DNA of 64,000 nt from assembly GCA_910574455.1 (NCBI GenBank), contig CAJSYZ010000001.1:1031961-1095960 (forward strand), read 5' to 3'. The notes beneath the pieces were generated by a model, which saw only the letters and a list, made by a program, of their open reading frames with translations, did no database searches and had not been told where the DNA came from. Each line of letters begins with the position of its first letter. Position 1 is the stretch's first letter. The translations under genes were made by a program, and so were the position numbers. This DNA comes from Trichaptum fuscoviolaceum (lineage: Eukaryota > Basidiomycota > Agaricomycetes > Hymenochaetales > Trichaptaceae). Shown here in pieces: positions 1 to 64,000 of this stretch.

Positions 1-1145
1 CGACATATGGTCAACATGGATGTATATACGGTATTTATTCCTTTCCAGCCTTCCTTTCCTTCTTTGTCTAAACAAATTTTTGAAGGACTATTGCGTTAAT
101 CACGGCAATGCCATTAAAATCCTGCAGGCTATTCGCCAGAAGCGACCGGAAGTTGCGGCCCACCTACAGGTAATTACTTCTGATAATATCTGTACACTAT
201 CTCTTCTGACATGGACGCTGCAGCGTCTTCGCGATGATCCATCAGTTAGAAACCTCGATCTCTCCAGCTATTTGCTTGCACCAAGTACGTCCTGCAGCTG
301 TAATGACTGAATGAGTCTGGTCTCTGACGGGTAACATCAGTGCAACGGATCACAAGATATCCACTATTAATAAAGCAAGTACGTGTCCTTTCTTTGTCCC
401 ATAGAACGACAGGTGCTCAAACTTCGACGACAGATCCTCCATCATACTCAAGGGGAATCCGATAGAAGGCACATCACGACGGCACTGAATGCTGTCGAAA
501 GAGTGCTAACGATCATCAATGAAAGTATACGTGAGCAGGAAAGCCGAGAGCGTCTTGCGCAGGTCTCGAGAAATCTATATGTCGGACAAGGGTAAGATAA
601 TTGTATGGTCTAAACGTGTCATTTCTTGACATCCAAAATAGACGACTTGATCTAACGAAGACAACTAACTACATGGGGCCTCGAAGACTAATCAAAGAAG
701 GGGTTTTAATGAAACATAAGAGCGGGCGGAGGCTCTGTGCTTTCCTGTGCAATGACATGCTTATTCTAACTGATGAAGGCGTCAACCGCCTCTATAAAAT
801 GGTACAGTCTTCCTTTTTTGATACACTTTCAGTTGGGTCGCGAACTGAATTTCAAATAGCCAATTCAACTGGACCAAGTCGATGTGAAGGAGCTTTCGTC
901 GAAAGGTCTGAGACTGTTTTAATTGGTACTGCAAAAGCGGTACTGCAAAAGCAAACGACTCACATTTGGACTCTGGAACAGATGACCTAGCTTTCCAACT
1001 CGTTTTTTCGTACCCTCGTGGCGGTGAAACCTTGGTCTTCAAGACATCCTCCGCTAGAGATTGTGATACTTGGATCAAGGCGATCTCGTCCGCAAGTCGC
1101 AGAGCTCGCGACATCAGAGTCCGCGCGTCAAGAAAAACCCGGTGA
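1..1145 (+). CDS. RhoGEF, C-terminal part (DH end plus PH domain)
   Basis: This is the 3' part of a Rho guanine-nucleotide exchange factor, which would load GTP onto Rho/Cdc42-type GTPases at the membrane; the gene begins before the window. Exons read as about 49-169, 224-284, 341-378, 434-591, 642-801, 860-905 and 952-1145, all joining in frame. The DH domain shows its last helices, including the conserved stretch LLAPMQRITRYPLLIKQ, split by two introns, followed by a long helix ending near LYVGQG. A PH domain follows (EGVLMKHKSGRRLCAFLCND, then VFSYPRGGETLVFK and a final CDTWIKAI helix). The protein stops about 15 residues after the PH helix. An exact 14-bp tandem duplication (924-951) sits at the last 3' splice site. 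The family call is firm; the orthologue is not known because the N-terminus is missing. Confidence 0.85.
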
Positions 1146-2034
1146 CAGTCTTCAGGCTTCTCTCATACTCCTCTTATTCTTCGCCTCTTTTCCAGCCATT
1201 ACGCTTGGAACATACAATATTATTATATCTTGAACAATCCGCATCTGCTTACATCCTGACAGTCATTTTTCGATACCCTCTCCCCGTATAGTCACAAAAT
1301 CTAGATATTTTATACGCCTGTATAGTGTTCATAGTCTTGGAAATGTATACATGTATACTCTCATTCTTATCGATTTGATCCAGATGTACAGCCTTTAATC
1401 CCTATGCGCCATCGATAGATGCAATGGTACTGTACTTTGCGTAATATCCATGGCAAATGATCTTTCATAATTGAGAAAACTATCGTTGTACGAACAGATA
1501 AAAATCAAGTACGGTGAGGCAGCGTGGAGACGGAGGAACCGCCTATGCTTTGTTCAGGTTCTACGATAAGCAGTCGGAATCTATCAGAAAGATGAAGGAA
1601 AGCCGTTCAGGTAAGATGTACTAGCTTTCCAATAGTTTGTGTCTGATCATCTTCTCCTGTATCACGCGGAAGATAGAAGGGGGGCCAACACGAGGGACCA
1701 GTGAAGTTGATGTGGCCGCAAAGCAGATTCGAATTCTTTGAAGCGCTCGGAGTATGTCTAGACGAGCAAACAATGCCGTCTTGGATAAAATAGGCCTCAG
1801 CGCGTAAACTTGAACGTCGCGTTCCGTGTCTCAGACTAAGGTAAGATTAGCCAAGATTTGTTTTAATGACCACAACTGCAAGTACAGTATAATCTCAGTA
1901 TATAATGCTTCTGTACTAGATTACCTGAAATGCGGTCAATGCTCCTCTGTTCGTTGACGATAGTCAGATGTATAGAGTGTCTTATAGCAACCCAGGAGCG
2001 TAAGCGGATACCATAAAGAGAGTAGAAATCAAAA
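1146..2034. other. Intergenic, no gene seen
   Basis: This stretch lies between the convergent 3' ends of the RhoGEF and SDR genes. It is AT-rich around 1200-1500, holds stops in all frames, and shows no recognisable protein or repeat. Confidence 0.6.
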
Positions 2035-3465
2035 TTAAAGTTTCGTTGCTGGTGCACGTTTGCCTCCAGCCAAGGCAGTCCCGCCGTCAAGCATGATGTG
2101 AGCACCTGTTACGTGTGCAGATGCCGGAGAGCAAAGGAATAGGGCCACGCCGGCCATGTCTGTTGGACCTCCCATGCGCCCTAAGAGCATATACACATGT
2201 AAATGAAAGGCGTTCTGTATATACCGACAAAAACTTACCCATTGGATGCAAGGATGCGAACTTCTCCTCGCCGTTCTTCTTCAGCCCGAATGCTGTCATT
2301 TTTGATGCAAAAAATCTGCAATAGTTCGATGAGAAAAGATGATGTATAGATTTAATAAGGCTTACCCAGGTAAGATAGCATTCACGCTGTCAGGTCGAAG
2401 CAGTCCGTTAATGACATTGTTCCGATATATGAAATGTGGACTAACGTTATTTTCCTACGACCGAGTGAGACAGCGAGTTGCGAGGTCAAGTGGTTCACTA
2501 TGGCAAGACAATCAGGTAGTGCAAGTGAATGGTTTTGAAACATACTAACCTGCAGCTTTGCTCGTGTTATCTTTGAGTTCATACAAATTAGTGACAGTGG
2601 TTATGTGAGCGATATTTGTTATGACTCACAGCTCCAGAGCCCTCGGCCAGTATCAGCGACTTCGCTTCCTTCCGCTTGTGCACTGACACTCGCTACGGAG
2701 GAGATGTTTATGATACGGCCAGGATCTTCCGCAGTTGCCTCCTTCGCAAGTAGGTCCGACAGTCTTTATGAAGCTAGTCTCAGAAGAGTGAGTTGCAATA
2801 CTGACAAAGAGTACATACCCAACGGTCACTGGAATATACGTTCAGTGCGATAACCAAATAGTGAAGCAGAACGAAGCTTACTGTAGAAAATGCTCTTTAC
2901 GTTCAAAGCCATCACGCGGTCCCAACCTTCCCATTCCGGAACGTTATCCCAAGGAGCACCCCAGGACATGCCAGAGTTGTTCACGAGTATGTGTAGCACT
3001 GACTCGCGCTTCTTGAATTCGGCAACGAGAGCGTCACAGCCTGTTTTGTTCTGATTATTTTGACTAGTCAGCATATGAACCAAGCAGGAGATGACTGACA
3101 TACTGATAAGTCGGCTACGATGTAATGGCACGAGCCTGGTCCGACCTTATTCAACTCATCGGTTGCCTGGGTCGCATAAAATGCACTGGTTAGAGTAGTT
3201 GTGATATAAATGCTCTAGCTTACCTCCTTCAGCTGGCGTTCCTTTCGAGCCGCAATATAGACTTTTGCACCGTTTGATATCAAACCTGACGCGATCATCT
3301 TCCCGATACCAGAACTGCCTCCGGTGACAAGAGCTATCAAGAAGGTGTTCACAGAGACACAGAATCGAAGTATGACCGGACTTATGTACCTATTTTGCCA
3401 TCAACTTTGAACAGGTTCGGAATAGCGAGTTCTAGTGGTGACGTCAGCACCATTTCATCTAGCAT
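2035..3465 (-). CDS. Short-chain dehydrogenase/reductase (SDR), RhlG/FabG-like
   Basis: This is an NAD(P)-dependent oxidoreductase of the classical SDR family; the substrate cannot be told. The Rossmann motif TGGSSGIG lies in the exon near 3310. NNSGMSWGAPW follows the third strand, then INISSVASVS, the catalytic YNTSK and the C-terminal PTDMAGVALFLCSPASAHVTG with a final IMLDGG. The catalytic Tyr codon is split by an intron (T|AT), so single-frame translation seems to lose the active site, but the spliced gene keeps YxxxK. At least seven short introns are present. The stop is at 2035-2037. I chose the ATG at 3463-3465; the in-frame ATG at 3451-3453 is an equally good start. Length is about 300 residues, normal for the family. 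Fungal relatives are often annotated as RhlG-like 3-oxoacyl reductases, which is a label rather than a proven function. Confidence 0.88.
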
Positions 3466-4257
3466 ATGCAGGGAGTTGTAGTTTCACCCCCACTAGCCAT
3501 TGTCGCTCGTGATGTTTTGGGTCTCGTATTCTGAAGAGGTCAAGGAGGGAAGGTGAAGAAGGACGGAGTCACGGAGTGGACGTGCGGGGTAATATACTAC
3601 AATTACAGTGTGGGGAAGACCCGGCATTCGGTAACTTCATGACCGGAGTCTTCATCTGAGTCGTCTCGATCAGCTTGTCACGGTGACACTCTGAATCGCA
3701 TTTTGCCGTATTTTTCCAGCTCCGAAGATTGGCATTTTCGGCCCGAACTGATGTTGCAGTTTGCTTCGTTCAATCGTCGACCTTCTATCACCATGTTCAA
3801 CGTGAGCCAATAGATTGATCGGCTTTGCAGGTATTTTTCGTCATATGTATTTTCGTTTCCAGACTACATGCTCACGCAAAAATGCAAATAGCTAGCATAC
3901 TTTCCGGAACTCAGACATTTGCCTATGTCACTCGCTCTATTTCACACCAAAGTAGTGACACAACGACTTATTTCGACATCGACGTATCTTCACCTCTTCA
4001 GGCAGCTTGACTCGATCAAGTCTACCAGATTAATTTGGGGGTGGATCTATCCAGGCCGCTCAGCACCAAATTGTCGGCACGCATTTCGGAGAAGAAGCTT
4101 TCAAAATCAAATTGCCAATAAGGTCTACGGTGCTGACAGCGGAGATCGGGCAGGGTTATCTCCCTCTAGGCGTTCCCCGGTTCGCAAGATTAGCGTACCC
4201 CGTTGCTCTCATAATTCAGTTTTTACAGTGCGCTGGGCTTCATCCTCATCTCATACC
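3466..4257. promoter_or_regulatory. Shared upstream region of the divergent SDR and AhpD-like genes
   Basis: These 0.8 kb separate two divergent start codons and must hold both promoters. An out-of-frame ATG with a 13-codon open frame (about 3500 down to 3460, minus strand) overlaps the SDR start and could act as an upstream ORF. No clear TATA box was seen. Confidence 0.45.
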
Positions 4258-5192
4258 ATGGCAGATCTGGCGACAAAAGACTATCTAGCGTACCTGAAGT
4301 CATTATATCCTCAACATGCCCCCAAGTCAGGTACAAACGTCGAAGGCATCCTTCAAAGCCCATGGTACCTGGTTGCCGCAGTAGCGTTCAGCGCGAGCAA
4401 CAGACCTGAAGCTATTCCAAAGGTCTTCGCTTTCGTTAGTGACGAACTAGATGCAGCGTCTGCTACGACCGAGCAAAAGTTTCTCGTTGCAAGGAGATTC
4501 AGAGAAGCAATATTCAAAGCAGGCCTCCTTTGTGGATTTTCTAGGGTAGGTTGCGGATAATGACATCGGTTTTTACAGCATTGATGGTTTTCGTGCTTGT
4601 TATTAGACTATCAACAGCCTGGTAGCCTTACACGAGTCGCTGCCGAAGGAATTGCAGGAAAAGGAGCTATTGCGGTAGAGGGTCCATACAGTTAGAGCGT
4701 CTTTCACTATTGCTAAATTGAACCCTCGCAGGAAAGTTGATAACGAACCAGTGTCTGCCTTCACACAACGGGGCAAAAAGCTTTTCACCGACATGTATGG
4801 TGAAAGTGCCTCCGGCGTTCAATCGATTTTGGACGCGATTCATCCCGACATGGGTGAGTATCTCCTATAGTCCCTTTGGGGGGTTGCACTGAGTGCCATT
4901 CTTCTGCGGTGGCAATACCACAGGGTGGTTCTCTTTCAACATCGGATATGGATATATGTATGGCGTGAACGAGATAGTATCGCAGGTTGAGACGTCATAC
5001 GCGATTGTGTCAGCGCTCATTGCGATGGACACACCGAGGCAGATCAATTGGCATATGAGCAACTGCCTTCGCGGAGGAGCGACGTTGGACGAGGTCAACG
5101 CTGTTCGAGCAATCGCCATGGACGTGGCAGGGAAGTGTGGTGTTACCTGGAGAGATGGTGTTCCGGAAGTGAAGCCCTTGCCAGACGTATAA
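4258..5192 (+). CDS. Carboxymuconolactone decarboxylase / AhpD-like protein
   Basis: This is an all-helical protein of the CMD/AhpD superfamily, which covers decarboxylases and peroxidase-like proteins. Exons at 4258-4545, 4607-4674, 4732-4853 and 4924-5192 sum to 747 nt, an exact frame giving 248 residues. The N-terminus is MADLATKDYLAYLK. The C-terminal half has the helical CMD pattern SQVETSYAIVSALIAMDTPR, then HMSNCLRGGATLDEVNAVRA. The usual CxxC/H active pair of AhpD is not obvious: a single Cys is seen in HMSNCLRGG, so peroxidase activity is doubtful. The open frame runs further upstream, but the ATG at 4258 gives the natural start. Related fungal proteins are mostly uncharacterised. 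Confidence 0.78.
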
Positions 5193-5716
5193 AGCAAGCA
5201 AGTCAAATCGAGAGAAGGCTCACAGTTGAACGTGTGGCATCTCATCGCATTTGGTGTATTTGTCAAACTGCGGCGAATGTTAGTCAACCCGAGGACTAGA
5301 GGCGGGATGCACGCAAGGGCATCGTATTCCACTTCTCAAGCGTCACCTTTTTTATGCCAGTTGCTTCTTAATTTCCGGTAGACAGTGAAGTGAGAGAAGT
5401 AGTTGGGCAGCATTCCTCCGTCGTGGAAAGTGAATGACGAGTTTCTGCTCCTCTAAGCGTCGAATATCGACAGTTCCGTAACGACGCACAGCGTTCTTGT
5501 TCTGAGGCGAAGAAATTGAACAGGAAATCCAAGCCGACATCGCTAGATGAGCGTTCCCTTGGAGAGATAGTGAAATTTCTGCTGGATAATAATGATAAAG
5601 TACAAGAAAGTAGACGGAAAACGCAACGTAAGATACTCTGTTAGAAATGTGAGTAACTCATAGTTCACTAATGTCAGAAAGACGTACTTCAGACCATTAT
5701 AACAAGGCGAAACGCA
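5193..5716. other. Gap between convergent AhpD-like and mS33 genes
   Basis: No recognisable gene. A 62-codon minus-strand open frame (5352-5540) and a short plus-strand frame near 5510-5640 exist, but neither has a recognised motif or a convincing start context. Confidence 0.5.
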
Positions 5717-6097
5717 TTATCGCTTCTTCTGCGCGCGCCGACTCTCAGCTAGAAACAAGGATGTGAGCACAGTTCATGACAACAGAAAGTTAGTCTACGT
5801 ACTTGCCGACTTCGCCTTCTTGGGGGCACCCTTTCCTCTGTTCTTGTGCTCCTGGATAGAGATATTCCTCCGTACTTCGTGGACATCTACAAGATTCCAT
5901 CCCGGATACACCTTGTTCAGCTTCCCAATCGACATCTCCTCACGAGGTGGATAGTATTCGACCATGGACGGTCCGCGTAGACGAGGCCGGAGAAATTTTG
6001 CGCCATTACGCTTCGACGCCGGATTGAATGAAGATTGAAATATCGAGCATCGTAGGCGCTCTAGAGACTTGAGTATTCTTGGCTGAATGGTCGCCAT
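5717..6097 (-). CDS. RSM27: Mitochondrial small ribosomal subunit protein mS33 (Rsm27/MRPS33)
   Basis: This is a small basic protein of the mitochondrial 37S ribosomal subunit. Exon 1 is 5803-6097 and exon 2 is 5717-5748, joined across a 54-bp intron; together they give 109 codons with the stop. Family marks are the early helix RLRCSIFQSSFNPASKRNGA, the GPSMVEYYPP segment, the YPGW turn and the lysine-rich tail KNRGKGAPKKAKSA, which ends in SRRAQKKR after the splice. Length (108 residues) and order match fungal Rsm27. Its start codon is only 160 bp from that of SUV3, on the opposite strand. Confidence 0.92.
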
Positions 6098-6257
6098 CGT
6101 CAGGTGCAGTACTGTGTACGATGACCATGAAAAGTTGAAGCAACTTGAAACTTGAAGGACAAACAGACGCAAATACGTGCCAGAGGTCAGCTTAAAATCG
6201 GTGCAATAGAGTCTCTGGCATTTACTACTTTCGCGTTGTTCTCGACAAGTCTGGTTT
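6098..6257. promoter_or_regulatory. Short bidirectional promoter of mS33 and SUV3
   Basis: Only 160 bp separate the two divergent start codons, and both products act in mitochondrial gene expression. The shared promoter is inferred from the spacing; no specific factor site was identified. Confidence 0.5.
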
Positions 6258-8632
6258 ATGTTGGGCGTGGTTGCGGCAGCGTATGCTCCATGTCGTAGCT
6301 CGTTCTTTGCAGAATGGCTTTCCGTAGCTCACCGGCAAGCTCGACGACAGTTAACAACCTCGGCCATTCTCCATAGGTTCCAACACAACACCAGGACTTC
6401 GGGCTTTGAAGATGCCCCTCGTCGTACATCCGAAGGAGAACCTAATTACCCCCCCTGGGTCGTCATACGTACCACTAGGAAGAAAGAGTTCTCAACTAAG
6501 CGCAACGGTGCAGATAATTCTCGAACAAAATTAGGCCTCGGTCTATATCGTTGGGCTCGTCTGGGATCGACCATAGCACGCTTCCGAACCCTGGGCATTG
6601 CTGAGAAGGATGTAAAGCTTCTTCTGGAGACGTTCTTGGCAGAGACACCCAAACGGGAGGGCGGGTGGTTCCCAGCAGAGGAGGACGAGAAATGGCAGAT
6701 GGACCGGATTCGCGACAATCTAAGAGACTCCCTCCCCCGAGCTGTGGACCTTGCGCTCTCTAACCGCTTCTTCGCATGGGCGCTCGAAACTCTTCCTACG
6801 CGAGGAATCGTCGATGCCTCAGTCCTACGTCAACTAGCGGCTGCGCGCGAGGCGCTGGATTACTCGCACCCCGCCGAATGGTTCCCTTCTGCCCGCCAGA
6901 TACGCAGGAAGGTGCACATGCATGTTGGCCCCACGAACAGCGGAAAGACGCATAGCGCGCTACGCGCTCTTGCTGCAGCAAAGACCGGCGTGTACGCTAG
7001 TCCGCTGCGACTTCTGGCCTACGAGGTCTACGACCGACTCAACAACGGGAAGATCATACCACTCGGCGCGAACCCGTCAGACCCGCCCGAACTGCACAAA
7101 CGACCGTGTAACATGGTCACTGGAGAAGAGGTCCGGTCGAACGATCCGCTGGGCGCCCTTGTCAGCTGCACGATCGAGATGCTGTCGTTCAATACGAGAG
7201 TCGATGTTGCCGTCATCGATGAGATTCAGATGATCAGCGATGCCGAACGAGGCGGGGCATGGACGTCGGCGGTGCTCGGTATCAATGCCTCAGAAGTTCA
7301 TCTTTGTGGAGAGGAAGCTGCAGTCCCCCTCGTCCAGAAGCTACTCGAAGAAACTGGCGACGAAGTTATCGTGCATCGCTATGATCGTTTGACACCTCTC
7401 AAGGTGGCAGACGAGTCCTTGAATGGCGACTTCACGAAAATCAAGAAGGGAGATTGTGTTGTCACTTTCTCGAGATTTGGCATATTCGGACTCAAGAAAA
7501 CGATCGAAGAGAAAACTGGCTTGAAATGCGCTGTCGTATACGGACGTCTACCACCTGAAGTTCGGAGTGAGCAGGCTAACCTATTTAACGATCCGGAAAG
7601 TGGATATGATGTGCTTATTGGCAGTGATGCCATCGGGATGGGTCTGAATTTGTGAGTAAGGGCTACACATTAAAAATAACTCAGTCTAATTGGTTAAAAT
7701 GCAGGAAAATCAAGCGCATCATATTTGAGACAGTGCACAAGTTCAACGGCCAGGAAGAGATTCCTCTGACGTTCTCGCAGATGAAGCAAATTGGCGGCCG
7801 AGCTGGTCGATATGGACTTCACGGAGATAGCAATGATGCAGGGATTGTGACGACATTAAACGAAGCCGATCTGGATCTCGTCAGACGGGCCATGCAGACA
7901 AAGAACGTGCTCATTGCGAAGAGAGCAGTTCTGCCTTCGCGGCTAGAAGAGCATCGTGCGCTCGAGCAGCTGTTACCGGAGCCGTACAGCAACAGCTTCG
8001 CCGCAATCTTCGACACACAAGCGACTCTCGCTTCCCTCGCCCCACACTACCGAATGCGCTCGGAAGATAATGCTCGAAAGGCCGCTGAGATGATCGATAG
8101 GCTGTGCTTTGGGCATACCCTCGAGGAGCGCATGACCATCTTCAACGCGCCTGTGCAGTGGCGCGACCCCGTCGTCGAGCAGGGGATGCTCCGATTCCTC
8201 ACGATGTACAATTCTGGCGAAAGCGTCGATGTCATGAAGGTGCTGGGAGAGCTCCGGCTTGACAAGCAGCTGAACAATGTGCAAGAGCTGATGAAAGCGG
8301 CGGGCGAGCCGGATTCGAGCCCGGCGATGCTGAACCATCTGGAGAGCCTTTACCGCGTGGTCATCATATACATGTGGTTCTCGCTGCGGTACCCCATGTT
8401 CTTCAACCAGCGCGACGTTGCGACGGACGTGAAGACGAAGTGTCAGGAGGCGATCGAGTGGTGTCTCGCAGGGATCAAAAATCAGAAGGGCGTGACGAGA
8501 AAAAACCGGCCACCGCAGGAAGTGAAAATACGAAATGGTGGTGAAAGATCTGCGAATGGGAGGAGAGGAACAAAGCACTCGGAAGCCATCGAATTATTAA
8601 GACGACTAAACGAAGGGCTTGGTAAATCCTAG
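6258..8632 (+). CDS. SUV3: ATP-dependent RNA helicase SUV3, mitochondrial
   Basis: SUV3 unwinds RNA for the mitochondrial degradosome. Exons 6258-7651 and 7705-8632 give 773 residues. An Arg/Ser-rich N-terminus looks like a mitochondrial presequence. Walker A is GPTNSGKT near residue 225, followed by GVYASPLRLLAYEVYDR. Motif II is the family-specific DEIQM, in VAVIDEIQMISD. The second RecA domain has GSDAIGMGLNL, and motif VI is QIGGRAGRYG. The 53-bp intron falls right after GMGLNL. The C-terminal SUV3 domain (ALEQLLPEP, then the RFLTMYNSGESVDV region) is complete. A basic tail follows. No lesion was seen. Confidence 0.96.
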
Positions 8633-9122
8633 AGTATTTGAAACGTTCGCCCCTGCTGCTGTGTCTCTTCCGCCTCGTGATCTAAGATCTTGTGCCATCT
8701 TCATTTAACTACATACAATATTATTATACTAATGTACTCATAGGCATATCTCACTCCAGATATTAATTGATCGTATTCGAATGAGCCAGTTTAGTGCTCA
8801 CCGTATTCTTGTCGAGGTACGAGCGAAGTTCAAGTACATTGAAAGTGCCTCGCAGACCCCGGCCCTATTGCATCTTATGATATGAAATTCTATTGAAGCG
8901 GTGGACGAATTCCAAGGGGGAAGGTATGATAGTATGACAACAGAAAACGCCCTGTTCGTTTCTTGAGTTCATTGTCATATTATGATAGAGTGCACCGAGC
9001 TCGTAAGGGGGTTAGAATCCACACTGAGCCTAGAAAAGCCAGTGATTCAAAGTGAATTCTTAGTTGGTAAATAAGCACTGCGGCCGTCTGCAGACAAAAC
9101 TACTCAGGTGGGTCAGTGCTCT
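8633..9122. other. Intergenic, 3' of SUV3
   Basis: AT-rich 3' flank with no supported gene or repeat. Confidence 0.55.
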
Positions 9123-9262
9123 CTATTCTTTGTCACTGCGCGTCGTCGTGGAAGGCGCACAGGTTGTACCATATTTCGGAGACGGCGGATCTCCCAATCC
9201 ATTCTCCGCGAGCAACATCTCGTACTCCGATTCAAGGATGACACCTTCGTATTTTCTGCAAG
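9123..9262 (-). pseudogene. Orphan C-terminal exon, family unknown
   Basis: Read on the minus strand, an exon-like stretch preceded by an AG acceptor encodes about 45 residues with strong coding character (KYEGVILESEYEMLLAENGL, then a Pro/Ser/Thr tail and a stop). No upstream exon could be joined to it, so it is taken as the remains of a gene. The family is not recognised. Confidence 0.35.
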
Positions 9263-9435
9263 TGTAAAGCAGGGCTGGTACTAAGCCATCAAAGCCATTC
9301 TGTCAGCACTGTATCTACGAAAACAAGAGGAATTAACGGGCGAATATATTCAAATACAGAGCTCTGGGGCATCTGGCACCTTGCAAATTATTTCGAACAC
9401 TTCTCGTTGTCCGTCCTCCACACCGATTCGGATAG

Positions 9436-9661
9436 GATGATAGAGGATAACAGAAGGCCGAGATACCCATCCCAAAGGACTCTCCGATGAGCCCCTACAA
9501 TCGACCAGCCTTGCGAAGCTGACGAACGTCGGTGATGGGCGTGCATCGACTGGGCATCCCTCCTCCAGGCCAATGGGATGGTACAGGAAAATAGTTCGCC
9601 GAAATCCCCTTTCCGATGGCCCCACCGATGAGCCCCTCCACCCAATCAACCTGGCGTGGCT
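9436..9661. repeat. Degenerate direct duplication, about 85 bp, spaced 139 bp
   Basis: 9436-9521 and 9575-9661 share the framework GATG-TA-AGG ... CCGATGAGCCCCT.CA ... ATC.ACC with many substitutions. On the minus strand both encode a similar peptide with RGSS and LYHPI blocks. It may be a remnant of a repetitive element; no intact gene is present. Confidence 0.5.
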
Positions 9662-9821
9662 GGTCTGCCACCTAACCTCCTTCGACCGGATTGGACAGAA
9701 GCGCCTTTCAAGCCAGCCTCGGACGCCGGTGATTGGCCTGCCACCGCTCCAGCCCCAAACCGTCCAGAACGAAATAAAAAAACAACCCAAATGCGTTTGT
9801 TTGTTCGACGCAAACTCCAAG

Positions 9822-9834
9822 GGTATATAAGAAG
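9822..9834 (+). promoter_or_regulatory. TATA-like promoter motif of unknown owner
   Basis: GGTATATAAGAAGGG is followed by a pyrimidine-rich CTCTTCGTCTCTC segment, the arrangement seen in LTR U3-R junctions and strong fungal promoters. No ORF follows it, so a solo LTR remnant is possible, but matching TG..CA ends and a target duplication were not found. Confidence 0.3.
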
Positions 9835-10199
9835 GGGAAGCAGAGCGTCAAAGCCCCATCGCCTCTTCGTCTCTCAACATCAGGAAGACCCTCCAGCAGT
9901 GCCGGCCTCCGGCGCCGCCCGACGCGCCTTTCCAACAGGCTCCCTGAAAGTGTCGTAGGCGTGCCCTTGTCCAACAAGTCGTTAGCACCCTCTTCGCCGG
10001 GGTACGTCGACCTGCGTCGATTCCGACATCTCATCACGAGCAGGACATTGGGATAATCGTGAGGGCAGGTATCTCAGACTGGTAGTCGGGTGAGTCCGAT
10101 TCTCATGCCGCGACACTGCTTCGAGCCCAGCAAGTGTACACACGCTTGGTAGGGTTATCCCTCCAAGGCTGGGCCGTCATGTATGTGCGCTTGTCTTTG

Positions 10200-10300
10200 G
10201 ATTTCGGATATCTTTTTTTTTTGGTCGGGAGATGGGTGCAAATACCCACACCGATCTTTTTTTTTACGGGATGGGTAGAGAAACCCACCCGGAACTGTCT
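10200..10300. repeat. Two neighbouring T-tract/hairpin repeats
   Basis: A T-run followed by GATGGGTGCAAATACCCAC is repeated as a second T-run followed by GATGGGTAGAGAAACCCAC. Each unit has GGGT and ACCC arms around a 6-bp spacer. The rest of 9840-11385 holds no gene I can support. Confidence 0.45.
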
Positions 10301-11385
10301 TGTGTGCCTGTGTGATCTGAGAGCGACCGAACATCAATCCTTGAGCCCTTCCGCATTCGATGAATATGCCGTGAGTTGTAAGGTGACATCTGCCCGAGTT
10401 TGTCCAAGCGTCAGCCGACGATATATTATGATCCTTTTTCATTGTGAGCAGAAAAGTAAGACGAGTAGTACATACCGGACAGATCTTCTCGAATAGTATC
10501 GTCGTCGTCGAAATGTCTAAATAAACGGGATTAAGTCTTCTGATTGAGTTTTTGATCGTCAAGATCATGTAGACTGTTGAATCGTTTGTCGATAGAGAAG
10601 TATCCGAACAGATGGAAAAGGTTACTTTGTAATTACATTTGTATAAAGTGAACTTATGTATGCCGTCGAAGCATTCTGGCTGAATGGGCGAGGGGACAAG
10701 CGAGTGTAGTGCCAGCTGAGTGAGCGGTTAAGCGTCAGTCTTTCCACTATTCCTAGGAGCGACTCCATTGCCGCAACACGGTCCTTTTAAGAAAGTTGTC
10801 AGTCTTGCTAAGGACGCAGTCAATACACTACATGTCAAACTCTCCACCGTATGTACTTACCGCTCACCGAGCGAAGGTACGTGTCCCGTCAATGCTCTCT
10901 CTGAACGGGCCCAGTTCCAAACCCACATGCTAATAAAACTCAACAAGAATTAGGAACAAAACAGAAAAGACATCATAGCACGGAAAAGCGATTAAAAGAG
11001 GATCAGACGTTCAAGTTGCCGCACTGCCAGTGGTAGCCGGCCCGGGCATTGGCGTCAAAATCCGAGCAGGGCGTTTTCCGTTACCTGCCATGCGATTGAC
11101 ATTCACGATGATCGACATCGATATTTCTCCCGAAGCGCAAGGTTACGAGCGAGCTCGCGTGCTGCTCAATCTTAGATTGCTCGGAGAATGATCGACGGAA
11201 CCAAGTTCTGACACTATTTGAAATTAGAGCAGTAGCACATCATCACATGGCTGGATAGCGGATGGAGAACATGAAGGGATAGCAAAGCCTGAGCAAATAA
11301 GAAAAATAATCCATCGGCTAGATGACGATAAAGCGAGTGCAGAGCAGGGGGAAGAAAGGCAGAGAAAGACAAGACAGCATTGATT

Positions 11386-12694
11386 TTACCGTTTGCCCTT
11401 CACGAGCTCGGCTACGGTGACGTTGTTCCATTTCTTCGATCTATCCTTCTTCGTCCCTCTGGTCTTCGCCCACGCTTCGAATGTTTGCATGCCGGGGTAG
11501 AGTGCACGGCACTGCGCGATCAAGCCGTCGAACTTCTCGGATTCCGGCAGGTCAGCTTGAGTTCGCGAGATGTAGACCCGTTCGATGTCAGAGATTCTGC
11601 AAGGTTGCAGATTGGATTAGACTACGTAATAGAGGGAAGGAGATGATGGTTCGTACAGATCTTTGGTGTGTTTGTTGATCGCAAGAAGAGATTTGCCGAC
11701 GAAGGTGGGCACTGCGTTCAGAGGCTTGCCTGCCCCACGCGCATAGGCGTCCGCCATTTCCTGGGTAGTGAGAGCGTCGCCTATGACTACTATCGCTCGT
11801 GAAGCATTGGCTTCCGAGTCCTGAGTTAAATAATGTTAGACACTAGAAGAGTCCAACCAGTGGCGGCATACCTGGAAGACGGCGAATCCGACATGTCCGA
11901 TATCTTCCGCAGCCTGATAATGAGAACACATCAGCGTCGCTAGTTCAGATGAAACTACCCAGTACGAACGTACAATTAGTTGCAGTTTCGTATCCTTTTT
12001 CAGACCAACTTTCAAGACCGTTGTCGTGATGCTTCCGATCGCACCATCAAAGTTCTCCATAAAGAACGCCGGGCGGACGAACGTCCATCGGAGACCCTCG
12101 AGCGACTTGATGTGTCGTTCTATGGCAGCCTTCGCTGCGCGGTCCTGCAGAAGGTGCTCATCATAGCCTTCGCCGCCACGCTCGACAGAGGAGAACACGA
12201 AGTGCGAGACCGCGTATTCTTTTGCGAGATCAGCAACGAGCTAGACGCGCTTTCAGTGGCATTTCAAATTGAAACGCGATGCAATCTGGCTGACGCACCT
12301 TGCCTTGTTTCTCCTCGCCCGACGCGTCTGCACCCAAGCCGGGGAACGCGAGCACCACAAACACACCCCAAATACCATTCACGCCCTCCTCATTCTCGCT
12401 TTTCGCACCCTTCCCGTCCTCGAACACTTTCCGGACCGTGTCGGGCTTGTCGAGGTCCGCCTGCACGACCTTGATGCGGTCAGAGTCCCTTGACGCGCTG
12501 ACGAGCGGCTTTGCGGATGGCGATGCGGTGTTGCGAGTGAGGGCGAGGATGTGGACGTCGGTTGAAGAGGAAAGCGCTGAGTCGATGAAGGCGCGTCCCT
12601 GTTTGCCGGTGGCGCCGACGACCAGAATCGTACGCGTCTTGCTCGCTGCCGGCGCTGGCGTCGTTGTCGGCGCTGCTGGTGATTCCTCAGCCAT
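11386..12694 (-). CDS. NmrA-like NAD(P)-binding protein
   Basis: This is a Rossmann-fold protein of the NmrA/HSCARG group, atypical SDRs that bind NAD(P) and often act as redox sensors or regulators rather than enzymes. After an Ala/Pro/Thr-rich N-terminus comes the dinucleotide motif VVGATGKQGRAF, then VQADLDKPDTVRKVF. Later exons give HFVFSSVERGG (YxxxK-type Tyr absent, as usual in NmrA), LRWTFVRPAFFMENF, EDIGHVGFAVF and a C-terminal domain ending VAELVKGKR. The stop is at 11386-11388. Several introns of 50-60 bp separate the exons. The length of roughly 330 residues is typical, and no lesion was seen. Confidence 0.88.
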
Positions 12695-13847
12695 GACTTT
12701 TGATTGAGAATTTAGAGACTGTGATACGGTGTGGCAAGAAAGAAAGGCAGGAAAAGAGGAATATTTGCGTGTGAGCGCAAAAGCGCCGTGCTATGGAAGC
12801 GCTTCTTAGTATCAATGCTATTATCAGCCGTCCCTATGACCTACTGGGTAAGAAGTTCAGCTTCAAGTTACTTCTCGTGTTCGTGATTGGAGTGAAACAT
12901 AATCATGCATCAGCTTCGAATTCGCAAGCATCAGTCTTCCAAAGTTCTTTGATCGATCACTCAAGATTTACATACAATTATGTACTAGTACATAAATGAT
13001 ACTAGTACATTCACACCTACGCACCCGGCCCAATACACCTCTTATGTCGATTTATTCTCGAGCTGCGCATGGTCTCGGTGTGGGGAGACTTATTATATCC
13101 CCAGTCATTGTGCCTCGAACTTCCGCCGGGAACTTTTCCGCAGCGGCCACTGGCATGCCATCCGAGTCGTCTTCGGATCCAATTCAACAACAACTCAAAG
13201 TATTCTCATGCTTGACCATCATGTTGTTCGCGCACACTGGCAAAACGACATCTCTGGTGGATTCCAACATTCAAATGTCATAGCATCGCCGTCGCTTCGC
13301 GCACAATCAACGCTCGATGTTATGAAACGGAGCGAGCATCTCGGAGCTGTCGTCGGAGCCGCTCAACTCTGAAATTGCAACGGATATTGCGCTTCGGAGA
13401 TATAAAAGAGGGAGTTTGTACTGCCAGTGCTATCAATCTCGCGTGTTGCTATCAGCCTGCGCCCATCCCTGCAGGGCTGCTCGATCGGGTGATACCAGTA
13501 GCTCCAGCAAATTGGATATCAGCGTGTCCTTTGACACACCCTTTCAACGCCTTTCCTCAGAGATCATCCCCATATAAAAAGCCTAAAAATAATGCGCACT
13601 CGGTCCGCTCGTACGTTTTTTCTTTCCCTCGCTAACTTGCCGGCCATACTGCATTCGAAAGCCAAGGTTTATATATTACTCAGTCAGCCAGCCAGCGAAA
13701 CGGGACCGTGCGGGGCCCTCTGGCTTTCTTTCCACACACTTCGTCTAGCCCGAGTCTGCCCTTCGTCTCTTAACCGCCACTCACCACCAGCAAATGCTAG
13801 CGCAGTGCCAGTGCAAGTGAAGAGCTCCAAGTGCACGAGCGAGCAGC
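12695..13847. promoter_or_regulatory. Upstream region of the NmrA-like and DUF6533 genes
   Basis: No gene. TATA-like motifs occur at about 13396 (GATATAAAAGAGGG) and 13572 (CATATAAAAAGCC), pointing toward the DUF6533 gene. The last 200 bp are pyrimidine-rich, as in fungal 5' leaders. Confidence 0.45.
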
Positions 13848-16213
13848 ATGGCGACGCCGCAGATCCCCATCGAGTCTCTGTATGGGCTTATTCGCGACGC
13901 ACACACGGTCGACCGCAGCGGAGGTGATTCAAGTTGGACTTTCTTGAGAATTTTCGGGCGGAGGTGCTCAAGGGTGTGTTTTGTCTACAGTGGCAGCCGC
14001 AGCGGCGTTGGTTTATGATATAGTCATTTGCTTGGACCAAGAAGTGAGTCCCCCAGAACCGTCATTGCTAGGACATGACTAAGTGGACTGTTGGAGTGTA
14101 GATTGAGTATATCTGGAAGTACGTTATACTGTACTTCTGTGCTGCTTGCCGTCTTACATGTCTTGTGGCGGCAGGTCATCATGGACCCCTCCGAAATTCC
14201 TCTACCTATTCTCGCGATACTTCGCACTAATTGTCCAAATGTGAGTGCTATTATGAAAATGTTGTACACTCAGATAGGAAGCTAATTTTCGATGATAGAG
14301 TGAACATGCATGGTGATCATGGCTCATCTTGCTCAAATGAAATCGATGCTAAAGTCAATTCTAGAATCGACGGACTATGATGTCACAGACGCTGTGAGTA
14401 TATTGCTACCCAAGTCTCCTAAAAATGGCACTGAACTTGCAAGTAGTAGTAGGATAGCTCCCAATTTCTCCAGAAGCTCGAACTCATGATCTCTTCCGCA
14501 GCTGTCATAGTTGGACAATATTCGAAGGAGTGTGAGTGTTTGCATTTTTCCTACCCTTCTCCCAGCATGTAAACCCTCCCCCATTCATTTCGTTCGTTCG
14601 TTCGCACCCGCAGACCCAAAAAGCTGATCAACCGACCTTCTCGGGCTTCACATCTGTCTTTGATGTTTCAGCGCAGGCCAGCTCATCGTGATGGGTGTGG
14701 AGATCTCCCTGATGCTGCGTCTATACGCCTTATACAGAAGAGATATCCGAAGTGAGTGTTTTCCCGTCAGATCCTAAGGCGCCGCACGGTGTCTCTGGAA
14801 GCTTCACTGGAAACTTACTACCGCTATCCGTATCTTCCACTCTAATCTTAGTGTTAATCCTATTGGTGTGCCTTTATATCGGTATGTTTATCGCATTTTC
14901 TTTGTAATGTAAACGAAACTAATTGTGTCTCCTAGCTGAAGTGACTGTATGTATCAATCTATATCGACACGAAATCTGCATCTCATCGCAGGTATCCCCC
15001 AGGCAAACTCGACCATCCTTGGACTCGCCCTCCTTCGCTTGGTATCCGTCGCACCTCTTCGTGGTATCTTCCCACCGGGCTTTCCGTTATCCGGATGTTT
15101 CCCGACTTTCGTACCTAGCTATTTTTACTCTTACTGGTGCGTGCATCCTTCAAGCATCTGTCTGTGCGGAGATTTCCCCGGGAATGAGCTAACGTAACCG
15201 GTTCCAGGATTCCAACGTTGATTTTCGAAAGTAAGCCTGAATGCTGGCCGAAGTTTGAACAGATCCTGATTCAAACTACTGCTCCCTTGCGTTTTTTTGA
15301 TACTATGAACTCATCTTTCAGGTATCCTGTTCGTGCTCATGGCCATCAACTTTGTGCAGCACGCACGAGTTCACAAGAGCCCGGTACCTCTCCTCATACA
15401 GTTTTTCCGTGATGGAACAGTGTTCTATGCAGTGTAAGTAGTGCTCCTGCCACCCCCCCTCCTCTGGCACGCTACGGCAAGGGGATTAGTTTGCTGATAC
15501 AGTTTTCATTGATGAATAGCATCTTCGCCACATTACTCATACAAGTGCTACTCTATGAACTTGTTAACTCTGCATTAGCACAGGTCGCTATCGCGTACGT
15601 CATCGAATTTCTCCATTTGCGAAACTTAAATGACGCTCACCCTTCTTTGATCATCACCGTTAGTTGGGAACTTACCGTATTCTCTGTAGCCGGCTCGCGG
15701 CTGATCCTCAACCTGCGCGCGTCGGCCGTGCAAGGGTCGAGTCCGGGAATGGGCCTCGAGACGCTGGAGATGATAAAGTTCGACAAGAACCCCCAGTCGC
15801 CGTCGGTGCAGCTGGACTCCTTCTCCTCCGGCGCGCCGGGGCCAGGCGGCCTGAGGTTCAACCTGCCGTCCGGATCGGACCTCGCGTCGGGCTCGAACTC
15901 GCGGGGCGGGAGCGCGACAAGCAGCTCGGGCTACGGCACGTCGAGCGAGGGCCACGGCGAGAAGGGGCGGTATGTGCTGGACATGGGGAGTGTGGGGAGT
16001 GTGGGCAGCGATGGGACGTACGTGGGGCGGGAAAAGGGGGTGTTGGTACCGGTGCCGGAGAACGGAGCGGAAGTGACGTTCGTAAAAGACGGAGAAGCGC
16101 AGGCGAGAAGAGAGGAGAGAAGGAACGGTGATGTTGAGGCGGCGAGACCAAGTAAGACAGGCGTTGCTGACCCGGACGATTGGATGGCAGAATGGGGGAA
16201 GTTGATGTTATAG
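13848..16213 (+). CDS. DUF6533-domain multi-pass membrane protein
   Basis: This belongs to a large basidiomycete family of seven-helix-like membrane proteins of unknown function. Exon 1 (13848-13923) joins across an intron ending at 13990 to the DUF6533 signature: VAAAALVYDIVICLDQE, then IEYIWK, then SSWTPPKFLYLFSRYFALIV. Later exons encode further membrane segments (GQLIVMGVEISLMLRLYALY, VLILLVCLYIAEVT, IFATLLIQVLLYELVNSALA). The last exon has a cytosolic Gly/Ser-rich tail of about 150 residues ending in DDWMAEWGKLML. About ten small exons are needed, and I placed only the clearest boundaries. No lesion is evident. Confidence 0.82.
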
Positions 16214-16504
16214 CGTCGTTAATGGTGCTTCTTGCCCTTTCTTTGTGGAATGTTTTGCTTCTCGTTAATCCTTCTTACTCCGGATTCCTAGATCATTCTC
16301 CGTTTTGTCGTCGCTTGCTTTCTATTTGTACTATAGTGTACACTCGCTATCGCGCTCTCGTTGTAATACATACATAAAGATACACAGGATGTTCTTTGCT
16401 TACATGACATTTAGGGAATTCTGGCAGTACCAAGATAACAGAATTACAATAAAGGTACAGTGGGGCAGGTGCAAGGATCTTTGTGAGTGTCAGAGGCGGG
16501 TGAA
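16214..16504. other. Gap between convergent genes
   Basis: 3' flanks of the DUF6533 gene and its convergent neighbour; nothing else seen. Confidence 0.5.
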
Positions 16505-17346
16505 TCAACAAGTGGGTAACAGAGGAGGCACGTCCATCTGGGACATTTCTTCCGTGAACTCGCCCATCTCGCTAAGCGTCTCAATGAACAGGTCATCGAA
16601 AGACTGTTGCAAGCCCAGTCGCTCGAGCGCCTGTTCCAGGTCGTCGGCGCCTTCAACATGGAGGCCTTTCTCCAGCCATTCCTCGAGGCGCGCTGACCCC
16701 CCTGCAAGGATACTCCGCAAGCGCGTGCGGTCCGTCTGACTGACAGGCGGTGCGCCTACGAGGGAGAAGTCTGCGTCCAAGGTCGTGTTGGATTTCGAGA
16801 GGGGGATTTGTACCTCGACGTCGACGCCCTCCCGCGCGTCCGGGTCCCAGGCCTGGGCGCGCAGCACGGCACACCACCCGCTGTCGAGCTCGGTGAGGAG
16901 CGCGAGGAGGTGCGGGAGCGCGGGTGCGGTGGGCGCGTAGCCCGCGATCGACGTGAGGACCTCGCCGGTCAGGCGGAGGAGGAAGGCCGTGCGCAGGGCG
17001 GCCTGGGACGGGGCCGTGGGCGGGATTTGCAGGATGAGCGCGAGGAGGGTGTGTGCGGCGTAGAGGTAGTCGTCCAGCGTCGGAAGTGTCGAGGTGGGAT
17101 GCGACCTTGGGGATGTGCCGTGTGTTAATACTAATATGCCCTGTGCGTACTACGAGAAACAACTCACCGTTTCTTGAAATTACGGGTGATGTCGAGGAAC
17201 TTGTCTTCGATGTAGTCTATGAGCTTGCGTTCTTGCTTAGAGGTCAACGCTTGGGTTCTAATATGATTTGATTCGGAATGGCCGTTTCTGTTGTCACCGT
17301 TCTCATTAATACCAAGTACTTGAGTCGATGCCTTCGGAGAGTGCAT
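16505..17346 (-). CDS. Hypothetical helical protein
   Basis: Exon 1 is 17168-17346 and exon 2 is 16505-17105, together 260 codons with the stop. I do not recognise the family. The product is rich in Leu and Ala and probably all-helical: a basic LIDYIEDKFLDITRNFKKR helix, then LPTLDDYLYAAHTLLALILQ and a C-terminal acidic end (DDLEQALERLGLQQSFDDLF, then EMGEFTEEM). High GC in the second exon and a clean open frame support a real gene. The open frame continues upstream of the ATG through a hydrophobic stretch, but no ATG exists there. The start at 17346 is therefore the only AUG option in this exon; an upstream exon cannot be excluded. Confidence 0.6.
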
Positions 17347-18699
17347 TTGGTTCAAATGAAGATACACACAGGACACTAGTAGTAGTGCCAGTGCCGGTGA
17401 CACACAACTGAACTTCCAAGTTGAACCAAATACTCTTCCGAGTCGGCTCCGGATTCCCACGATCTATTTATTTCCTCTCCGAACCATCATATAGAACAGG
17501 AGGATCTACGGTCATGGTAGCATTCATCAAAGTAAGCATACCATAAATTCTAATGCATGGAATAGATATAGCATCGGAAGAGATACGAATTAGGCATCGT
17601 CAAACTTTCGCGTACAACATCAAGGACTCGGATCTGGGGCTTCGGAATGAACCTAAAAACGATGCTATTCAATATCCAACGGCCACCGAGCGCCGACTAT
17701 TCACTGTAAACTCTGGTGCAGAGCAGACGGATTGCCTGAGTAGCCTTGATGACTTGACGCCTTGGTGCGCTGGTACGGGGTTCAGCGGGAAGCGAGAATG
17801 TCGTTGAGGAAGCCGGGATGCCTCCGAATAGCATAGATTAGCTTAGAAACAACATAGTCAATCGTATCGGTGAGCTGGGAGCAAACTTAAAGAAGTGAAG
17901 TGGAACCGAGCAACATAGTAGTGAATGTCGTCAATACGCCAAGGATTTTTCTCCTCTATATTGAAACTCAGCAGCTGTCAACATAAAATGCTGGACTTCT
18001 TTTCCTTTTTCCCCTCTTCTCCTACCTTCATGCACATTACACGCTTTCGTGCAATAAGGCGCGCAACAAAAGAACAGTCGATATAATGGAAGAACTCAAG
18101 GAGGTTTTGGTCGGCAGAGGCTATTGGTGACGGCGATGACATAGCTTGATTGGACTTGAAGGACAGAAGAGCAGAATAAGAGGCGAGTAAGCCTGCAAGA
18201 AGGAAAACATAGCCGCTGATGATAAGGATTGGCAGGAAAGAGAGATTCTGTTGATGTGCTGGTGATGGTATTTAGCGAGGAGAGGGCCAAGACCAGGGCC
18301 GGACTGGCGGCAAGGTCCGGCGGAACTGAATGCTGGACTCTGCTGATTTCCCCAAGGTTGTTTCCCATCCCTTCTCGCCCTTTCCAGTCATCGTTGACAG
18401 TGTCATTCCATGGACAACGTCAACGTCGACGACAGCATCCTCTAGCTCACTGCTCACGCCCGACGGACGTGTTGCCCAGCACTGCGCTGCGCAGCGAACA
18501 GGGGCCAGAATTGGTTGTGGCTTGGTTATCTCTCCACCGGGACGTCATTTGCGGTCGAGACAAAGTTCGCTGGGATAATAACCATCTTACTGAGACCGGA
18601 GCATAAATTGCAGTGAGAGACATTCACTAACTTGGACGCTTATCAACTGACTTCTGACTCACTTGTTGTATTTGTAGCCAGTCAACACCTGACAGCGCG
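17347..18699. promoter_or_regulatory. Upstream region of the protein kinase gene
   Basis: 1.35 kb without a supported gene. Scattered short frames on both strands lack any motif. It presumably contains the kinase promoter and leader. Confidence 0.4.
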
Positions 18700-21600
18700 A
18701 TGGCTCCCTCGGCCTCTCACCTCCAATACCTGCCTTCATCCTCGAACGCAACTCTCTCTCCCCTCCACCATCAAGCAGACCACCATCACGAGCCCGACAT
18801 GCTCGCCTGGTCGCGTCTGCCGACGCCTATCCCACACGATCGCCTCTCGCCACCCCATTCTGGTTCCAGTTCTCCGAGACTCACAATCTCCACCTCCCCT
18901 TCCACCGGTGCAACGTCCGCGAACGGCTCGTACGCGCTGCCCTCGCCGCTGCCTTCGCCACTCGAGGCGTCGGGCTCCGATAAGCAAAGCGCGCCTGCGA
19001 GCGGAAGCAAAACGGCGGCTTTCTTCGCTTCGCCTTTCAAGTCGGCCGGGCCTACCCCCGCTCCTCCTCCACCTCCCCTACGGCCTCTTCCAACTCGGTC
19101 GACGTCGCTCAACATCACCGTCGAAGCATCTACTCCGCAGCCCCAGCTTGTGGAACCGGAACCAACCCCAACCGCATCGCGGTCCGCCACAGCCGACTTC
19201 TTCTCTTCTAACGGGTCCACATCTGCCTGGCGTCCGACACCTCCACCGTCGATGAAGTCGAGTACATCCAGTGGGGGCAGTTCATCTTCGAGAGAGCCGT
19301 CTCCGCCACGCTTGCCACCTATATCGCGTTTCTTTCCGTCTCGGTACACGAGTGAAGCCAACCGTATCTCAGACGACGAAGATCTAGACTACGGGCACAC
19401 TGGTGGTTATGGAGCTGGGCAGTTGGAAGAGAATGAGAGGAAATTTGATAGAGATCACACGAAAAACGGTAAGAAGAAACTCGTCCCGACGAGCGGAGAC
19501 TGGGAAACAAGCTTCAAACGCGCATTTTTGTCTCTCGCAAAGAAAGTCGATCCACTGCACACACATTCTCATGCTACAACGTCTCCGACACGAGAACGAG
19601 AACGCACGATCTCGCCACCGCCGTCGCTGCGACGAGACGCGAGCGAGGCCGTCAGTTCCGACACAGTCGTTGAATCCCCACATATTCCATCATATCCGAT
19701 CGCGTCGGGCAATGAGCACGCGCACGAAATAGAACAAATTCCGCATCCTATGGCAACTTCCCCGACCACCTTACATCCCTATCCTTCTCCCATTCTTGAT
19801 CAGGAGAGTCATCAATACGATGCACAGGCGCAGTATCCGAGTCCCCCGCATCTCCACGTTAGCCGCGCAAGTCACGCGCACACGTCGACGCACGTTCCTT
19901 CATACGCTTTTCCCAGTTCGCATTCACATCCGCTCTCACCTTTGCACCAACCCCATTTGCATGGATCACATGCGCATCATGCTCATCCGATCCGGCGAGA
20001 AACCCAGCATCAGGATATTGCGCCTTTGTCCCTTCCGATACCTTCAAAAACTGTTAGCACGAATCGATCACCAACAAGCGATGATGAAGTCGCTGATTCG
20101 GCGGAAGCGGACGAGAAGACAGGGCCGTACCATTCCGGTTCGATTCTGTCTGCCGAGTCTGGAGATGAAGGGGAGAAAGAGAGGCAGGATGGAAGCGGAA
20201 GGGCATCGAAAGTGAAGTTAGAGCTCATTCGTCCTCTTGGGGAGGGCGCGTTCAGTAGTGTGTGGCTAGCAAAAGACACGACAGGCGAACTTGCTCGCTC
20301 TCATTCTCGGTCGCTTTCGCGGTCGCGGTCACGCAAGCATGCACGAAATGATTCCTCCGCATCCAATGCATCCTCGGAACTCGGGAGTTTGGTTGCGCCA
20401 GAAATTCTGGCATCGACGCGTGTCGGGGCGCAGCGTGGAACTATTGGGTTAGGAGCAGGCTTCAGGCGAAAGAGCGAGAGTCGGGCGAAGAGAAGGAGTG
20501 ATTCAAAGCAGATGCACGGGATTAGGCCGACGGCGAGCGTAGGGCTGGGATCAACGGGTGTCGGGTACGTTACCAATCACCATGACGCGGATGCGGAGGA
20601 GTTGAGCGTGAACAACGTTGGGGATCGAAGTGAGCGTAGTGCCGACCATAGTGTGCTTTTAGATGAGCTCGACGGCGAGGGCGCGAGTGTTGCTGCTGCG
20701 GGTGGTGCGAGGTCTGGTGGCGTAGAAATGTTTTCGCCGATCGATGAAACGAAGGAAAGGAGCACGAGTGGTGTGCGTGCAGACGAGCAGGATAAGGGTA
20801 CTGTGGTCGCGGTGAAGATGATGAATCGAGCACTTTGCGATGCAAATGACAGGACGAGGATCAGTTTCGTGCGTGAGGTGGAGGTGCTTCGGGTACGTCT
20901 ATATTCACCTTCTGTATACATTATGATGTTAACAACACACACAGCACATCTCACACCCGTCCATCGTCTCGTACCTGCATTCATTCACCACCCATACTCA
21001 CCATGCGCTTGTTCTCGAATACGTTGGCGGGGGCGAACTCTTTACTCTCGTCAACTCAGACTCGGAGTATACACGCGTGACCGAGCCCGCAATCCGGCGT
21101 ATGTGGGGTGAGCTTGCTCGGGCAGTCGGTTGGATGCACGGCGTCGGACTTGTCCATCGCGACATTAAACTCGAGAGTGCGTATCACATTGTTTTTTATA
21201 TTGATTTGCGGGTCCTAATGATTAACATTTTTGCATTGATCGATTCTAATTATATTAAATTGATGACGTCAGATATTCTGCTTACGTCAAATATATTTGC
21301 TTCCGCCGGACCCGTGGTTTTGCCTCCGCTGCACTCCCCTTTGGTCAAGCTTACGGACTTCGGCCTTAGTCGATTCATTGATCCTGCGTCGCCGATGCTC
21401 TCGACACGTTGTGGTTCCGAAGCATATGCTGCTCCAGAGCTCGTCTTGAGGCGTCCATTTGGACCGCAGGGGGCGAATGAAGGGTACTACGATGGGCGAG
21501 AGACGGACGCGTGGGCATGTGGGGTTGTTTTATACGCTCTTGCGACTCGACAATTACCGTTTGATAATCCCCCGCCGTGGTACCCTTCGTCGAACGCTCC

Positions 21601-22264
21601 CTCACGCGCTGGGAGTCTAAAATCGCAGAACGGGCGCAACGCGAGAGACGGACCAGTGCCGGGAGTGGGCGGGGATAGTTTGAAGGAAGCGATGGCGCAA
21701 AGTAAGGCGAGGAGAGAGATGCTGATGCGTATCGCGCAGTGCGAGTACTGGTGGCCGGACGAGGCAGAGTCGGAAGGGTACTGTGTCAACTCCTCAGCGT
21801 CTTCCGTATACTCGGCTTCCTCGGAAAATGGGCACGATTTGGGCGACCATCAGGATCGCGAGCGAGTCGGTGAGGGGGAGCTGCTTGAACCGACTCCGAC
21901 TACGCGCCTTGCGAGCCCGGACCTGAAACGTGTGGTGGGACGACTGCTGGTGAGAGATTCGAGGAAGCGTGCGCGGATGCTTGAGCTGTGGGACGAGCCG
22001 TGGTTGCAGGGGGAGGGTGCGCCCGCCCCGCCCCTCGTTGCGCTGAGAGCGAGCCGCTCGTCGAGGTCGCTGAGGTCTGCAGCTGGTGGTCCGGCGCCTA
22101 TCGCTGCGTCTCCATCAGCGGAATCAGATGGGCTTGCGACTGCGATGAGCGATGAGGCGTTCGAAGAGGAGGAGGAATTCGAGGACGCGATGGAGGATGA
22201 CGGAATGTTACTCGATGAAGAGCATATCGATAGCGTTGCGACTCAGGAATTCGCCCCGGCCTGA
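18700..22264 (+). CDS. Serine/threonine protein kinase, CAMK-like, long disordered N-terminus
   Basis: Exons 18700-20892, 20945-21176 and 21273-22264 give 1138 residues. The first 500 residues are Ser/Pro/His-rich and disordered. The kinase domain starts near residue 507 with the Gly-loop LGEGAFSSVWLAKD. A low-complexity insert of about 180 residues then precedes the catalytic lysine strand VVAVKMMNR. Next come HISHPSIVSYLHSF, LVLEYVGGGELF, HRDIKLENILL (split by intron 2) and DFGLSRF, followed by the activation segment CGSEAYAAPEL and TDAWACGVVLYALATRQLPF. All catalytic residues are present, so it should be active. The GSEAYAAPEL style suggests the CAMK/CAMKL group. An acidic tail follows. 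A decayed copy lies at 63.1-63.9 kb. Confidence 0.9.
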
Positions 22265-22963
22265 TATATCCACTGTTTGCTCAACCTTTCCATTTCTCGG
22301 ACGAAGAGGCGCCGAATCAACTAGCATCTGCCTTTGCGACTACGGTGAACCTTCCCCCCCCCCCCTTCGAAAAACATTATAGGCTATCTATCCCATATTT
22401 ATTCGCCTCTTACTGCATGTACGACGACGAATACGTGTGTGTGTTATTAGCTGCCCCTTCCCCCCATGTGTCAATGTCCCTGTGTTCTAAGCGCTCGTGT
22501 TTCAATATCGTTTCATCTGGTATTTTTTTTTCTTGCTCCTCTATACTTTTGAGTTATTTTTTTTTCTTTGCGCTTCTCTGTTCTCTTAAGGTCCTTCATT
22601 CTCTTTTATTTTTTTTCTCAATACAATTCAGTTCTCTTCAATCCCAATTCAATGCAATACTACATCACACTTTATATACTTACATGACCCCTACATTCGT
22701 ATTCCTTCATTATCCATCATCTTGAGTCCGAGTCAGACTAATGTCTCCCTTCGTTTTGTTCCGTTTCAATTGTTTGCAATATGGTATATTAGACGTGCAA
22801 TGACATAGCGACTTTTCCTTGCAATTGAAGGCCTGATTGATGCGTTTGTTGAAAGCGTATCGAGAATATCAATTCACCAGATTCTGGATGTGAATTAAGA
22901 TCGATCATCGCCATAGATTGGGGCTTGAGAGTGTCTACTCTAGAATCAGCAGAATTCCTTGCT
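22265..22963. other. T-rich 3' flank of the kinase gene
   Basis: Contains a C9-10 run near 22356 and several T-runs (22520-22620); no gene. It ends at the putative target duplication of the large element. Confidence 0.5.
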
Positions 22964-22972
22964 ATTAGTAAT
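22964..22972. repeat. Putative left 9-bp target-site duplication
   Basis: ATTAGTAAT lies directly outside the left arm and is repeated at 53397-53405 directly outside the right arm. The word is nearly palindromic (8 of 9), so part of the match could be terminal inverted repeat instead. Confidence 0.5.
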
Positions 22973-24005
22973 CGAAAATAGGAGTCTGCCCTGAACATAT
23001 TGAGGTCACCCGTTCGGGATTGAGGTCAACCTTTTAAAGTAATCGAAGTCAACCCAAGGAAGTAATCGAAGTCAACCTTCTTATTTAGTAGGAAGTAATT
23101 GATATCAACCTAAAATAGTATTCCAAGTCAACCTCTTTTTAAATATGCGTCAACCTTTTTCAAAATAGAAGTCAACCATTTTCGAATTAGATATCAGCCA
23201 GTTTAAAAATAGAGGTCAGCCGTTTTCAAAATGGAAGTCAACATTTCGAAGTTTTCCATATCAACCCGCCAAAGTAAAGCAAATCAAACTGAAAGTATTT
23301 GAATCCAACCGATCCAAGTAATGTAACTCATCCTGTAAGTAATGGGAGCCAGCCCAACAGAGTATCACAAATCAGCCTGTCAAAAATACAAGTCACCCAG
23401 AAAGTATTCAATATCAACCCGTCTGAGTATTGCAAGGCCACCTGCAATAAATATAAGTCAGCCTGAAAGAATTCTAAAACAGCCTAAAAGAATTTGAAAC
23501 CAGCCGAAACATATATTGCAAGTCAGCATTCAAGATATGTAAGTCAGCCTGAAAGTATTTGAAGTCAACCTTGACGAGTAATGCAAACTACCCCGTCAGA
23601 AATACTGGTCAGCCCAAAAGTAATGTAAGTCAACCTTTGAGTATTTCAACACACCCAGAAAGTATTTGTTATCAACCTGACTAAGTAATAGTAGTCCGCC
23701 TACAAGAAATATAAGTCAACCCAAAAGTATTCGAAGTCAGCCTTGTAAAGTAAACCAAGTCAGCCTGCAAGAATTGCAAGTCACCCAGAAAGTATTCGGA
23801 ACCAGCCCAGGCAAGTAATGCAAGTCAACCTGCAAGTATGCGAAGTCACCCTGAAAGTATTCGGAACCAACCGAGGCAAGTAATGCAAGTCAACCTGCAA
23901 GAATTCGAAGTCAACCTTGACAGAACAACTAGGACAGAATATGCTATATCTCCTCAACCACTGATCCGTTTTCTACGAAACTATCACGATTCGAAAGCTC
24001 TCTGA
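22973..24005. repeat. Left arm: tandem GTCAACC-centred array
   Basis: About 35-40 degenerate copies of a 20-25-bp unit of the type AGTATTCGAAGTCAACCTG, all in one direction, fill 22990-23930. The array is followed by about 75 bp of unique sequence that is also found, inverted, at the inner edge of the right arm. No coding potential. Confidence 0.85.
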
Positions 24006-24357
24006 AAGTAGAATATTGTAACGGATACGCAAAACGGCGTTTGGAGAAAATTTCAATTGCGCGTGGATGAAGAGTTGTTGACCACGTATACTGTAATTAT
24101 TGCGAGGCAGACTTGCTGCGACTTCATGCAGCCTTATTCTCTCTGTCTGAAATGACACAAACAATGGTATCTGCATTCAACCAAGACATGTACAATCACT
24201 TACTCATATGATCGACTGCAACGTTTATAGGGACACATCCTAAGTCGAGTACTTTGGCACTGAGCATTTCTGTAAGAAGTGACATTGAGTCTTCTGCTTG
24301 CACAAGGAATTAACACAAATCTACTCCAACGCATTAATACATACCATGTATGGTATC

Positions 24358-24684
24358 TCAGAGAACAACCTTTTCGACAGTCGCCCATAATGCTCCTCCG
24401 CCGGCGTATGCAAGCTTCTTGTCAGCATCAATGCGTACGCCATTTAGGTGACTGATGATGCACCAGAAGCACTATGACCACTACCATGAACGGCAAGAGG
24501 GATATTTTCGGAAGAGGCTTACTTGATAGCGGTCGCAATGTCTTCGTCATTCTGGAAGGCAATGATCCTTGCCCTCTTGACCGAGCAGGCTGACCACTGT
24601 GATATGGCTTGCTCGTATTCAGGGTGCTCAGAGGTGATGATATCCCCATGAAACTGCTGTTTAAAGGTCTCGAAAGAAGACATG
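24358..24684 (-). pseudogene. FAD-linked oxidoreductase, N-terminal fragment
   Basis: The ATG at 24684 opens a berberine-bridge/FAD_binding_4-type N-terminus: MSSFETFKQQF, YEQAISQWSACSVKRARIIA and FQNDEDIATAIK. After a stop, other frames give PLAVHGSGHSASGASSV, which holds the His of the usual covalent-FAD motif, and NGVRIDADKKLAYAGGGALW. The family would then continue for 300 or more residues, but the sequence stops at EKVVL. Frame breaks plus truncation make this a dead fragment. It lies just inside the left arm of the large element. Confidence 0.7.
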
Positions 24685-25990
24685 CTGTCAGACGATAGCG
24701 CGGGAAGAAGCCGAGGGAGGCACTGGTCCTTGACGAAGAGGTGTAACAGATCTTGCGACAGCTTAAATAGTTCCAGGCCAAGATCCAAAACACAGCAGTT
24801 ATTCATGACCATTGCCCCGGAAAGCTTGGGTCCGCGATCAAGCTCCAGGGTGGTGATTTCAAACGAGGCGGCAAAAAGTGGACTTTCTGAGCCCTTCTAA
24901 CCCGCTTTTCCCGAATGGCGAGAGCATTGAGGGTAAGAGTAGTTACACGGAACAGCATTGTCAGGCAATCCTACGCAGACATTTGTGCCACTGGAATGGA
25001 AAGAAAGTTGAAGGCATTTGTTGCGCATGCACAAAATTTGCCCAAAGCGAGAAGATGGACGACGGGTTTTGTGTTTGTTTGTTAAAACTCTGCCGAAAAT
25101 CATGCTAGGGCATAGGTAACCACTGCAATATTTATACTCATGTTCCACAAGGGCCATAAAAGGATCATTGGTTCTCTCTGCTAAATATCACTGTTCCTAT
25201 GGCGATGAAAAGAGGAGGTCGACACATCACAGTTGGAAATAAGTGCATTAAATAGCATAATATTACACATGGTCATAAAGGCGACAGGTCTGTCCTACAT
25301 TCCTCTTATAAAACATCATTTTACAATCACTGAACTGTTATGAAATAGTAACATCAACGTCGTATCATGATAAGAATTATAAACATGAGCTACTTAGCTT
25401 CATCTGACCTATAGTTGCCACACTCAAAGATGTAGCATGATTGCGGCTTTATAACGGGTTATCATTGACGGACATACATCATGATGTGTGTTGGATCACT
25501 TACCCTTTTGGAAACGGAGCACTTGAATTAGAGCCACCCTTGATATTGCATCACAACGTGTGTTGGAATAGCTACCTATCTTGCATCGGAGCATTAGATG
25601 GTCCGAGTAACTGAATCACAGCAGCGTATCCAATGAAAGCTGATAGGGGTGATAGCTTCTAATGAGTTCGCCGCGCACTTGTAAGCCGTGTATTCACTCA
25701 CGAATAGACTTCCTTCATCCAAACAGTCACAAGGTCCCTCCCTTCACCCGTCACGAACTCCCATGGTGTCCTGGTATAAGAACTGAGCCTGGTACGTTCG
25801 TCGGAGTGAAGATGGCACTTACCATAGAGGCCCATAAGGTGGTCGCGGCCAGTGGGGACGGAGATGTGGGTGTAGTCTGCTTGTTCCATTAAGGTGGTAG
25901 CAGACCCTTGAAGTGGACAGGGCATTCCACATACGCACTTGCGAGGCCTCAACCTTAAGAAAAGGGGATGAGTCCTGAGGCAAGGAATGA
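24685..25990. other. Non-coding interior of the large element
   Basis: No gene supported. A loose duplication of about 90 bp is visible at 25480-25600 (GTGTGTTGGA...GGAGCA...TTAGA in both halves). Open frames near 25700-25900 belong to low-complexity sequence leading into the minisatellite. Confidence 0.45.
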
Positions 25991-26004
25991 ACACTGTCCG
26001 CAGA

Positions 26005-26335
26005 TGTGTCCGAGGTGGCCGCAGCCATGTTGAGGGAAAAGACGCCTTCCGCAGAGGCGTCCGGGTGGCCGCAGCCATGTTGAGGGAAAGACGCATTCCG
26101 CAGAGGCGTCCGGGAGGCCGCAGCCAGAGGAAGGGGAAGAACACGTTCCGCAGACATGTTCGGTGGCCGCAGCCAGAGGAAGGGGAAGAACACGTTCCGC
26201 AGACATGTTCGGGTGGCCGCAGCCAGAGGAAGGGGAAGAACACGTTCCGCAGACATGTTCGGGTGGCCGCAGCCAGAGGAAGGGGAAGAACACGTTCCGC
26301 AGACATGTTCGGGTGGCCGCAGCCAGAGGAAGGGG
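26005..26335. repeat. Minisatellite, about 7 copies of a 50-bp unit
   Basis: GTGGCCGCAGCC starts recur at about 26012, 26066, 26116, 26163, 26214, 26264 and 26314. The last four units are nearly identical, the first three divergent. Because 50 is not a multiple of 3, the array opens long frames on both strands; these are not taken as genes. Confidence 0.88.
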
Positions 26336-26398
26336 AAGAGCACGAGATAAACATGAGACTCAACACGGGACATTGCGCTTCGCACAGTGTCAGTTGGG

Positions 26399-27175
26399 TG
26401 TCACGACGTGACATATCCCTCTTCCCCTTTGGGGCGCATCCCGGGGATTTCCCTGAATCCCGCCGGGATATCTTGCCCTCGGGAAATATCCCGGGGCATT
26501 CCCTTCGGGATCTCTCCCTTTCGGGATTTATCCCGGGTTCTTACCTTATGGACTTTCCCGAAGTCTCTCATCCTCTTGTCTTTCCTCATGTTCCCCACCT
26601 GTTTCCCTCATTCCTCCTTCATTACTCCGATTTACCAATGCCCCTACACATGTTCTGTCACTCCTTTGTTATTCCTTTCCAATTCCTGTCTTAGTCTTAC
26701 ATGTGTGAGGCCTCATTGCCTACCGCATTGCCCACATCCCCGATTTTCCCACGCTTCCGGAATCCCGGTATCTCTGTCCTTTCTCTATATAAACCCATAG
26801 CATTTGTACATAGATACCTTGACTCGAATATCATAAGTCTTTGGGCCTAGCTAGTGGCCAGGCTTTCGAGATCCACCATGCCTTTGTCTTGTCTCCAAAT
26901 CTAGCTTGCTTGTTGTCTAGTGCTCTAGACTATCTTTTGTGTTTGACCCGGACGTCTCGAGCCTTGCGCGGGAGCACCCCGAAGTCCCCTCGTCGTCGGT
27001 CACCCTTGTCAGATGCCGGAAGCCCCGGATCCTGGTTATACTCGTCTCTCGTCTCTATTCTCTTTGCTTCGCTCTTAGATTCGATCTCGCAGGACATCAT
27101 GTCTCGATAGGCATGATCTCATTTGTTTACAATAGACAAGACACCACAAGGCATGCATCGGGTCCAAGCCTGACA
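26399..27175 (+). repeat. 5' LTR
   Basis: 777 bp, TG...CA ends. It contains palindromic CCCGGG-rich blocks near 26445-26540 and a TATA box. The 89- and 82-codon frames present in both LTRs are not genes. Confidence 0.93.
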
Positions 27176-27208
27176 GTATATTCGAGTCCTGACAGTATAT
27201 TCGAGTCC
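27171..27208. repeat. 19-bp tandem duplication at the LTR/primer-site junction
   Basis: TGACAGTATATTCGAGTCC occurs twice in a row, starting in the last bases of the 5' LTR. It covers the place where the primer binding site should be. TTCGAGTCC resembles a tRNA T-arm. Confidence 0.7.
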
Positions 27209-27566
27209 TCCTACTGCGAGTTCGAATTGCTGACTCCCTGCGGGGAGCATACCTTCTAGATGAATATTTTCTTTACTTTATCTTCCCATTAATCATACAT
27301 TTTACTTCAAATTCTAATATCCAAGTTCCTGCGTGAATGCGCGCAGTTCATTCGATGTAGCGCATATGCGCTTTCACCCCATCCAAATCCGGCCATCACT
27401 TTCTCCTCACTCCCCCACCATCGATTTCAAGAACACCCCCTTCCTCCCTTTTAAACCCCAACAAAAACTTCTGAAAACCTCGTTTTACCCCTCCTCTTTA
27501 AACTTCTGAACTTTTTCCCCCGCAATTCTCACTATTTCCGGCCCCGCAACATGCGCAAGATGACGA

Positions 27567-27589
27567 CCCCCCCCCCCCCCCCCCCCCCC
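27567..27589. repeat. Poly-C tract, 23 bp
   Basis: Uninterrupted run of C inside the LTR element; its length may be unreliable in the assembly. Confidence 0.9.
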
Positions 27590-28049
27590 ATACTTTGACA
27601 ACTCTCACCTCGAAATCCATGTCCTCCGCATCAACAATCCACGCGATCTGCTTGAGACATTCCCACTGGACTCTGGATGCTGCTGGGAATGGTTTCTGAG
27701 GACTGGAAGAACTACTTGATATTCAGATCGAGAATTGCGGTGGTGCGTTCTCGTCAAGGAGGTACAGGCAACGCCTCAGACGCTTTGGAAACAGCAGCCT
27801 CCGGGCTGTCTGAATTCATTGGCAATGACAGGACCGCTCTTCGCGAGTCGTCCTTGTCTGTCGCAGAATCATTTGTCAACGCAGAGTCGATTGCCCACCT
27901 CTGGTTTTCCGACCGAACCCCCTGCGTGCTTGCGCACGCATCCCATCAACATCTGCGTCTTCGCCACTTCTTGAAGGCCCGGGATAAGAGGGGAGATAGT
28001 AAACCCCTATCTCTCACATTTGACATCCCGAAAATCATTCTCGCGACTT

Positions 28050-28570
28050 ACTCTGGTCGCCGCCGTCTCCTGGTTGAAGTTTTTCGACTCGAGCAATGCC
28101 TGCGGCACTACTGGAACCCCCGCTAGCCCGCGCGGACGACTGGACCAAACAATCGCTGGCGCGCTGCGCGACTTCTCCAATGTCTCCTGGTTGGAGCTCG
28201 CAAACTCGAGCGATGCCTACGGCGGTATTGCCATCCCCGCTGGCCCGCACGGACGACTGGAGCAAACAATCGGCGACGGGTCGCCTCCTTCGCCTTTAAC
28301 CACGATTGGCACGGTCATGTATTGCCTTCAAAGCGTCTGCGCTTGCAATCTACGGGCGCAAACCCAATTTCCGCAGTTCTCGCCGTCCTGACACGTCACA
28401 CGGACGATTGGAGCAAACAATTGGAGGTCACGAGCGGTGTCGCCAACCTCGCCCTCATCCACGTCGCCCGACTACATGTATTGCCTTCAGAGCGTCTGCG
28501 CTTTCGATTGACGGCGCGCACGCCTCACACCGACGGACGATTGGAGCAAACAATCTGCAACGTTGGGCGG
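28050..28570. repeat. Internal tandem repeats of the LTR element
   Basis: Four blocks of CGGACGAYTGGASCAAACAATC occur near 28132, 28248, 28400 and 28540. The first two sit in a duplicated segment (GTCTCCTGGTTG ... CGAGCRATGCCT). The last two sit in another (ACATGTATTGCCTTCARAGC). No open gag-like frame runs through them. Confidence 0.7.
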
Positions 28571-29848
28571 ACTGCAGATACAAAGGTTGAAGCTTGCCAA
28601 TCGGACCGACAACTATGGCACTGCTGGATGAAGTTGCACCCAGTGCCATAGTGGACCTTTGCTTATGGATGCCTTTCCAACACATCCACTGATTGGATCC
28701 CGCTCTAACTTGGAGGATATGTTGGTGGAACTGGGTAGATTGGTTGGGCGAAGTTTCAGGGCTATCGGTGCAGTACTTGTCGCTCTACATCACTTTTAGT
28801 GCTCACCATATTGGCATTGAGTCACACCCTCATTCCTCAACATCCATCGATTCGTTCCCGATCTCCTTGCGCACACACGTTGTTCTACACTAGGACACAC
28901 ACCTCACGAAGTTTCGAATGTGTCGGAGACGAATTGGGGCTTTCAGACTGTTATCAGTGCCAGACCTCACCCTCACCATACATTTTCGCCTCTCTTCGAC
29001 GATTGCGAAGCAACTACTGGGCCGCTTTCTGCGCGCAAGACACCATTCTCTTCTGCCAGTCGCACTCTTTCCATACGTGCAACAATCGCGCCGATCCGCT
29101 GAGTTTTGAGCTCACGGCGGTCTTGTTGGCTCCACACTGTCACCACCACACCTTCCCCCTTTTGGCCGAAAAGATCGCCCATAACTTGGGATCGATTCGC
29201 GCCTTCACAAAATCAAAACCACCCCCATCTGCGTCTGCTTCCGGGCTTTCCTATCGCCCAACTCCCGCCTGAATCGACGCAAAACTCATCAATCGCCGGC
29301 AACATCTTCGGGACAACATCCATGTCATTACCGGGCCACTGCTGTCGAAACCCTGAACCATAACTCGGGCTTGATTCAAGCCTTCACACAACTAAGGGCA
29401 CCTTCATCTTCATCTTCTCGGGGGCTTCCCTATTGCCCAATGTTCACTCGAATCGGCGCAAAACTCGTCGATCGCTGGCAATAACTTCGAGACAGCCGGG
29501 TTAGCAGCAACATTTGATAGCTCGCCGCCTGTACACCCCATTCTTGGCTGCACTCTCAACTGTTGTTGCTCACTCTGGCTCTTCCTTTGACTTGCCCATT
29601 TCTCTTATCCACGGAGGATATTTGCTTGCGCATAGCAGAATTGCGCAATCTAAGAAAACACACCCTTTCCATGGTATCTGTGGCCTTTCCTCTTGGACAA
29701 CAACCAGCTCCGTCATATGTTGGGGAACATCTGACATATCTTCCCTCATCACAACATTGGTCCACAACGCTGTACTCCCGTTGTCTTTGCACATGCGCAG
29801 ACGGGACCTTGGCCTCGACGGGGCTCGGCCGTTAAGGGGGGGCAACAC

Positions 29849-30625
29849 TGTCACGACGTGACATATCCCTCTTCCCCTTTGGGGCGCATCCCGGGGATTT
29901 CCCTGAATCCCGCCGGGATATCTTGCCCTCGGGAAATATCCCGGGGCATTCCCTTCGGGATCTCTCCCTTTCGGGATTTATCCCGGGTTCTTACCTTATG
30001 GACTTTCCCGAAGTCTCTCATCCTCTTGTCTTTCCTCATGTTCCCCACCTGTTTCCCTCATTCCTCCTTCATTACTCCGATTTACCAATGCCCCTACACA
30101 TGTTCTGTCACTCCTTTGTTATTCCTTTCCAATTCCTGTCTTAGTCTTACATGTGTGAGGCCTCATTGCCTACCGCATTGCCCACATCCCCGATTTTCCC
30201 ACGCTTCCGGAATCCCGGTATCTCTGTCCTTTCTCTATATAAACCCATAGCATTTGTACATAGATACCTTGACTCGAATATCATAAGTCTTTGGGCCTAG
30301 CTAGTGGCCAGGCTTTCGAGATCCACCATGCCTTTGTCTTGTCTCCAAATCTAGCTTGCTTGTTGTCTAGTGCTCTAGACTATCTTTTGTGTTTGACCCG
30401 GACGTCTCGAGCCTTGCGCGGGAGCACCCCGAAGTCCCCTCGTCGTCGGTCACCCTTGTCAGATGCCGGAAGCCCCGGATCCTGGTTATACTCGTCTCTC
30501 GTCTCTATTCTCTTTGCTTCGCTCTTAGATTCGATCTCGCAGGACATCATGTCTCGATAGGCATGATCTCATTTGTTTACAATAGACAAGACACCACAAG
30601 GCATGCATCGGGTCCAAGCCTGACA
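29849..30625 (+). repeat. 3' LTR
   Basis: 777 bp, the same as the 5' LTR by eye. It is preceded by the polypurine tract and followed by target duplication TTGGG. Confidence 0.93.
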
Positions 30626-31084
30626 TTGGGTTCATAAGGAAAAGAAGAAGGTGATAAGGAAATGCCCAACGCGAGGAACAAATGATGAAGAGACATTGAA
30701 GGCTGTACATTGCGCTTCGCGCAGTGCATGCTAGTGGCGAGGTGGTGATGAAGGAAAGCTTGAGTGAAAAACGGAACTTAGGCAAAAATCTCGAACGCCG
30801 TGCTTACATAATTCATGCAACGGCGTGGCAATTTTCGCCTACAGTTCAACTTAACTTTTGCTTCCGTGTCTTCACATCGGACAGCAAATTTGCTTCCGCT
30901 ATCTCGATCTATTACTTGTTATTGCCATCTCTCACTATTATTGTCATACAGCAGAAGTCTGTATCCTTTCCTTCTTCATCTTCATGGACACCTGGATCCG
31001 GAGCCTAGCTCGAAGAGCTTGGCGCAAGGATGACCAGTACTGACGTCCATGTCGTTCTTGCCCTTTCCCTTAGCTTCTCTTCCA

Positions 31085-33076
31085 ATGGCCCCCGCAAGAA
31101 GTGGTGGACGGGGTCGCGGAGGTCGTGGAGGTGGCAATGGGGCTAAGAGGGGTGGAGGAACACGATCGTCAGTGGGTGGGGATGCACCACGAAGGCCATG
31201 TAAGCTATTGTATCTTGTGTCGGCATATTTTCGTCCCACTTACCCTCTGTGCTTACAGTGATTACTGGACATGTACCACGAAGGTCATGTGAGCTACCGT
31301 ATTTTGTGTCGGCTTATTTTCGTCCCATTTACCTTCTGTGCTTACAGTGATTACTGGAGGAAAGGCGCCTGCAATGCTGATTACGCCTTCCGATGACATA
31401 GGTGTGTGTATCATATAACTCTTATCTTCGTCCTCTCATCTGATTGTCTCTTGAAGAAATATCCACTGGAAGCGATGGCGGCCATGTGGCGCAAAACTCC
31501 GCACCATTCCATCCACTACCTCCCAAGCCCGAACTCAATATGGAGAGGCAAAGCACGCTGGATCCGGCAGCTATGGAGATTGACTTCGGTATGGATAGCG
31601 GACAGGTGAGCGACTGTTTCACAGGGTACAAGACGTTTCGGCTTATGTCAATTCTACTTTTCTTTTATTAACGAAGACAGATGATGTGAGTATTGGTTGA
31701 CATATTCCAAGCACTTATTAACCTCCTGTCTGTAGCATTGCTGCTGGTGTCACGATGGCGGTGAACTCTATCCCTGTACCAAAAACAGTTGCCCACTCGC
31801 CATGTGTCCGACTGTGTTATGGTCGAGGAGACGAAAAAGCAGAACTTCAGCTGTCCCTCGTGCTGGAACAAACATGTGAACACGGTGTATACGCCCGGTA
31901 ACGCGCCATGCAAATATCCAGTGGGTTCTGCAAATTCAGTATAAAGATGTCTTGTTGATCAATTTCCGTAGTGGGAAATTCGCCGTCCCTGCTCCGTTCG
32001 TGATTACAGATCAGGAGTGAACACTTCTCCTTTACTCATCATTAATCTCACACTATCTTCTGTGGAGCATCTCGAAATGCGCAGAATCTTCTATCACATA
32101 TTGAAGTCTTCGTATCAACAGAAATCAGAAGATGTGAGTTTTTCCGTTTGTGTTGCAACCGACTCGTCTTTATTTTGATTGATAGCTGCGCTATGTGCAT
32201 ATTACTTTTGACAATGAAAACACCGATCTGGAGGAAAAACGGGAAAAGGTGCTTTCGGAAGTCGATTCCGACATCAGTTACCGTCGCTTCAAGAGGGTTC
32301 TCGTCTTCATCAACTCTCACACAAACCCGGAAGGGCTGATTTACCACACCGTCCATGGTGCCACTGACTTTGATGAAGTAAGCAGCATGATCCCATTCGT
32401 GAATGGCCCTTCCTGACGTTTTTCAGTTCTTCAATTGGCTGATTTTACACGACCTTGAGAACTTTCTGTTCGAGCGTGAGACCACGTTGGTGTTAAACTG
32501 TTGTGGGTCTTATGTTAAGAGTCCCCTCCAGATGTCAAACATACACGATCTGACTGCACGGTGAGGGCCTAACTATCTGAGTTATATTCTTACCTCTAAC
32601 CTTCCTTCAATTCCAGCGGTATTGTGAAGAATATCATGTCTTTTGTTGCGGAAAAGTTTCAACCGAGCCTCGCCACGCATCTTGTGACGGAGACTCTCTA
32701 TGAGATTTTTATGTCCCGTAAATCTTTCGTCCATGCGTTGGAGAAGCATCTTGCTGGTAGTGATGTTGGGAGTCACGCTCACATCAACCTCTTCAGTGTC
32801 GATGGCTGGCGCACGTACATATGGGGTTCTGGAACCAGTCGTCCTTATGGCACCCTTCCGGACATTTCTTGCATCAAATGTGGATTGATTCTGCCATGGC
32901 GTAAGGATTTTGATGGAAAGAGTTCAAAGAACTCTTCAGGCACAGTGAATCTTCGATGCCGGCTATGCAAGTATCGGTACGGAACAGTGGTATGTCCTTC
33001 AGGACTCCAACCCATACATGAAAAGTCGGCGCAGAAGTGGTATTATCGTGTTATACCCAGGACTGGCACACCATGA
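31085..33076 (+). CDS. Element cargo gene: Gly/Arg-rich N-terminus, PHD-like zinc finger, possible caspase-like domain, C-terminal zinc ribbon
   Basis: The first exon (ATG 31085) encodes an RGG-type segment. A Pro-rich exon follows at 31460-31606. The exon at about 31735 reads CCWCHDGGELYPCTKNSCPL and then, one frame away, VEETKKQNFSCPSCW; the Cys/His spacing suits a PHD finger, with an apparent 1-bp frameshift at about 31807. Further exons (from 32185) give RVLVFINSHTNPEGLIYH and TLVLNCCGSYVKSPL, which could be the His and Cys of a clan CD (caspase/CHAT) dyad. The C-terminus has paired CxxC (CIKCGLILPW, LRCRLCKYRYGT). The family is not recognised and the protease idea is inference. The frameshift means the copy may be dead. 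Confidence 0.55.
31186..31363. repeat. 89-bp tandem duplication of an exon end plus intron
   Basis: Two copies, each ACCACGAAGGYCATG, then a GT...CTTACAG intron-like stretch, then TGATTACTGGA. Both keep donor and acceptor signals. Splicing both introns would stay in frame (LITGHVPRRSLITGG). Confidence 0.8.
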
Positions 33077-33594
33077 ATCACCTTCCTTGATGTCGCGGCA
33101 CAATGGAGCTTCTGGTCTCTCGTTCGTCTTACTCGTCAGTTTCGTTTCCCCGTTATTCATCGTTTCGGTCTGTTCTGCACTTTCATGTTATGGTGACTTC
33201 CGTATGACAGTGTTTGTATCAAAAGAAATGTGTGAATACGTTCCTTAATATCTTCATCTTCATCATTTAGGACACCACTCTACCCCAGTGTCATCTACGT
33301 TTTGAATAGTTATGTATGTACATAGAGTCTGCCGATGAAAAATGACTACCATCTTCGTTTTCTTTCTCTATTTAGAGTGCTAAATATCCTTATTCGTATG
33401 TTGACCAAGTACATGTTCTATATAAATAACATTTACTGATTATCACCCACGAGGCGAGCTGGGTATAGACTAAATTCGGTTGCGAAGAGGGGTAAAAGTG
33501 GTCCGATTTCTTATCTGCTACAGTACGTGGGCACTTCTCCTATCCTCAACCACATCCTGACTTCCAACCCCTTTCTAGGCTTTACTCGCATTCA

Positions 33595-36390
33595 ATGGAA
33601 AGTGAGTCCCTTTGTCTATTGATGGCGACCGGCGTTTTGCTAATTGATTTGAGCATTACTTCAGGTTCTTCGATACCGCCATCCGTTATGGTGGCGAAAG
33701 AGAAGTACATACTTGAAAGACGACACGTCATGAGGATCGACGGCGATCTAGTTATAGCCTACAACACAGATCGTCCGTTTCCATCGCAAGTCGATCCTTA
33801 TTCTACACCTAGGCTTCGCCATCTGCATCTTCCCGCTTACGAATCTAAGGAATTCCCGTATCTATGTGCTGCCCCAGCAGTGCCTGACTACTCTGGGGCC
33901 ATCCTTGGGCGCCTATCTCAAACCATCGAGCAATACCCTCTTGTTCAGACTGGTAGTCGTTACTCTCTGGACCCGACTGTTGCATCCCGTTGGCAGTCCC
34001 TGGAGCGAGCATTGAAGGGAGTAGCTCTTTGCCTGTTGGAACATTCAGGGGAACCCCTTGTTCCTCTGGAGTACAAATTTCCCCCTCCCCCGTACCTTCA
34101 AGGGTATTTGGACTCGTACAGTTCGAGTAACGCTGCTCGGACGGCTATCCAACGTTCAAGGGATGCGTTCCAGGCTCTGATCGCTCATGCGTCCTGGGCT
34201 GCAATTCTTCACAGACTCCTGACGTTCTGGTCACTCTATACACCTGGGGTGGATCTCGACGTAATTCTGGACAAGTCATGGGTGGAAACGTTGCAATACA
34301 AGTGCAATATCCATCCTGCATGGTTGTGGGAGCTTCGCATGTCCGCCATATGTGATTTTCGAATTCGAAGAGCCGGATTAGTGCTCAGAAAGCCGAATGA
34401 TTGGTACTATAGTTCAAAATTACTTGCCCTCATTGTCTCCAATGTCCCAGTCTGGATCATATGGGGAAAAGGACCTTACGATACCTGCCCTTCCACCTGG
34501 ACCCTCGATTTGGCTAAAACCTTCGGGCCTTCTCAGAAGGAGTCAAGCGAAGCGCAAGTCTGGATTACACCGAAACCAGCTACGCCACCAAAACCGGCCA
34601 CTACGCTACCGCCTGCAGTGACTACGGATCAGTCTTGCGCGAACACTTCCAAACAAGTCCGATTCGCGGAGACGACAAAGGACTCGACTACATGTATTCA
34701 CGAAGACGTGCACGCATGGATAAAGAAGAAAGAAGTCCTAATTGCTGAGGCACTAGCGAATGCGGATCAACTCAAACGTACGAAGTGGATGCAATGTCAG
34801 GAAGCCGCAAAGTCTTTTCAGTGTCCTGGAACACGCGGTGCCTTCGTATACGAATGGGACAGAGATGAGAATCAACGACCTGTTCGCGCTCGTGTGAATC
34901 GAGCGAACGTAGAACAGGCTTGGAGCATGTTCGCAGACACACAGCGATGGTATAATTGTGTCGAGAATGTATGGGAATTGTGTCACGAACTTGACCCATC
35001 CGCCATTACATTCGATGTTGAAGACGATTTCGACGTTACCACCTCGGAATACGAAATGCATGATGAGGACATTTTAGGAGGTTGGCTGAGCGGTTCTGCA
35101 ATTGACGCAGAGACTGCTGAGCTGGACCTGATGACTAACTCGTTCAAACCAGAGGACCTTGCGGGTCAAAAAAGGCGAGACAGCGGAGGGGTCGTGTTAG
35201 AAGCCTTCGACCTTATAAGCCTTCGATTCGGGTACGCGTGCGTCAACGGTTCAAAGTATGAGTCAATGGAGAAGCCGCCGATAAAGCTGCAAAAGGCTCT
35301 TCGGGTTATAGGCGACGGGTTCGATACCCCTGTGTACACAATGTTAGACGGCGCGGAAGCAAGCTTCATCCAGTACGTCATGTACTTAGATGCCGTGGGT
35401 CATCCAAACATCGACATCGATCACGTTCCGAGTGCCCTATGCGACTTGTATCCGGAAAATCCATCTTTCCTGGGTAACCAAACTTCAACGGTTGTAGTCC
35501 ACCAGGCCGTCCATATGGAGACAACTTTATACATTATACGTCATCGGAATGAAGACATTGGGAATGATTGGGTTCTGGCGGTGAAAGACCCCTGCACTGC
35601 TGCACAATGCATACGCTCAAGGCCATTGTCATTGATGGAGATCATCCGAGACCTCATCGACACGAAAACGGCGTTCTATACCCTTCGACCCCTGCCAGAC
35701 TCCACTTGCGACTCTAAAGGGCGATCACTACGGAAATCTGAGGTATTCACTGGAAATCGGATTGGGTTGGGCGTTAGGCCAATAGGACATGTCCTTGACC
35801 TGACAGACTACATTGCCTATGAGTCTGTCAAAATGAAGCTCTTACAGGACAAGAGAATCGCTCGTGCCGTGGTGAAACGGGGCGGTATAATATCCAGATT
35901 GGCGGAAGGATTGGTGGACGAATACGATGTGATTAGCGGTCCTACGTGGAATGCAGACGGGAAATGCATTCGTGTATCTATAATGCTCGATGGTCAAAAA
36001 CGCGAGTACTTCGACGACGATGTCAGTCTTGAGGAATTGGCAACGTTTGTTGGATTATACAGCTTCAAAGGTAAGAACTTCTACGTCTTGCGATCACAAA
36101 TATGGAGTACTTGACAAATGTTTGCAGTCCCGAAAGTCGTCGCACCGACAGAACAGTCGTGGTGGCCAACGTTCAATAAGTTTGAAGAAAGTGGTTTAAA
36201 CCTTGGCATCTGGACGCCGCGTTGCGAGCAGTGGTTCCTTTCCAGAACGAACGAAATCATGGAGAAGGGATGCGGTCCATTATCCTCTTCGAAATGGAGA
36301 GATGCGATGAGATGTGAGATGGAGACAAAGAGGGTTTACAAAGCTGCACGGAGTCTGGCTGCTCGATTTATCACCGATCATTGCGCTTGA
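33595..36390 (+). CDS. Large element cargo protein of unknown function
   Basis: A long open frame (33595-36070) joins across the intron 36071-36127 to a final exon ending at 36390. Together they give about 910 codons, or about 890 if an in-frame 63-nt intron (33602-33664, GTGAGT...TTCAG) right after the second codon is removed. I do not recognise a domain. The N-terminal third is Trp/Tyr-rich (LLTFWSLYTPGVDLDVILDK, then NIHPAWLWELRMSAI). A Pro/Thr linker and an acidic stretch lie in the middle. The C-terminus ends PTEQSWWPTFNKFEESGLNL, then WTPRCEQWFLSR. No lesion is present, so this is the best-preserved cargo gene. Nothing suggests a transposase or a polymerase. Confidence 0.72.
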
Positions 36391-37312
36391 GACTTTCATA
36401 TCTGTATTACATAAATAGCTCCCATTGCGTCTTTGCGATCACGGTGTTTGTTACATTATTGCCATTCGATCACGCGTCCCCGATTCGTATGGGATTGATG
36501 TCCAAACGTTAAAAGTTAATTGTAGTCTGTGAGGATCCACGACCAGTGACAGCGTCGATCTCAATTTTTAGAATTGGATATGGCATTGCAACCACTTAAC
36601 AGGTTCGAGTGTGAACACGGATATGAGTCTTTACGGGTCGATTGATGTTGCGGTGAACGGAAAGACCAGACGATGTGTATAATATGGTGAGTAGATCTCA
36701 TTCGACCCTGGGTCTCCGGATAGATGTGATATTCAAAGCTGATTTCGGACTTTACGGTAATAGGCAACATGTAATTCAAATGGAGTTGTCTTATTCCCTT
36801 TAAAGCAATTTGATCCGCGTGTACGCCATATACATGTGTCATAGATCTAGATAGATATTTCTGCCCTGATCTGCTTGAAGCTAATTAATCTTTCTTTCAA
36901 CTTTCCGATTGAATTACTGTCTTCATTCGAGTAGGACACCTTTCTGTAGTTTTCTTGCCGAAGCACTGACATGGATGTAGAATATCGTTACGGGATGTGA
37001 GTCAACGCGTGTTATACGATCGAGCACGTTTACTATACAATAGTTATATGATACACAGATTGTCTATATACATGTACATTACTTACAGTAGAATACAGAT
37101 CGTTAGCAGATACCGACAAGATCGGATCTCTTTTTGGATGTGATATAATTACATATGGACAAAGCATGAATTTTTGCATGAATGGTAAAAATGGAGAATA
37201 TTATAATGACAATGAAGCAGATGAAGCAAAATATGAGGGAGATATCAGAGACGACGCTGCGACGACGACGACGACGACGACGATGACGATGACGATGACG
37301 ATGGTGAAAGAC
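36391..37312. other. AT-rich spacer with a CGA/TGA microsatellite
   Basis: No gene. A trinucleotide tract (GAC then GAT units) spans about 37251-37303, just beyond the stop of the minus-strand gene. Confidence 0.6.
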
Positions 37313-37922
37313 TCACACTACCCTGATGATAGGATTGCCTTCTTCGCGGAAGGCTAGTTCGTCCGCGTCGGCAAAGACACGCAGAGGTACGCCTGGCTGA
37401 TCAGGCATCACCATCGTAGTGGCCAGCATAGAATCCAGCTAACATAGTCAAGGTAAGTTCATTATCATTCGCGATACTGTTTGAGTGCTCACCCAGCTGT
37501 TTGCATCAGGGATATGAAAAGTCCCGAGATACCCCTCCTCTACGTAGACCCGACCGGTCAAGTGACGGTCTCGTTTGTGAAACGATTGTCTAGCCATATG
37601 AGTGAGTTAATGTCACGGTTGTTAATGTGTTAAGTACTTACACGACGGCAATTGACGTGGGCATCACGTCGTACAACACCCCCAAGTTCATCCCCACATC
37701 GGCCATAAACTTCTCCACCTTCGCCCGTACATCCTTGTTCTTCTTATTGCCTAACAGATTGTCAACGAAGACAATCTCGAACGGACACACGCGTGCGTCG
37801 TAACCGAGAAGGCTGGCGAAACGGGTAGAGGTGAACATGGTGAAGATGAAGGGCGTAAGTGAAGGGATAGAGGCGAAAGATGAAGACAAGTCAATGAGGG
37901 CGTGAAGGACGTGGACAGCCAT
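37313..37922 (-). CDS. Small unknown cargo gene, 3 exons
   Basis: Reading from ATG 37922: MAVHVLHALIDLSSSFASIP, then CPFEIVFVDNLLGNKKNKDV, then MNLGVLYDVMPTSIAVV. An intron ends near 37594. Exon 2 gives QSFHKRDRHLTGRVYVEEGY and PDANSW. A second intron precedes exon 3, LDSMLATTMVMPDQPGVPLR and REEGNPIIRVV with its stop at 37313-37315. About 165 residues. I do not recognise it. The clean exon joins and codon use support a real gene. Confidence 0.6.
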
Positions 37923-38464
37923 TCCCTTTCAAGATCATGGGAAGTCGTACCCAGTCATTTCATTTCATTGAACCTTATATCGTTCGGATCAGAACGTGGG
38001 CGGACGTCCTTTCAAGCTTTGACGCAAAGATGGGGTTAAAAAAAAAAGATAGTCAGTATATGGTACAATTACCTGGATTATTTTGTAATACTAAACTTGC
38101 CTTTTTATCATTCGTAAATATGGGATTTAACTTGCCAGCGTATGCTAGTCAACGCGTTCATGAACCACACTTAGTGAGTTTGAGCGGCGCATAAGAAGAC
38201 GCCTATATTTAACACAAGTCCGCAGTCTCCGAGGATGCGATGCTTGCCGCGTATAGCAAACGCATATAATGAGTCCCTCTTTTTGCTCATTGGAGAAGGG
38301 GGTTTGGTATGTAATAGAGGAGACATTTCCTGTCAGTGTCACTGGAAAATGGCTGAGTCCCTTGTATTTGTATTTGTTGAAGCAGACGGTTAAATGATCT
38401 CACGCTGTAAAATTTTACCGTCCACCGGTCGGTCGAATCCATCATTCACCCCCACAAGTCGAAA
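37923..38464. promoter_or_regulatory. Spacer upstream of the transposase gene
   Basis: AT-rich with an A-run at 38039-38048; no gene. It separates the small minus-strand gene from the transposase and would hold both promoters. Confidence 0.4.
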
Positions 38465-41400
38465 ATGCAAGACATCAAGTACACGCACAAAAACGCCACA
38501 TATTCAGACACGGAGGCCTCGCAGAAGTCGTTGGATAACGAAGGTCAGCCGCCGAAGGTGATAGAGTGCTCATCTCCATCCTTCGGCATTTAAGACTAAT
38601 GCATCTGTAAAAGAAACCGAGGATAGACAATAAAGATGCGCATGATCCATCAAAAGAGACAGAGGTATGTCATCTCTACGCAAGCAGTTTAATCGTGTTG
38701 GAAGCTAAATGGCATTTTTGAAGGAGCCAAGCAGTCCAACGGTACAGGCTAGTGCAAGAAAAGCTCAGAAGTATGTTAAGATAAAGGAGACCGTAAGGAG
38801 ACATGTTCAAACTGACGTCCTGAATCACGTATTGACATCCTGAAATGAATGTTAGCCTCAACAGCGAAAGGAAAATGCGATACGGAATGCGAAGAGGACA
38901 CCAGGGCCTAAAGGAGATCCTATGGCAGGCTTCAGACCCGCTACTCAGCCTTCACCACATCCACACCGCCCCACCAAAAATGTGCCAAAATATTATTTAT
39001 CTCCCAGACGTTCGGTAAAGATTAAGGCGGGTGGGATGGGTGTCTTCGGGTTGTTGAATGTAGACCTCAGTCACACTCCAAAGAAGGTGTCTGGAGTACC
39101 TGTGATTCACTACTATGCCGATGATGGTTGGCGATACATTGGGCATCATACAACTAATTATCTCTTCCGCTTCTTCGATAATCAGGTAGGGATTCATTCA
39201 TCGCATGGATAACGCGAATCCATCTTCAGGACTAATCCACTCTCAACAGAAGAACGATTACACCCCTCATACGTATCAGGTGGACAACAATGCAGTGGAT
39301 GTTTCTTTCGTGGGTCATCCTATGGACAGACCGAAAGACATCCGTGCGAGATCCTTTTTCGTTCAGCGACGAGGAGAGGATCCGGTGGATCCGAAGGACG
39401 ATCGTGTAGTCTTCAGAGTCGTCCTGCGCTGCGCGAAGAATTGTACTCCTGCCGAGGATGACTATGAATGCACAATAGGGAAAGGGGTTTCCACCGACGA
39501 AGAGGACGAAGAAGAGCATATGGATGAAGAAGACCAGTTGTTACCTAGGGAAAGGAACAAAAGACAGCGGCCGAGGAGAAAGTGCAATGTCAAGATGCAT
39601 GTAAGTCCTAGTCGTTCAGCCACTGGACCGCAAACTCAAAACCAAAAAAAGGTGGAGATTCATGCGGACGATCTTGGTCACGCTCACATATTCATGCAGC
39701 ACACCCATGGCCACGTGAAAGACTTACGCGATCTTAGGCCGTCTCATTACATTCGACAAGGTATAAAAGAATTAGTGACACTTCACGGACACACGACCTC
39801 ACAAATTAAGAAAGGTTAGTGATGTACTGGTATTGGGAATACATCTGACTTCAAGCTGTTTCCTATCATAGTGATTCCCAAATTATACATGCATGCCCTC
39901 ACACCCCGATATCGACAGCACACAGCAAAGGAAGTTGAATATATTGTTCAACAATGCCGCAGAGCAGAACAAATGGATAATGACCCCTTGAGGAGCATTG
40001 GAGTATTTGCCGAAGCCAACCCGGACTCAGTATTTGCGTACGTGCAGCATGTGATTATGTTTTAAGCCACGCCTTACCGTTAACTAGATATGAGAATGAA
40101 ACTGAAAGCGGGGATGGCCAATTTCGGACCGGTCTGAAGGACAAATTTTCGACGCAATCGCTTATATTGAATGCGCGCAAGCGCGGATGTGGACTTGACT
40201 CGAGCTATAGACACAAGAACGAGAACAGAGCTCCCGTGACACTCTTGACGACTTTAAACAAGCAAAAACACATGGTACCAGGTACGGGATCCGGGTAGTC
40301 CATAATAATACAATAACTGACATACTATTGGAGGCACCGTATACTTGTCCAGTGATATTCGGACGGATACCGTTGAAAAGTTCTTGAGGGAGACATGTGA
40401 AGTCGTGAAAGCAGAAGCCGAGGCTTTGTGCAATGGTAAGTAATATGACCTCAATCTTGTCGTCTCTTCTCTCAAAGTCTGCCATCGTTTTCAGGCACAA
40501 GTACAGTACACGAAGGACACCTTGGCTTGAAGACGGAGCTGCTGGAAGAGGCTGCACGTATCGTGAAGGATAATGAATTCAAGCCAAAGTTCATCATGAT
40601 TGATAAATCGAAAGCAAATAGAGATGGTATATTGAGAGGTAAGCCACAAGTCTCAGTCACTTATTAGCAAAATAATGACCTTTGCTTCATTAGTATGGCC
40701 GGACATGACCATTCGCATCTGTCAATTCCATGTCATTCAGGTAAGTGCAAGTACATGACGGAATTGTCTGTAGATCATGACATCGTCGCAGGCAATTCTA
40801 CGCTGGGATAGAGATGAAGGAACTGATCGACAAACGCGGCCAACTCTGAATAAGTATCGCAAGAATATGATGTTCTGGGCTCTGAGAGAGCTACAGCGAT
40901 GCGCACACATGTCGGACTGGAATACGAAGAAGACTGAGTTCGCAGACCGAATTAGACGCATTATGGATGGCGGAACAAGCCTGCAATCGGACGTTATGGC
41001 GTTTTTGAAGCAAACTGGTTCACGAAGGAATGGCTAAGTGAGTAGAGCAGTAATTTCTAAGTGCGAAACGCTGATCAGTAACATATCAAAAAGATTATTG
41101 GACGGACATGGGCTTACCACCAGGTACATATCGCGATGACGGCCTTTCGACTAACAATTATATAGAGCGAGCCTTCAAGACATTTGACCAGGTCTTCCTA
41201 CGCAGTAGGGCTAACAAGTCGTAAGTGGTTAACTAAAAAGTCGTCAAATGTTACTGATCCTGTGTGAATAGTATATATCGTCTGGTGCTGATATTTGTTA
41301 ATGATTGGTTCCCCTATTACGCCCACTGGGAACCGAAAGGCAAGTCAACGGATAGAGCACAGGAAGAAGTGAGGGCACTCGGCTATCGTATTTGGAGCAT

Positions 41401-41925
41401 TCCTGGAGCTGTAACTCGAGATGAAGAGACAGGGGATTATATTGTGATTGTTAGTCCTTAGGAAAGGTTGAAGAAGTTTTGGATGCATATATTATACTTA
41501 ATTAACAAAAAATCGGATGTATATGCTGCTTGACTAACTATGTCAATTAATATGAACGTCGTAAGTCAACAAATGAGACCAGTTGTCGAGAAACAGGGAG
41601 CCGAACGGTGGTCGGATTATGCCGGAAGCAAATTTTCGTAGTAAACAAGTTAGAGAACTTAAGTGCTAAGGACACTGGAGAAAATTGTTCTGTGTGCAAC
41701 ACCTTTGACTTCCCTAACATGTCTTTAGATGAAGAGGAAAGACGCCAGGCACTCAGGCTGAAGCTTGAACATGAAAAGCATGTATGCCCCTGCGCGAGAT
41801 TCACACAGACGGGAAAAAGATGTGAGCATATATATGCGAAGGATTGTCTAGAAAAATACGGTCCTGTGGAGAGTTACCTTAGTAAGTCGTCGTATATCCG
41901 TACTAGTGGCGTACATACTGATTAG
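38465..41925 (+). CDS. MULE-type transposase with SWIM zinc finger (N-terminal part of a longer fusion)
   Basis: The ATG at 38465 starts MQDIKYTHKNATYSDTEASQ. Several exons lead to a DNA-binding region with paired Cys and His (RKCNVKMHV, then HADDLGHAHIFMQHTHGH), like FLYWCH/GCM-type fingers of MULEs. The catalytic core reads GLDSSYR (first D, near 40190), FIMIDKSKANRDGI (second D), ICQFHVIQA (the C-x2-H insert typical of MULEs) and TNNYIERAFKTF (E). The C-terminal SWIM finger is CPCARFTQTGKRCEHIY, fitting CxC-x7-CxH. About ten introns are needed; I placed them by frame only. The reading frame then runs across an intron at 41882-41938 into the Ulp1 part. All catalytic residues are still readable. 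Confidence 0.75.
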
Positions 41926-41938
41926 ATTTGTCGCATCA

Positions 41939-44900
41939 GAAGCTGAAACGGCGAGACCGAAACGCAGGCAGCAACGCAATGCTTATGTTGTGCCAGAGAA
42001 CGAAAACGAGTCGGATGACGTACAATCATCGGAAGACTCGGAAGGGAAGAAAGGGAAGAAAAGGAAGAAAGGGAAGAAAGGGAAGACGATAATCGGAACA
42101 GAGAATATGAGGTGGAAAGGCCAACCCCCGAAAGATTCGAACATAGACAAGGACACTGAAAGCATTGAGGCATTCTTGATGGAAAAGACTGGGCCATTTC
42201 CTACGATACTGGGACCAGAGGAGAGAAAAAAGCTTAAGGAGAAAGAGACGGAAGTCGAGAGTGAGGATAATGATGACACTGGGAGAGACGTAGACATCTC
42301 TCAGGTAGATCATTTCAAGGCACTTGTCGAGCCCAAAGGTAAGCTAGAATGTAGTTGTGCAATGTTACACCTATTCATGGATTGATATGTTACAGGCGGA
42401 ACGAACATGAAAGGAGTGGAGGATCCAGACCGGGCAGGCAAGGAAGGAAAAGTTGATTCAGATCGGCAGAAGGAAGCCAGAGAGGATGGAAATGGATTCC
42501 AGAGAGGTATGTCGCAGATGATCCATATAAGGCACGCTTTCGTTGACTGACGCGGGTGATATGTAGTGAAACCGAGTGCCGGACGACCTGCAGCGACTAC
42601 TCCCTTGCACAACCGAAAGAAAGCCAGCGACAAAGATCTCTTAGACGATGTGGACTGTGGAAATTCGAAGAAACCTATGCACTCCAAGAAGCGAAAAGGA
42701 AAGGATAAAGTCGTCTTCAATCAGAAGCCCGGACCTCGACCCAAACCAAAGGGTAGTCTACTACCGGCAATGAACCCCGAGGATAGGAAAGAAGCAAAGA
42801 AGCTCATTGCAGAGTTTGCCAAAGTCAAGCAAGACAGTGACAAAAGAGAGGTACGAGGGGCAAAATGCCGTGTTGTGATCATGTGTCAATTAACTAACAT
42901 CTTTCTGTTTAGACATTGGAGACAGTCAACAATGATGTCGTCATCACACAGGGAGCATTCGACAATGAGGATTTGGCCATATCACAAGGCCGGTACCGGG
43001 ACTTATGGTCCAACCCAAATTACTTAATGCGCGAAGACGAATTAGACCACTGTATACATCCTATACTTCACGCCCTGTCGAGAACATGCCAACTTCGTAC
43101 AATTTTTGTTCCCCATAACCACTCATCATTTGCCACGCAGATCGACGCGGCGGATTGGTCGGTGGTAAATGACGAATTTCCGATAAAGCCCGATGGTTCA
43201 GTGAGTACAAAGACGTTGTTGGGTATGGATATCTCAAGCTGATGTTCTATACAGGATGCATTTCCTCGAGATGGTGCTCTGGCTCATTGTTGGTACCTAA
43301 GTACAGCCCAGACCCTCGAGAAGGCGGTCGTTTTTCATCACGATCAGCAACGCACCCATTGGATTATCTACTTTCACGACTATAGGAAACAGCAATTCAA
43401 GGCATTTGATTCAATGAATGTCGCCAACCGCACCAACGCACGTGGACCAAAGCTCATCACTAGTTTCTTCCACACTGTCAACGGTGCGCGACTGGAAAAG
43501 GTAAGTAGTCAATAGTCAATGCATGATCAGTAATTGCTCATGATTCACCTCACTCTGTTAATTAGCCTTTGGATGAACCTCTGATGAACTACCCATATGT
43601 GCCATTGGGTGTACAAGTTGATGGTAGTTCCTGCGGGTTCTGGGCAGCCACGATTGCCCTGCTGTTAGCGTTCTCCATCAATGTGGAAGCGAATTCCGTG
43701 AAGAGAAAACTGGTCGAGTTAGGACCTACTGGCATCAAGGAATTCTGGATCTCTGCCGCATCGTCCTTCCGTTCCAGTAAGACAGAAGGCCTAGATCGAC
43801 AAACTTTAGAGGCGTTCCTGTCTCAGTTCAAGGGGAAAGGCATGAAGAATGAATGGTCAAATAAGCTAGGTGCAAAAGAATGCGTAAGTGAAATCATTGA
43901 GACACTGGATTGTTCTCATTTCATGCATGTTAGGTTGCTATTCGACCCGATTATATAGATTGCATCCATTCCAAAGAGGATATGGATCCTTCAATGCATC
44001 CTAATGATACTCGCCTCGAATGTAAGCACTGACATGGATCCATAATATAGTTAATGATCTGATCTAACCGTGTTCCATCAGATCTTCATTCAGATCATGC
44101 GACAGCTATGCCTGAAGATGGACAAGAATATGATAAGACAGGAACCGGTCAGAATAAGCAAGATGGAGTGGATCTTAATGTTCAACCAGTAGCGATGGAG
44201 ATAGACGAAGAACAGGACAAAGACAAAGACAACGTTGCAGATGCAGAGGAAGGCGAAGGATATGAAGGCGAGGGAGAAGATGGCGATGCAGACGAAGGCG
44301 ATGCAGACGAAGGCAAGGGAGACGAAGGCAAGGGCGATGAAGGCGAAGGCGAAGGCGAAGGAGATGATGAAATTGGAACTGCTCCTAACAATGTCGATCG
44401 GAATGGTTCATCACTAGCTGCAGACGATGTTGCTACGCCAAGTCTTCCGGAAGTTCCTGCTGCAGGGGTTGTTGCTCAAAATGGAGAGTCTTTGGTGCCA
44501 GACGCGATGGATGTCGATGACATACCCAGTAGTGGGGCAAGTGAGTTAACTCCTGTCCCAGAGGAATCAGCAATGTGTTCGAGTGATGACCGCGCAACTC
44601 CTGTCCAAGACGAAGAAGATAAAACGTTACAGGAGGTGATAATGTCGTTGCAATGGACCATGGCATCTGCACGCCAGGAGAGGACTTTATTAAAGGCTGA
44701 GGTGAGTGCTCCCTGCCCTTTAATGTCCAGGATCACGAGCTAATGGATATACAGTACAAGCAGGACCTGGAATTGTTCCGCAAAGGACATGGTCTGGAAG
44801 CTGGGATGGCGGTGATAAAGAGAGAGCATCTGGAGCGCCTCCAGCCACCCAGTTGGTTTGACGACAATCTAGTAAATGCAGTGGTTCACGCAATTCAAAA

Positions 44901-45056
44901 ATCGTACGTGGACCAACACCTTGGCACTGCATTTGTGATTAACTTCCATCTTGTAGGACGAAGCGCCCCAAGGATGTTTTTATTGCACATACCTTCTTTC
45001 TCAACTCTATCAAAGGGAAGGCTGATCAACAACTTAAGAAGGATCCTCTGCTAATG
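41939..45056 (+). CDS. Ulp1-type protease region 1, acidic linker, and first half of Ulp1 region 2
   Basis: Exon frames continue from the transposase: a Lys/Glu-rich linker (GKKGKKRKKGKKGK) and DHFKALVEPK lead to a first C48 peptidase domain. Its His is in THWIIYFHDYRKQQ, its Asp in FKAFDSM and its Gln...Cys in QVDGSSCGFW (near 43610-43640). After it, a Glu/Gly/Asp repeat tract (44230-44370) and a Thr/Glu-rich linker lead to a second C48 domain. That domain starts PSWFDDNLVNAVVHAIQ, then TKRPKDVFIAHTFFLNSIKG and KKDPLLM at 45056, where the donor GTGAGT begins. The second half of this domain is found only at 49618, beyond a 4.5-kb insertion. Ulp1 domains are known in several plant MULEs; two in one protein is unusual. 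Confidence 0.65.
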
Positions 45057-45120
45057 GTGAGTTGCACTTTACTATGAAGAGACTTATGAGCTGTGTACAT
45101 TTGACAACGATCACCACAGG

Positions 45121-45181
45121 TCATAGGGTGCCCCCAATTCTGTCAGGACAGCACACCGGATACAAGTCCCGATTTGGAAAT
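45121..45181 (+). repeat. Left 61-bp terminal inverted repeat
   Basis: Identical, inverted, to 49529-49589. Confidence 0.95.
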
Positions 45182-45242
45182 ATTTCATTGTATCGGATAC
45201 AAATTACCGCCACACTACTCACGTCACGTAGATATGGACACC

Positions 45243-45330
45243 AAAAAATGCACTTATCGAGAGTCGAACCCATTACTTACACGAAACTCTAGTCAATTAG
45301 CCACAATACACCAACTCAGCTATCCAGACA
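45243..45330 (-). repeat. tRNA-like Pol III cassette (degenerate tRNA or SINE head)
   Basis: On the minus strand there is an A box (TAGCTGAGTTGG), a B box (GGGTTCGACTC) about 50 bp further, and then TTTTTT. The acceptor and D stems do not pair, so it is not a working tRNA; a tRNA-derived SINE head or pseudo-tRNA fits better. Confidence 0.4.
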
Positions 45331-45420
45331 TTATAAAATATTGTACTCATAGTTTATATAGCGTTTGCGTACGCTACATTCGAATAAAAAAAATTTTTTT
45401 TTTCTAATGTTGCTCAGGAC

Positions 45421-48045
45421 CTAGAGCTTCAGACCAAGCTCCGTGATGCACATCACTATACCTGTTCGGTCGTCTAACATATTCACAAGGAGTATTGGCC
45501 GCGTTGCGAACGGCTGCATCTTCGAAAGCACGCTTTCAATGGATGACTGGCTTATCTGAGAGGTGATTGTGAAGAATTTGCTTCCCTTGCCTAGCTCGCT
45601 CTCAACCCACATTGTGCCATTTATCAGCGACACCAGACACTTCGATATTGATAGACCAAGACCAGTACCACCGTATTCCTAGATTCATAGACGTTAGCGA
45701 CTACGAGCCTAAATTAATTATTCAAAAAGAACTCACTCGAGTGGTCGATCCATGCGCTTGCGCAAACGTGTTGAAGATCAATTTTAGCCTGTCCTTCGCA
45801 ATACCGATACCCGTATCTGTGCCGCGGAACTCCAGCTTCACCGTCAAGCCCTCAATACCGACAAGAGGGTAGGACAGCGCAATGTGTCGCTTCGGCGTGA
45901 CCTTGCTCGGAGTGAACTTGATGGCGTTCCCGACAAGGTTCGTGATAACCTGGCGCAGACGGAATGAATCACCGATGGGCTGCGGGAATGACGGGGTCGA
46001 CGTCGTATGTGAGGTCGAGGTGATTTTGCGATGCTCGTACAACAAGAGTCTTGAGGAAACCGAAGACCGTATGGCTCAATGAGTACGAAACCTGCTCCAT
46101 TGTCATCCTGCCTGCTTCGAATGTACAGATGAATGGAAATATCAACAAATGCCAAAGAAGAATACCGCATAATCAGCTTACTCTTCGAAATACCCAAAAT
46201 ATCATCAATAATCAATAGCAGACATCGCGCCAAACTATGCACCAGCAGGAGACTCTTGCGCTGACTTCTAACAAGTCGCTATCGAGCGTCAGCTCAGTCA
46301 TTTTCATTGGTATTCGAATTGCAAAAGACATGTTCGCCAGGAACTCCGACTTCGAGCGATCGGCAAGTTCGACAGCTTCGCGAGCGGCGGTGTTCTTCTG
46401 GATCGACTCGCGCAAATTGTGCACCATCTGATTGATTTGGGTCTTCAGGGAGTCCATTTCACCCGAGGCTTCGACGGTGATGAAACGCGTGAAGTCGCCG
46501 TCCATGGCTGCAGCACTGATGTGCGCGAAACCACGCACTTGAGTCGTCAAGTTTTCAGCCATGGTGTTCACAGCCATTCTTATCGGTGCGAGTTAAAGAC
46601 AGAGCAGAATAATAGTGAGATGAACATACGTGATTTCTTGCCATGTACCCTGGACGTTTCCGACTTCTGCCTGAGCACCAAGTTTGCCTTCCGCTCCGAC
46701 TTCTCGCACGACCTTGGTTACCTCCGCAGCGAAGAGGGCAAGCTGGTCAATCATGCCATTGATGGTGCTTACCAAGTCCAGTATCTCGCCCTGCACGGAC
46801 ACGCCCGTCATCTTCAGCGTCAAGTCACCACGAGCGACAGCCGTAGTTACAACAGCGATCGTGCGCACTTGTATGGTCAACTGTGACAAGGAAAATGTTA
46901 GACCACTTCTTCAGAGACACTCCCAGCAACAGATACGCACATTTGTAGCCATAGCATTCACGTTATCTGTGAGATCCTTCCACGTACCACCCACATTATT
47001 CACCCTTGCTTGGCCGCCAAGTCTTCCTTCTGTACCGACTTCACGGGCCAATCGAGTTACTTCATCGGCGAACACACACAAAGACTCAGTCATGCCGTTA
47101 ACAGATTCCTTGAGGTCAAGAATCTCTCCACGGACGTCGACGGTAATCTTCTTCGTCAAGTCACCACCCGCGACAGTCTTGGTCACCTCAGTGATCGAGC
47201 GCACCTGGTCCGTCAGATTCATGGCCATCAAGTTGACATTGTCAGTCAGAATCTGTAGTGCGAAGAATCCGTTAGTATGTCAATCCAGCACGTATACATC
47301 GCTGCATTAAGTCAATGGCAAAGGAAATACACACCTTCCACATGCCCTGCACATCTGCGACGACAGCCGTCCACCAAGCTTACCGTCCATACCGACCTCG
47401 ATGGATATCCTGATGACTTCGTTTGCCAAAGTCGAGAATTGTGCTACCATGGAGTTGATAGTCATCTTCAAGTCGAGCATCTCGCCCTGCACATTAGACG
47501 TCGACAAACTTGCTCAAATTTCCACTTGCTACGGCCTTCGTGACCTCCGAGATTGAGCACACTTGGTCCAAAAGATTTGAAGCCATTTTCTTTGCAGAAA
47601 GTTGACAGATTAGTTGCAAGTCTTAGATAATAGCAAATGTATACTGGAACTTACATTAACATTTCTCGTCACATCTGCCCAAGTTTTTTGGACGCCTTCA
47701 ACCCGAGCCTGTCCACCGAGTATGCCTTGAGTTCCGACTTCCAAAGCGACACGCATAACTTCGCTCGCAAACGTGCTCGATTGGTCCACCAAGGAGTTCA
47801 GTTTCCTTCAAAGTGGCCATCTTGCCTTCAACTTGTATCTCGACCTTCTGGGTCAAGTCACCCTTCTTGACTACGTCGATGAGACCATAGATGTGCGCGA
47901 GTTGGATGACGGTGACCAAACTCACTCGAAGTCTTAGAGACTGCCGGTCATCCGGGGTGCTTGTCCGTTATGCGTCTGTGCTCTGAATGTTAGTAAATAT
48001 CATATAAAGTCCGAGCTATAATACACACCTTTTTAGGATCTGCCA
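45421..48045 (-). pseudogene. Group III (Nik1/Os-1-type) histidine kinase, broken copy
   Basis: Four to five HAMP repeats in the family's typical order are readable: [53 protein letters not shown] and [19 protein letters not shown]. HisKA and HATPase blocks follow ([39 protein letters not shown]), then the start of a receiver. Frames shift at least three times: after KMATLKET (2 bp lost), at SKFVDV (1 bp gained) and at GKLGG (1 bp lost). The phospho-acceptor motif SHEIRTPMNG is replaced by SFAIRIPMK, so the His is gone. The receiver stops after about 40 residues. Introns are kept, so it is a DNA-level copy rather than a retrocopy. It lies wholly inside the 61-bp inverted repeats. Confidence 0.88.
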
Positions 48046-48059
48046 TGGTGCACAGAATG

Positions 48060-49528
48060 CCCGTCGGAATGGCATACATACCGCGGACGGACTTGTGCGT
48101 TTGTCAAAGATCGTGGGAATACTAACGCGGTCTTGTGACTAACGCGGTCTTGTGACTGACCAAACAATGACGCGTCAGTCATGTGAAAAGGTTATGGTAG
48201 GCTTAAGACTTCTAAATATGGCAATCCCGACAAGACCGAAGCCTGCCCGCAATATGGTACGAAAAATTAACACTTAAGGCTTCGTAAAGAAGCGCTAAAG
48301 ACTTCCCTTTTCCCCCCTCGCCCCTCAACATTGGGGTACAGCAGCCTTCGGGCTTCGTGTATCCCAATGGCACAGCAGGACTACTCTTCGCGAGTCGTCT
48401 TCGTCTGTCGCATCACCAAGTGGGCACACACCTTTCCTGAACACCTCCTTTCGCATCTCTTTGCTCTTTACTTCTTGTTCTCTCGGCCTGAACCAACTCA
48501 GCCAAGTCTCTTCGTCAAACGGATGTCATGAGTCGCGCGTGCTCCGAGGTTTTGGTGAGTCTGTTGGTCGATACAGCAGTTCAATATCTCTCAGTTGACT
48601 CTCCTTTTTTGCACTTGCCTTCGGTCCCTTTACCTTGCGCTCTCGAATTCGCCAACGCCACCCTTCTCAACCCACGATCTACACTTGTTCTCCCTCCTGT
48701 GGCCGTACGCGTCCGTCTTTCGTCGCTCGCTGCATCCTCCTTTCCAATCAAATCCAGGCTCTCGAATACGGTCAGTACTCCTTCAGTCCTTTTTATTTCT
48801 ACAAATAACTTAATCTTCTCCCTCCCTTTTCCAATACGCATGTCATCCACAGCATCATCGTCGATCAGTTGCATCTGTGCACTCATCAAGATGATTACCG
48901 CCAAAGGACAAAGGTATGTTTTCATTGTCACTCGGTTCGTTCAGAAGCTGAAGAGGACTTTTTCCTTTATTCTGTGTGTAGACATACTCCTTCGTATTTA
49001 GCTGAAAAGTAAGTATTTATGTGTTTCCTGCAACTCGTCTAAAGGCTGATAATATATAATGTCTGTTTTTTATGAGTCTGTGCATGCTCGAGCAGATGTG
49101 TTCCTGCTGATAGGCAGTGCTACGAGAGCAACATGTAAAATTTGTAAGTCAGCTGTACAAAGTTGGTAATGTCGAACTGCTAATGATCAGCTTCTAGTTG
49201 TTTACTTAACACATGAGTTGACATGAGTTGTATCAGTTTGATTGTGTAAGTAATTTTTTGTACAACTCAAGTTATAGTTTACTGACTTAACATTTATTAC
49301 TTTCTGTGCACTCATTTGACTACGTATGTTGTACTTGAATTGGATACCTGTAATAAAATCGGATACTTGTATTTAAATTGGATACTGACTTTATCTGATG
49401 CTAACTTAAATCTGATACCTATTTGGATCTGATACCTGAATTAAATCCGATACTTGTATTTAAATCTAATAATAATATAAATATTGAACCCAACCAACAC
49501 CTGTGTGCCCAAATTGAGTGTGAGAACA
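48060..49528. other. Non-coding interior of the inverted-repeat element
   Basis: No recognised gene. A short tandem duplication (ACGCGGTCTTGTGACT, near 48125-48158) is present. A block of about 30 bp near 48383-48412 resembles one inside the LTR element near 27835. GATACTTGTATTTAAAT-like repeats lie near the right end. Confidence 0.5.
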
Positions 49529-49589
49529 ATTTCCAAATCGGGACTTGTATCCGGTGTGCTGTCCTGACAGAATTGGGGGCACCCTATGA
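49529..49589 (-). repeat. Right 61-bp terminal inverted repeat
   Basis: Exact reverse complement of 45121-45181. Confidence 0.95.
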
Positions 49590-49617
49590 ACTGAGGTGCC
49601 TGCTGACAAATCGATAG

Positions 49618-50194
49618 ATTTCATTATCTGACATGTCATCTCTCGTTCTCCCAATGCATGTCAATAATGACCACTGGATTGTCGCTTGTATCGTTTTCGA
49701 AAAAACAACTATTGAGGTTTACGACAGTCTTTCATCAGCAAAAGCGTCTGACAAGACATACTCCACGTATATTAACGTGGGTGGCACATATTCCATTGCA
49801 TTACACACTGAATGAAAGACTTCCCGGTTCTATAGCAAATTATTTCCTGGTTGGAACGCAAGTCGAGAGAAGAAAAGCAGAAGTTTGTACGCTCAAAATG
49901 GAAAACAAAGATGCAAGACAATGTAAGCTGAAACTATACCCTACACAACTATCCCTTGCTAACGAGGCAATCAAGGTTCCTCGTCAGACAAACGGACATG
50001 ATTGCGGTGCATTCTCGTGCATATTCATGATTTGCTTGGTGTTTTTCGGGTCTCTGCAGGCTCAACCAAGCAAAAGTCTCATCAAGCTCATTGAGGCCGA
50101 CTCAGAAAGCGTACGCTTGGGTTTACTTTTCCGGATAATCCAGAAGGCAGGGTCTATGGTGAGTATTGCAAAGAGAGGAAGGAAAAGATACTAG
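49618..50194 (+). CDS. Second half of Ulp1-type protease region 2 (separated exon group)
   Basis: After acceptor CGATAG at 49612-49617, the frame reads SLSDMSSLVLPMHVNNDHW (catalytic His before Trp), IVACIVFEKTTIEVYDSLSS (Asp) and, after a further intron near 49770, KVPRQTNGHDCGAFSCIFMI (Gln and Cys). It joins in phase with KKDPLLM at 45056. It therefore completes the C48 domain that the inverted-repeat element splits. The C-terminus near 50160-50194 is uncertain because a GTGAGT donor follows AGSM. With a 4.5-kb insertion in a fungal intron, a full-length product is unlikely. Confidence 0.62.
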
Positions 50195-50407
50195 TAGCCG
50201 ACACTCCTAATGATCTACTTGTATCCGTAATTCATTGTGATGAGTGCTTAAGTCTAATTTCATTCCTTTTCACTCAGTCCTTGGAGGAAGTGTTCATTTT
50301 TCACATATGATGCAATGCAAAAAGGTGAGAGTTTCTGTAGGGAATGTGAGGGTATACTATTTACACAATTTAAAAAGGTCTGAGTGGAATAGTCCATCTA
50401 CTACCCA

Positions 50408-50859
50408 CTAACGGGGGTGATCAATCTTTGCCAAAAACTCCGCACAGACACTTGCAAGCTTCTCCGCCTCCCTCTTGGCCTCCCATTCCCTCTCCTCCTG
50501 CCCATCCGTCGTGACTTCCCGTACCGCAATGACGGTGTACTCGGCAATGACTACCTCGAGTACCATTTTTATGCTGGCCAATTGCTCAGCAACGACGTGA
50601 GGATTGCGCGGTCATTCTATCAAAATGTTAGACTCAAATTATGTGTTTATGGACGGAGAAGACATACCCTCAAGGAGCATCTTCCCGGCCCAATCCTCTG
50701 GGAAACAAGCTCGAAAAAGCGCGACCACGCGGTCGAGCAGTCTCGCAAAAAGCCTGTAAGTGCATGCAATATTTACGAATCAGAATTTTTCTAATGAAAA
50801 TCAGTGGTTGTACGTAGCACGTACCGTCTCAATCTGCAGGGAAGTTTGCCGTAACGCAT
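50408..50859 (-). pseudogene. Small unknown gene, probably frameshifted
   Basis: The ATG at 50859 gives MRYGKLPCRLR and, across an intron, RLFARLLDRVVALFRACFPE and DWAGKMLLE. After a second GTATGT...TAG stretch, the next coding block (VVAEQLASIKMVLEVVIAEY, then EEREWEAKREAEKLASVC, ending AKIDHPR) is out of phase. It looks like a short helical protein with one frame break. The family is unknown. Confidence 0.45.
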
Positions 50860-52244
50860 GGTGAGACAACAATTGGGGATGGGGAAAGAGAGGTGAAAAC
50901 AGCAGGCCGTAAATTGCCGACGGAGACGGAAGCAAATGATGCTACTCGGCACCGGTAAGCAAGCTTCCGTACATCCGATGATCACGTGGTGCGTGCGAAC
51001 TGAAAAGATAATACTATACAGCATATGACCCTTGTGGGATGCTTACGTTTGCGTATTACATGTAGCGGCTTACTCAGTTCACGAGCTTGATTTGTCTAAG
51101 TCATCTAATGGACTTAAAAAAAAACTTATACAACGCAGTATGTGGTATTCATTTCTATCTGCATGTTCCAGTGGCTTACATATATTGGACCTAGGTAACC
51201 TATCTGATGGACAATGGTATAACCTGGTAACTGCATTCAATTCTTATATTTCCTTTCATGATATTCATGTCAAGATGACCATGGCAGATTTCTATTCAGA
51301 TACAGAGCTTCCTTTGTTCCTTGTGAAATACCTGATGACAGATGTCATTGGAAGGACTTCGAAGAAGTACCACGACTCGTGACAAGCGGGAGCTCGTGTA
51401 CTTCACGCGTGAAACTGCGTTGCATTTCTTCACCATCGACCACAACAACAAAGACGACTCCGCGCCTCAAGACAGCGGCGACGCACAATGAAGACGCGAA
51501 TATTCGTAAGAACGCAAGATGAAGACCCATTTATCAATGCCTAGCGGACGCTACCCGCTCCAACAAAGCCATTCGGACGAGGCCTTATTTGCGCCACCCA
51601 ACTTACTGCTCGAGGCCTTGCGGACGCTACCAAGCAGAGCCACCTGCTATATCAAAGCTCATTGGTGTGTAACAGAAGTAAGGTGAGTATTGCAATTGAA
51701 TGTCTATTTACATGGGTGACACTATGTATGGAGACCTTCGGTCGGTTTAGTTTTCCCTGCGGGTTTGTCAAGGTTTCTCCTTGTCAGAGGCTGCGTCTCC
51801 CTTCGGTCATGGGCTTGACTCGTTGGTCCCTCGGCAACCCAAGACGCTCTAGAGCAAGGACCTTTTCAGCGAGCTCCAGGGTGGCTTCTCCCACAATAAC
51901 CTGCTAGCCCAATTTTCCACTCCTGCATCCTTCGAGGAAGCCTTTCTCTTTAGATTATCGACGACGGACAGGAGCGAGCGGGAGCGCAGGAACACCTTCT
52001 CAGGCTGTCGTGCCTATGGTGTGACACCTACATGGTATTCTGGGTAAGGCTGGATGAAGGCAAGTCAACTGTGTTCTCATTGGTCAAGGCTCGCAACGAC
52101 AAAACTGGACATTTGTCATCTTTTACCTGTCCAAGGCTCTTAGAGACTTTGGGAACTAGACATCTATAAATTATCTAGTGTTATATGTTCGTCTCACTCA
52201 CCATTGAAATCAAGATATTCTTCTTCCAATGGTTTCCGGGCCTC
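50860..52244. other. Non-coding interior near the right arm
   Basis: Mixed AT-rich and GC-rich patches. A plus-strand frame of 116 codons (51032-51382) and a minus-strand coding-like patch (51860-52010) have no recognised motif; I do not call them genes. Confidence 0.4.
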
Positions 52245-52440
52245 CCTTCTCAAAGCAAATTAAGGTCTTGTTCTGGTCCTCGCGCAGTTCGGCAAGAAGA
52301 AGCAAATAATTTCATTGATTTCACTGATAACCAGACCTTCATTGCCTATAGAAGTAGAGACCATGACTTTGAATTCGCCTGCCTTGAATTTCTGAATTGC
52401 CCGAATGAGATGATCAGCACCTGAGAGTACCAAAGACTTC
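52245..52440 (-). pseudogene. FANCM/Mph1-type helicase fragment
   Basis: The minus strand reads IRAIQKFKAGEFKVMVSTSI, then GNEGLVISEINEIICF. This resembles the second-domain motif FKxGEFNVxVSTSIGEEGLDI of Mph1/FANCM-like helicases. Only this 60-residue piece is present, with key substitutions (EEGLDI to NEGLVI) and no motif VI. It lies just inside the right arm. Confidence 0.5.
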
Positions 52441-52614
52441 AATACAAACCAATATCAAGACCTTGCTTTCACCTTCTATTGGTTCCCCTCTCATGATTGC
52501 AGCAGCAGCGGAGAGTGACTGTATAAGAGGGCTATAAGACACAGAAATGAAAAAAATCAAATCTACCAAATGACTGATTCGCCTCGCTCTATTTGCAAGA
52601 GCTGTGTCAAATCT

Positions 52615-53396
52615 CCTTCAAATAAGCTTTCGAATCGTGGTAGTTTCACACTGAACGGACCAGTAATTGGAGAGTTATAGCATATTCTGTCTTGGCTGTT
52701 CTGGTAAGGTTGACTTCGAATACTTTCAGGGTAACTTATATTCTTGTAGGTTGAGTTACATTACTTGCCTGGGCTGACTTCGAATACTTTCTGGGTGACT
52801 TGAAATTATTGCAGGTTGACTTGCATTACTTTTCAAGGCTGACTTCAAATACTTTCTGGGTGACTTCGCATACTTGCAGGTTGCCTTGCATTACTTTGGT
52901 GGGCTGACTTCGAATACTTTCTGGGTGACTTGAAATTATTGCAGGCTGACTTGCATTACTTTTCGAGGCTGACTTCGAATACTTTTGGGTTGCCTTATAT
53001 TTCATGCTGGTTGACTTGGATTACTTTTCGAGGCTGGTTTCAATTACTTTCATGGTGTCTTATATTACTTTGCTTGGTTGTCTTCCATTTCTTTTAGGCC
53101 ATCCTATATTTCTTCCCGAGGTTGATGTCGAATACATACCCCGGTTGACTTGCATATTATGAAAGGCTGACTTACAATTCTAATTAAGTTGATTCCGAAT
53201 TCTGACAAATGTTGACTTCCATTTCAAAATAGGCTGATTCCGAAATCTTACAAATGATGACTTCGAATTCTGAAATTGTTGACTTAGATTTCAGAAAGGT
53301 TGAAATACATTAAATACAGGTTGTCTTCATTTCTCACGGTTGACCCCATTTATGGTGGGTTGACTTCATTACATTTAGGGCAGACTCCCATTTTGC
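52615..53396. repeat. Right arm: GGTTGAC-centred array (inverted relative to the left arm)
   Basis: About 30 degenerate copies of GGTTGACTTCGAATACTTTC-like units. The inner edge (52600-52690) is homologous in reverse to 23920-24005. The outer end, AGGGCAGACTCCCATTTTGC, mirrors the left outer end. Confidence 0.85.
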
Positions 53397-53405
53397 ATTA
53401 GTAAT
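53397..53405. repeat. Putative right 9-bp target-site duplication
   Basis: ATTAGTAAT, the same orientation as at 22964-22972. Confidence 0.5.
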
Positions 53406-53594
53406 TGTAGCATAAGACTGCAAGTTTTCGCTCTATACTAACACCAGACTCAGACACTTCATGTAGATTGTATCCACCTCCACGTACTCACCTTGAGTCC
53501 TGAAACCAGCTGGTGGTCTTACGATTGGTGAAACTACACTTGCTCGCGTATTTAAACAGTTCATCAACTTTTATTGGGTTAGTACAGTAGATTC

Positions 53595-54111
53595 CAGTCT
53601 CCTACCCAAACCCTCCCACGGTTCGGAAGAGGCCGAGGCCTCAGGGTCATTGTAAAGTTGAGGGGGACCCTTTTCCTCCCGTTAGGGAGGGTCTGGCGCC
53701 ACCTTTGCTAGCCGAAGCCCGCTCGTCGTAAGGGTCCTCTCCCGCTCACCACTTACCGTGAGAAACCTTTTTCGGTGACATGAAACCAGCTTTCAATTAA
53801 AATAATGTATCTACACAAAATCAGCACAATAACTGCATATATGAAAGCACTATAGGTGATGTTAAATACAAGTAGTCCATAAAATATATCGCTTGAAGTG
53901 GTGAACGGAGTTCAATGGAGTGTCGGCCCTCCGCATTGACACAGTTCCCACGGTGAACGATAGTCGGGGGTGGACCCTTACAGCGAGCGGGTCTCGGCTA
54001 AAAAGGTGGCATCAGACCCTCCCTAACGGGAGGATTAAGGGTCCAGCAAACTTTTCACGGACCCTGAGGCTTTAGCCAATCTGCCCGTGGGAGGGTCTGA
54101 GGAGGAGACTG
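53595..54111. mobile_element. 517-bp MITE with 9-bp target duplication
   Basis: Imperfect inverted repeats of about 190 bp start CAGTCTCC and end GGAGACTG. They share blocks such as CCTCCCGTTAGGGAGGGTC near 53675 and 54020. The 9-bp word AGTAGATTC is directly repeated at 53586-53594 and 54112-54120. There is no coding sequence. The 9-bp duplication fits a MULE-type MITE. Confidence 0.88.
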
Positions 54112-54279
54112 AGTAGATTCATGCGGCGCTTCAATTCCCACCACATCAGGAAAACTACTTTCTTCTTAAAAGCGACTTAAGCGTGACTTAGATGTCCTGA
54201 GAGACTGACAACTGAATAAGGCAAGCTTTACTTATTCATGCATGTCCTCCCATTATTCAGGACCCGTTGGCTGAAATAA

Positions 54280-55258
54280 CATCACCGAACCGGCGGAAAT
54301 ACTATGAGGGACTTATAATGGGGTGACAGGCACCTTGTAGATAGGTTATAGACCTTATGGGGCCTTACAATAAAAAAAATTCTCGTACTCAACCACGGCC
54401 ATCTCGCAATGAGACCGTAAGGACATTATAATCAAGCATAATCTCCTGTAATATAGTCATGTGCTCACATATTTCAATTTTGAATAGGACCAGGTAGTTT
54501 TAATAGAATAGACAAATTAAGTAATAAATTATTGGTCTAAAATAGATATGTACATGTATGCGTAGGCCAACAATGCAACCAACCCACTAACACATGTCGA
54601 CTGTCTTGCAAATAGCTAAATTCCTTCCAAGCTCACCACACCCTCCTCCTTCCCAAATACCCTGCACCATTCAATAAGCTCCATCCCTCCTTACCTTCGA
54701 CATGACTACAAAGAGAGTTTGTTAGTGCCACATACCTCGGAGGATTGCTTTGGGAGAATAGTCATAGGCCCAGAGATCGAAGAGAGAACTAGACAGCATA
54801 GTCACAGTATAGCCAGACCATAGAAGACACACAGAGACAATGAAACAGATTGTTCAGAGACATTGCATACTTGAGGCAAGCATAAGCAGCACAGGCAACA
54901 AGGGCAAGAGATCCACGGAGCACAGAGATGGGTGTTGACAAGGGAGAGGGGGGCCGAGAAAGACGACACCAACAGGTGGCTATATCTGTGGCGGGTATAT
55001 ACTTTTCCAGGCACTTAGTAATAGCCACCGGCAACTTAGATACCGGGGACCGAAAAATCTTATTTCGGAACTTCCGGCCTTGCAAGCCCCTTATAATCTC
55101 CCATAATACCTTACTAGAGATTGTATACTACCATAAACACTTAAAACAAAATGCAATGAAACATAATAAATTAAGTAAGACTACAAGAGGGTTACAGAGC
55201 CCTTACAAGGCTCCATAAGGTTTTAGCACTTCGTAAGATTTCCGCCGGTTCGGTGATG
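54280..55258. mobile_element. About 980-bp TIR element, non-coding
   Basis: Ends CATCACCGAACCGGCGGAAA and its reverse complement (21 bp perfect in all) are 0.98 kb apart. TGGCTGAAAT occurs at 54268-54277 and 55268-55277, but on the right it is 9 bp away from the TIR, so a simple target duplication is not proven. No transposase is inside. Confidence 0.7.
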
Positions 55259-55449
55259 AAGGCAAGCTGGCTGAAATCAGAGCTCCAGCCAGTCAGTCAG
55301 TCAGGCCAGGCATTCAGGCAGTTCAGTCAATAAGTTATTATAAGTAAATAATCATATTAAAAGTGTAGAATAAGTACAATAATAAGTAAACAAATATGTA
55401 ATAAAAAAGACGTTAGCACTGCGACGCAAACATGATAGCGTCCACGGCA

Positions 55450-56770
55450 CTCTCGCACGGCTCAAGGCGCACTGCCTCTGCGTTGTATCGTACAACACCG
55501 AGCTTTTGACGGCGAATTACTAGAGCCTTTCAATGCGCTTGGTGAGAGTTGCACTTTCGCCATTGGCGTCACAAGCAGACCATCCTAGAAACGCGCCCAA
55601 CGTTTAGGGCTATGCCTCTCGTCAACGACAACCTCAGTGTCACTGAAAAGGTTGATGATAGCTTGGACCAGGACTTGAATCTCCTCGCGTTGAGCAAGAT
55701 GCAAGTACGATGCATACTTCGGATGCAACAACTAGTTCAATCACATTAGAATAGTGAAGGAGTCAAGTGATTGATCGACTAACCTTGATCAAGAAAGATG
55801 ATGCGAAAGTGATGAAGATGCACTGAGCTTCTGGACCATGCTGCAAGTAGATTTTTTGAGTGCTCAATTCATCAATGAAGACACGTAAGACGTCCGAAGC
55901 AGCGTTGTAACATTGTAGAGGAGTTAGAACAAGGAAGTTCGTCGAAGGGAGAAAAGATACGCACTCGGTTGAAGAAAGTTGTTTGGTCGGAATGGGCTTT
56001 CCCGACAAACGAGTGTTGGAAACCGAAAGAAAGTGATAAGGCGCGAGTAACGAAAGGCAAGTTTTACGAGGCTGTTACGGAAGCGCGCTTGGTCGTCGTC
56101 AGAGTCCGTATTCTGGCCCAATCGCTCATTCCATTCCGCCTCCATATTTACGAGCTTCTCATCGGTTTCCGCAGCAAGCTTGTTTATCTCGAGACTCTGT
56201 ATAAACAACAGTTCATTAGCTATTGTATAGCAAAGCCGAAAGAAGAAAACATACCCTGTCCAAACCTGTGGGACTGCTCGCACTGCTGTAAATCTTTTTC
56301 TTGAATTCATTCATGACGCTCAGTTCCGCATTGTATCCTGCCAGATGTATGTCGAAATTCCGGAAGTTGTACGGCGACGATTTCCACCACTCTGCAGAGT
56401 GCGTTGCGAGATAGTCGCTGTCGGCAATCGTGCTCTGCCTCCCATGCCAGCTACTTGTCGATCGGTCCAAGTTGTAGCAGTTTAGCCATACGCGGGTACA
56501 AGCAGTTCTCGTGCATGCGTCTCGTTCCTCGGACGGACTGAAGGAGGTACGTGAAGGTTCAAATTGGTTGCTACTGGAATGGCAAGTCCAAGGTAAAGCC
56601 ACGTCCGATCTTCCTCCCATTGCCGCATAGGGTCCAGGTATAATGACAGTAAAATGTACGCAGAGACTGTCTCCACTGTCTTCGGGCCACTGATTAGGGC
56701 AGTTCCTGCAGCAAGTTGAGCATATGTTATCAGTTCTTCATACAGTCCGGGACGTCCCGAGTAGTATCGC
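55450..56770 (-). pseudogene. Fungal transcription factor (Fungal_trans domain), broken C-terminal part
   Basis: Read on the minus strand: RPGLYEELITYAQLAAG, then TALISGPKTVETVSAYILLS, then EEDRTWLYLGLAI and RVWLNCYNLDRSTSS. Further blocks are STIADSDYLATHSAEWWKSS and, further down, ASDVLRVFIDELSTQKIYLQ. This is the middle-homology region of Zn2Cys6 regulators. Frames break at HARELL|VPAYG (1 bp) and again in the last 250 bp (HPKYASYLHLAQREEIQVLV, with a stop in front). The Zn2Cys6 DNA-binding part is missing. No regulated pathway can be inferred. Confidence 0.75.
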
Positions 56771-57059
56771 GAGTGGCTCCATATGCAGTTTTGTCCTCCA
56801 GCTTAACTACCACTTGCACCTCGCTGTTTTGGACTTCAACACTTCTGGCACGACTGCTGCGCGGGCTCCTGCTCCTTTCCCTTTCCTTCGCGCCTTTCGT
56901 CGCGAGCGTCATTTGTGCGATGAGTCCGAAGGGAGCTGCGGATGTTGCGGGTAGAGGAGCAAGGCGTGGAGGTTGCGGTGTCTTCCGCCTTCCGCCTGCT
57001 GAGCTATGTTGTGAAGGGTACGCCGACCCTTCACGAACCGACCCGCCAAGCGTTGATGA

Positions 57060-58800
57060 GGGTGAAGCGCGCCTAACGATTCGCCCTGCTCAAACTCGAA
57101 GTCAATGTACGCCTTCCAAAGGTTTTCGGAGTACGACAGCGGCTGCTGCGATGTGCCGAGTTCGAATTTGGCTCGCGCTCGTGAATAGTCCACGAGCGCC
57201 GCCTCGATCTGGGCGACTTGGATTCAGGCCGAGGAGTTCGTTGGATCATATTCGATGTACTTTTCGTAGAGCGTCCGCACGCAGTCAAATTGTCGAAGCT
57301 GAAAGACAATGTTAGTAAACCATGCGAATGATAAGAGCAATTGTAGGTACGTCAAGCTCAAGTTCGATATAGCCTTTGAAGAGCTTTTCCCTAGGACACA
57401 TGCCGATTGCAGCACCGAGCAATTTGCGTGCTGCGGGTAGATCAAGTCGCCGAAAGTTCGCAAACATGAGCCACAGCTTCGCAAACGTGAATTGCTTGTG
57501 GGGGACCACTTGTAACGCTGTTCGGTATACTTGCCGTGTCCAATCATAATCCTGCGTGGGCGGTTGTTAGCAGTTGAAAAAGAGACATGAAAGAAACACC
57601 AGACTTTTGTATCCACTTCTTCAAACAATGCGTAGTCCAGCCACAGAAAGATGTATTGTCTCCAGTGACGCTTCAAGTCACCGGGGGGTATTTGCGCAAC
57701 AGCTCGCTCGTGGACTTCACGAACCCGGTTTATCGCGCTTTCAATCTCGTCCTCAGATGCGTCTTCCTCCCAAAGTGACCTCAGTGAGTCTTCTCCCAAG
57801 CGAGCATAGTCAGACCATACGTCGTAATTTCGACCGTCGTGCGCAAGTTCTTCCTCATATTGGACCCTCCTCTTCCCCAGAACAGTGGTTTCGAGGGTGT
57901 TTCAAGTTCCATGCCACTTTTTCAAACGGTAGCATAGAGTGCCTGGGGCTTGGAGCGAGGTAATCTGTCCAGCGCGAACTAAAGGGCTTTAAAACTTAGA
58001 AGCACATAAGCTTGGGGAGTGCATACCTTGTAGATTACCTTAGTTCGGTCGTACTCCTTCAATCGAGTTTCCATCTTCACGAAAGCGCTAAACACCGCCT
58101 GCGGCTTCTCGATTTGTTCCGCATCATCACCTAAGAACTCTAGTGCCATCTGGAACACCTCACGAGGCTTGTCAGGCCTGATTCGCTCCTCCTCAAACTT
58201 CGCCGACTTGACTCGGACGCGGGGTTCAGGTCGAACAGCAACCCACCGCTTGGATATCGCGGTCGCGCGATCAAGTTCTTCGTATCGCTCTTCGAGCTTG
58301 ATGTACGCCTGCCATGCCTTGTCCTCTGGCTCCCACTGCGTCCATCGCTCAACCACTTGACGCGCGCCAGCGACGTTTCTGAGCAGTTCCTCCAAATACA
58401 CGTATTTATACCAGAGTTGGTCGATGCGCGGCAACAAAGTCACTACTCGGTCAAACAAATTGCGTGCATGCTGGACGTTTCGCCCCATCAGTCACAACTC
58501 CTGTGATTTTGATGGTGTACGTACCTCCCAATTCTTTCCGTTTCAAGTCAGCACCTGAAAGATGAACCCAGCCATGAAAACATACAAATTTCCCCTCGTC
58601 CGCCGAACCCTCTCCTCGAACTCCTCACCCTTCCGGCCTCGGTATTCATGTTCCTCAAGGTCGTCAATGCGTCGTTTTGGCGCGCGAAAAACTGTTTCCT
58701 GGCACTCTTGTCCTTCCCGAAGCAGTTGTTCTGCAGTAATATACTTAAGCTTAAGCACCATCCTTGAATAAGAGTGATTGGGTACATACATGTATCGAGT
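57060..58800 (-). pseudogene. CLF1: Clf1/Crooked-neck-like HAT-repeat splicing factor, broken copy
   Basis: Clf1 is a TPR-like HAT-repeat scaffold of the NineTeen complex in pre-mRNA splicing. Visible: [100 protein letters not shown] and [20 protein letters not shown]. The second HAT repeat is deleted between RRTRGN and RNVQHARN (58500-58600). Several conserved Trp are lost ([12 protein letters not shown] for VWVKWAKFEEE) and frames shift near 57560 and 57950. The C-terminal third is missing, and the copy runs directly into the transcription factor remnant. A working copy must exist elsewhere because Clf1 is essential. Confidence 0.8.
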
Positions 58801-58830
58801 TTCCGAGATCAGAACTGTAAGGAGCGGCAT

Positions 58831-61800
58831 TGGCGGGTGTTGATAGGAGAAAAGGCACAGGCAAGTCCGCAGAAGTTCGAGTTCAACATCAATTTTCCTA
58901 TTGTGGGAAACAACAGAATCTTGTAAAAAATTCTAAGTCCTCATTCACTTGAGCACTGAAATCCTGACTTGCACTCTGATGTAATGACAGACGGCTTGCA
59001 TCCTGAAACACTCCTTATTTCAGTGAGGTAAGGCAATCAGTGTACTAGATAACGGGCCGAGCTTCGCCGGCAGATCCCTTACTCCACCATGATGAGAAAG
59101 TGTGAAAGAAAGAGAATTGATAAAAATTGAAACAAGCTGAAGAGTAGTAAAAGGTGTTTTACAGCCCAAGCAAGAGAGCACCTACTGCTGGGATTGGATG
59201 AGGTGAAGGCACAACGTCGTAGTATTTGTTGCTGACTAATATTCCCACGAAGGACAGTGGCAGGTATCCCACGGCAATTTAGGGGATACAGTGCCCTTTA
59301 CTCCCAATGGGAGTAAGGGAATTTTCAGACGAAGTAGCGACCCTTCAGGCGGGTGCCAGCCAAATCAGGCAGCGTCAGGACGCGTCAGTTGCCATAAGCA
59401 GAAGGAAGTTTCCCTGATGCAGTAGCAGTGAAAAAAAAAAAAAAACTTGTGGCAGTGCCAGCCTGAGTGAAAAGCCGACTCGCCCGAAGCTCGTTTCATC
59501 GCCTTATTTAGCTTGCCGCCGCGGTGTGAATCCTGCTAATAGTATTTAGAGAGTGCACTCAGGCTGAAACTTCTCTTTCCCCAGCACACTTCTCGGTGGA
59601 ATGATGAACTACATGTCAGAATCAGCAATCACTACTGGCCTTGACCAAACTCAGGATCCTCAGTCCGCCATGATAGAAGCTGGGGTTGCTGGCAACATAT
59701 TTACAGTAAACCATGCTAGTGTAGTCAATGGCCACTGTGTGTGTCAGAAATATTGGAAGGATTCTCCTCTATGCTTTCTGATATTGGTATGTTTACATTT
59801 TTCAACATTAAGTAGCTCGTTGTATGCTGACGCTTTCCTCTCTAAGCAACTGATGATACATTTGTCCGTTCTCCTTGTCAAATGTCGCTTTCATTGATAT
59901 CTGACCTCTTCGTCCCATAAATTTAGACATCTCGGATTCGGTCCTGGGCCTGCTTCATTTGCAAACTCTTTGACACTGTTCATGTTACCTATCATGGTCA
60001 GTGTTATACAGGCCTCCTCGTATCTCAAGCAGCATAATACACGCTTCCGGAATCAACGAAAGGTACGTTAGATATACATTCTCTTTTCGAGCTTCTGCAT
60101 GAAGGCCTGAAATAATGTCTTTAGTTACATGAAGTGATCAACTATTTGGACCAGATTCCGAGTGTTTTGTTCTTTATTTCTCTCTGTGCAATCACTTTCT
60201 CTTCCCCTGTTGTCGGTGCAGTGCCTGTGTTTGCAATCAGTATTGTGGCGTGTATTTTTGCCGGATTTGTTGTTCGCTATCTTTGCTACTTGTTCTTCGA
60301 CTAACTGCATATTGCTCTGCTTAATCTACTATACCCTCAATGTGTTTCCTTGCTTTGTTCGATGCTGTGGGACGATCTTCTGTACATAGAACTTGTTGTC
60401 ATTTAATAATCCGTCCACAACACGCTATTTGTTTCAGACTCACCCTACACTGGCTCACATAGATTGATCTACAAGCCTCCCGGAAAGAGTGAGGTAGCAC
60501 TGTGTTCTGGCCGAACAACTGACACAGCAACAGAACAGGCGTATAGTCATGTAGCGGGGTATTGGAAGACGCATATTAGCCTACTATCATTTCAGTGCAC
60601 CGCACAAGTGTGCTTGAGTACGTTATTGGCAGTGAGTTGATCACACCCTGTCTGGAGATGCTTGTGAGATAGGGTGTACTTGAATTTGTAAGACATATGC
60701 CCAATATCTAGTAGGATCAATTTAAACTATAAGCTTCATCCAATTTCATCAATGCTAACCTTACCAGCTTCAGATTTCATAGCCGCTAGCTTCGTTTCAA
60801 TGCGGTACCGCAAACCTAGAATCCAAGTATGAGCGCAAAGCGAATTAGGGATAGGAAAGGAACGGCGCAAAAGGAACTAGTGGATACGGTTAGTCTGAAG
60901 GAAGTAACAATGGAAAAGGAGTAGTAAGGAGAGACACTTATCGATAAGCGCAAGCTTTGGCGACCAGTTGAAGCACAATAGAGGGCAGCGGCAACTCATT
61001 AGCATATTAGACCTATTATGGCTGATTAGAGAGCTCTTGAATGGTAAAGTTACGACCAAAACGACATAGGAGGTCAACTTGATCGGCGAGGTCCTGAAGG
61101 TTTGCCGTAGCTATGTAGTAATCTGGGCTCTTGCTACTGCGACCGCCTTCTGGATTGGATAGGTTTATTGTACGAGGATGCCGGAGAAGATGATAGGGAG
61201 TTCGTGGACGCGCTTGAAGACGGTGATAAGCAACCAAACGAATTTGAAACTGCGGTGTTTTTTCTTACTAGTGCGCCGCTACAAAATTCACGTGAGATAA
61301 TTAGATCGGCTACCTGATTGAGCATTGTCAAGAAAACGAAGTCACATACTGAGTTCTATGCCTACCTCTTTTCGAAATTCAAGCATTATCTTTAAGCTGA
61401 GATATAGCCCATCTAGTCAATTCATGGACGTGGTGATAGTAGAGAATGAGAAAGTGTGTGACCTCGGTCCCTCTGGCAGCGTCGACTCAAACTTCCAAAA
61501 AAGGACTCGGAGTCGGAGTTGAGATAACTTAAAGGTCCGAGTCGCATGCCAGTGTCAGTGCGTGTCTCCATCCAATGTCTCTCTTTCTTTGCATCCGGCA
61601 CGTTTAACATTGACTGTATCATCTATACACTATTGCTTTCCTGCTGAACCGGAGCGTACCCTAATCGCTCGTGCCCGCCACAGCAAAAAATGAAGCCGAG
61701 CATCTTAACGTCGTCTTCAAGATGGCAGAACGTCTACACCTAGTCGTGAGCCCTCTCCAAGCAGGTGAATGAGCTTCAACTATACTTTCGATGCTTCACT

Positions 61801-63099
61801 CTGCTCTCCTTTTCTCTTGATCCTCTCAAATTGTAGGCTGTATCTCAGAATAGGTCCCACGCGGTATGGACATATCATCTCAACCTGTTCTGACGGGTCA
61901 ATGATTTTCCCTCCGTTGTTGGCGATCAATTTGTGACAGCTGCAGGCAGGATCGTCAAAATAAAAGAAATTATTCGTCATTGTATCTTCGCTCAAGAGCT
62001 TGGCTCTATCTAAAATTGATTCTCATTCTCCGTAGTTTGAAAATCATGATCGGCCCTTCAACCGAGTTTGCTAGTGGTTTCTTCCAGTTAAACTATTTTT
62101 GACGTCTTTCCCTTTAATCAATTGTAGGTCCGGTGTCCTTTGCTGGAGAGCCGTCCGGAAAGCATTGGAAAACACAGTGGCATGGAAATTGCAGTGGTGC
62201 GTGCTATCTGGACACGGAAGAGAGAGAGATGTTATTTGTGTATAGGAGGTGGGAGGTGCTTCGGATGCGTGTTAGTGTTGTGCACTAAACTTGAGAGCGC
62301 ATCCCCTCCTTTGAATGTATTTGTTACGGACTATTATTCAACGCTTTTTCTTTGACCATCTTCGCCTTGAGTTAATGACTTCAGGCATTCTGCTTCGTGT
62401 TAGTTATCTTTATCTTAGCTTTCGGTCTCGCGGTTCGTCCCACTATGCCTCTTGTCCATTCATTTTCGGTCGATTTACGACTATCTGTTTCTGATTCCCT
62501 TAATGAGATAGCGATGGGTATCAACTTGAATATGAAAAGAGGTATGGTCATATTGTGAAGTTTATGCTCTGCAGAGATATAGGAACTGATTGATCCCACA
62601 TTGTGGTACACGGGCCCATCGCCACGGCTATATGTGAAAAGACAGGGGGATTCAGCGGCTATGCGGGGAACATTCTGAGGGGGGGGGAGTAGTGATGTAG
62701 AGCAAAACTCTGGGAAGGATTAAGATGTAGATCGTGCAGTTTCCGCAGTCTTGGTGAATGGACGAGGTAGTGTCTCTGGCGGCTGCCAGGGTTTGCCGCA
62801 TAGTAAAACGTACGTCCGTAGCGATAAACGACTTTCGAATTCCAAGAGACAAAAGTTCAAATGGAGGTAATTGAATGCTTCGCGCCTGTCTCAAATATAA
62901 AGGCCTCGGTGCTGACGATTCACGTAGGACACAAGCTCTTCCCCCCTACCACCCCGAAAGCGACCGCTTCTTATACGTTCATCGTAGCTCAACATCACCA
63001 CTGAAGAGGGGTATAACTCAACCCTATCATCTTCAATTAGCTTGTTTCAACCGACTCGTGGCTCACCCCAGCTAATGTGAAGTCGAGCACTTCCTATCG
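58831..63099. other. Long stretch without a supported gene
   Basis: Contains an A15 run near 59431 and a G9 run near 62681. A possible minus-strand spliced remnant lies at about 60750-61330 (blocks GLRYRIETKLAAMKSEAG and ATANLQDLADQVDLLCRFGR look coding but cannot be joined or named). A 71-codon minus-strand frame at 61780-61995 has no recognised motif. The rest shows only short random frames. Confidence 0.4.
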
Positions 63100-63129
63100 C
63101 TATCGTCGGTGTGCGCAGTGCAAGGGCTC

Positions 63130-63900
63130 AAATCGAGTAGAGCGCCAATGACTCTGGATGAGTTGGACGGCAAGAGCGAAATTGCTGCTGCTTTCAGTGA
63201 CACCAGGGCCAGGGCTGTAGTGTATGCAGGTGGGGTGGCAAAGGCGCACAGGTGAAGAATAGCGTGGCTGTAGTGAACATGATGAATCGAGTATCGCGAA
63301 GTGAATGAGGGGATGCCAATGACGGTGGGAGGTGGTTATGTGTCGAGTACGTATAACCTTTTCCTTTACTTGAACTATAACACTAATAAGATATGTGGCG
63401 TCTCTCTTTCCCCTCCAGGTCTCGTACCTCCATTCCGAGTCTCATCCATGAACTCCGCACACATCACGCACATTTGCGAAATTAGACAAACCGGGTCAAG
63501 GCGTACATGGGGCTTGATGCACGACATCCGCCTCTTGCACAGTGACTTCTAATTGAACGGTGTGTATTTTTCTAGTTAATACCATCAAATTATTGAATGA
63601 CAACATCACGTAGCATTGAAATATCTTTGCTTCCGGGCCTGCGGACCTGACTCTGGTGCATATTAAGCATTTACTATGGACTCAATCAATCTATCCACAC
63701 TGAGTCTTTGATGCTTTCAACACGACATGGCTTGGAGGCCAACTCTACCCCGGGGCTTTTCTGAAGCTTCCGTTTACCCTGCATGCAAGAGACAGATGAA
63801 GGTTGATACGACACCGAGAGACAAGTTAGGAAGCTTGTTATGCACTCTTGCGACTCAATAATTACTGAGCTGTCTATCCTCCACCATGTTTGCTGGAGAT
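63130..63900 (+). pseudogene. Decayed copy of the protein kinase gene at 18.7-22.3 kb
   Basis: Nucleotide similarity in the same order as 20640-21570. GTGAACATGATGAATCGA matches the VAVKMMNR strand (Lys now Asn). CTCGTACCTCCATTC matches the SYLHS block. GGCTTGATGCACGACATCCG...CACAGTGAC matches GWMHGVGLVHRD (HRD now HSD). AATATCTTTGCTTCCGG matches NIFASAG, and CTCTTGCGACTCAATAATTAC matches YALATRQLP. Stops and indels are frequent and introns are retained, so this is an old DNA-level duplication. Confidence 0.75.
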
Positions 63901-64000
63901 TATTCCACATATAGTCAATGAAATGATCATCACAATGCATAATTTCCAATCACACCATGATTTTAAGAGAAGCAGATACCCCCAAAGCAGAACCGGGGTG

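Follow-up and report, generated by a model that had tools for sequence, protein, structure and literature searches.

A 22-kb multi-gene Mutator-like transposon family in the basidiomycete Trichaptum fuscoviolaceum and a copy enlarged by two nested insertions

Results

Six full-length copies of a Mutator-superfamily element

Six near-identical, full-length copies of one Mutator-superfamily (MULE) element were found in the 59-Mb genome of T. fuscoviolaceum, including the copy located in the window (the whole 64,000-bp stretch of DNA analysed here). All six copies had the two long arms packed with repeats and were flanked by a perfect 9-bp duplication of the target, which differed from site to site. 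We consider it highly probable (about 93%) that these copies constitute a 22-kb MULE DNA transposon family, and that the copy in the window has been enlarged by two later insertions. The inserted element occupies positions 22,973–53,396 of the window (+ strand) and measures 30,424 bp, about 8.7 kb of which is nested foreign DNA, while the other five copies are 21,812–22,129 bp long. Thus, the unit size of 30.4 kb proposed in the preliminary description had to be reduced, as five copies measure 21.8–22.1 kb and 8.7 kb of the sixth represents two foreign insertions.

The left end of the window element, CGAAAATAGGAGTCTGCCCT, starts at 22,973, and the outermost base of the right end, GCAAAATGGGAGTCTGCCCT (− strand, read inward), is at 53,396. 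The identical 9-bp words previously noted next to the arms were confirmed as ATTAGTAAT at 22,964–22,972 and 53,397–53,405. Searching the genome with the arms, as had been proposed, recovered the five further copies, each with its own perfect 9-bp duplication (ATCATAAAT, TTGCATATT, ATTTTTAAT, AACTTTTCT and AAGCTTTAT). The duplication length in all six copies agrees with the 8–11 bp target site duplication by which MULEs are recognized (PMC6446971). No solitary arm was found in the genome: each of the six left arms was paired with a right arm approximately 22–30 kb away, and six right termini were detected with up to 3 mismatches allowed. Neither fragments nor small derivatives of the element were detected in the genome with the queries used. 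One pair of copies differed by a single substitution in 22,121 aligned bases and occupied different sites with different duplications, which argues for recent movement; the copies have likely been mobile recently. When the flanks of the copies were joined and searched, the only matches were their own sites and one weak 110-base match; no paralogous empty site was identified.

The inverted arms carry one-directional motif arrays

The left arm (22,973–24,010, + strand) consists of the terminus, a one-directional GTCARCC array and an inner block, and the right arm (52,620–53,396, − strand) repeats this organization in inverted orientation. The long terminal inverted repeats, a trait of the MULE superfamily, are thus present in the window element, and the common outer end, array and inner block claimed earlier were borne out by the alignment of the two arms, in which 566 of the 787 aligned bases were identical. 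The array unit is approximately CCTGAAAGTAWTCGAAGTCARCC, recurs every 21–23 bp and shows a higher-order spacing of 65 bp. The left arm contained GTCARCC 18 times in forward and never in reverse orientation, and the right arm, in inward reading, contained it 12 times forward and never in reverse, while the 28.7 kb between the arms had one forward and two reverse occurrences. In dinucleotide shuffles (500 per arm), the mean number of forward motifs was 0.26 for the left and 0.12 for the right arm, with a maximum of 2. These directional arrays may serve as docking sites for the transposase or for an element-encoded helper.

The transposase matches the MULE superfamily

The transposase gene (38,856–41,881, + strand) comprises about 10 exons, its N-terminus and C-terminal splicing being uncertain, and contains the motifs GLD, MIDK, CQFH and NNYIE. 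Comparison with the Pfam MULE model, which had been suggested as a check, gave a match to PF10551 above the cut-off (29.8 vs 27.6 bits), and 12 of 14 members matched this model; Pfam searches on the unspliced frames of the 32–42 kb region gave nothing relevant. In the 14-sequence alignment, the first D and the E were present in all rows, and the second D and the CxxH in 10 rows each; the alignment had gaps at the second D in three rows and at the C and the H in four rows each, and one row had another residue in place of the second D. Consequently, the D-D-E and CxxH signatures claimed in the preliminary description were upheld by alignment with relatives. The SWIM signature was recognized by eye alone, as CPCARF..CEH at 41.8 kb, where splicing is uncertain, and at E ≤ 1 Pfam returned no match to SWIM. 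For a transposase relative, the predicted fold, a model of modest confidence (mean pLDDT 64), was nearest to ISCth4 and is consistent with an IS256/Mutator transposase fold; Foldseek returned no match for it at E ≤ 0.001. Transposase pieces were detected at all six copies, and no diverged relatives of the transposase core were found in this genome outside these loci. In the window copy, the gene is frameshifted within the exon at 40,792–41,037. Taken together, the arms, the 9-bp duplications and the MULE transposase confirmed the Mutator-like identity originally assigned.

Proteases, a captured host gene and minor features

The continuation following the transposase (41,940–43,883, + strand; pN/pS 0.22) encodes a basic linker and a weak C48-like domain, which had neither Pfam nor meaningful PDB support and gave a weak pairwise match (E 0.004) to the second protease of the element. 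The latter is an Ulp1/SENP-like protease, the acidic linker and N-terminal part of which lie at 44,082–45,106 and the catalytic part, similar to Ulp1/SENP1 SUMO proteases (Peptidase_C48, E 4.8e-12; SENP1, E 1.7e-11), at 49,604–50,195 (both + strand). Near the left arm, part of a host gene resembling FAD-linked oxidases has been captured (24,369–25,101, − strand); this fragment is 85% identical to a sequence on contig C7 over 662 aligned columns and matched FAD_binding_4 with E 7.7e-5, below the curated cut-off. A stop codon interrupts this fragment in the five other copies, and the captured fragment is dead. A gene model for the FAD oxidase was discarded because its predicted intron conceals a stop. 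Low-confidence models indicated two possible small genes at 37,300–37,920 and 50,400–50,960 (both − strand), the sequence of the former being confined to the six copies. An approximately 50-bp minisatellite, evident from matches that overlap one another at offsets of about 50 bp, also belongs to the element (25,984–26,398).

Two foreign insertions enlarge the window copy

The first nested insertion (26,399–30,625) is a non-coding LTR element with two identical 777-bp LTRs and a 5-bp duplication, TTGGG. The second (45,107–49,603) is an element with 70-bp inverted repeats that contains HAMP/HATPase_c (histidine kinase) fragments, is flanked by the 5-bp duplication TGACA and splits the Ulp1/SENP-like protease gene. 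Neither insertion is present in the five other copies; together they account for 8.7 of the 30.4 kb. The 30.4-kb size thus results from the subsequent insertion of the LTR element and the histidine-kinase-bearing element, and both stretches are foreign to the transposon rather than part of its own gene content. The earlier claim that several extra genes are present holds for the additional genes of the element itself, not for these two insertions or the dead host gene fragment.

ORF A and ORF B form a pair that also occurs elsewhere

ORF A (31,074–33,078, + strand) is a multi-exon gene that is frameshifted in the window copy. A PHD-like zinc finger, an H/C caspase-like stretch and a zinc ribbon were recognized in this order by eye; ORF A had no match in Pfam, and its caspase-like or PHD identity is a visual pattern. 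ORF B (33,496–36,390, + strand) represents a conserved family and comprises an 872-aa open frame (33,496–36,111) and a predicted exon (36,128–36,390). It gave no sequence match at E ≤ 1, and no PDB structure matched its predicted fold (mean pLDDT 57) at E ≤ 0.001. The pair was found in 6/6 copies at an unchanged position, and pN/pS of ORF B between the copies was 0.47. ORF A and ORF B were also detected side by side at 4.93 Mb of contig C4 (48–54% and 61% identical, respectively), where no MULE transposase was detected in the surrounding 27 kb. This C4 unit has near-identical copies on contigs C6 and C12. For the C4/C6/C12 unit, the right breakpoint fell inside an open frame and a search for an inverted repeat found none. 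Further relatives of ORF B were located near some contig ends.

Selection and intactness of the copies

The coding frames of the element are under purifying selection, with a pooled pN/pS of 0.33; intron diversity (4/558 sites), however, was not above that of the coding sequence (52/5,529). The transposase exons were free of frame-changing indels in three of the six copies and ORF B was open in three; both were open in a single copy, which had an indel in ORF A. None of the six copies had every examined frame open as assembled, although errors of assembly may account for some of the single-base indels. With its transposase and ORF A frameshifted and its protease split, the window copy is unlikely to be autonomous.

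Discussion

We concluded that the element represents a new variant within the known MULE superfamily, one of very large size. It shares with MULE/MuDR elements the 9-bp duplications, the long inverted arms, a DDE transposase with PF10551 and CxxH, and the additional ORFs, and differs in its size of 22 kb, which exceeds the surveyed sizes: 322 complete arthropod MULEs measured 1.4–10.0 kb (PMC13359780), and the Pack-MULEs of a 2004 study were no longer than 7 kb (PMC6431247). For MULE TIRs, the text of one survey gives 14–500 bp and its table lengths of up to 640 bp (PMC6446971), but in the arthropod survey TIRs reach at least 1,193 bp (PMC13359780); thus, the arms of about 700–1,000 bp observed here are not unique by their length alone. 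Like Pack-MULEs, the element contains a decayed host gene fragment that can be aligned to its source at the DNA level, but unlike these transposase-less elements, it has its own transposase and other genes. It resembles the Starships of Pezizomycotina in being a large multi-gene fungal mobile element; however, Starships use a tyrosine recombinase instead of a DDE transposase generating 9-bp duplications and reportedly reach about 700 kb, so the present element is far smaller than the largest of them. None of the titles and abstract openings surveyed described a MULE of such size from a basidiomycete.

The element's own DDE transposase probably binds the long arms, excises the element and inserts it at an AT-rich site, which would generate the 9-bp duplication. 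Both cut-and-paste movement and autonomy are inferred here, and the SUMO protease, like ORF A and ORF B, may aid transposition or counter silencing. Instead of binding the transposase, the arrays might mainly be landing sites of a VANC-like anti-silencing protein encoded by the element, for which ORF A and ORF B are possible candidates; we regard this as a tentative but credible alternative. The KI-MULE and VANDAL elements of plants are relevant here, as Ulp1 domains are reported in these MULEs and, for VANDALs, dense one-directional arrays and extra ORFs; the arm arrays resemble the VANC21 arrays of Arabidopsis VANDALs (PMC5735166), and the PHD-like finger seen by eye in ORF A points in the same direction. 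However, VANC21 motifs are located within introns as well as upstream of the gene for the transposase, whereas GTCARCC is nearly restricted to the arms, and KI-MULEs and VANDALs have been described as non-TIR MULEs, in contrast to the long arrayed arms, fungal host and ORF A/ORF B of the present element. It is somewhat less probable, and in our opinion doubtful, that ORF A and ORF B, rather than belonging to the transposon proper, represent an independent mobile module of two genes acquired by insertion into an ancestral form of the MULE element. The pair on C4 with no MULE transposase detected around it, its near-identical units on C6 and C12 and the ORF B relatives near contig ends are consistent with such a module, but the equal placement of the pair in all copies and the constraint on ORF B argue against it.

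The KDZ (Kyakuja-Dileera-Zisupton) transposons of basidiomycetes are also large fungal DNA transposons, and the present element resembles them in having a DDE transposase together with a C48 protease and a SWIM-like motif. In Pfam, which presumably includes a KDZ model, MULE was the only match at E ≤ 1, and 12 of 14 members matched MULE and none KDZ at E ≤ 0.1; the duplications are 9 bp in 6/6 copies vs 8 bp for Zisupton (PMC12730594). Membership in KDZ is very improbable. Segmental duplication, or the accidental pairing of separate small arms, has a negligible probability as the origin of the six copies: two near-identical copies are indeed located on the same contig at a distance of about 100 kb, but approximately 2 kb of flank per side showed no match between copies, each site has its own 9-bp duplication, and neither unpaired arms nor copies lacking the duplication, the outcomes named beforehand as contradicting a single element, were found within this genome. 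In its broadest form, the MULE interpretation would extend to a basidiomycete class of giant multi-gene Mutator-DDE transposons, in which intact 22-kb units acquire host DNA, dock on about 30–50 directional motifs and exchange an ORF A/ORF B helper module with other mobile families, a DDE-based parallel to Starships with its own VANC-like anti-silencing; this is a speculative and rather unlikely extension.

The six copies indicate that a 22-kb multi-gene Mutator-type element can spread as full-length copies, well beyond the surveyed sizes of the superfamily. The family offers a tractable system for studying how a DDE enzyme copes with large cargo, which function the iterated motif arrays of the arms have, and why SUMO proteases recur in plant MULEs and here in a fungal one. 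ORF A and ORF B, common to another multi-copy family, provide a concrete pair of candidates for anti-silencing or transposition-helper roles.

Structure, copy number and insertion sites of the element

The element proper spans positions 22973–53396 of the window and is bordered on both sides (22964–22972 and 53397–53405) by the same 9-bp word, ATTAGTAAT. The two inverted arms (left, 22973–24010, forward strand; right, 52620–53396, reverse strand), their common ends, the GTCARCC motif arrays and the bordering word were all present where the preliminary description had placed them. The arrays in both arms exceed chance by far: GTCARCC occurs 18 times in forward and never in reverse orientation in the left arm (mean of 500 dinucleotide shuffles, 0.26), and 12 and 0 times, respectively, in the right arm (mean of 500 shuffles, 0.12). 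The looser motif RYCAVCC was counted 32 times in the left arm and 18 times in the right. The array unit is approximately CCTGAAAGTAWTCGAAGTCARCC, spaced at 21–23 bp (about two helical turns), and a higher-order step of 65 bp was also seen.

Searching the arms against the whole genome (59.1 Mb, 12 contigs), a check proposed earlier, revealed five more two-armed copies: five left arms of approximately 99% identity, every one of them paired with a right arm at a distance of about 22 kb. In the searches for the right terminus and the transposase core only the best candidates were scored; among these, the right terminus gave six matches genome-wide at up to three mismatches, the backward pattern used as a control gave zero, and the transposase core returned the identical six loci and no further ones. 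Every copy has a perfect 9-bp duplication peculiar to its site, and comparison of about 2 kb of flank per side detected no match between copies.

The five other copies measure 21,812, 21,905, 21,928, 22,126 and 22,129 bp. The window copy holds two stretches extra to all of these, therefore the 30.4 kb initially taken as the element size represents a 22-kb element with 8.7 kb of later insertions. The first insertion (26399–30625) is an LTR element flanked by the 5-bp duplication TTGGG. Its 777-bp direct repeats (TGTCACGA...GCCTGACA) match each other exactly; as its LTRs are identical, it is very recent. In its interior Pfam matched nothing at a threshold of E ≤ 0.01; the insertion can be described as a non-coding LTR element. 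Its relatives, including LTR-sized pieces, occur at many genomic places. The second insertion (45107–49603), flanked by the 5-bp duplication TGACA, has 70-bp inverted repeats (97%) near its ends, encodes histidine-kinase fragments (HAMP, HATPase_c) and interrupts the SUMO protease gene (44082–45106 and 49604–50195, forward strand). Related stretches of 1.3–2.7 kb lie at dozens of loci, which suggests that it represents a gene-carrying family in its own right, and a successful one.

Over 22,121 aligned bases, a single substitution and a few indels separate the copies cp5a and cp5b; cp4 and cp5c show 18 substitutions over 21,804. The window copy diverges from the other five by 0.9–1.0%; its 128 private substitutions, counted at two-state sites free of gaps, are the highest number among the six.

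Judging from the termini, the encoded enzyme and the target duplications, the transposase (38856–41881, forward strand) would bind the arms, DDE cleavage would take place, and staggered insertion would follow at AT-rich 9-bp targets; 46 of the 54 bases in the six target words are A or T. We infer cut-and-paste movement, as well as roles for the arrays in the transposon arms and for the accessory proteins.

Accessory genes, captured DNA and integrity of the frames

The Ulp1/SENP1-like protease is well supported as a predicted SUMO protease (Pfam Peptidase_C48, E 4.8e-12; SENP1, E 1.7e-11), and a second C48-like domain upstream of it has weak support. ORF B (33496–36390), with an 872-aa open frame at 33496–36111, had 22 homologues, all from lgn- or ena-labelled sources, among the 7,997 candidates of the protein collection that shared most words and were scored; it gave no Pfam match, no PDB-sequence match and no significant fold match. 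One homologue was found for ORF A (31074–33078). Relatives of both adjoin one another on contig C4 at 4.93 Mb (C4:4917501–4944500), where the transposase profile gave no match over 27 kb. This second multi-copy unit has near-identical stretches at C6:1.50 Mb and C12:0.92 Mb, and an integrase-like frame near it gave Pfam matches to HTH and integrase-core domains that were weak and did not reach the cut-off. Further paired matches lie at C5:5.20, C4:4.35 and C2:6.00 Mb; some ORF B matches, for example at C4:1.47 and C4:2.37 Mb, have no ORF A match nearby. Since the pair occurs at other loci, and at C4:4.93 Mb without a detected transposase, it is a module that is not confined to this MULE transposase. 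Distant ORF B relatives (22–43% identity) were seen at C12:10143, C12:40688, C12:128071, C3:26944 and C7:5419890. Four of these five lie less than 130 kb from a contig start and three have identical scores, so they may possibly form a subtelomeric gene family.

The 24369–25101 stretch resembles, piecewise at 82–88% identity, a tandem FAD-linked oxidase-like gene pair (C7:1724686–1728620), one gene of which, matched by the longest piece (662 columns, 85%), is its likely source. Translation of the fragment meets a stop codon in every one of the other five copies; four have it in frame, and the fifth, cp12, has a frame change ahead of it. This fragment is a passenger and no enzyme. A minisatellite with a unit of about 50 bp (25984–26398) also lies inside the element. 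An internal stretch common to all six copies (51347–51993) is related, mostly at 77–90% identity, to a repeat present at about 35 further sites in the genome, of which some lie close to contig ends.

Selection was assessed from variants among the six copies. Synonymous and nonsynonymous variants numbered 7 and 11 in ORF B, 7 and 9 in the main transposase exons, 1 and 0 in a further transposase piece, and 9 and 7 in the first C48-like region. Pooled (24 and 27), they gave a pN/pS of 0.33 (Fisher p 1.2e-4), counts that are not fully independent as the copies are akin; shifted frames of ORF B and the transposase, used as a control, gave 0.86–1.68. Fewer sites vary in coding (52/5,529) than in intergenic sequence (80/5,270), and introns depart from this pattern (4/558). 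The transposase exons are free of frame-changing indels in three of the six copies and ORF B is open in three; none of the six, as assembled, has all examined frames open.

Relation to known elements

For its accessory parts, the plant VANDAL/KI-MULEs offer the best precedent: Ulp1 domains are described in them, together with arrays of one-directional motifs to which anti-silencing VANC proteins bind (PMC13317346, PMC2528002, PMC5735166). Arthropod MULEs measure 1.4–10.0 kb (PMC13359780) and the Pack-MULEs of one study at most 7 kb (PMC6431247). A literature search covering mainly openly accessible journals found no comparable basidiomycete element. By the features tested the element, whose SWIM domain is putative, is a member of the MULE superfamily, and it is as a variant within this superfamily that it is new in size and gene set.
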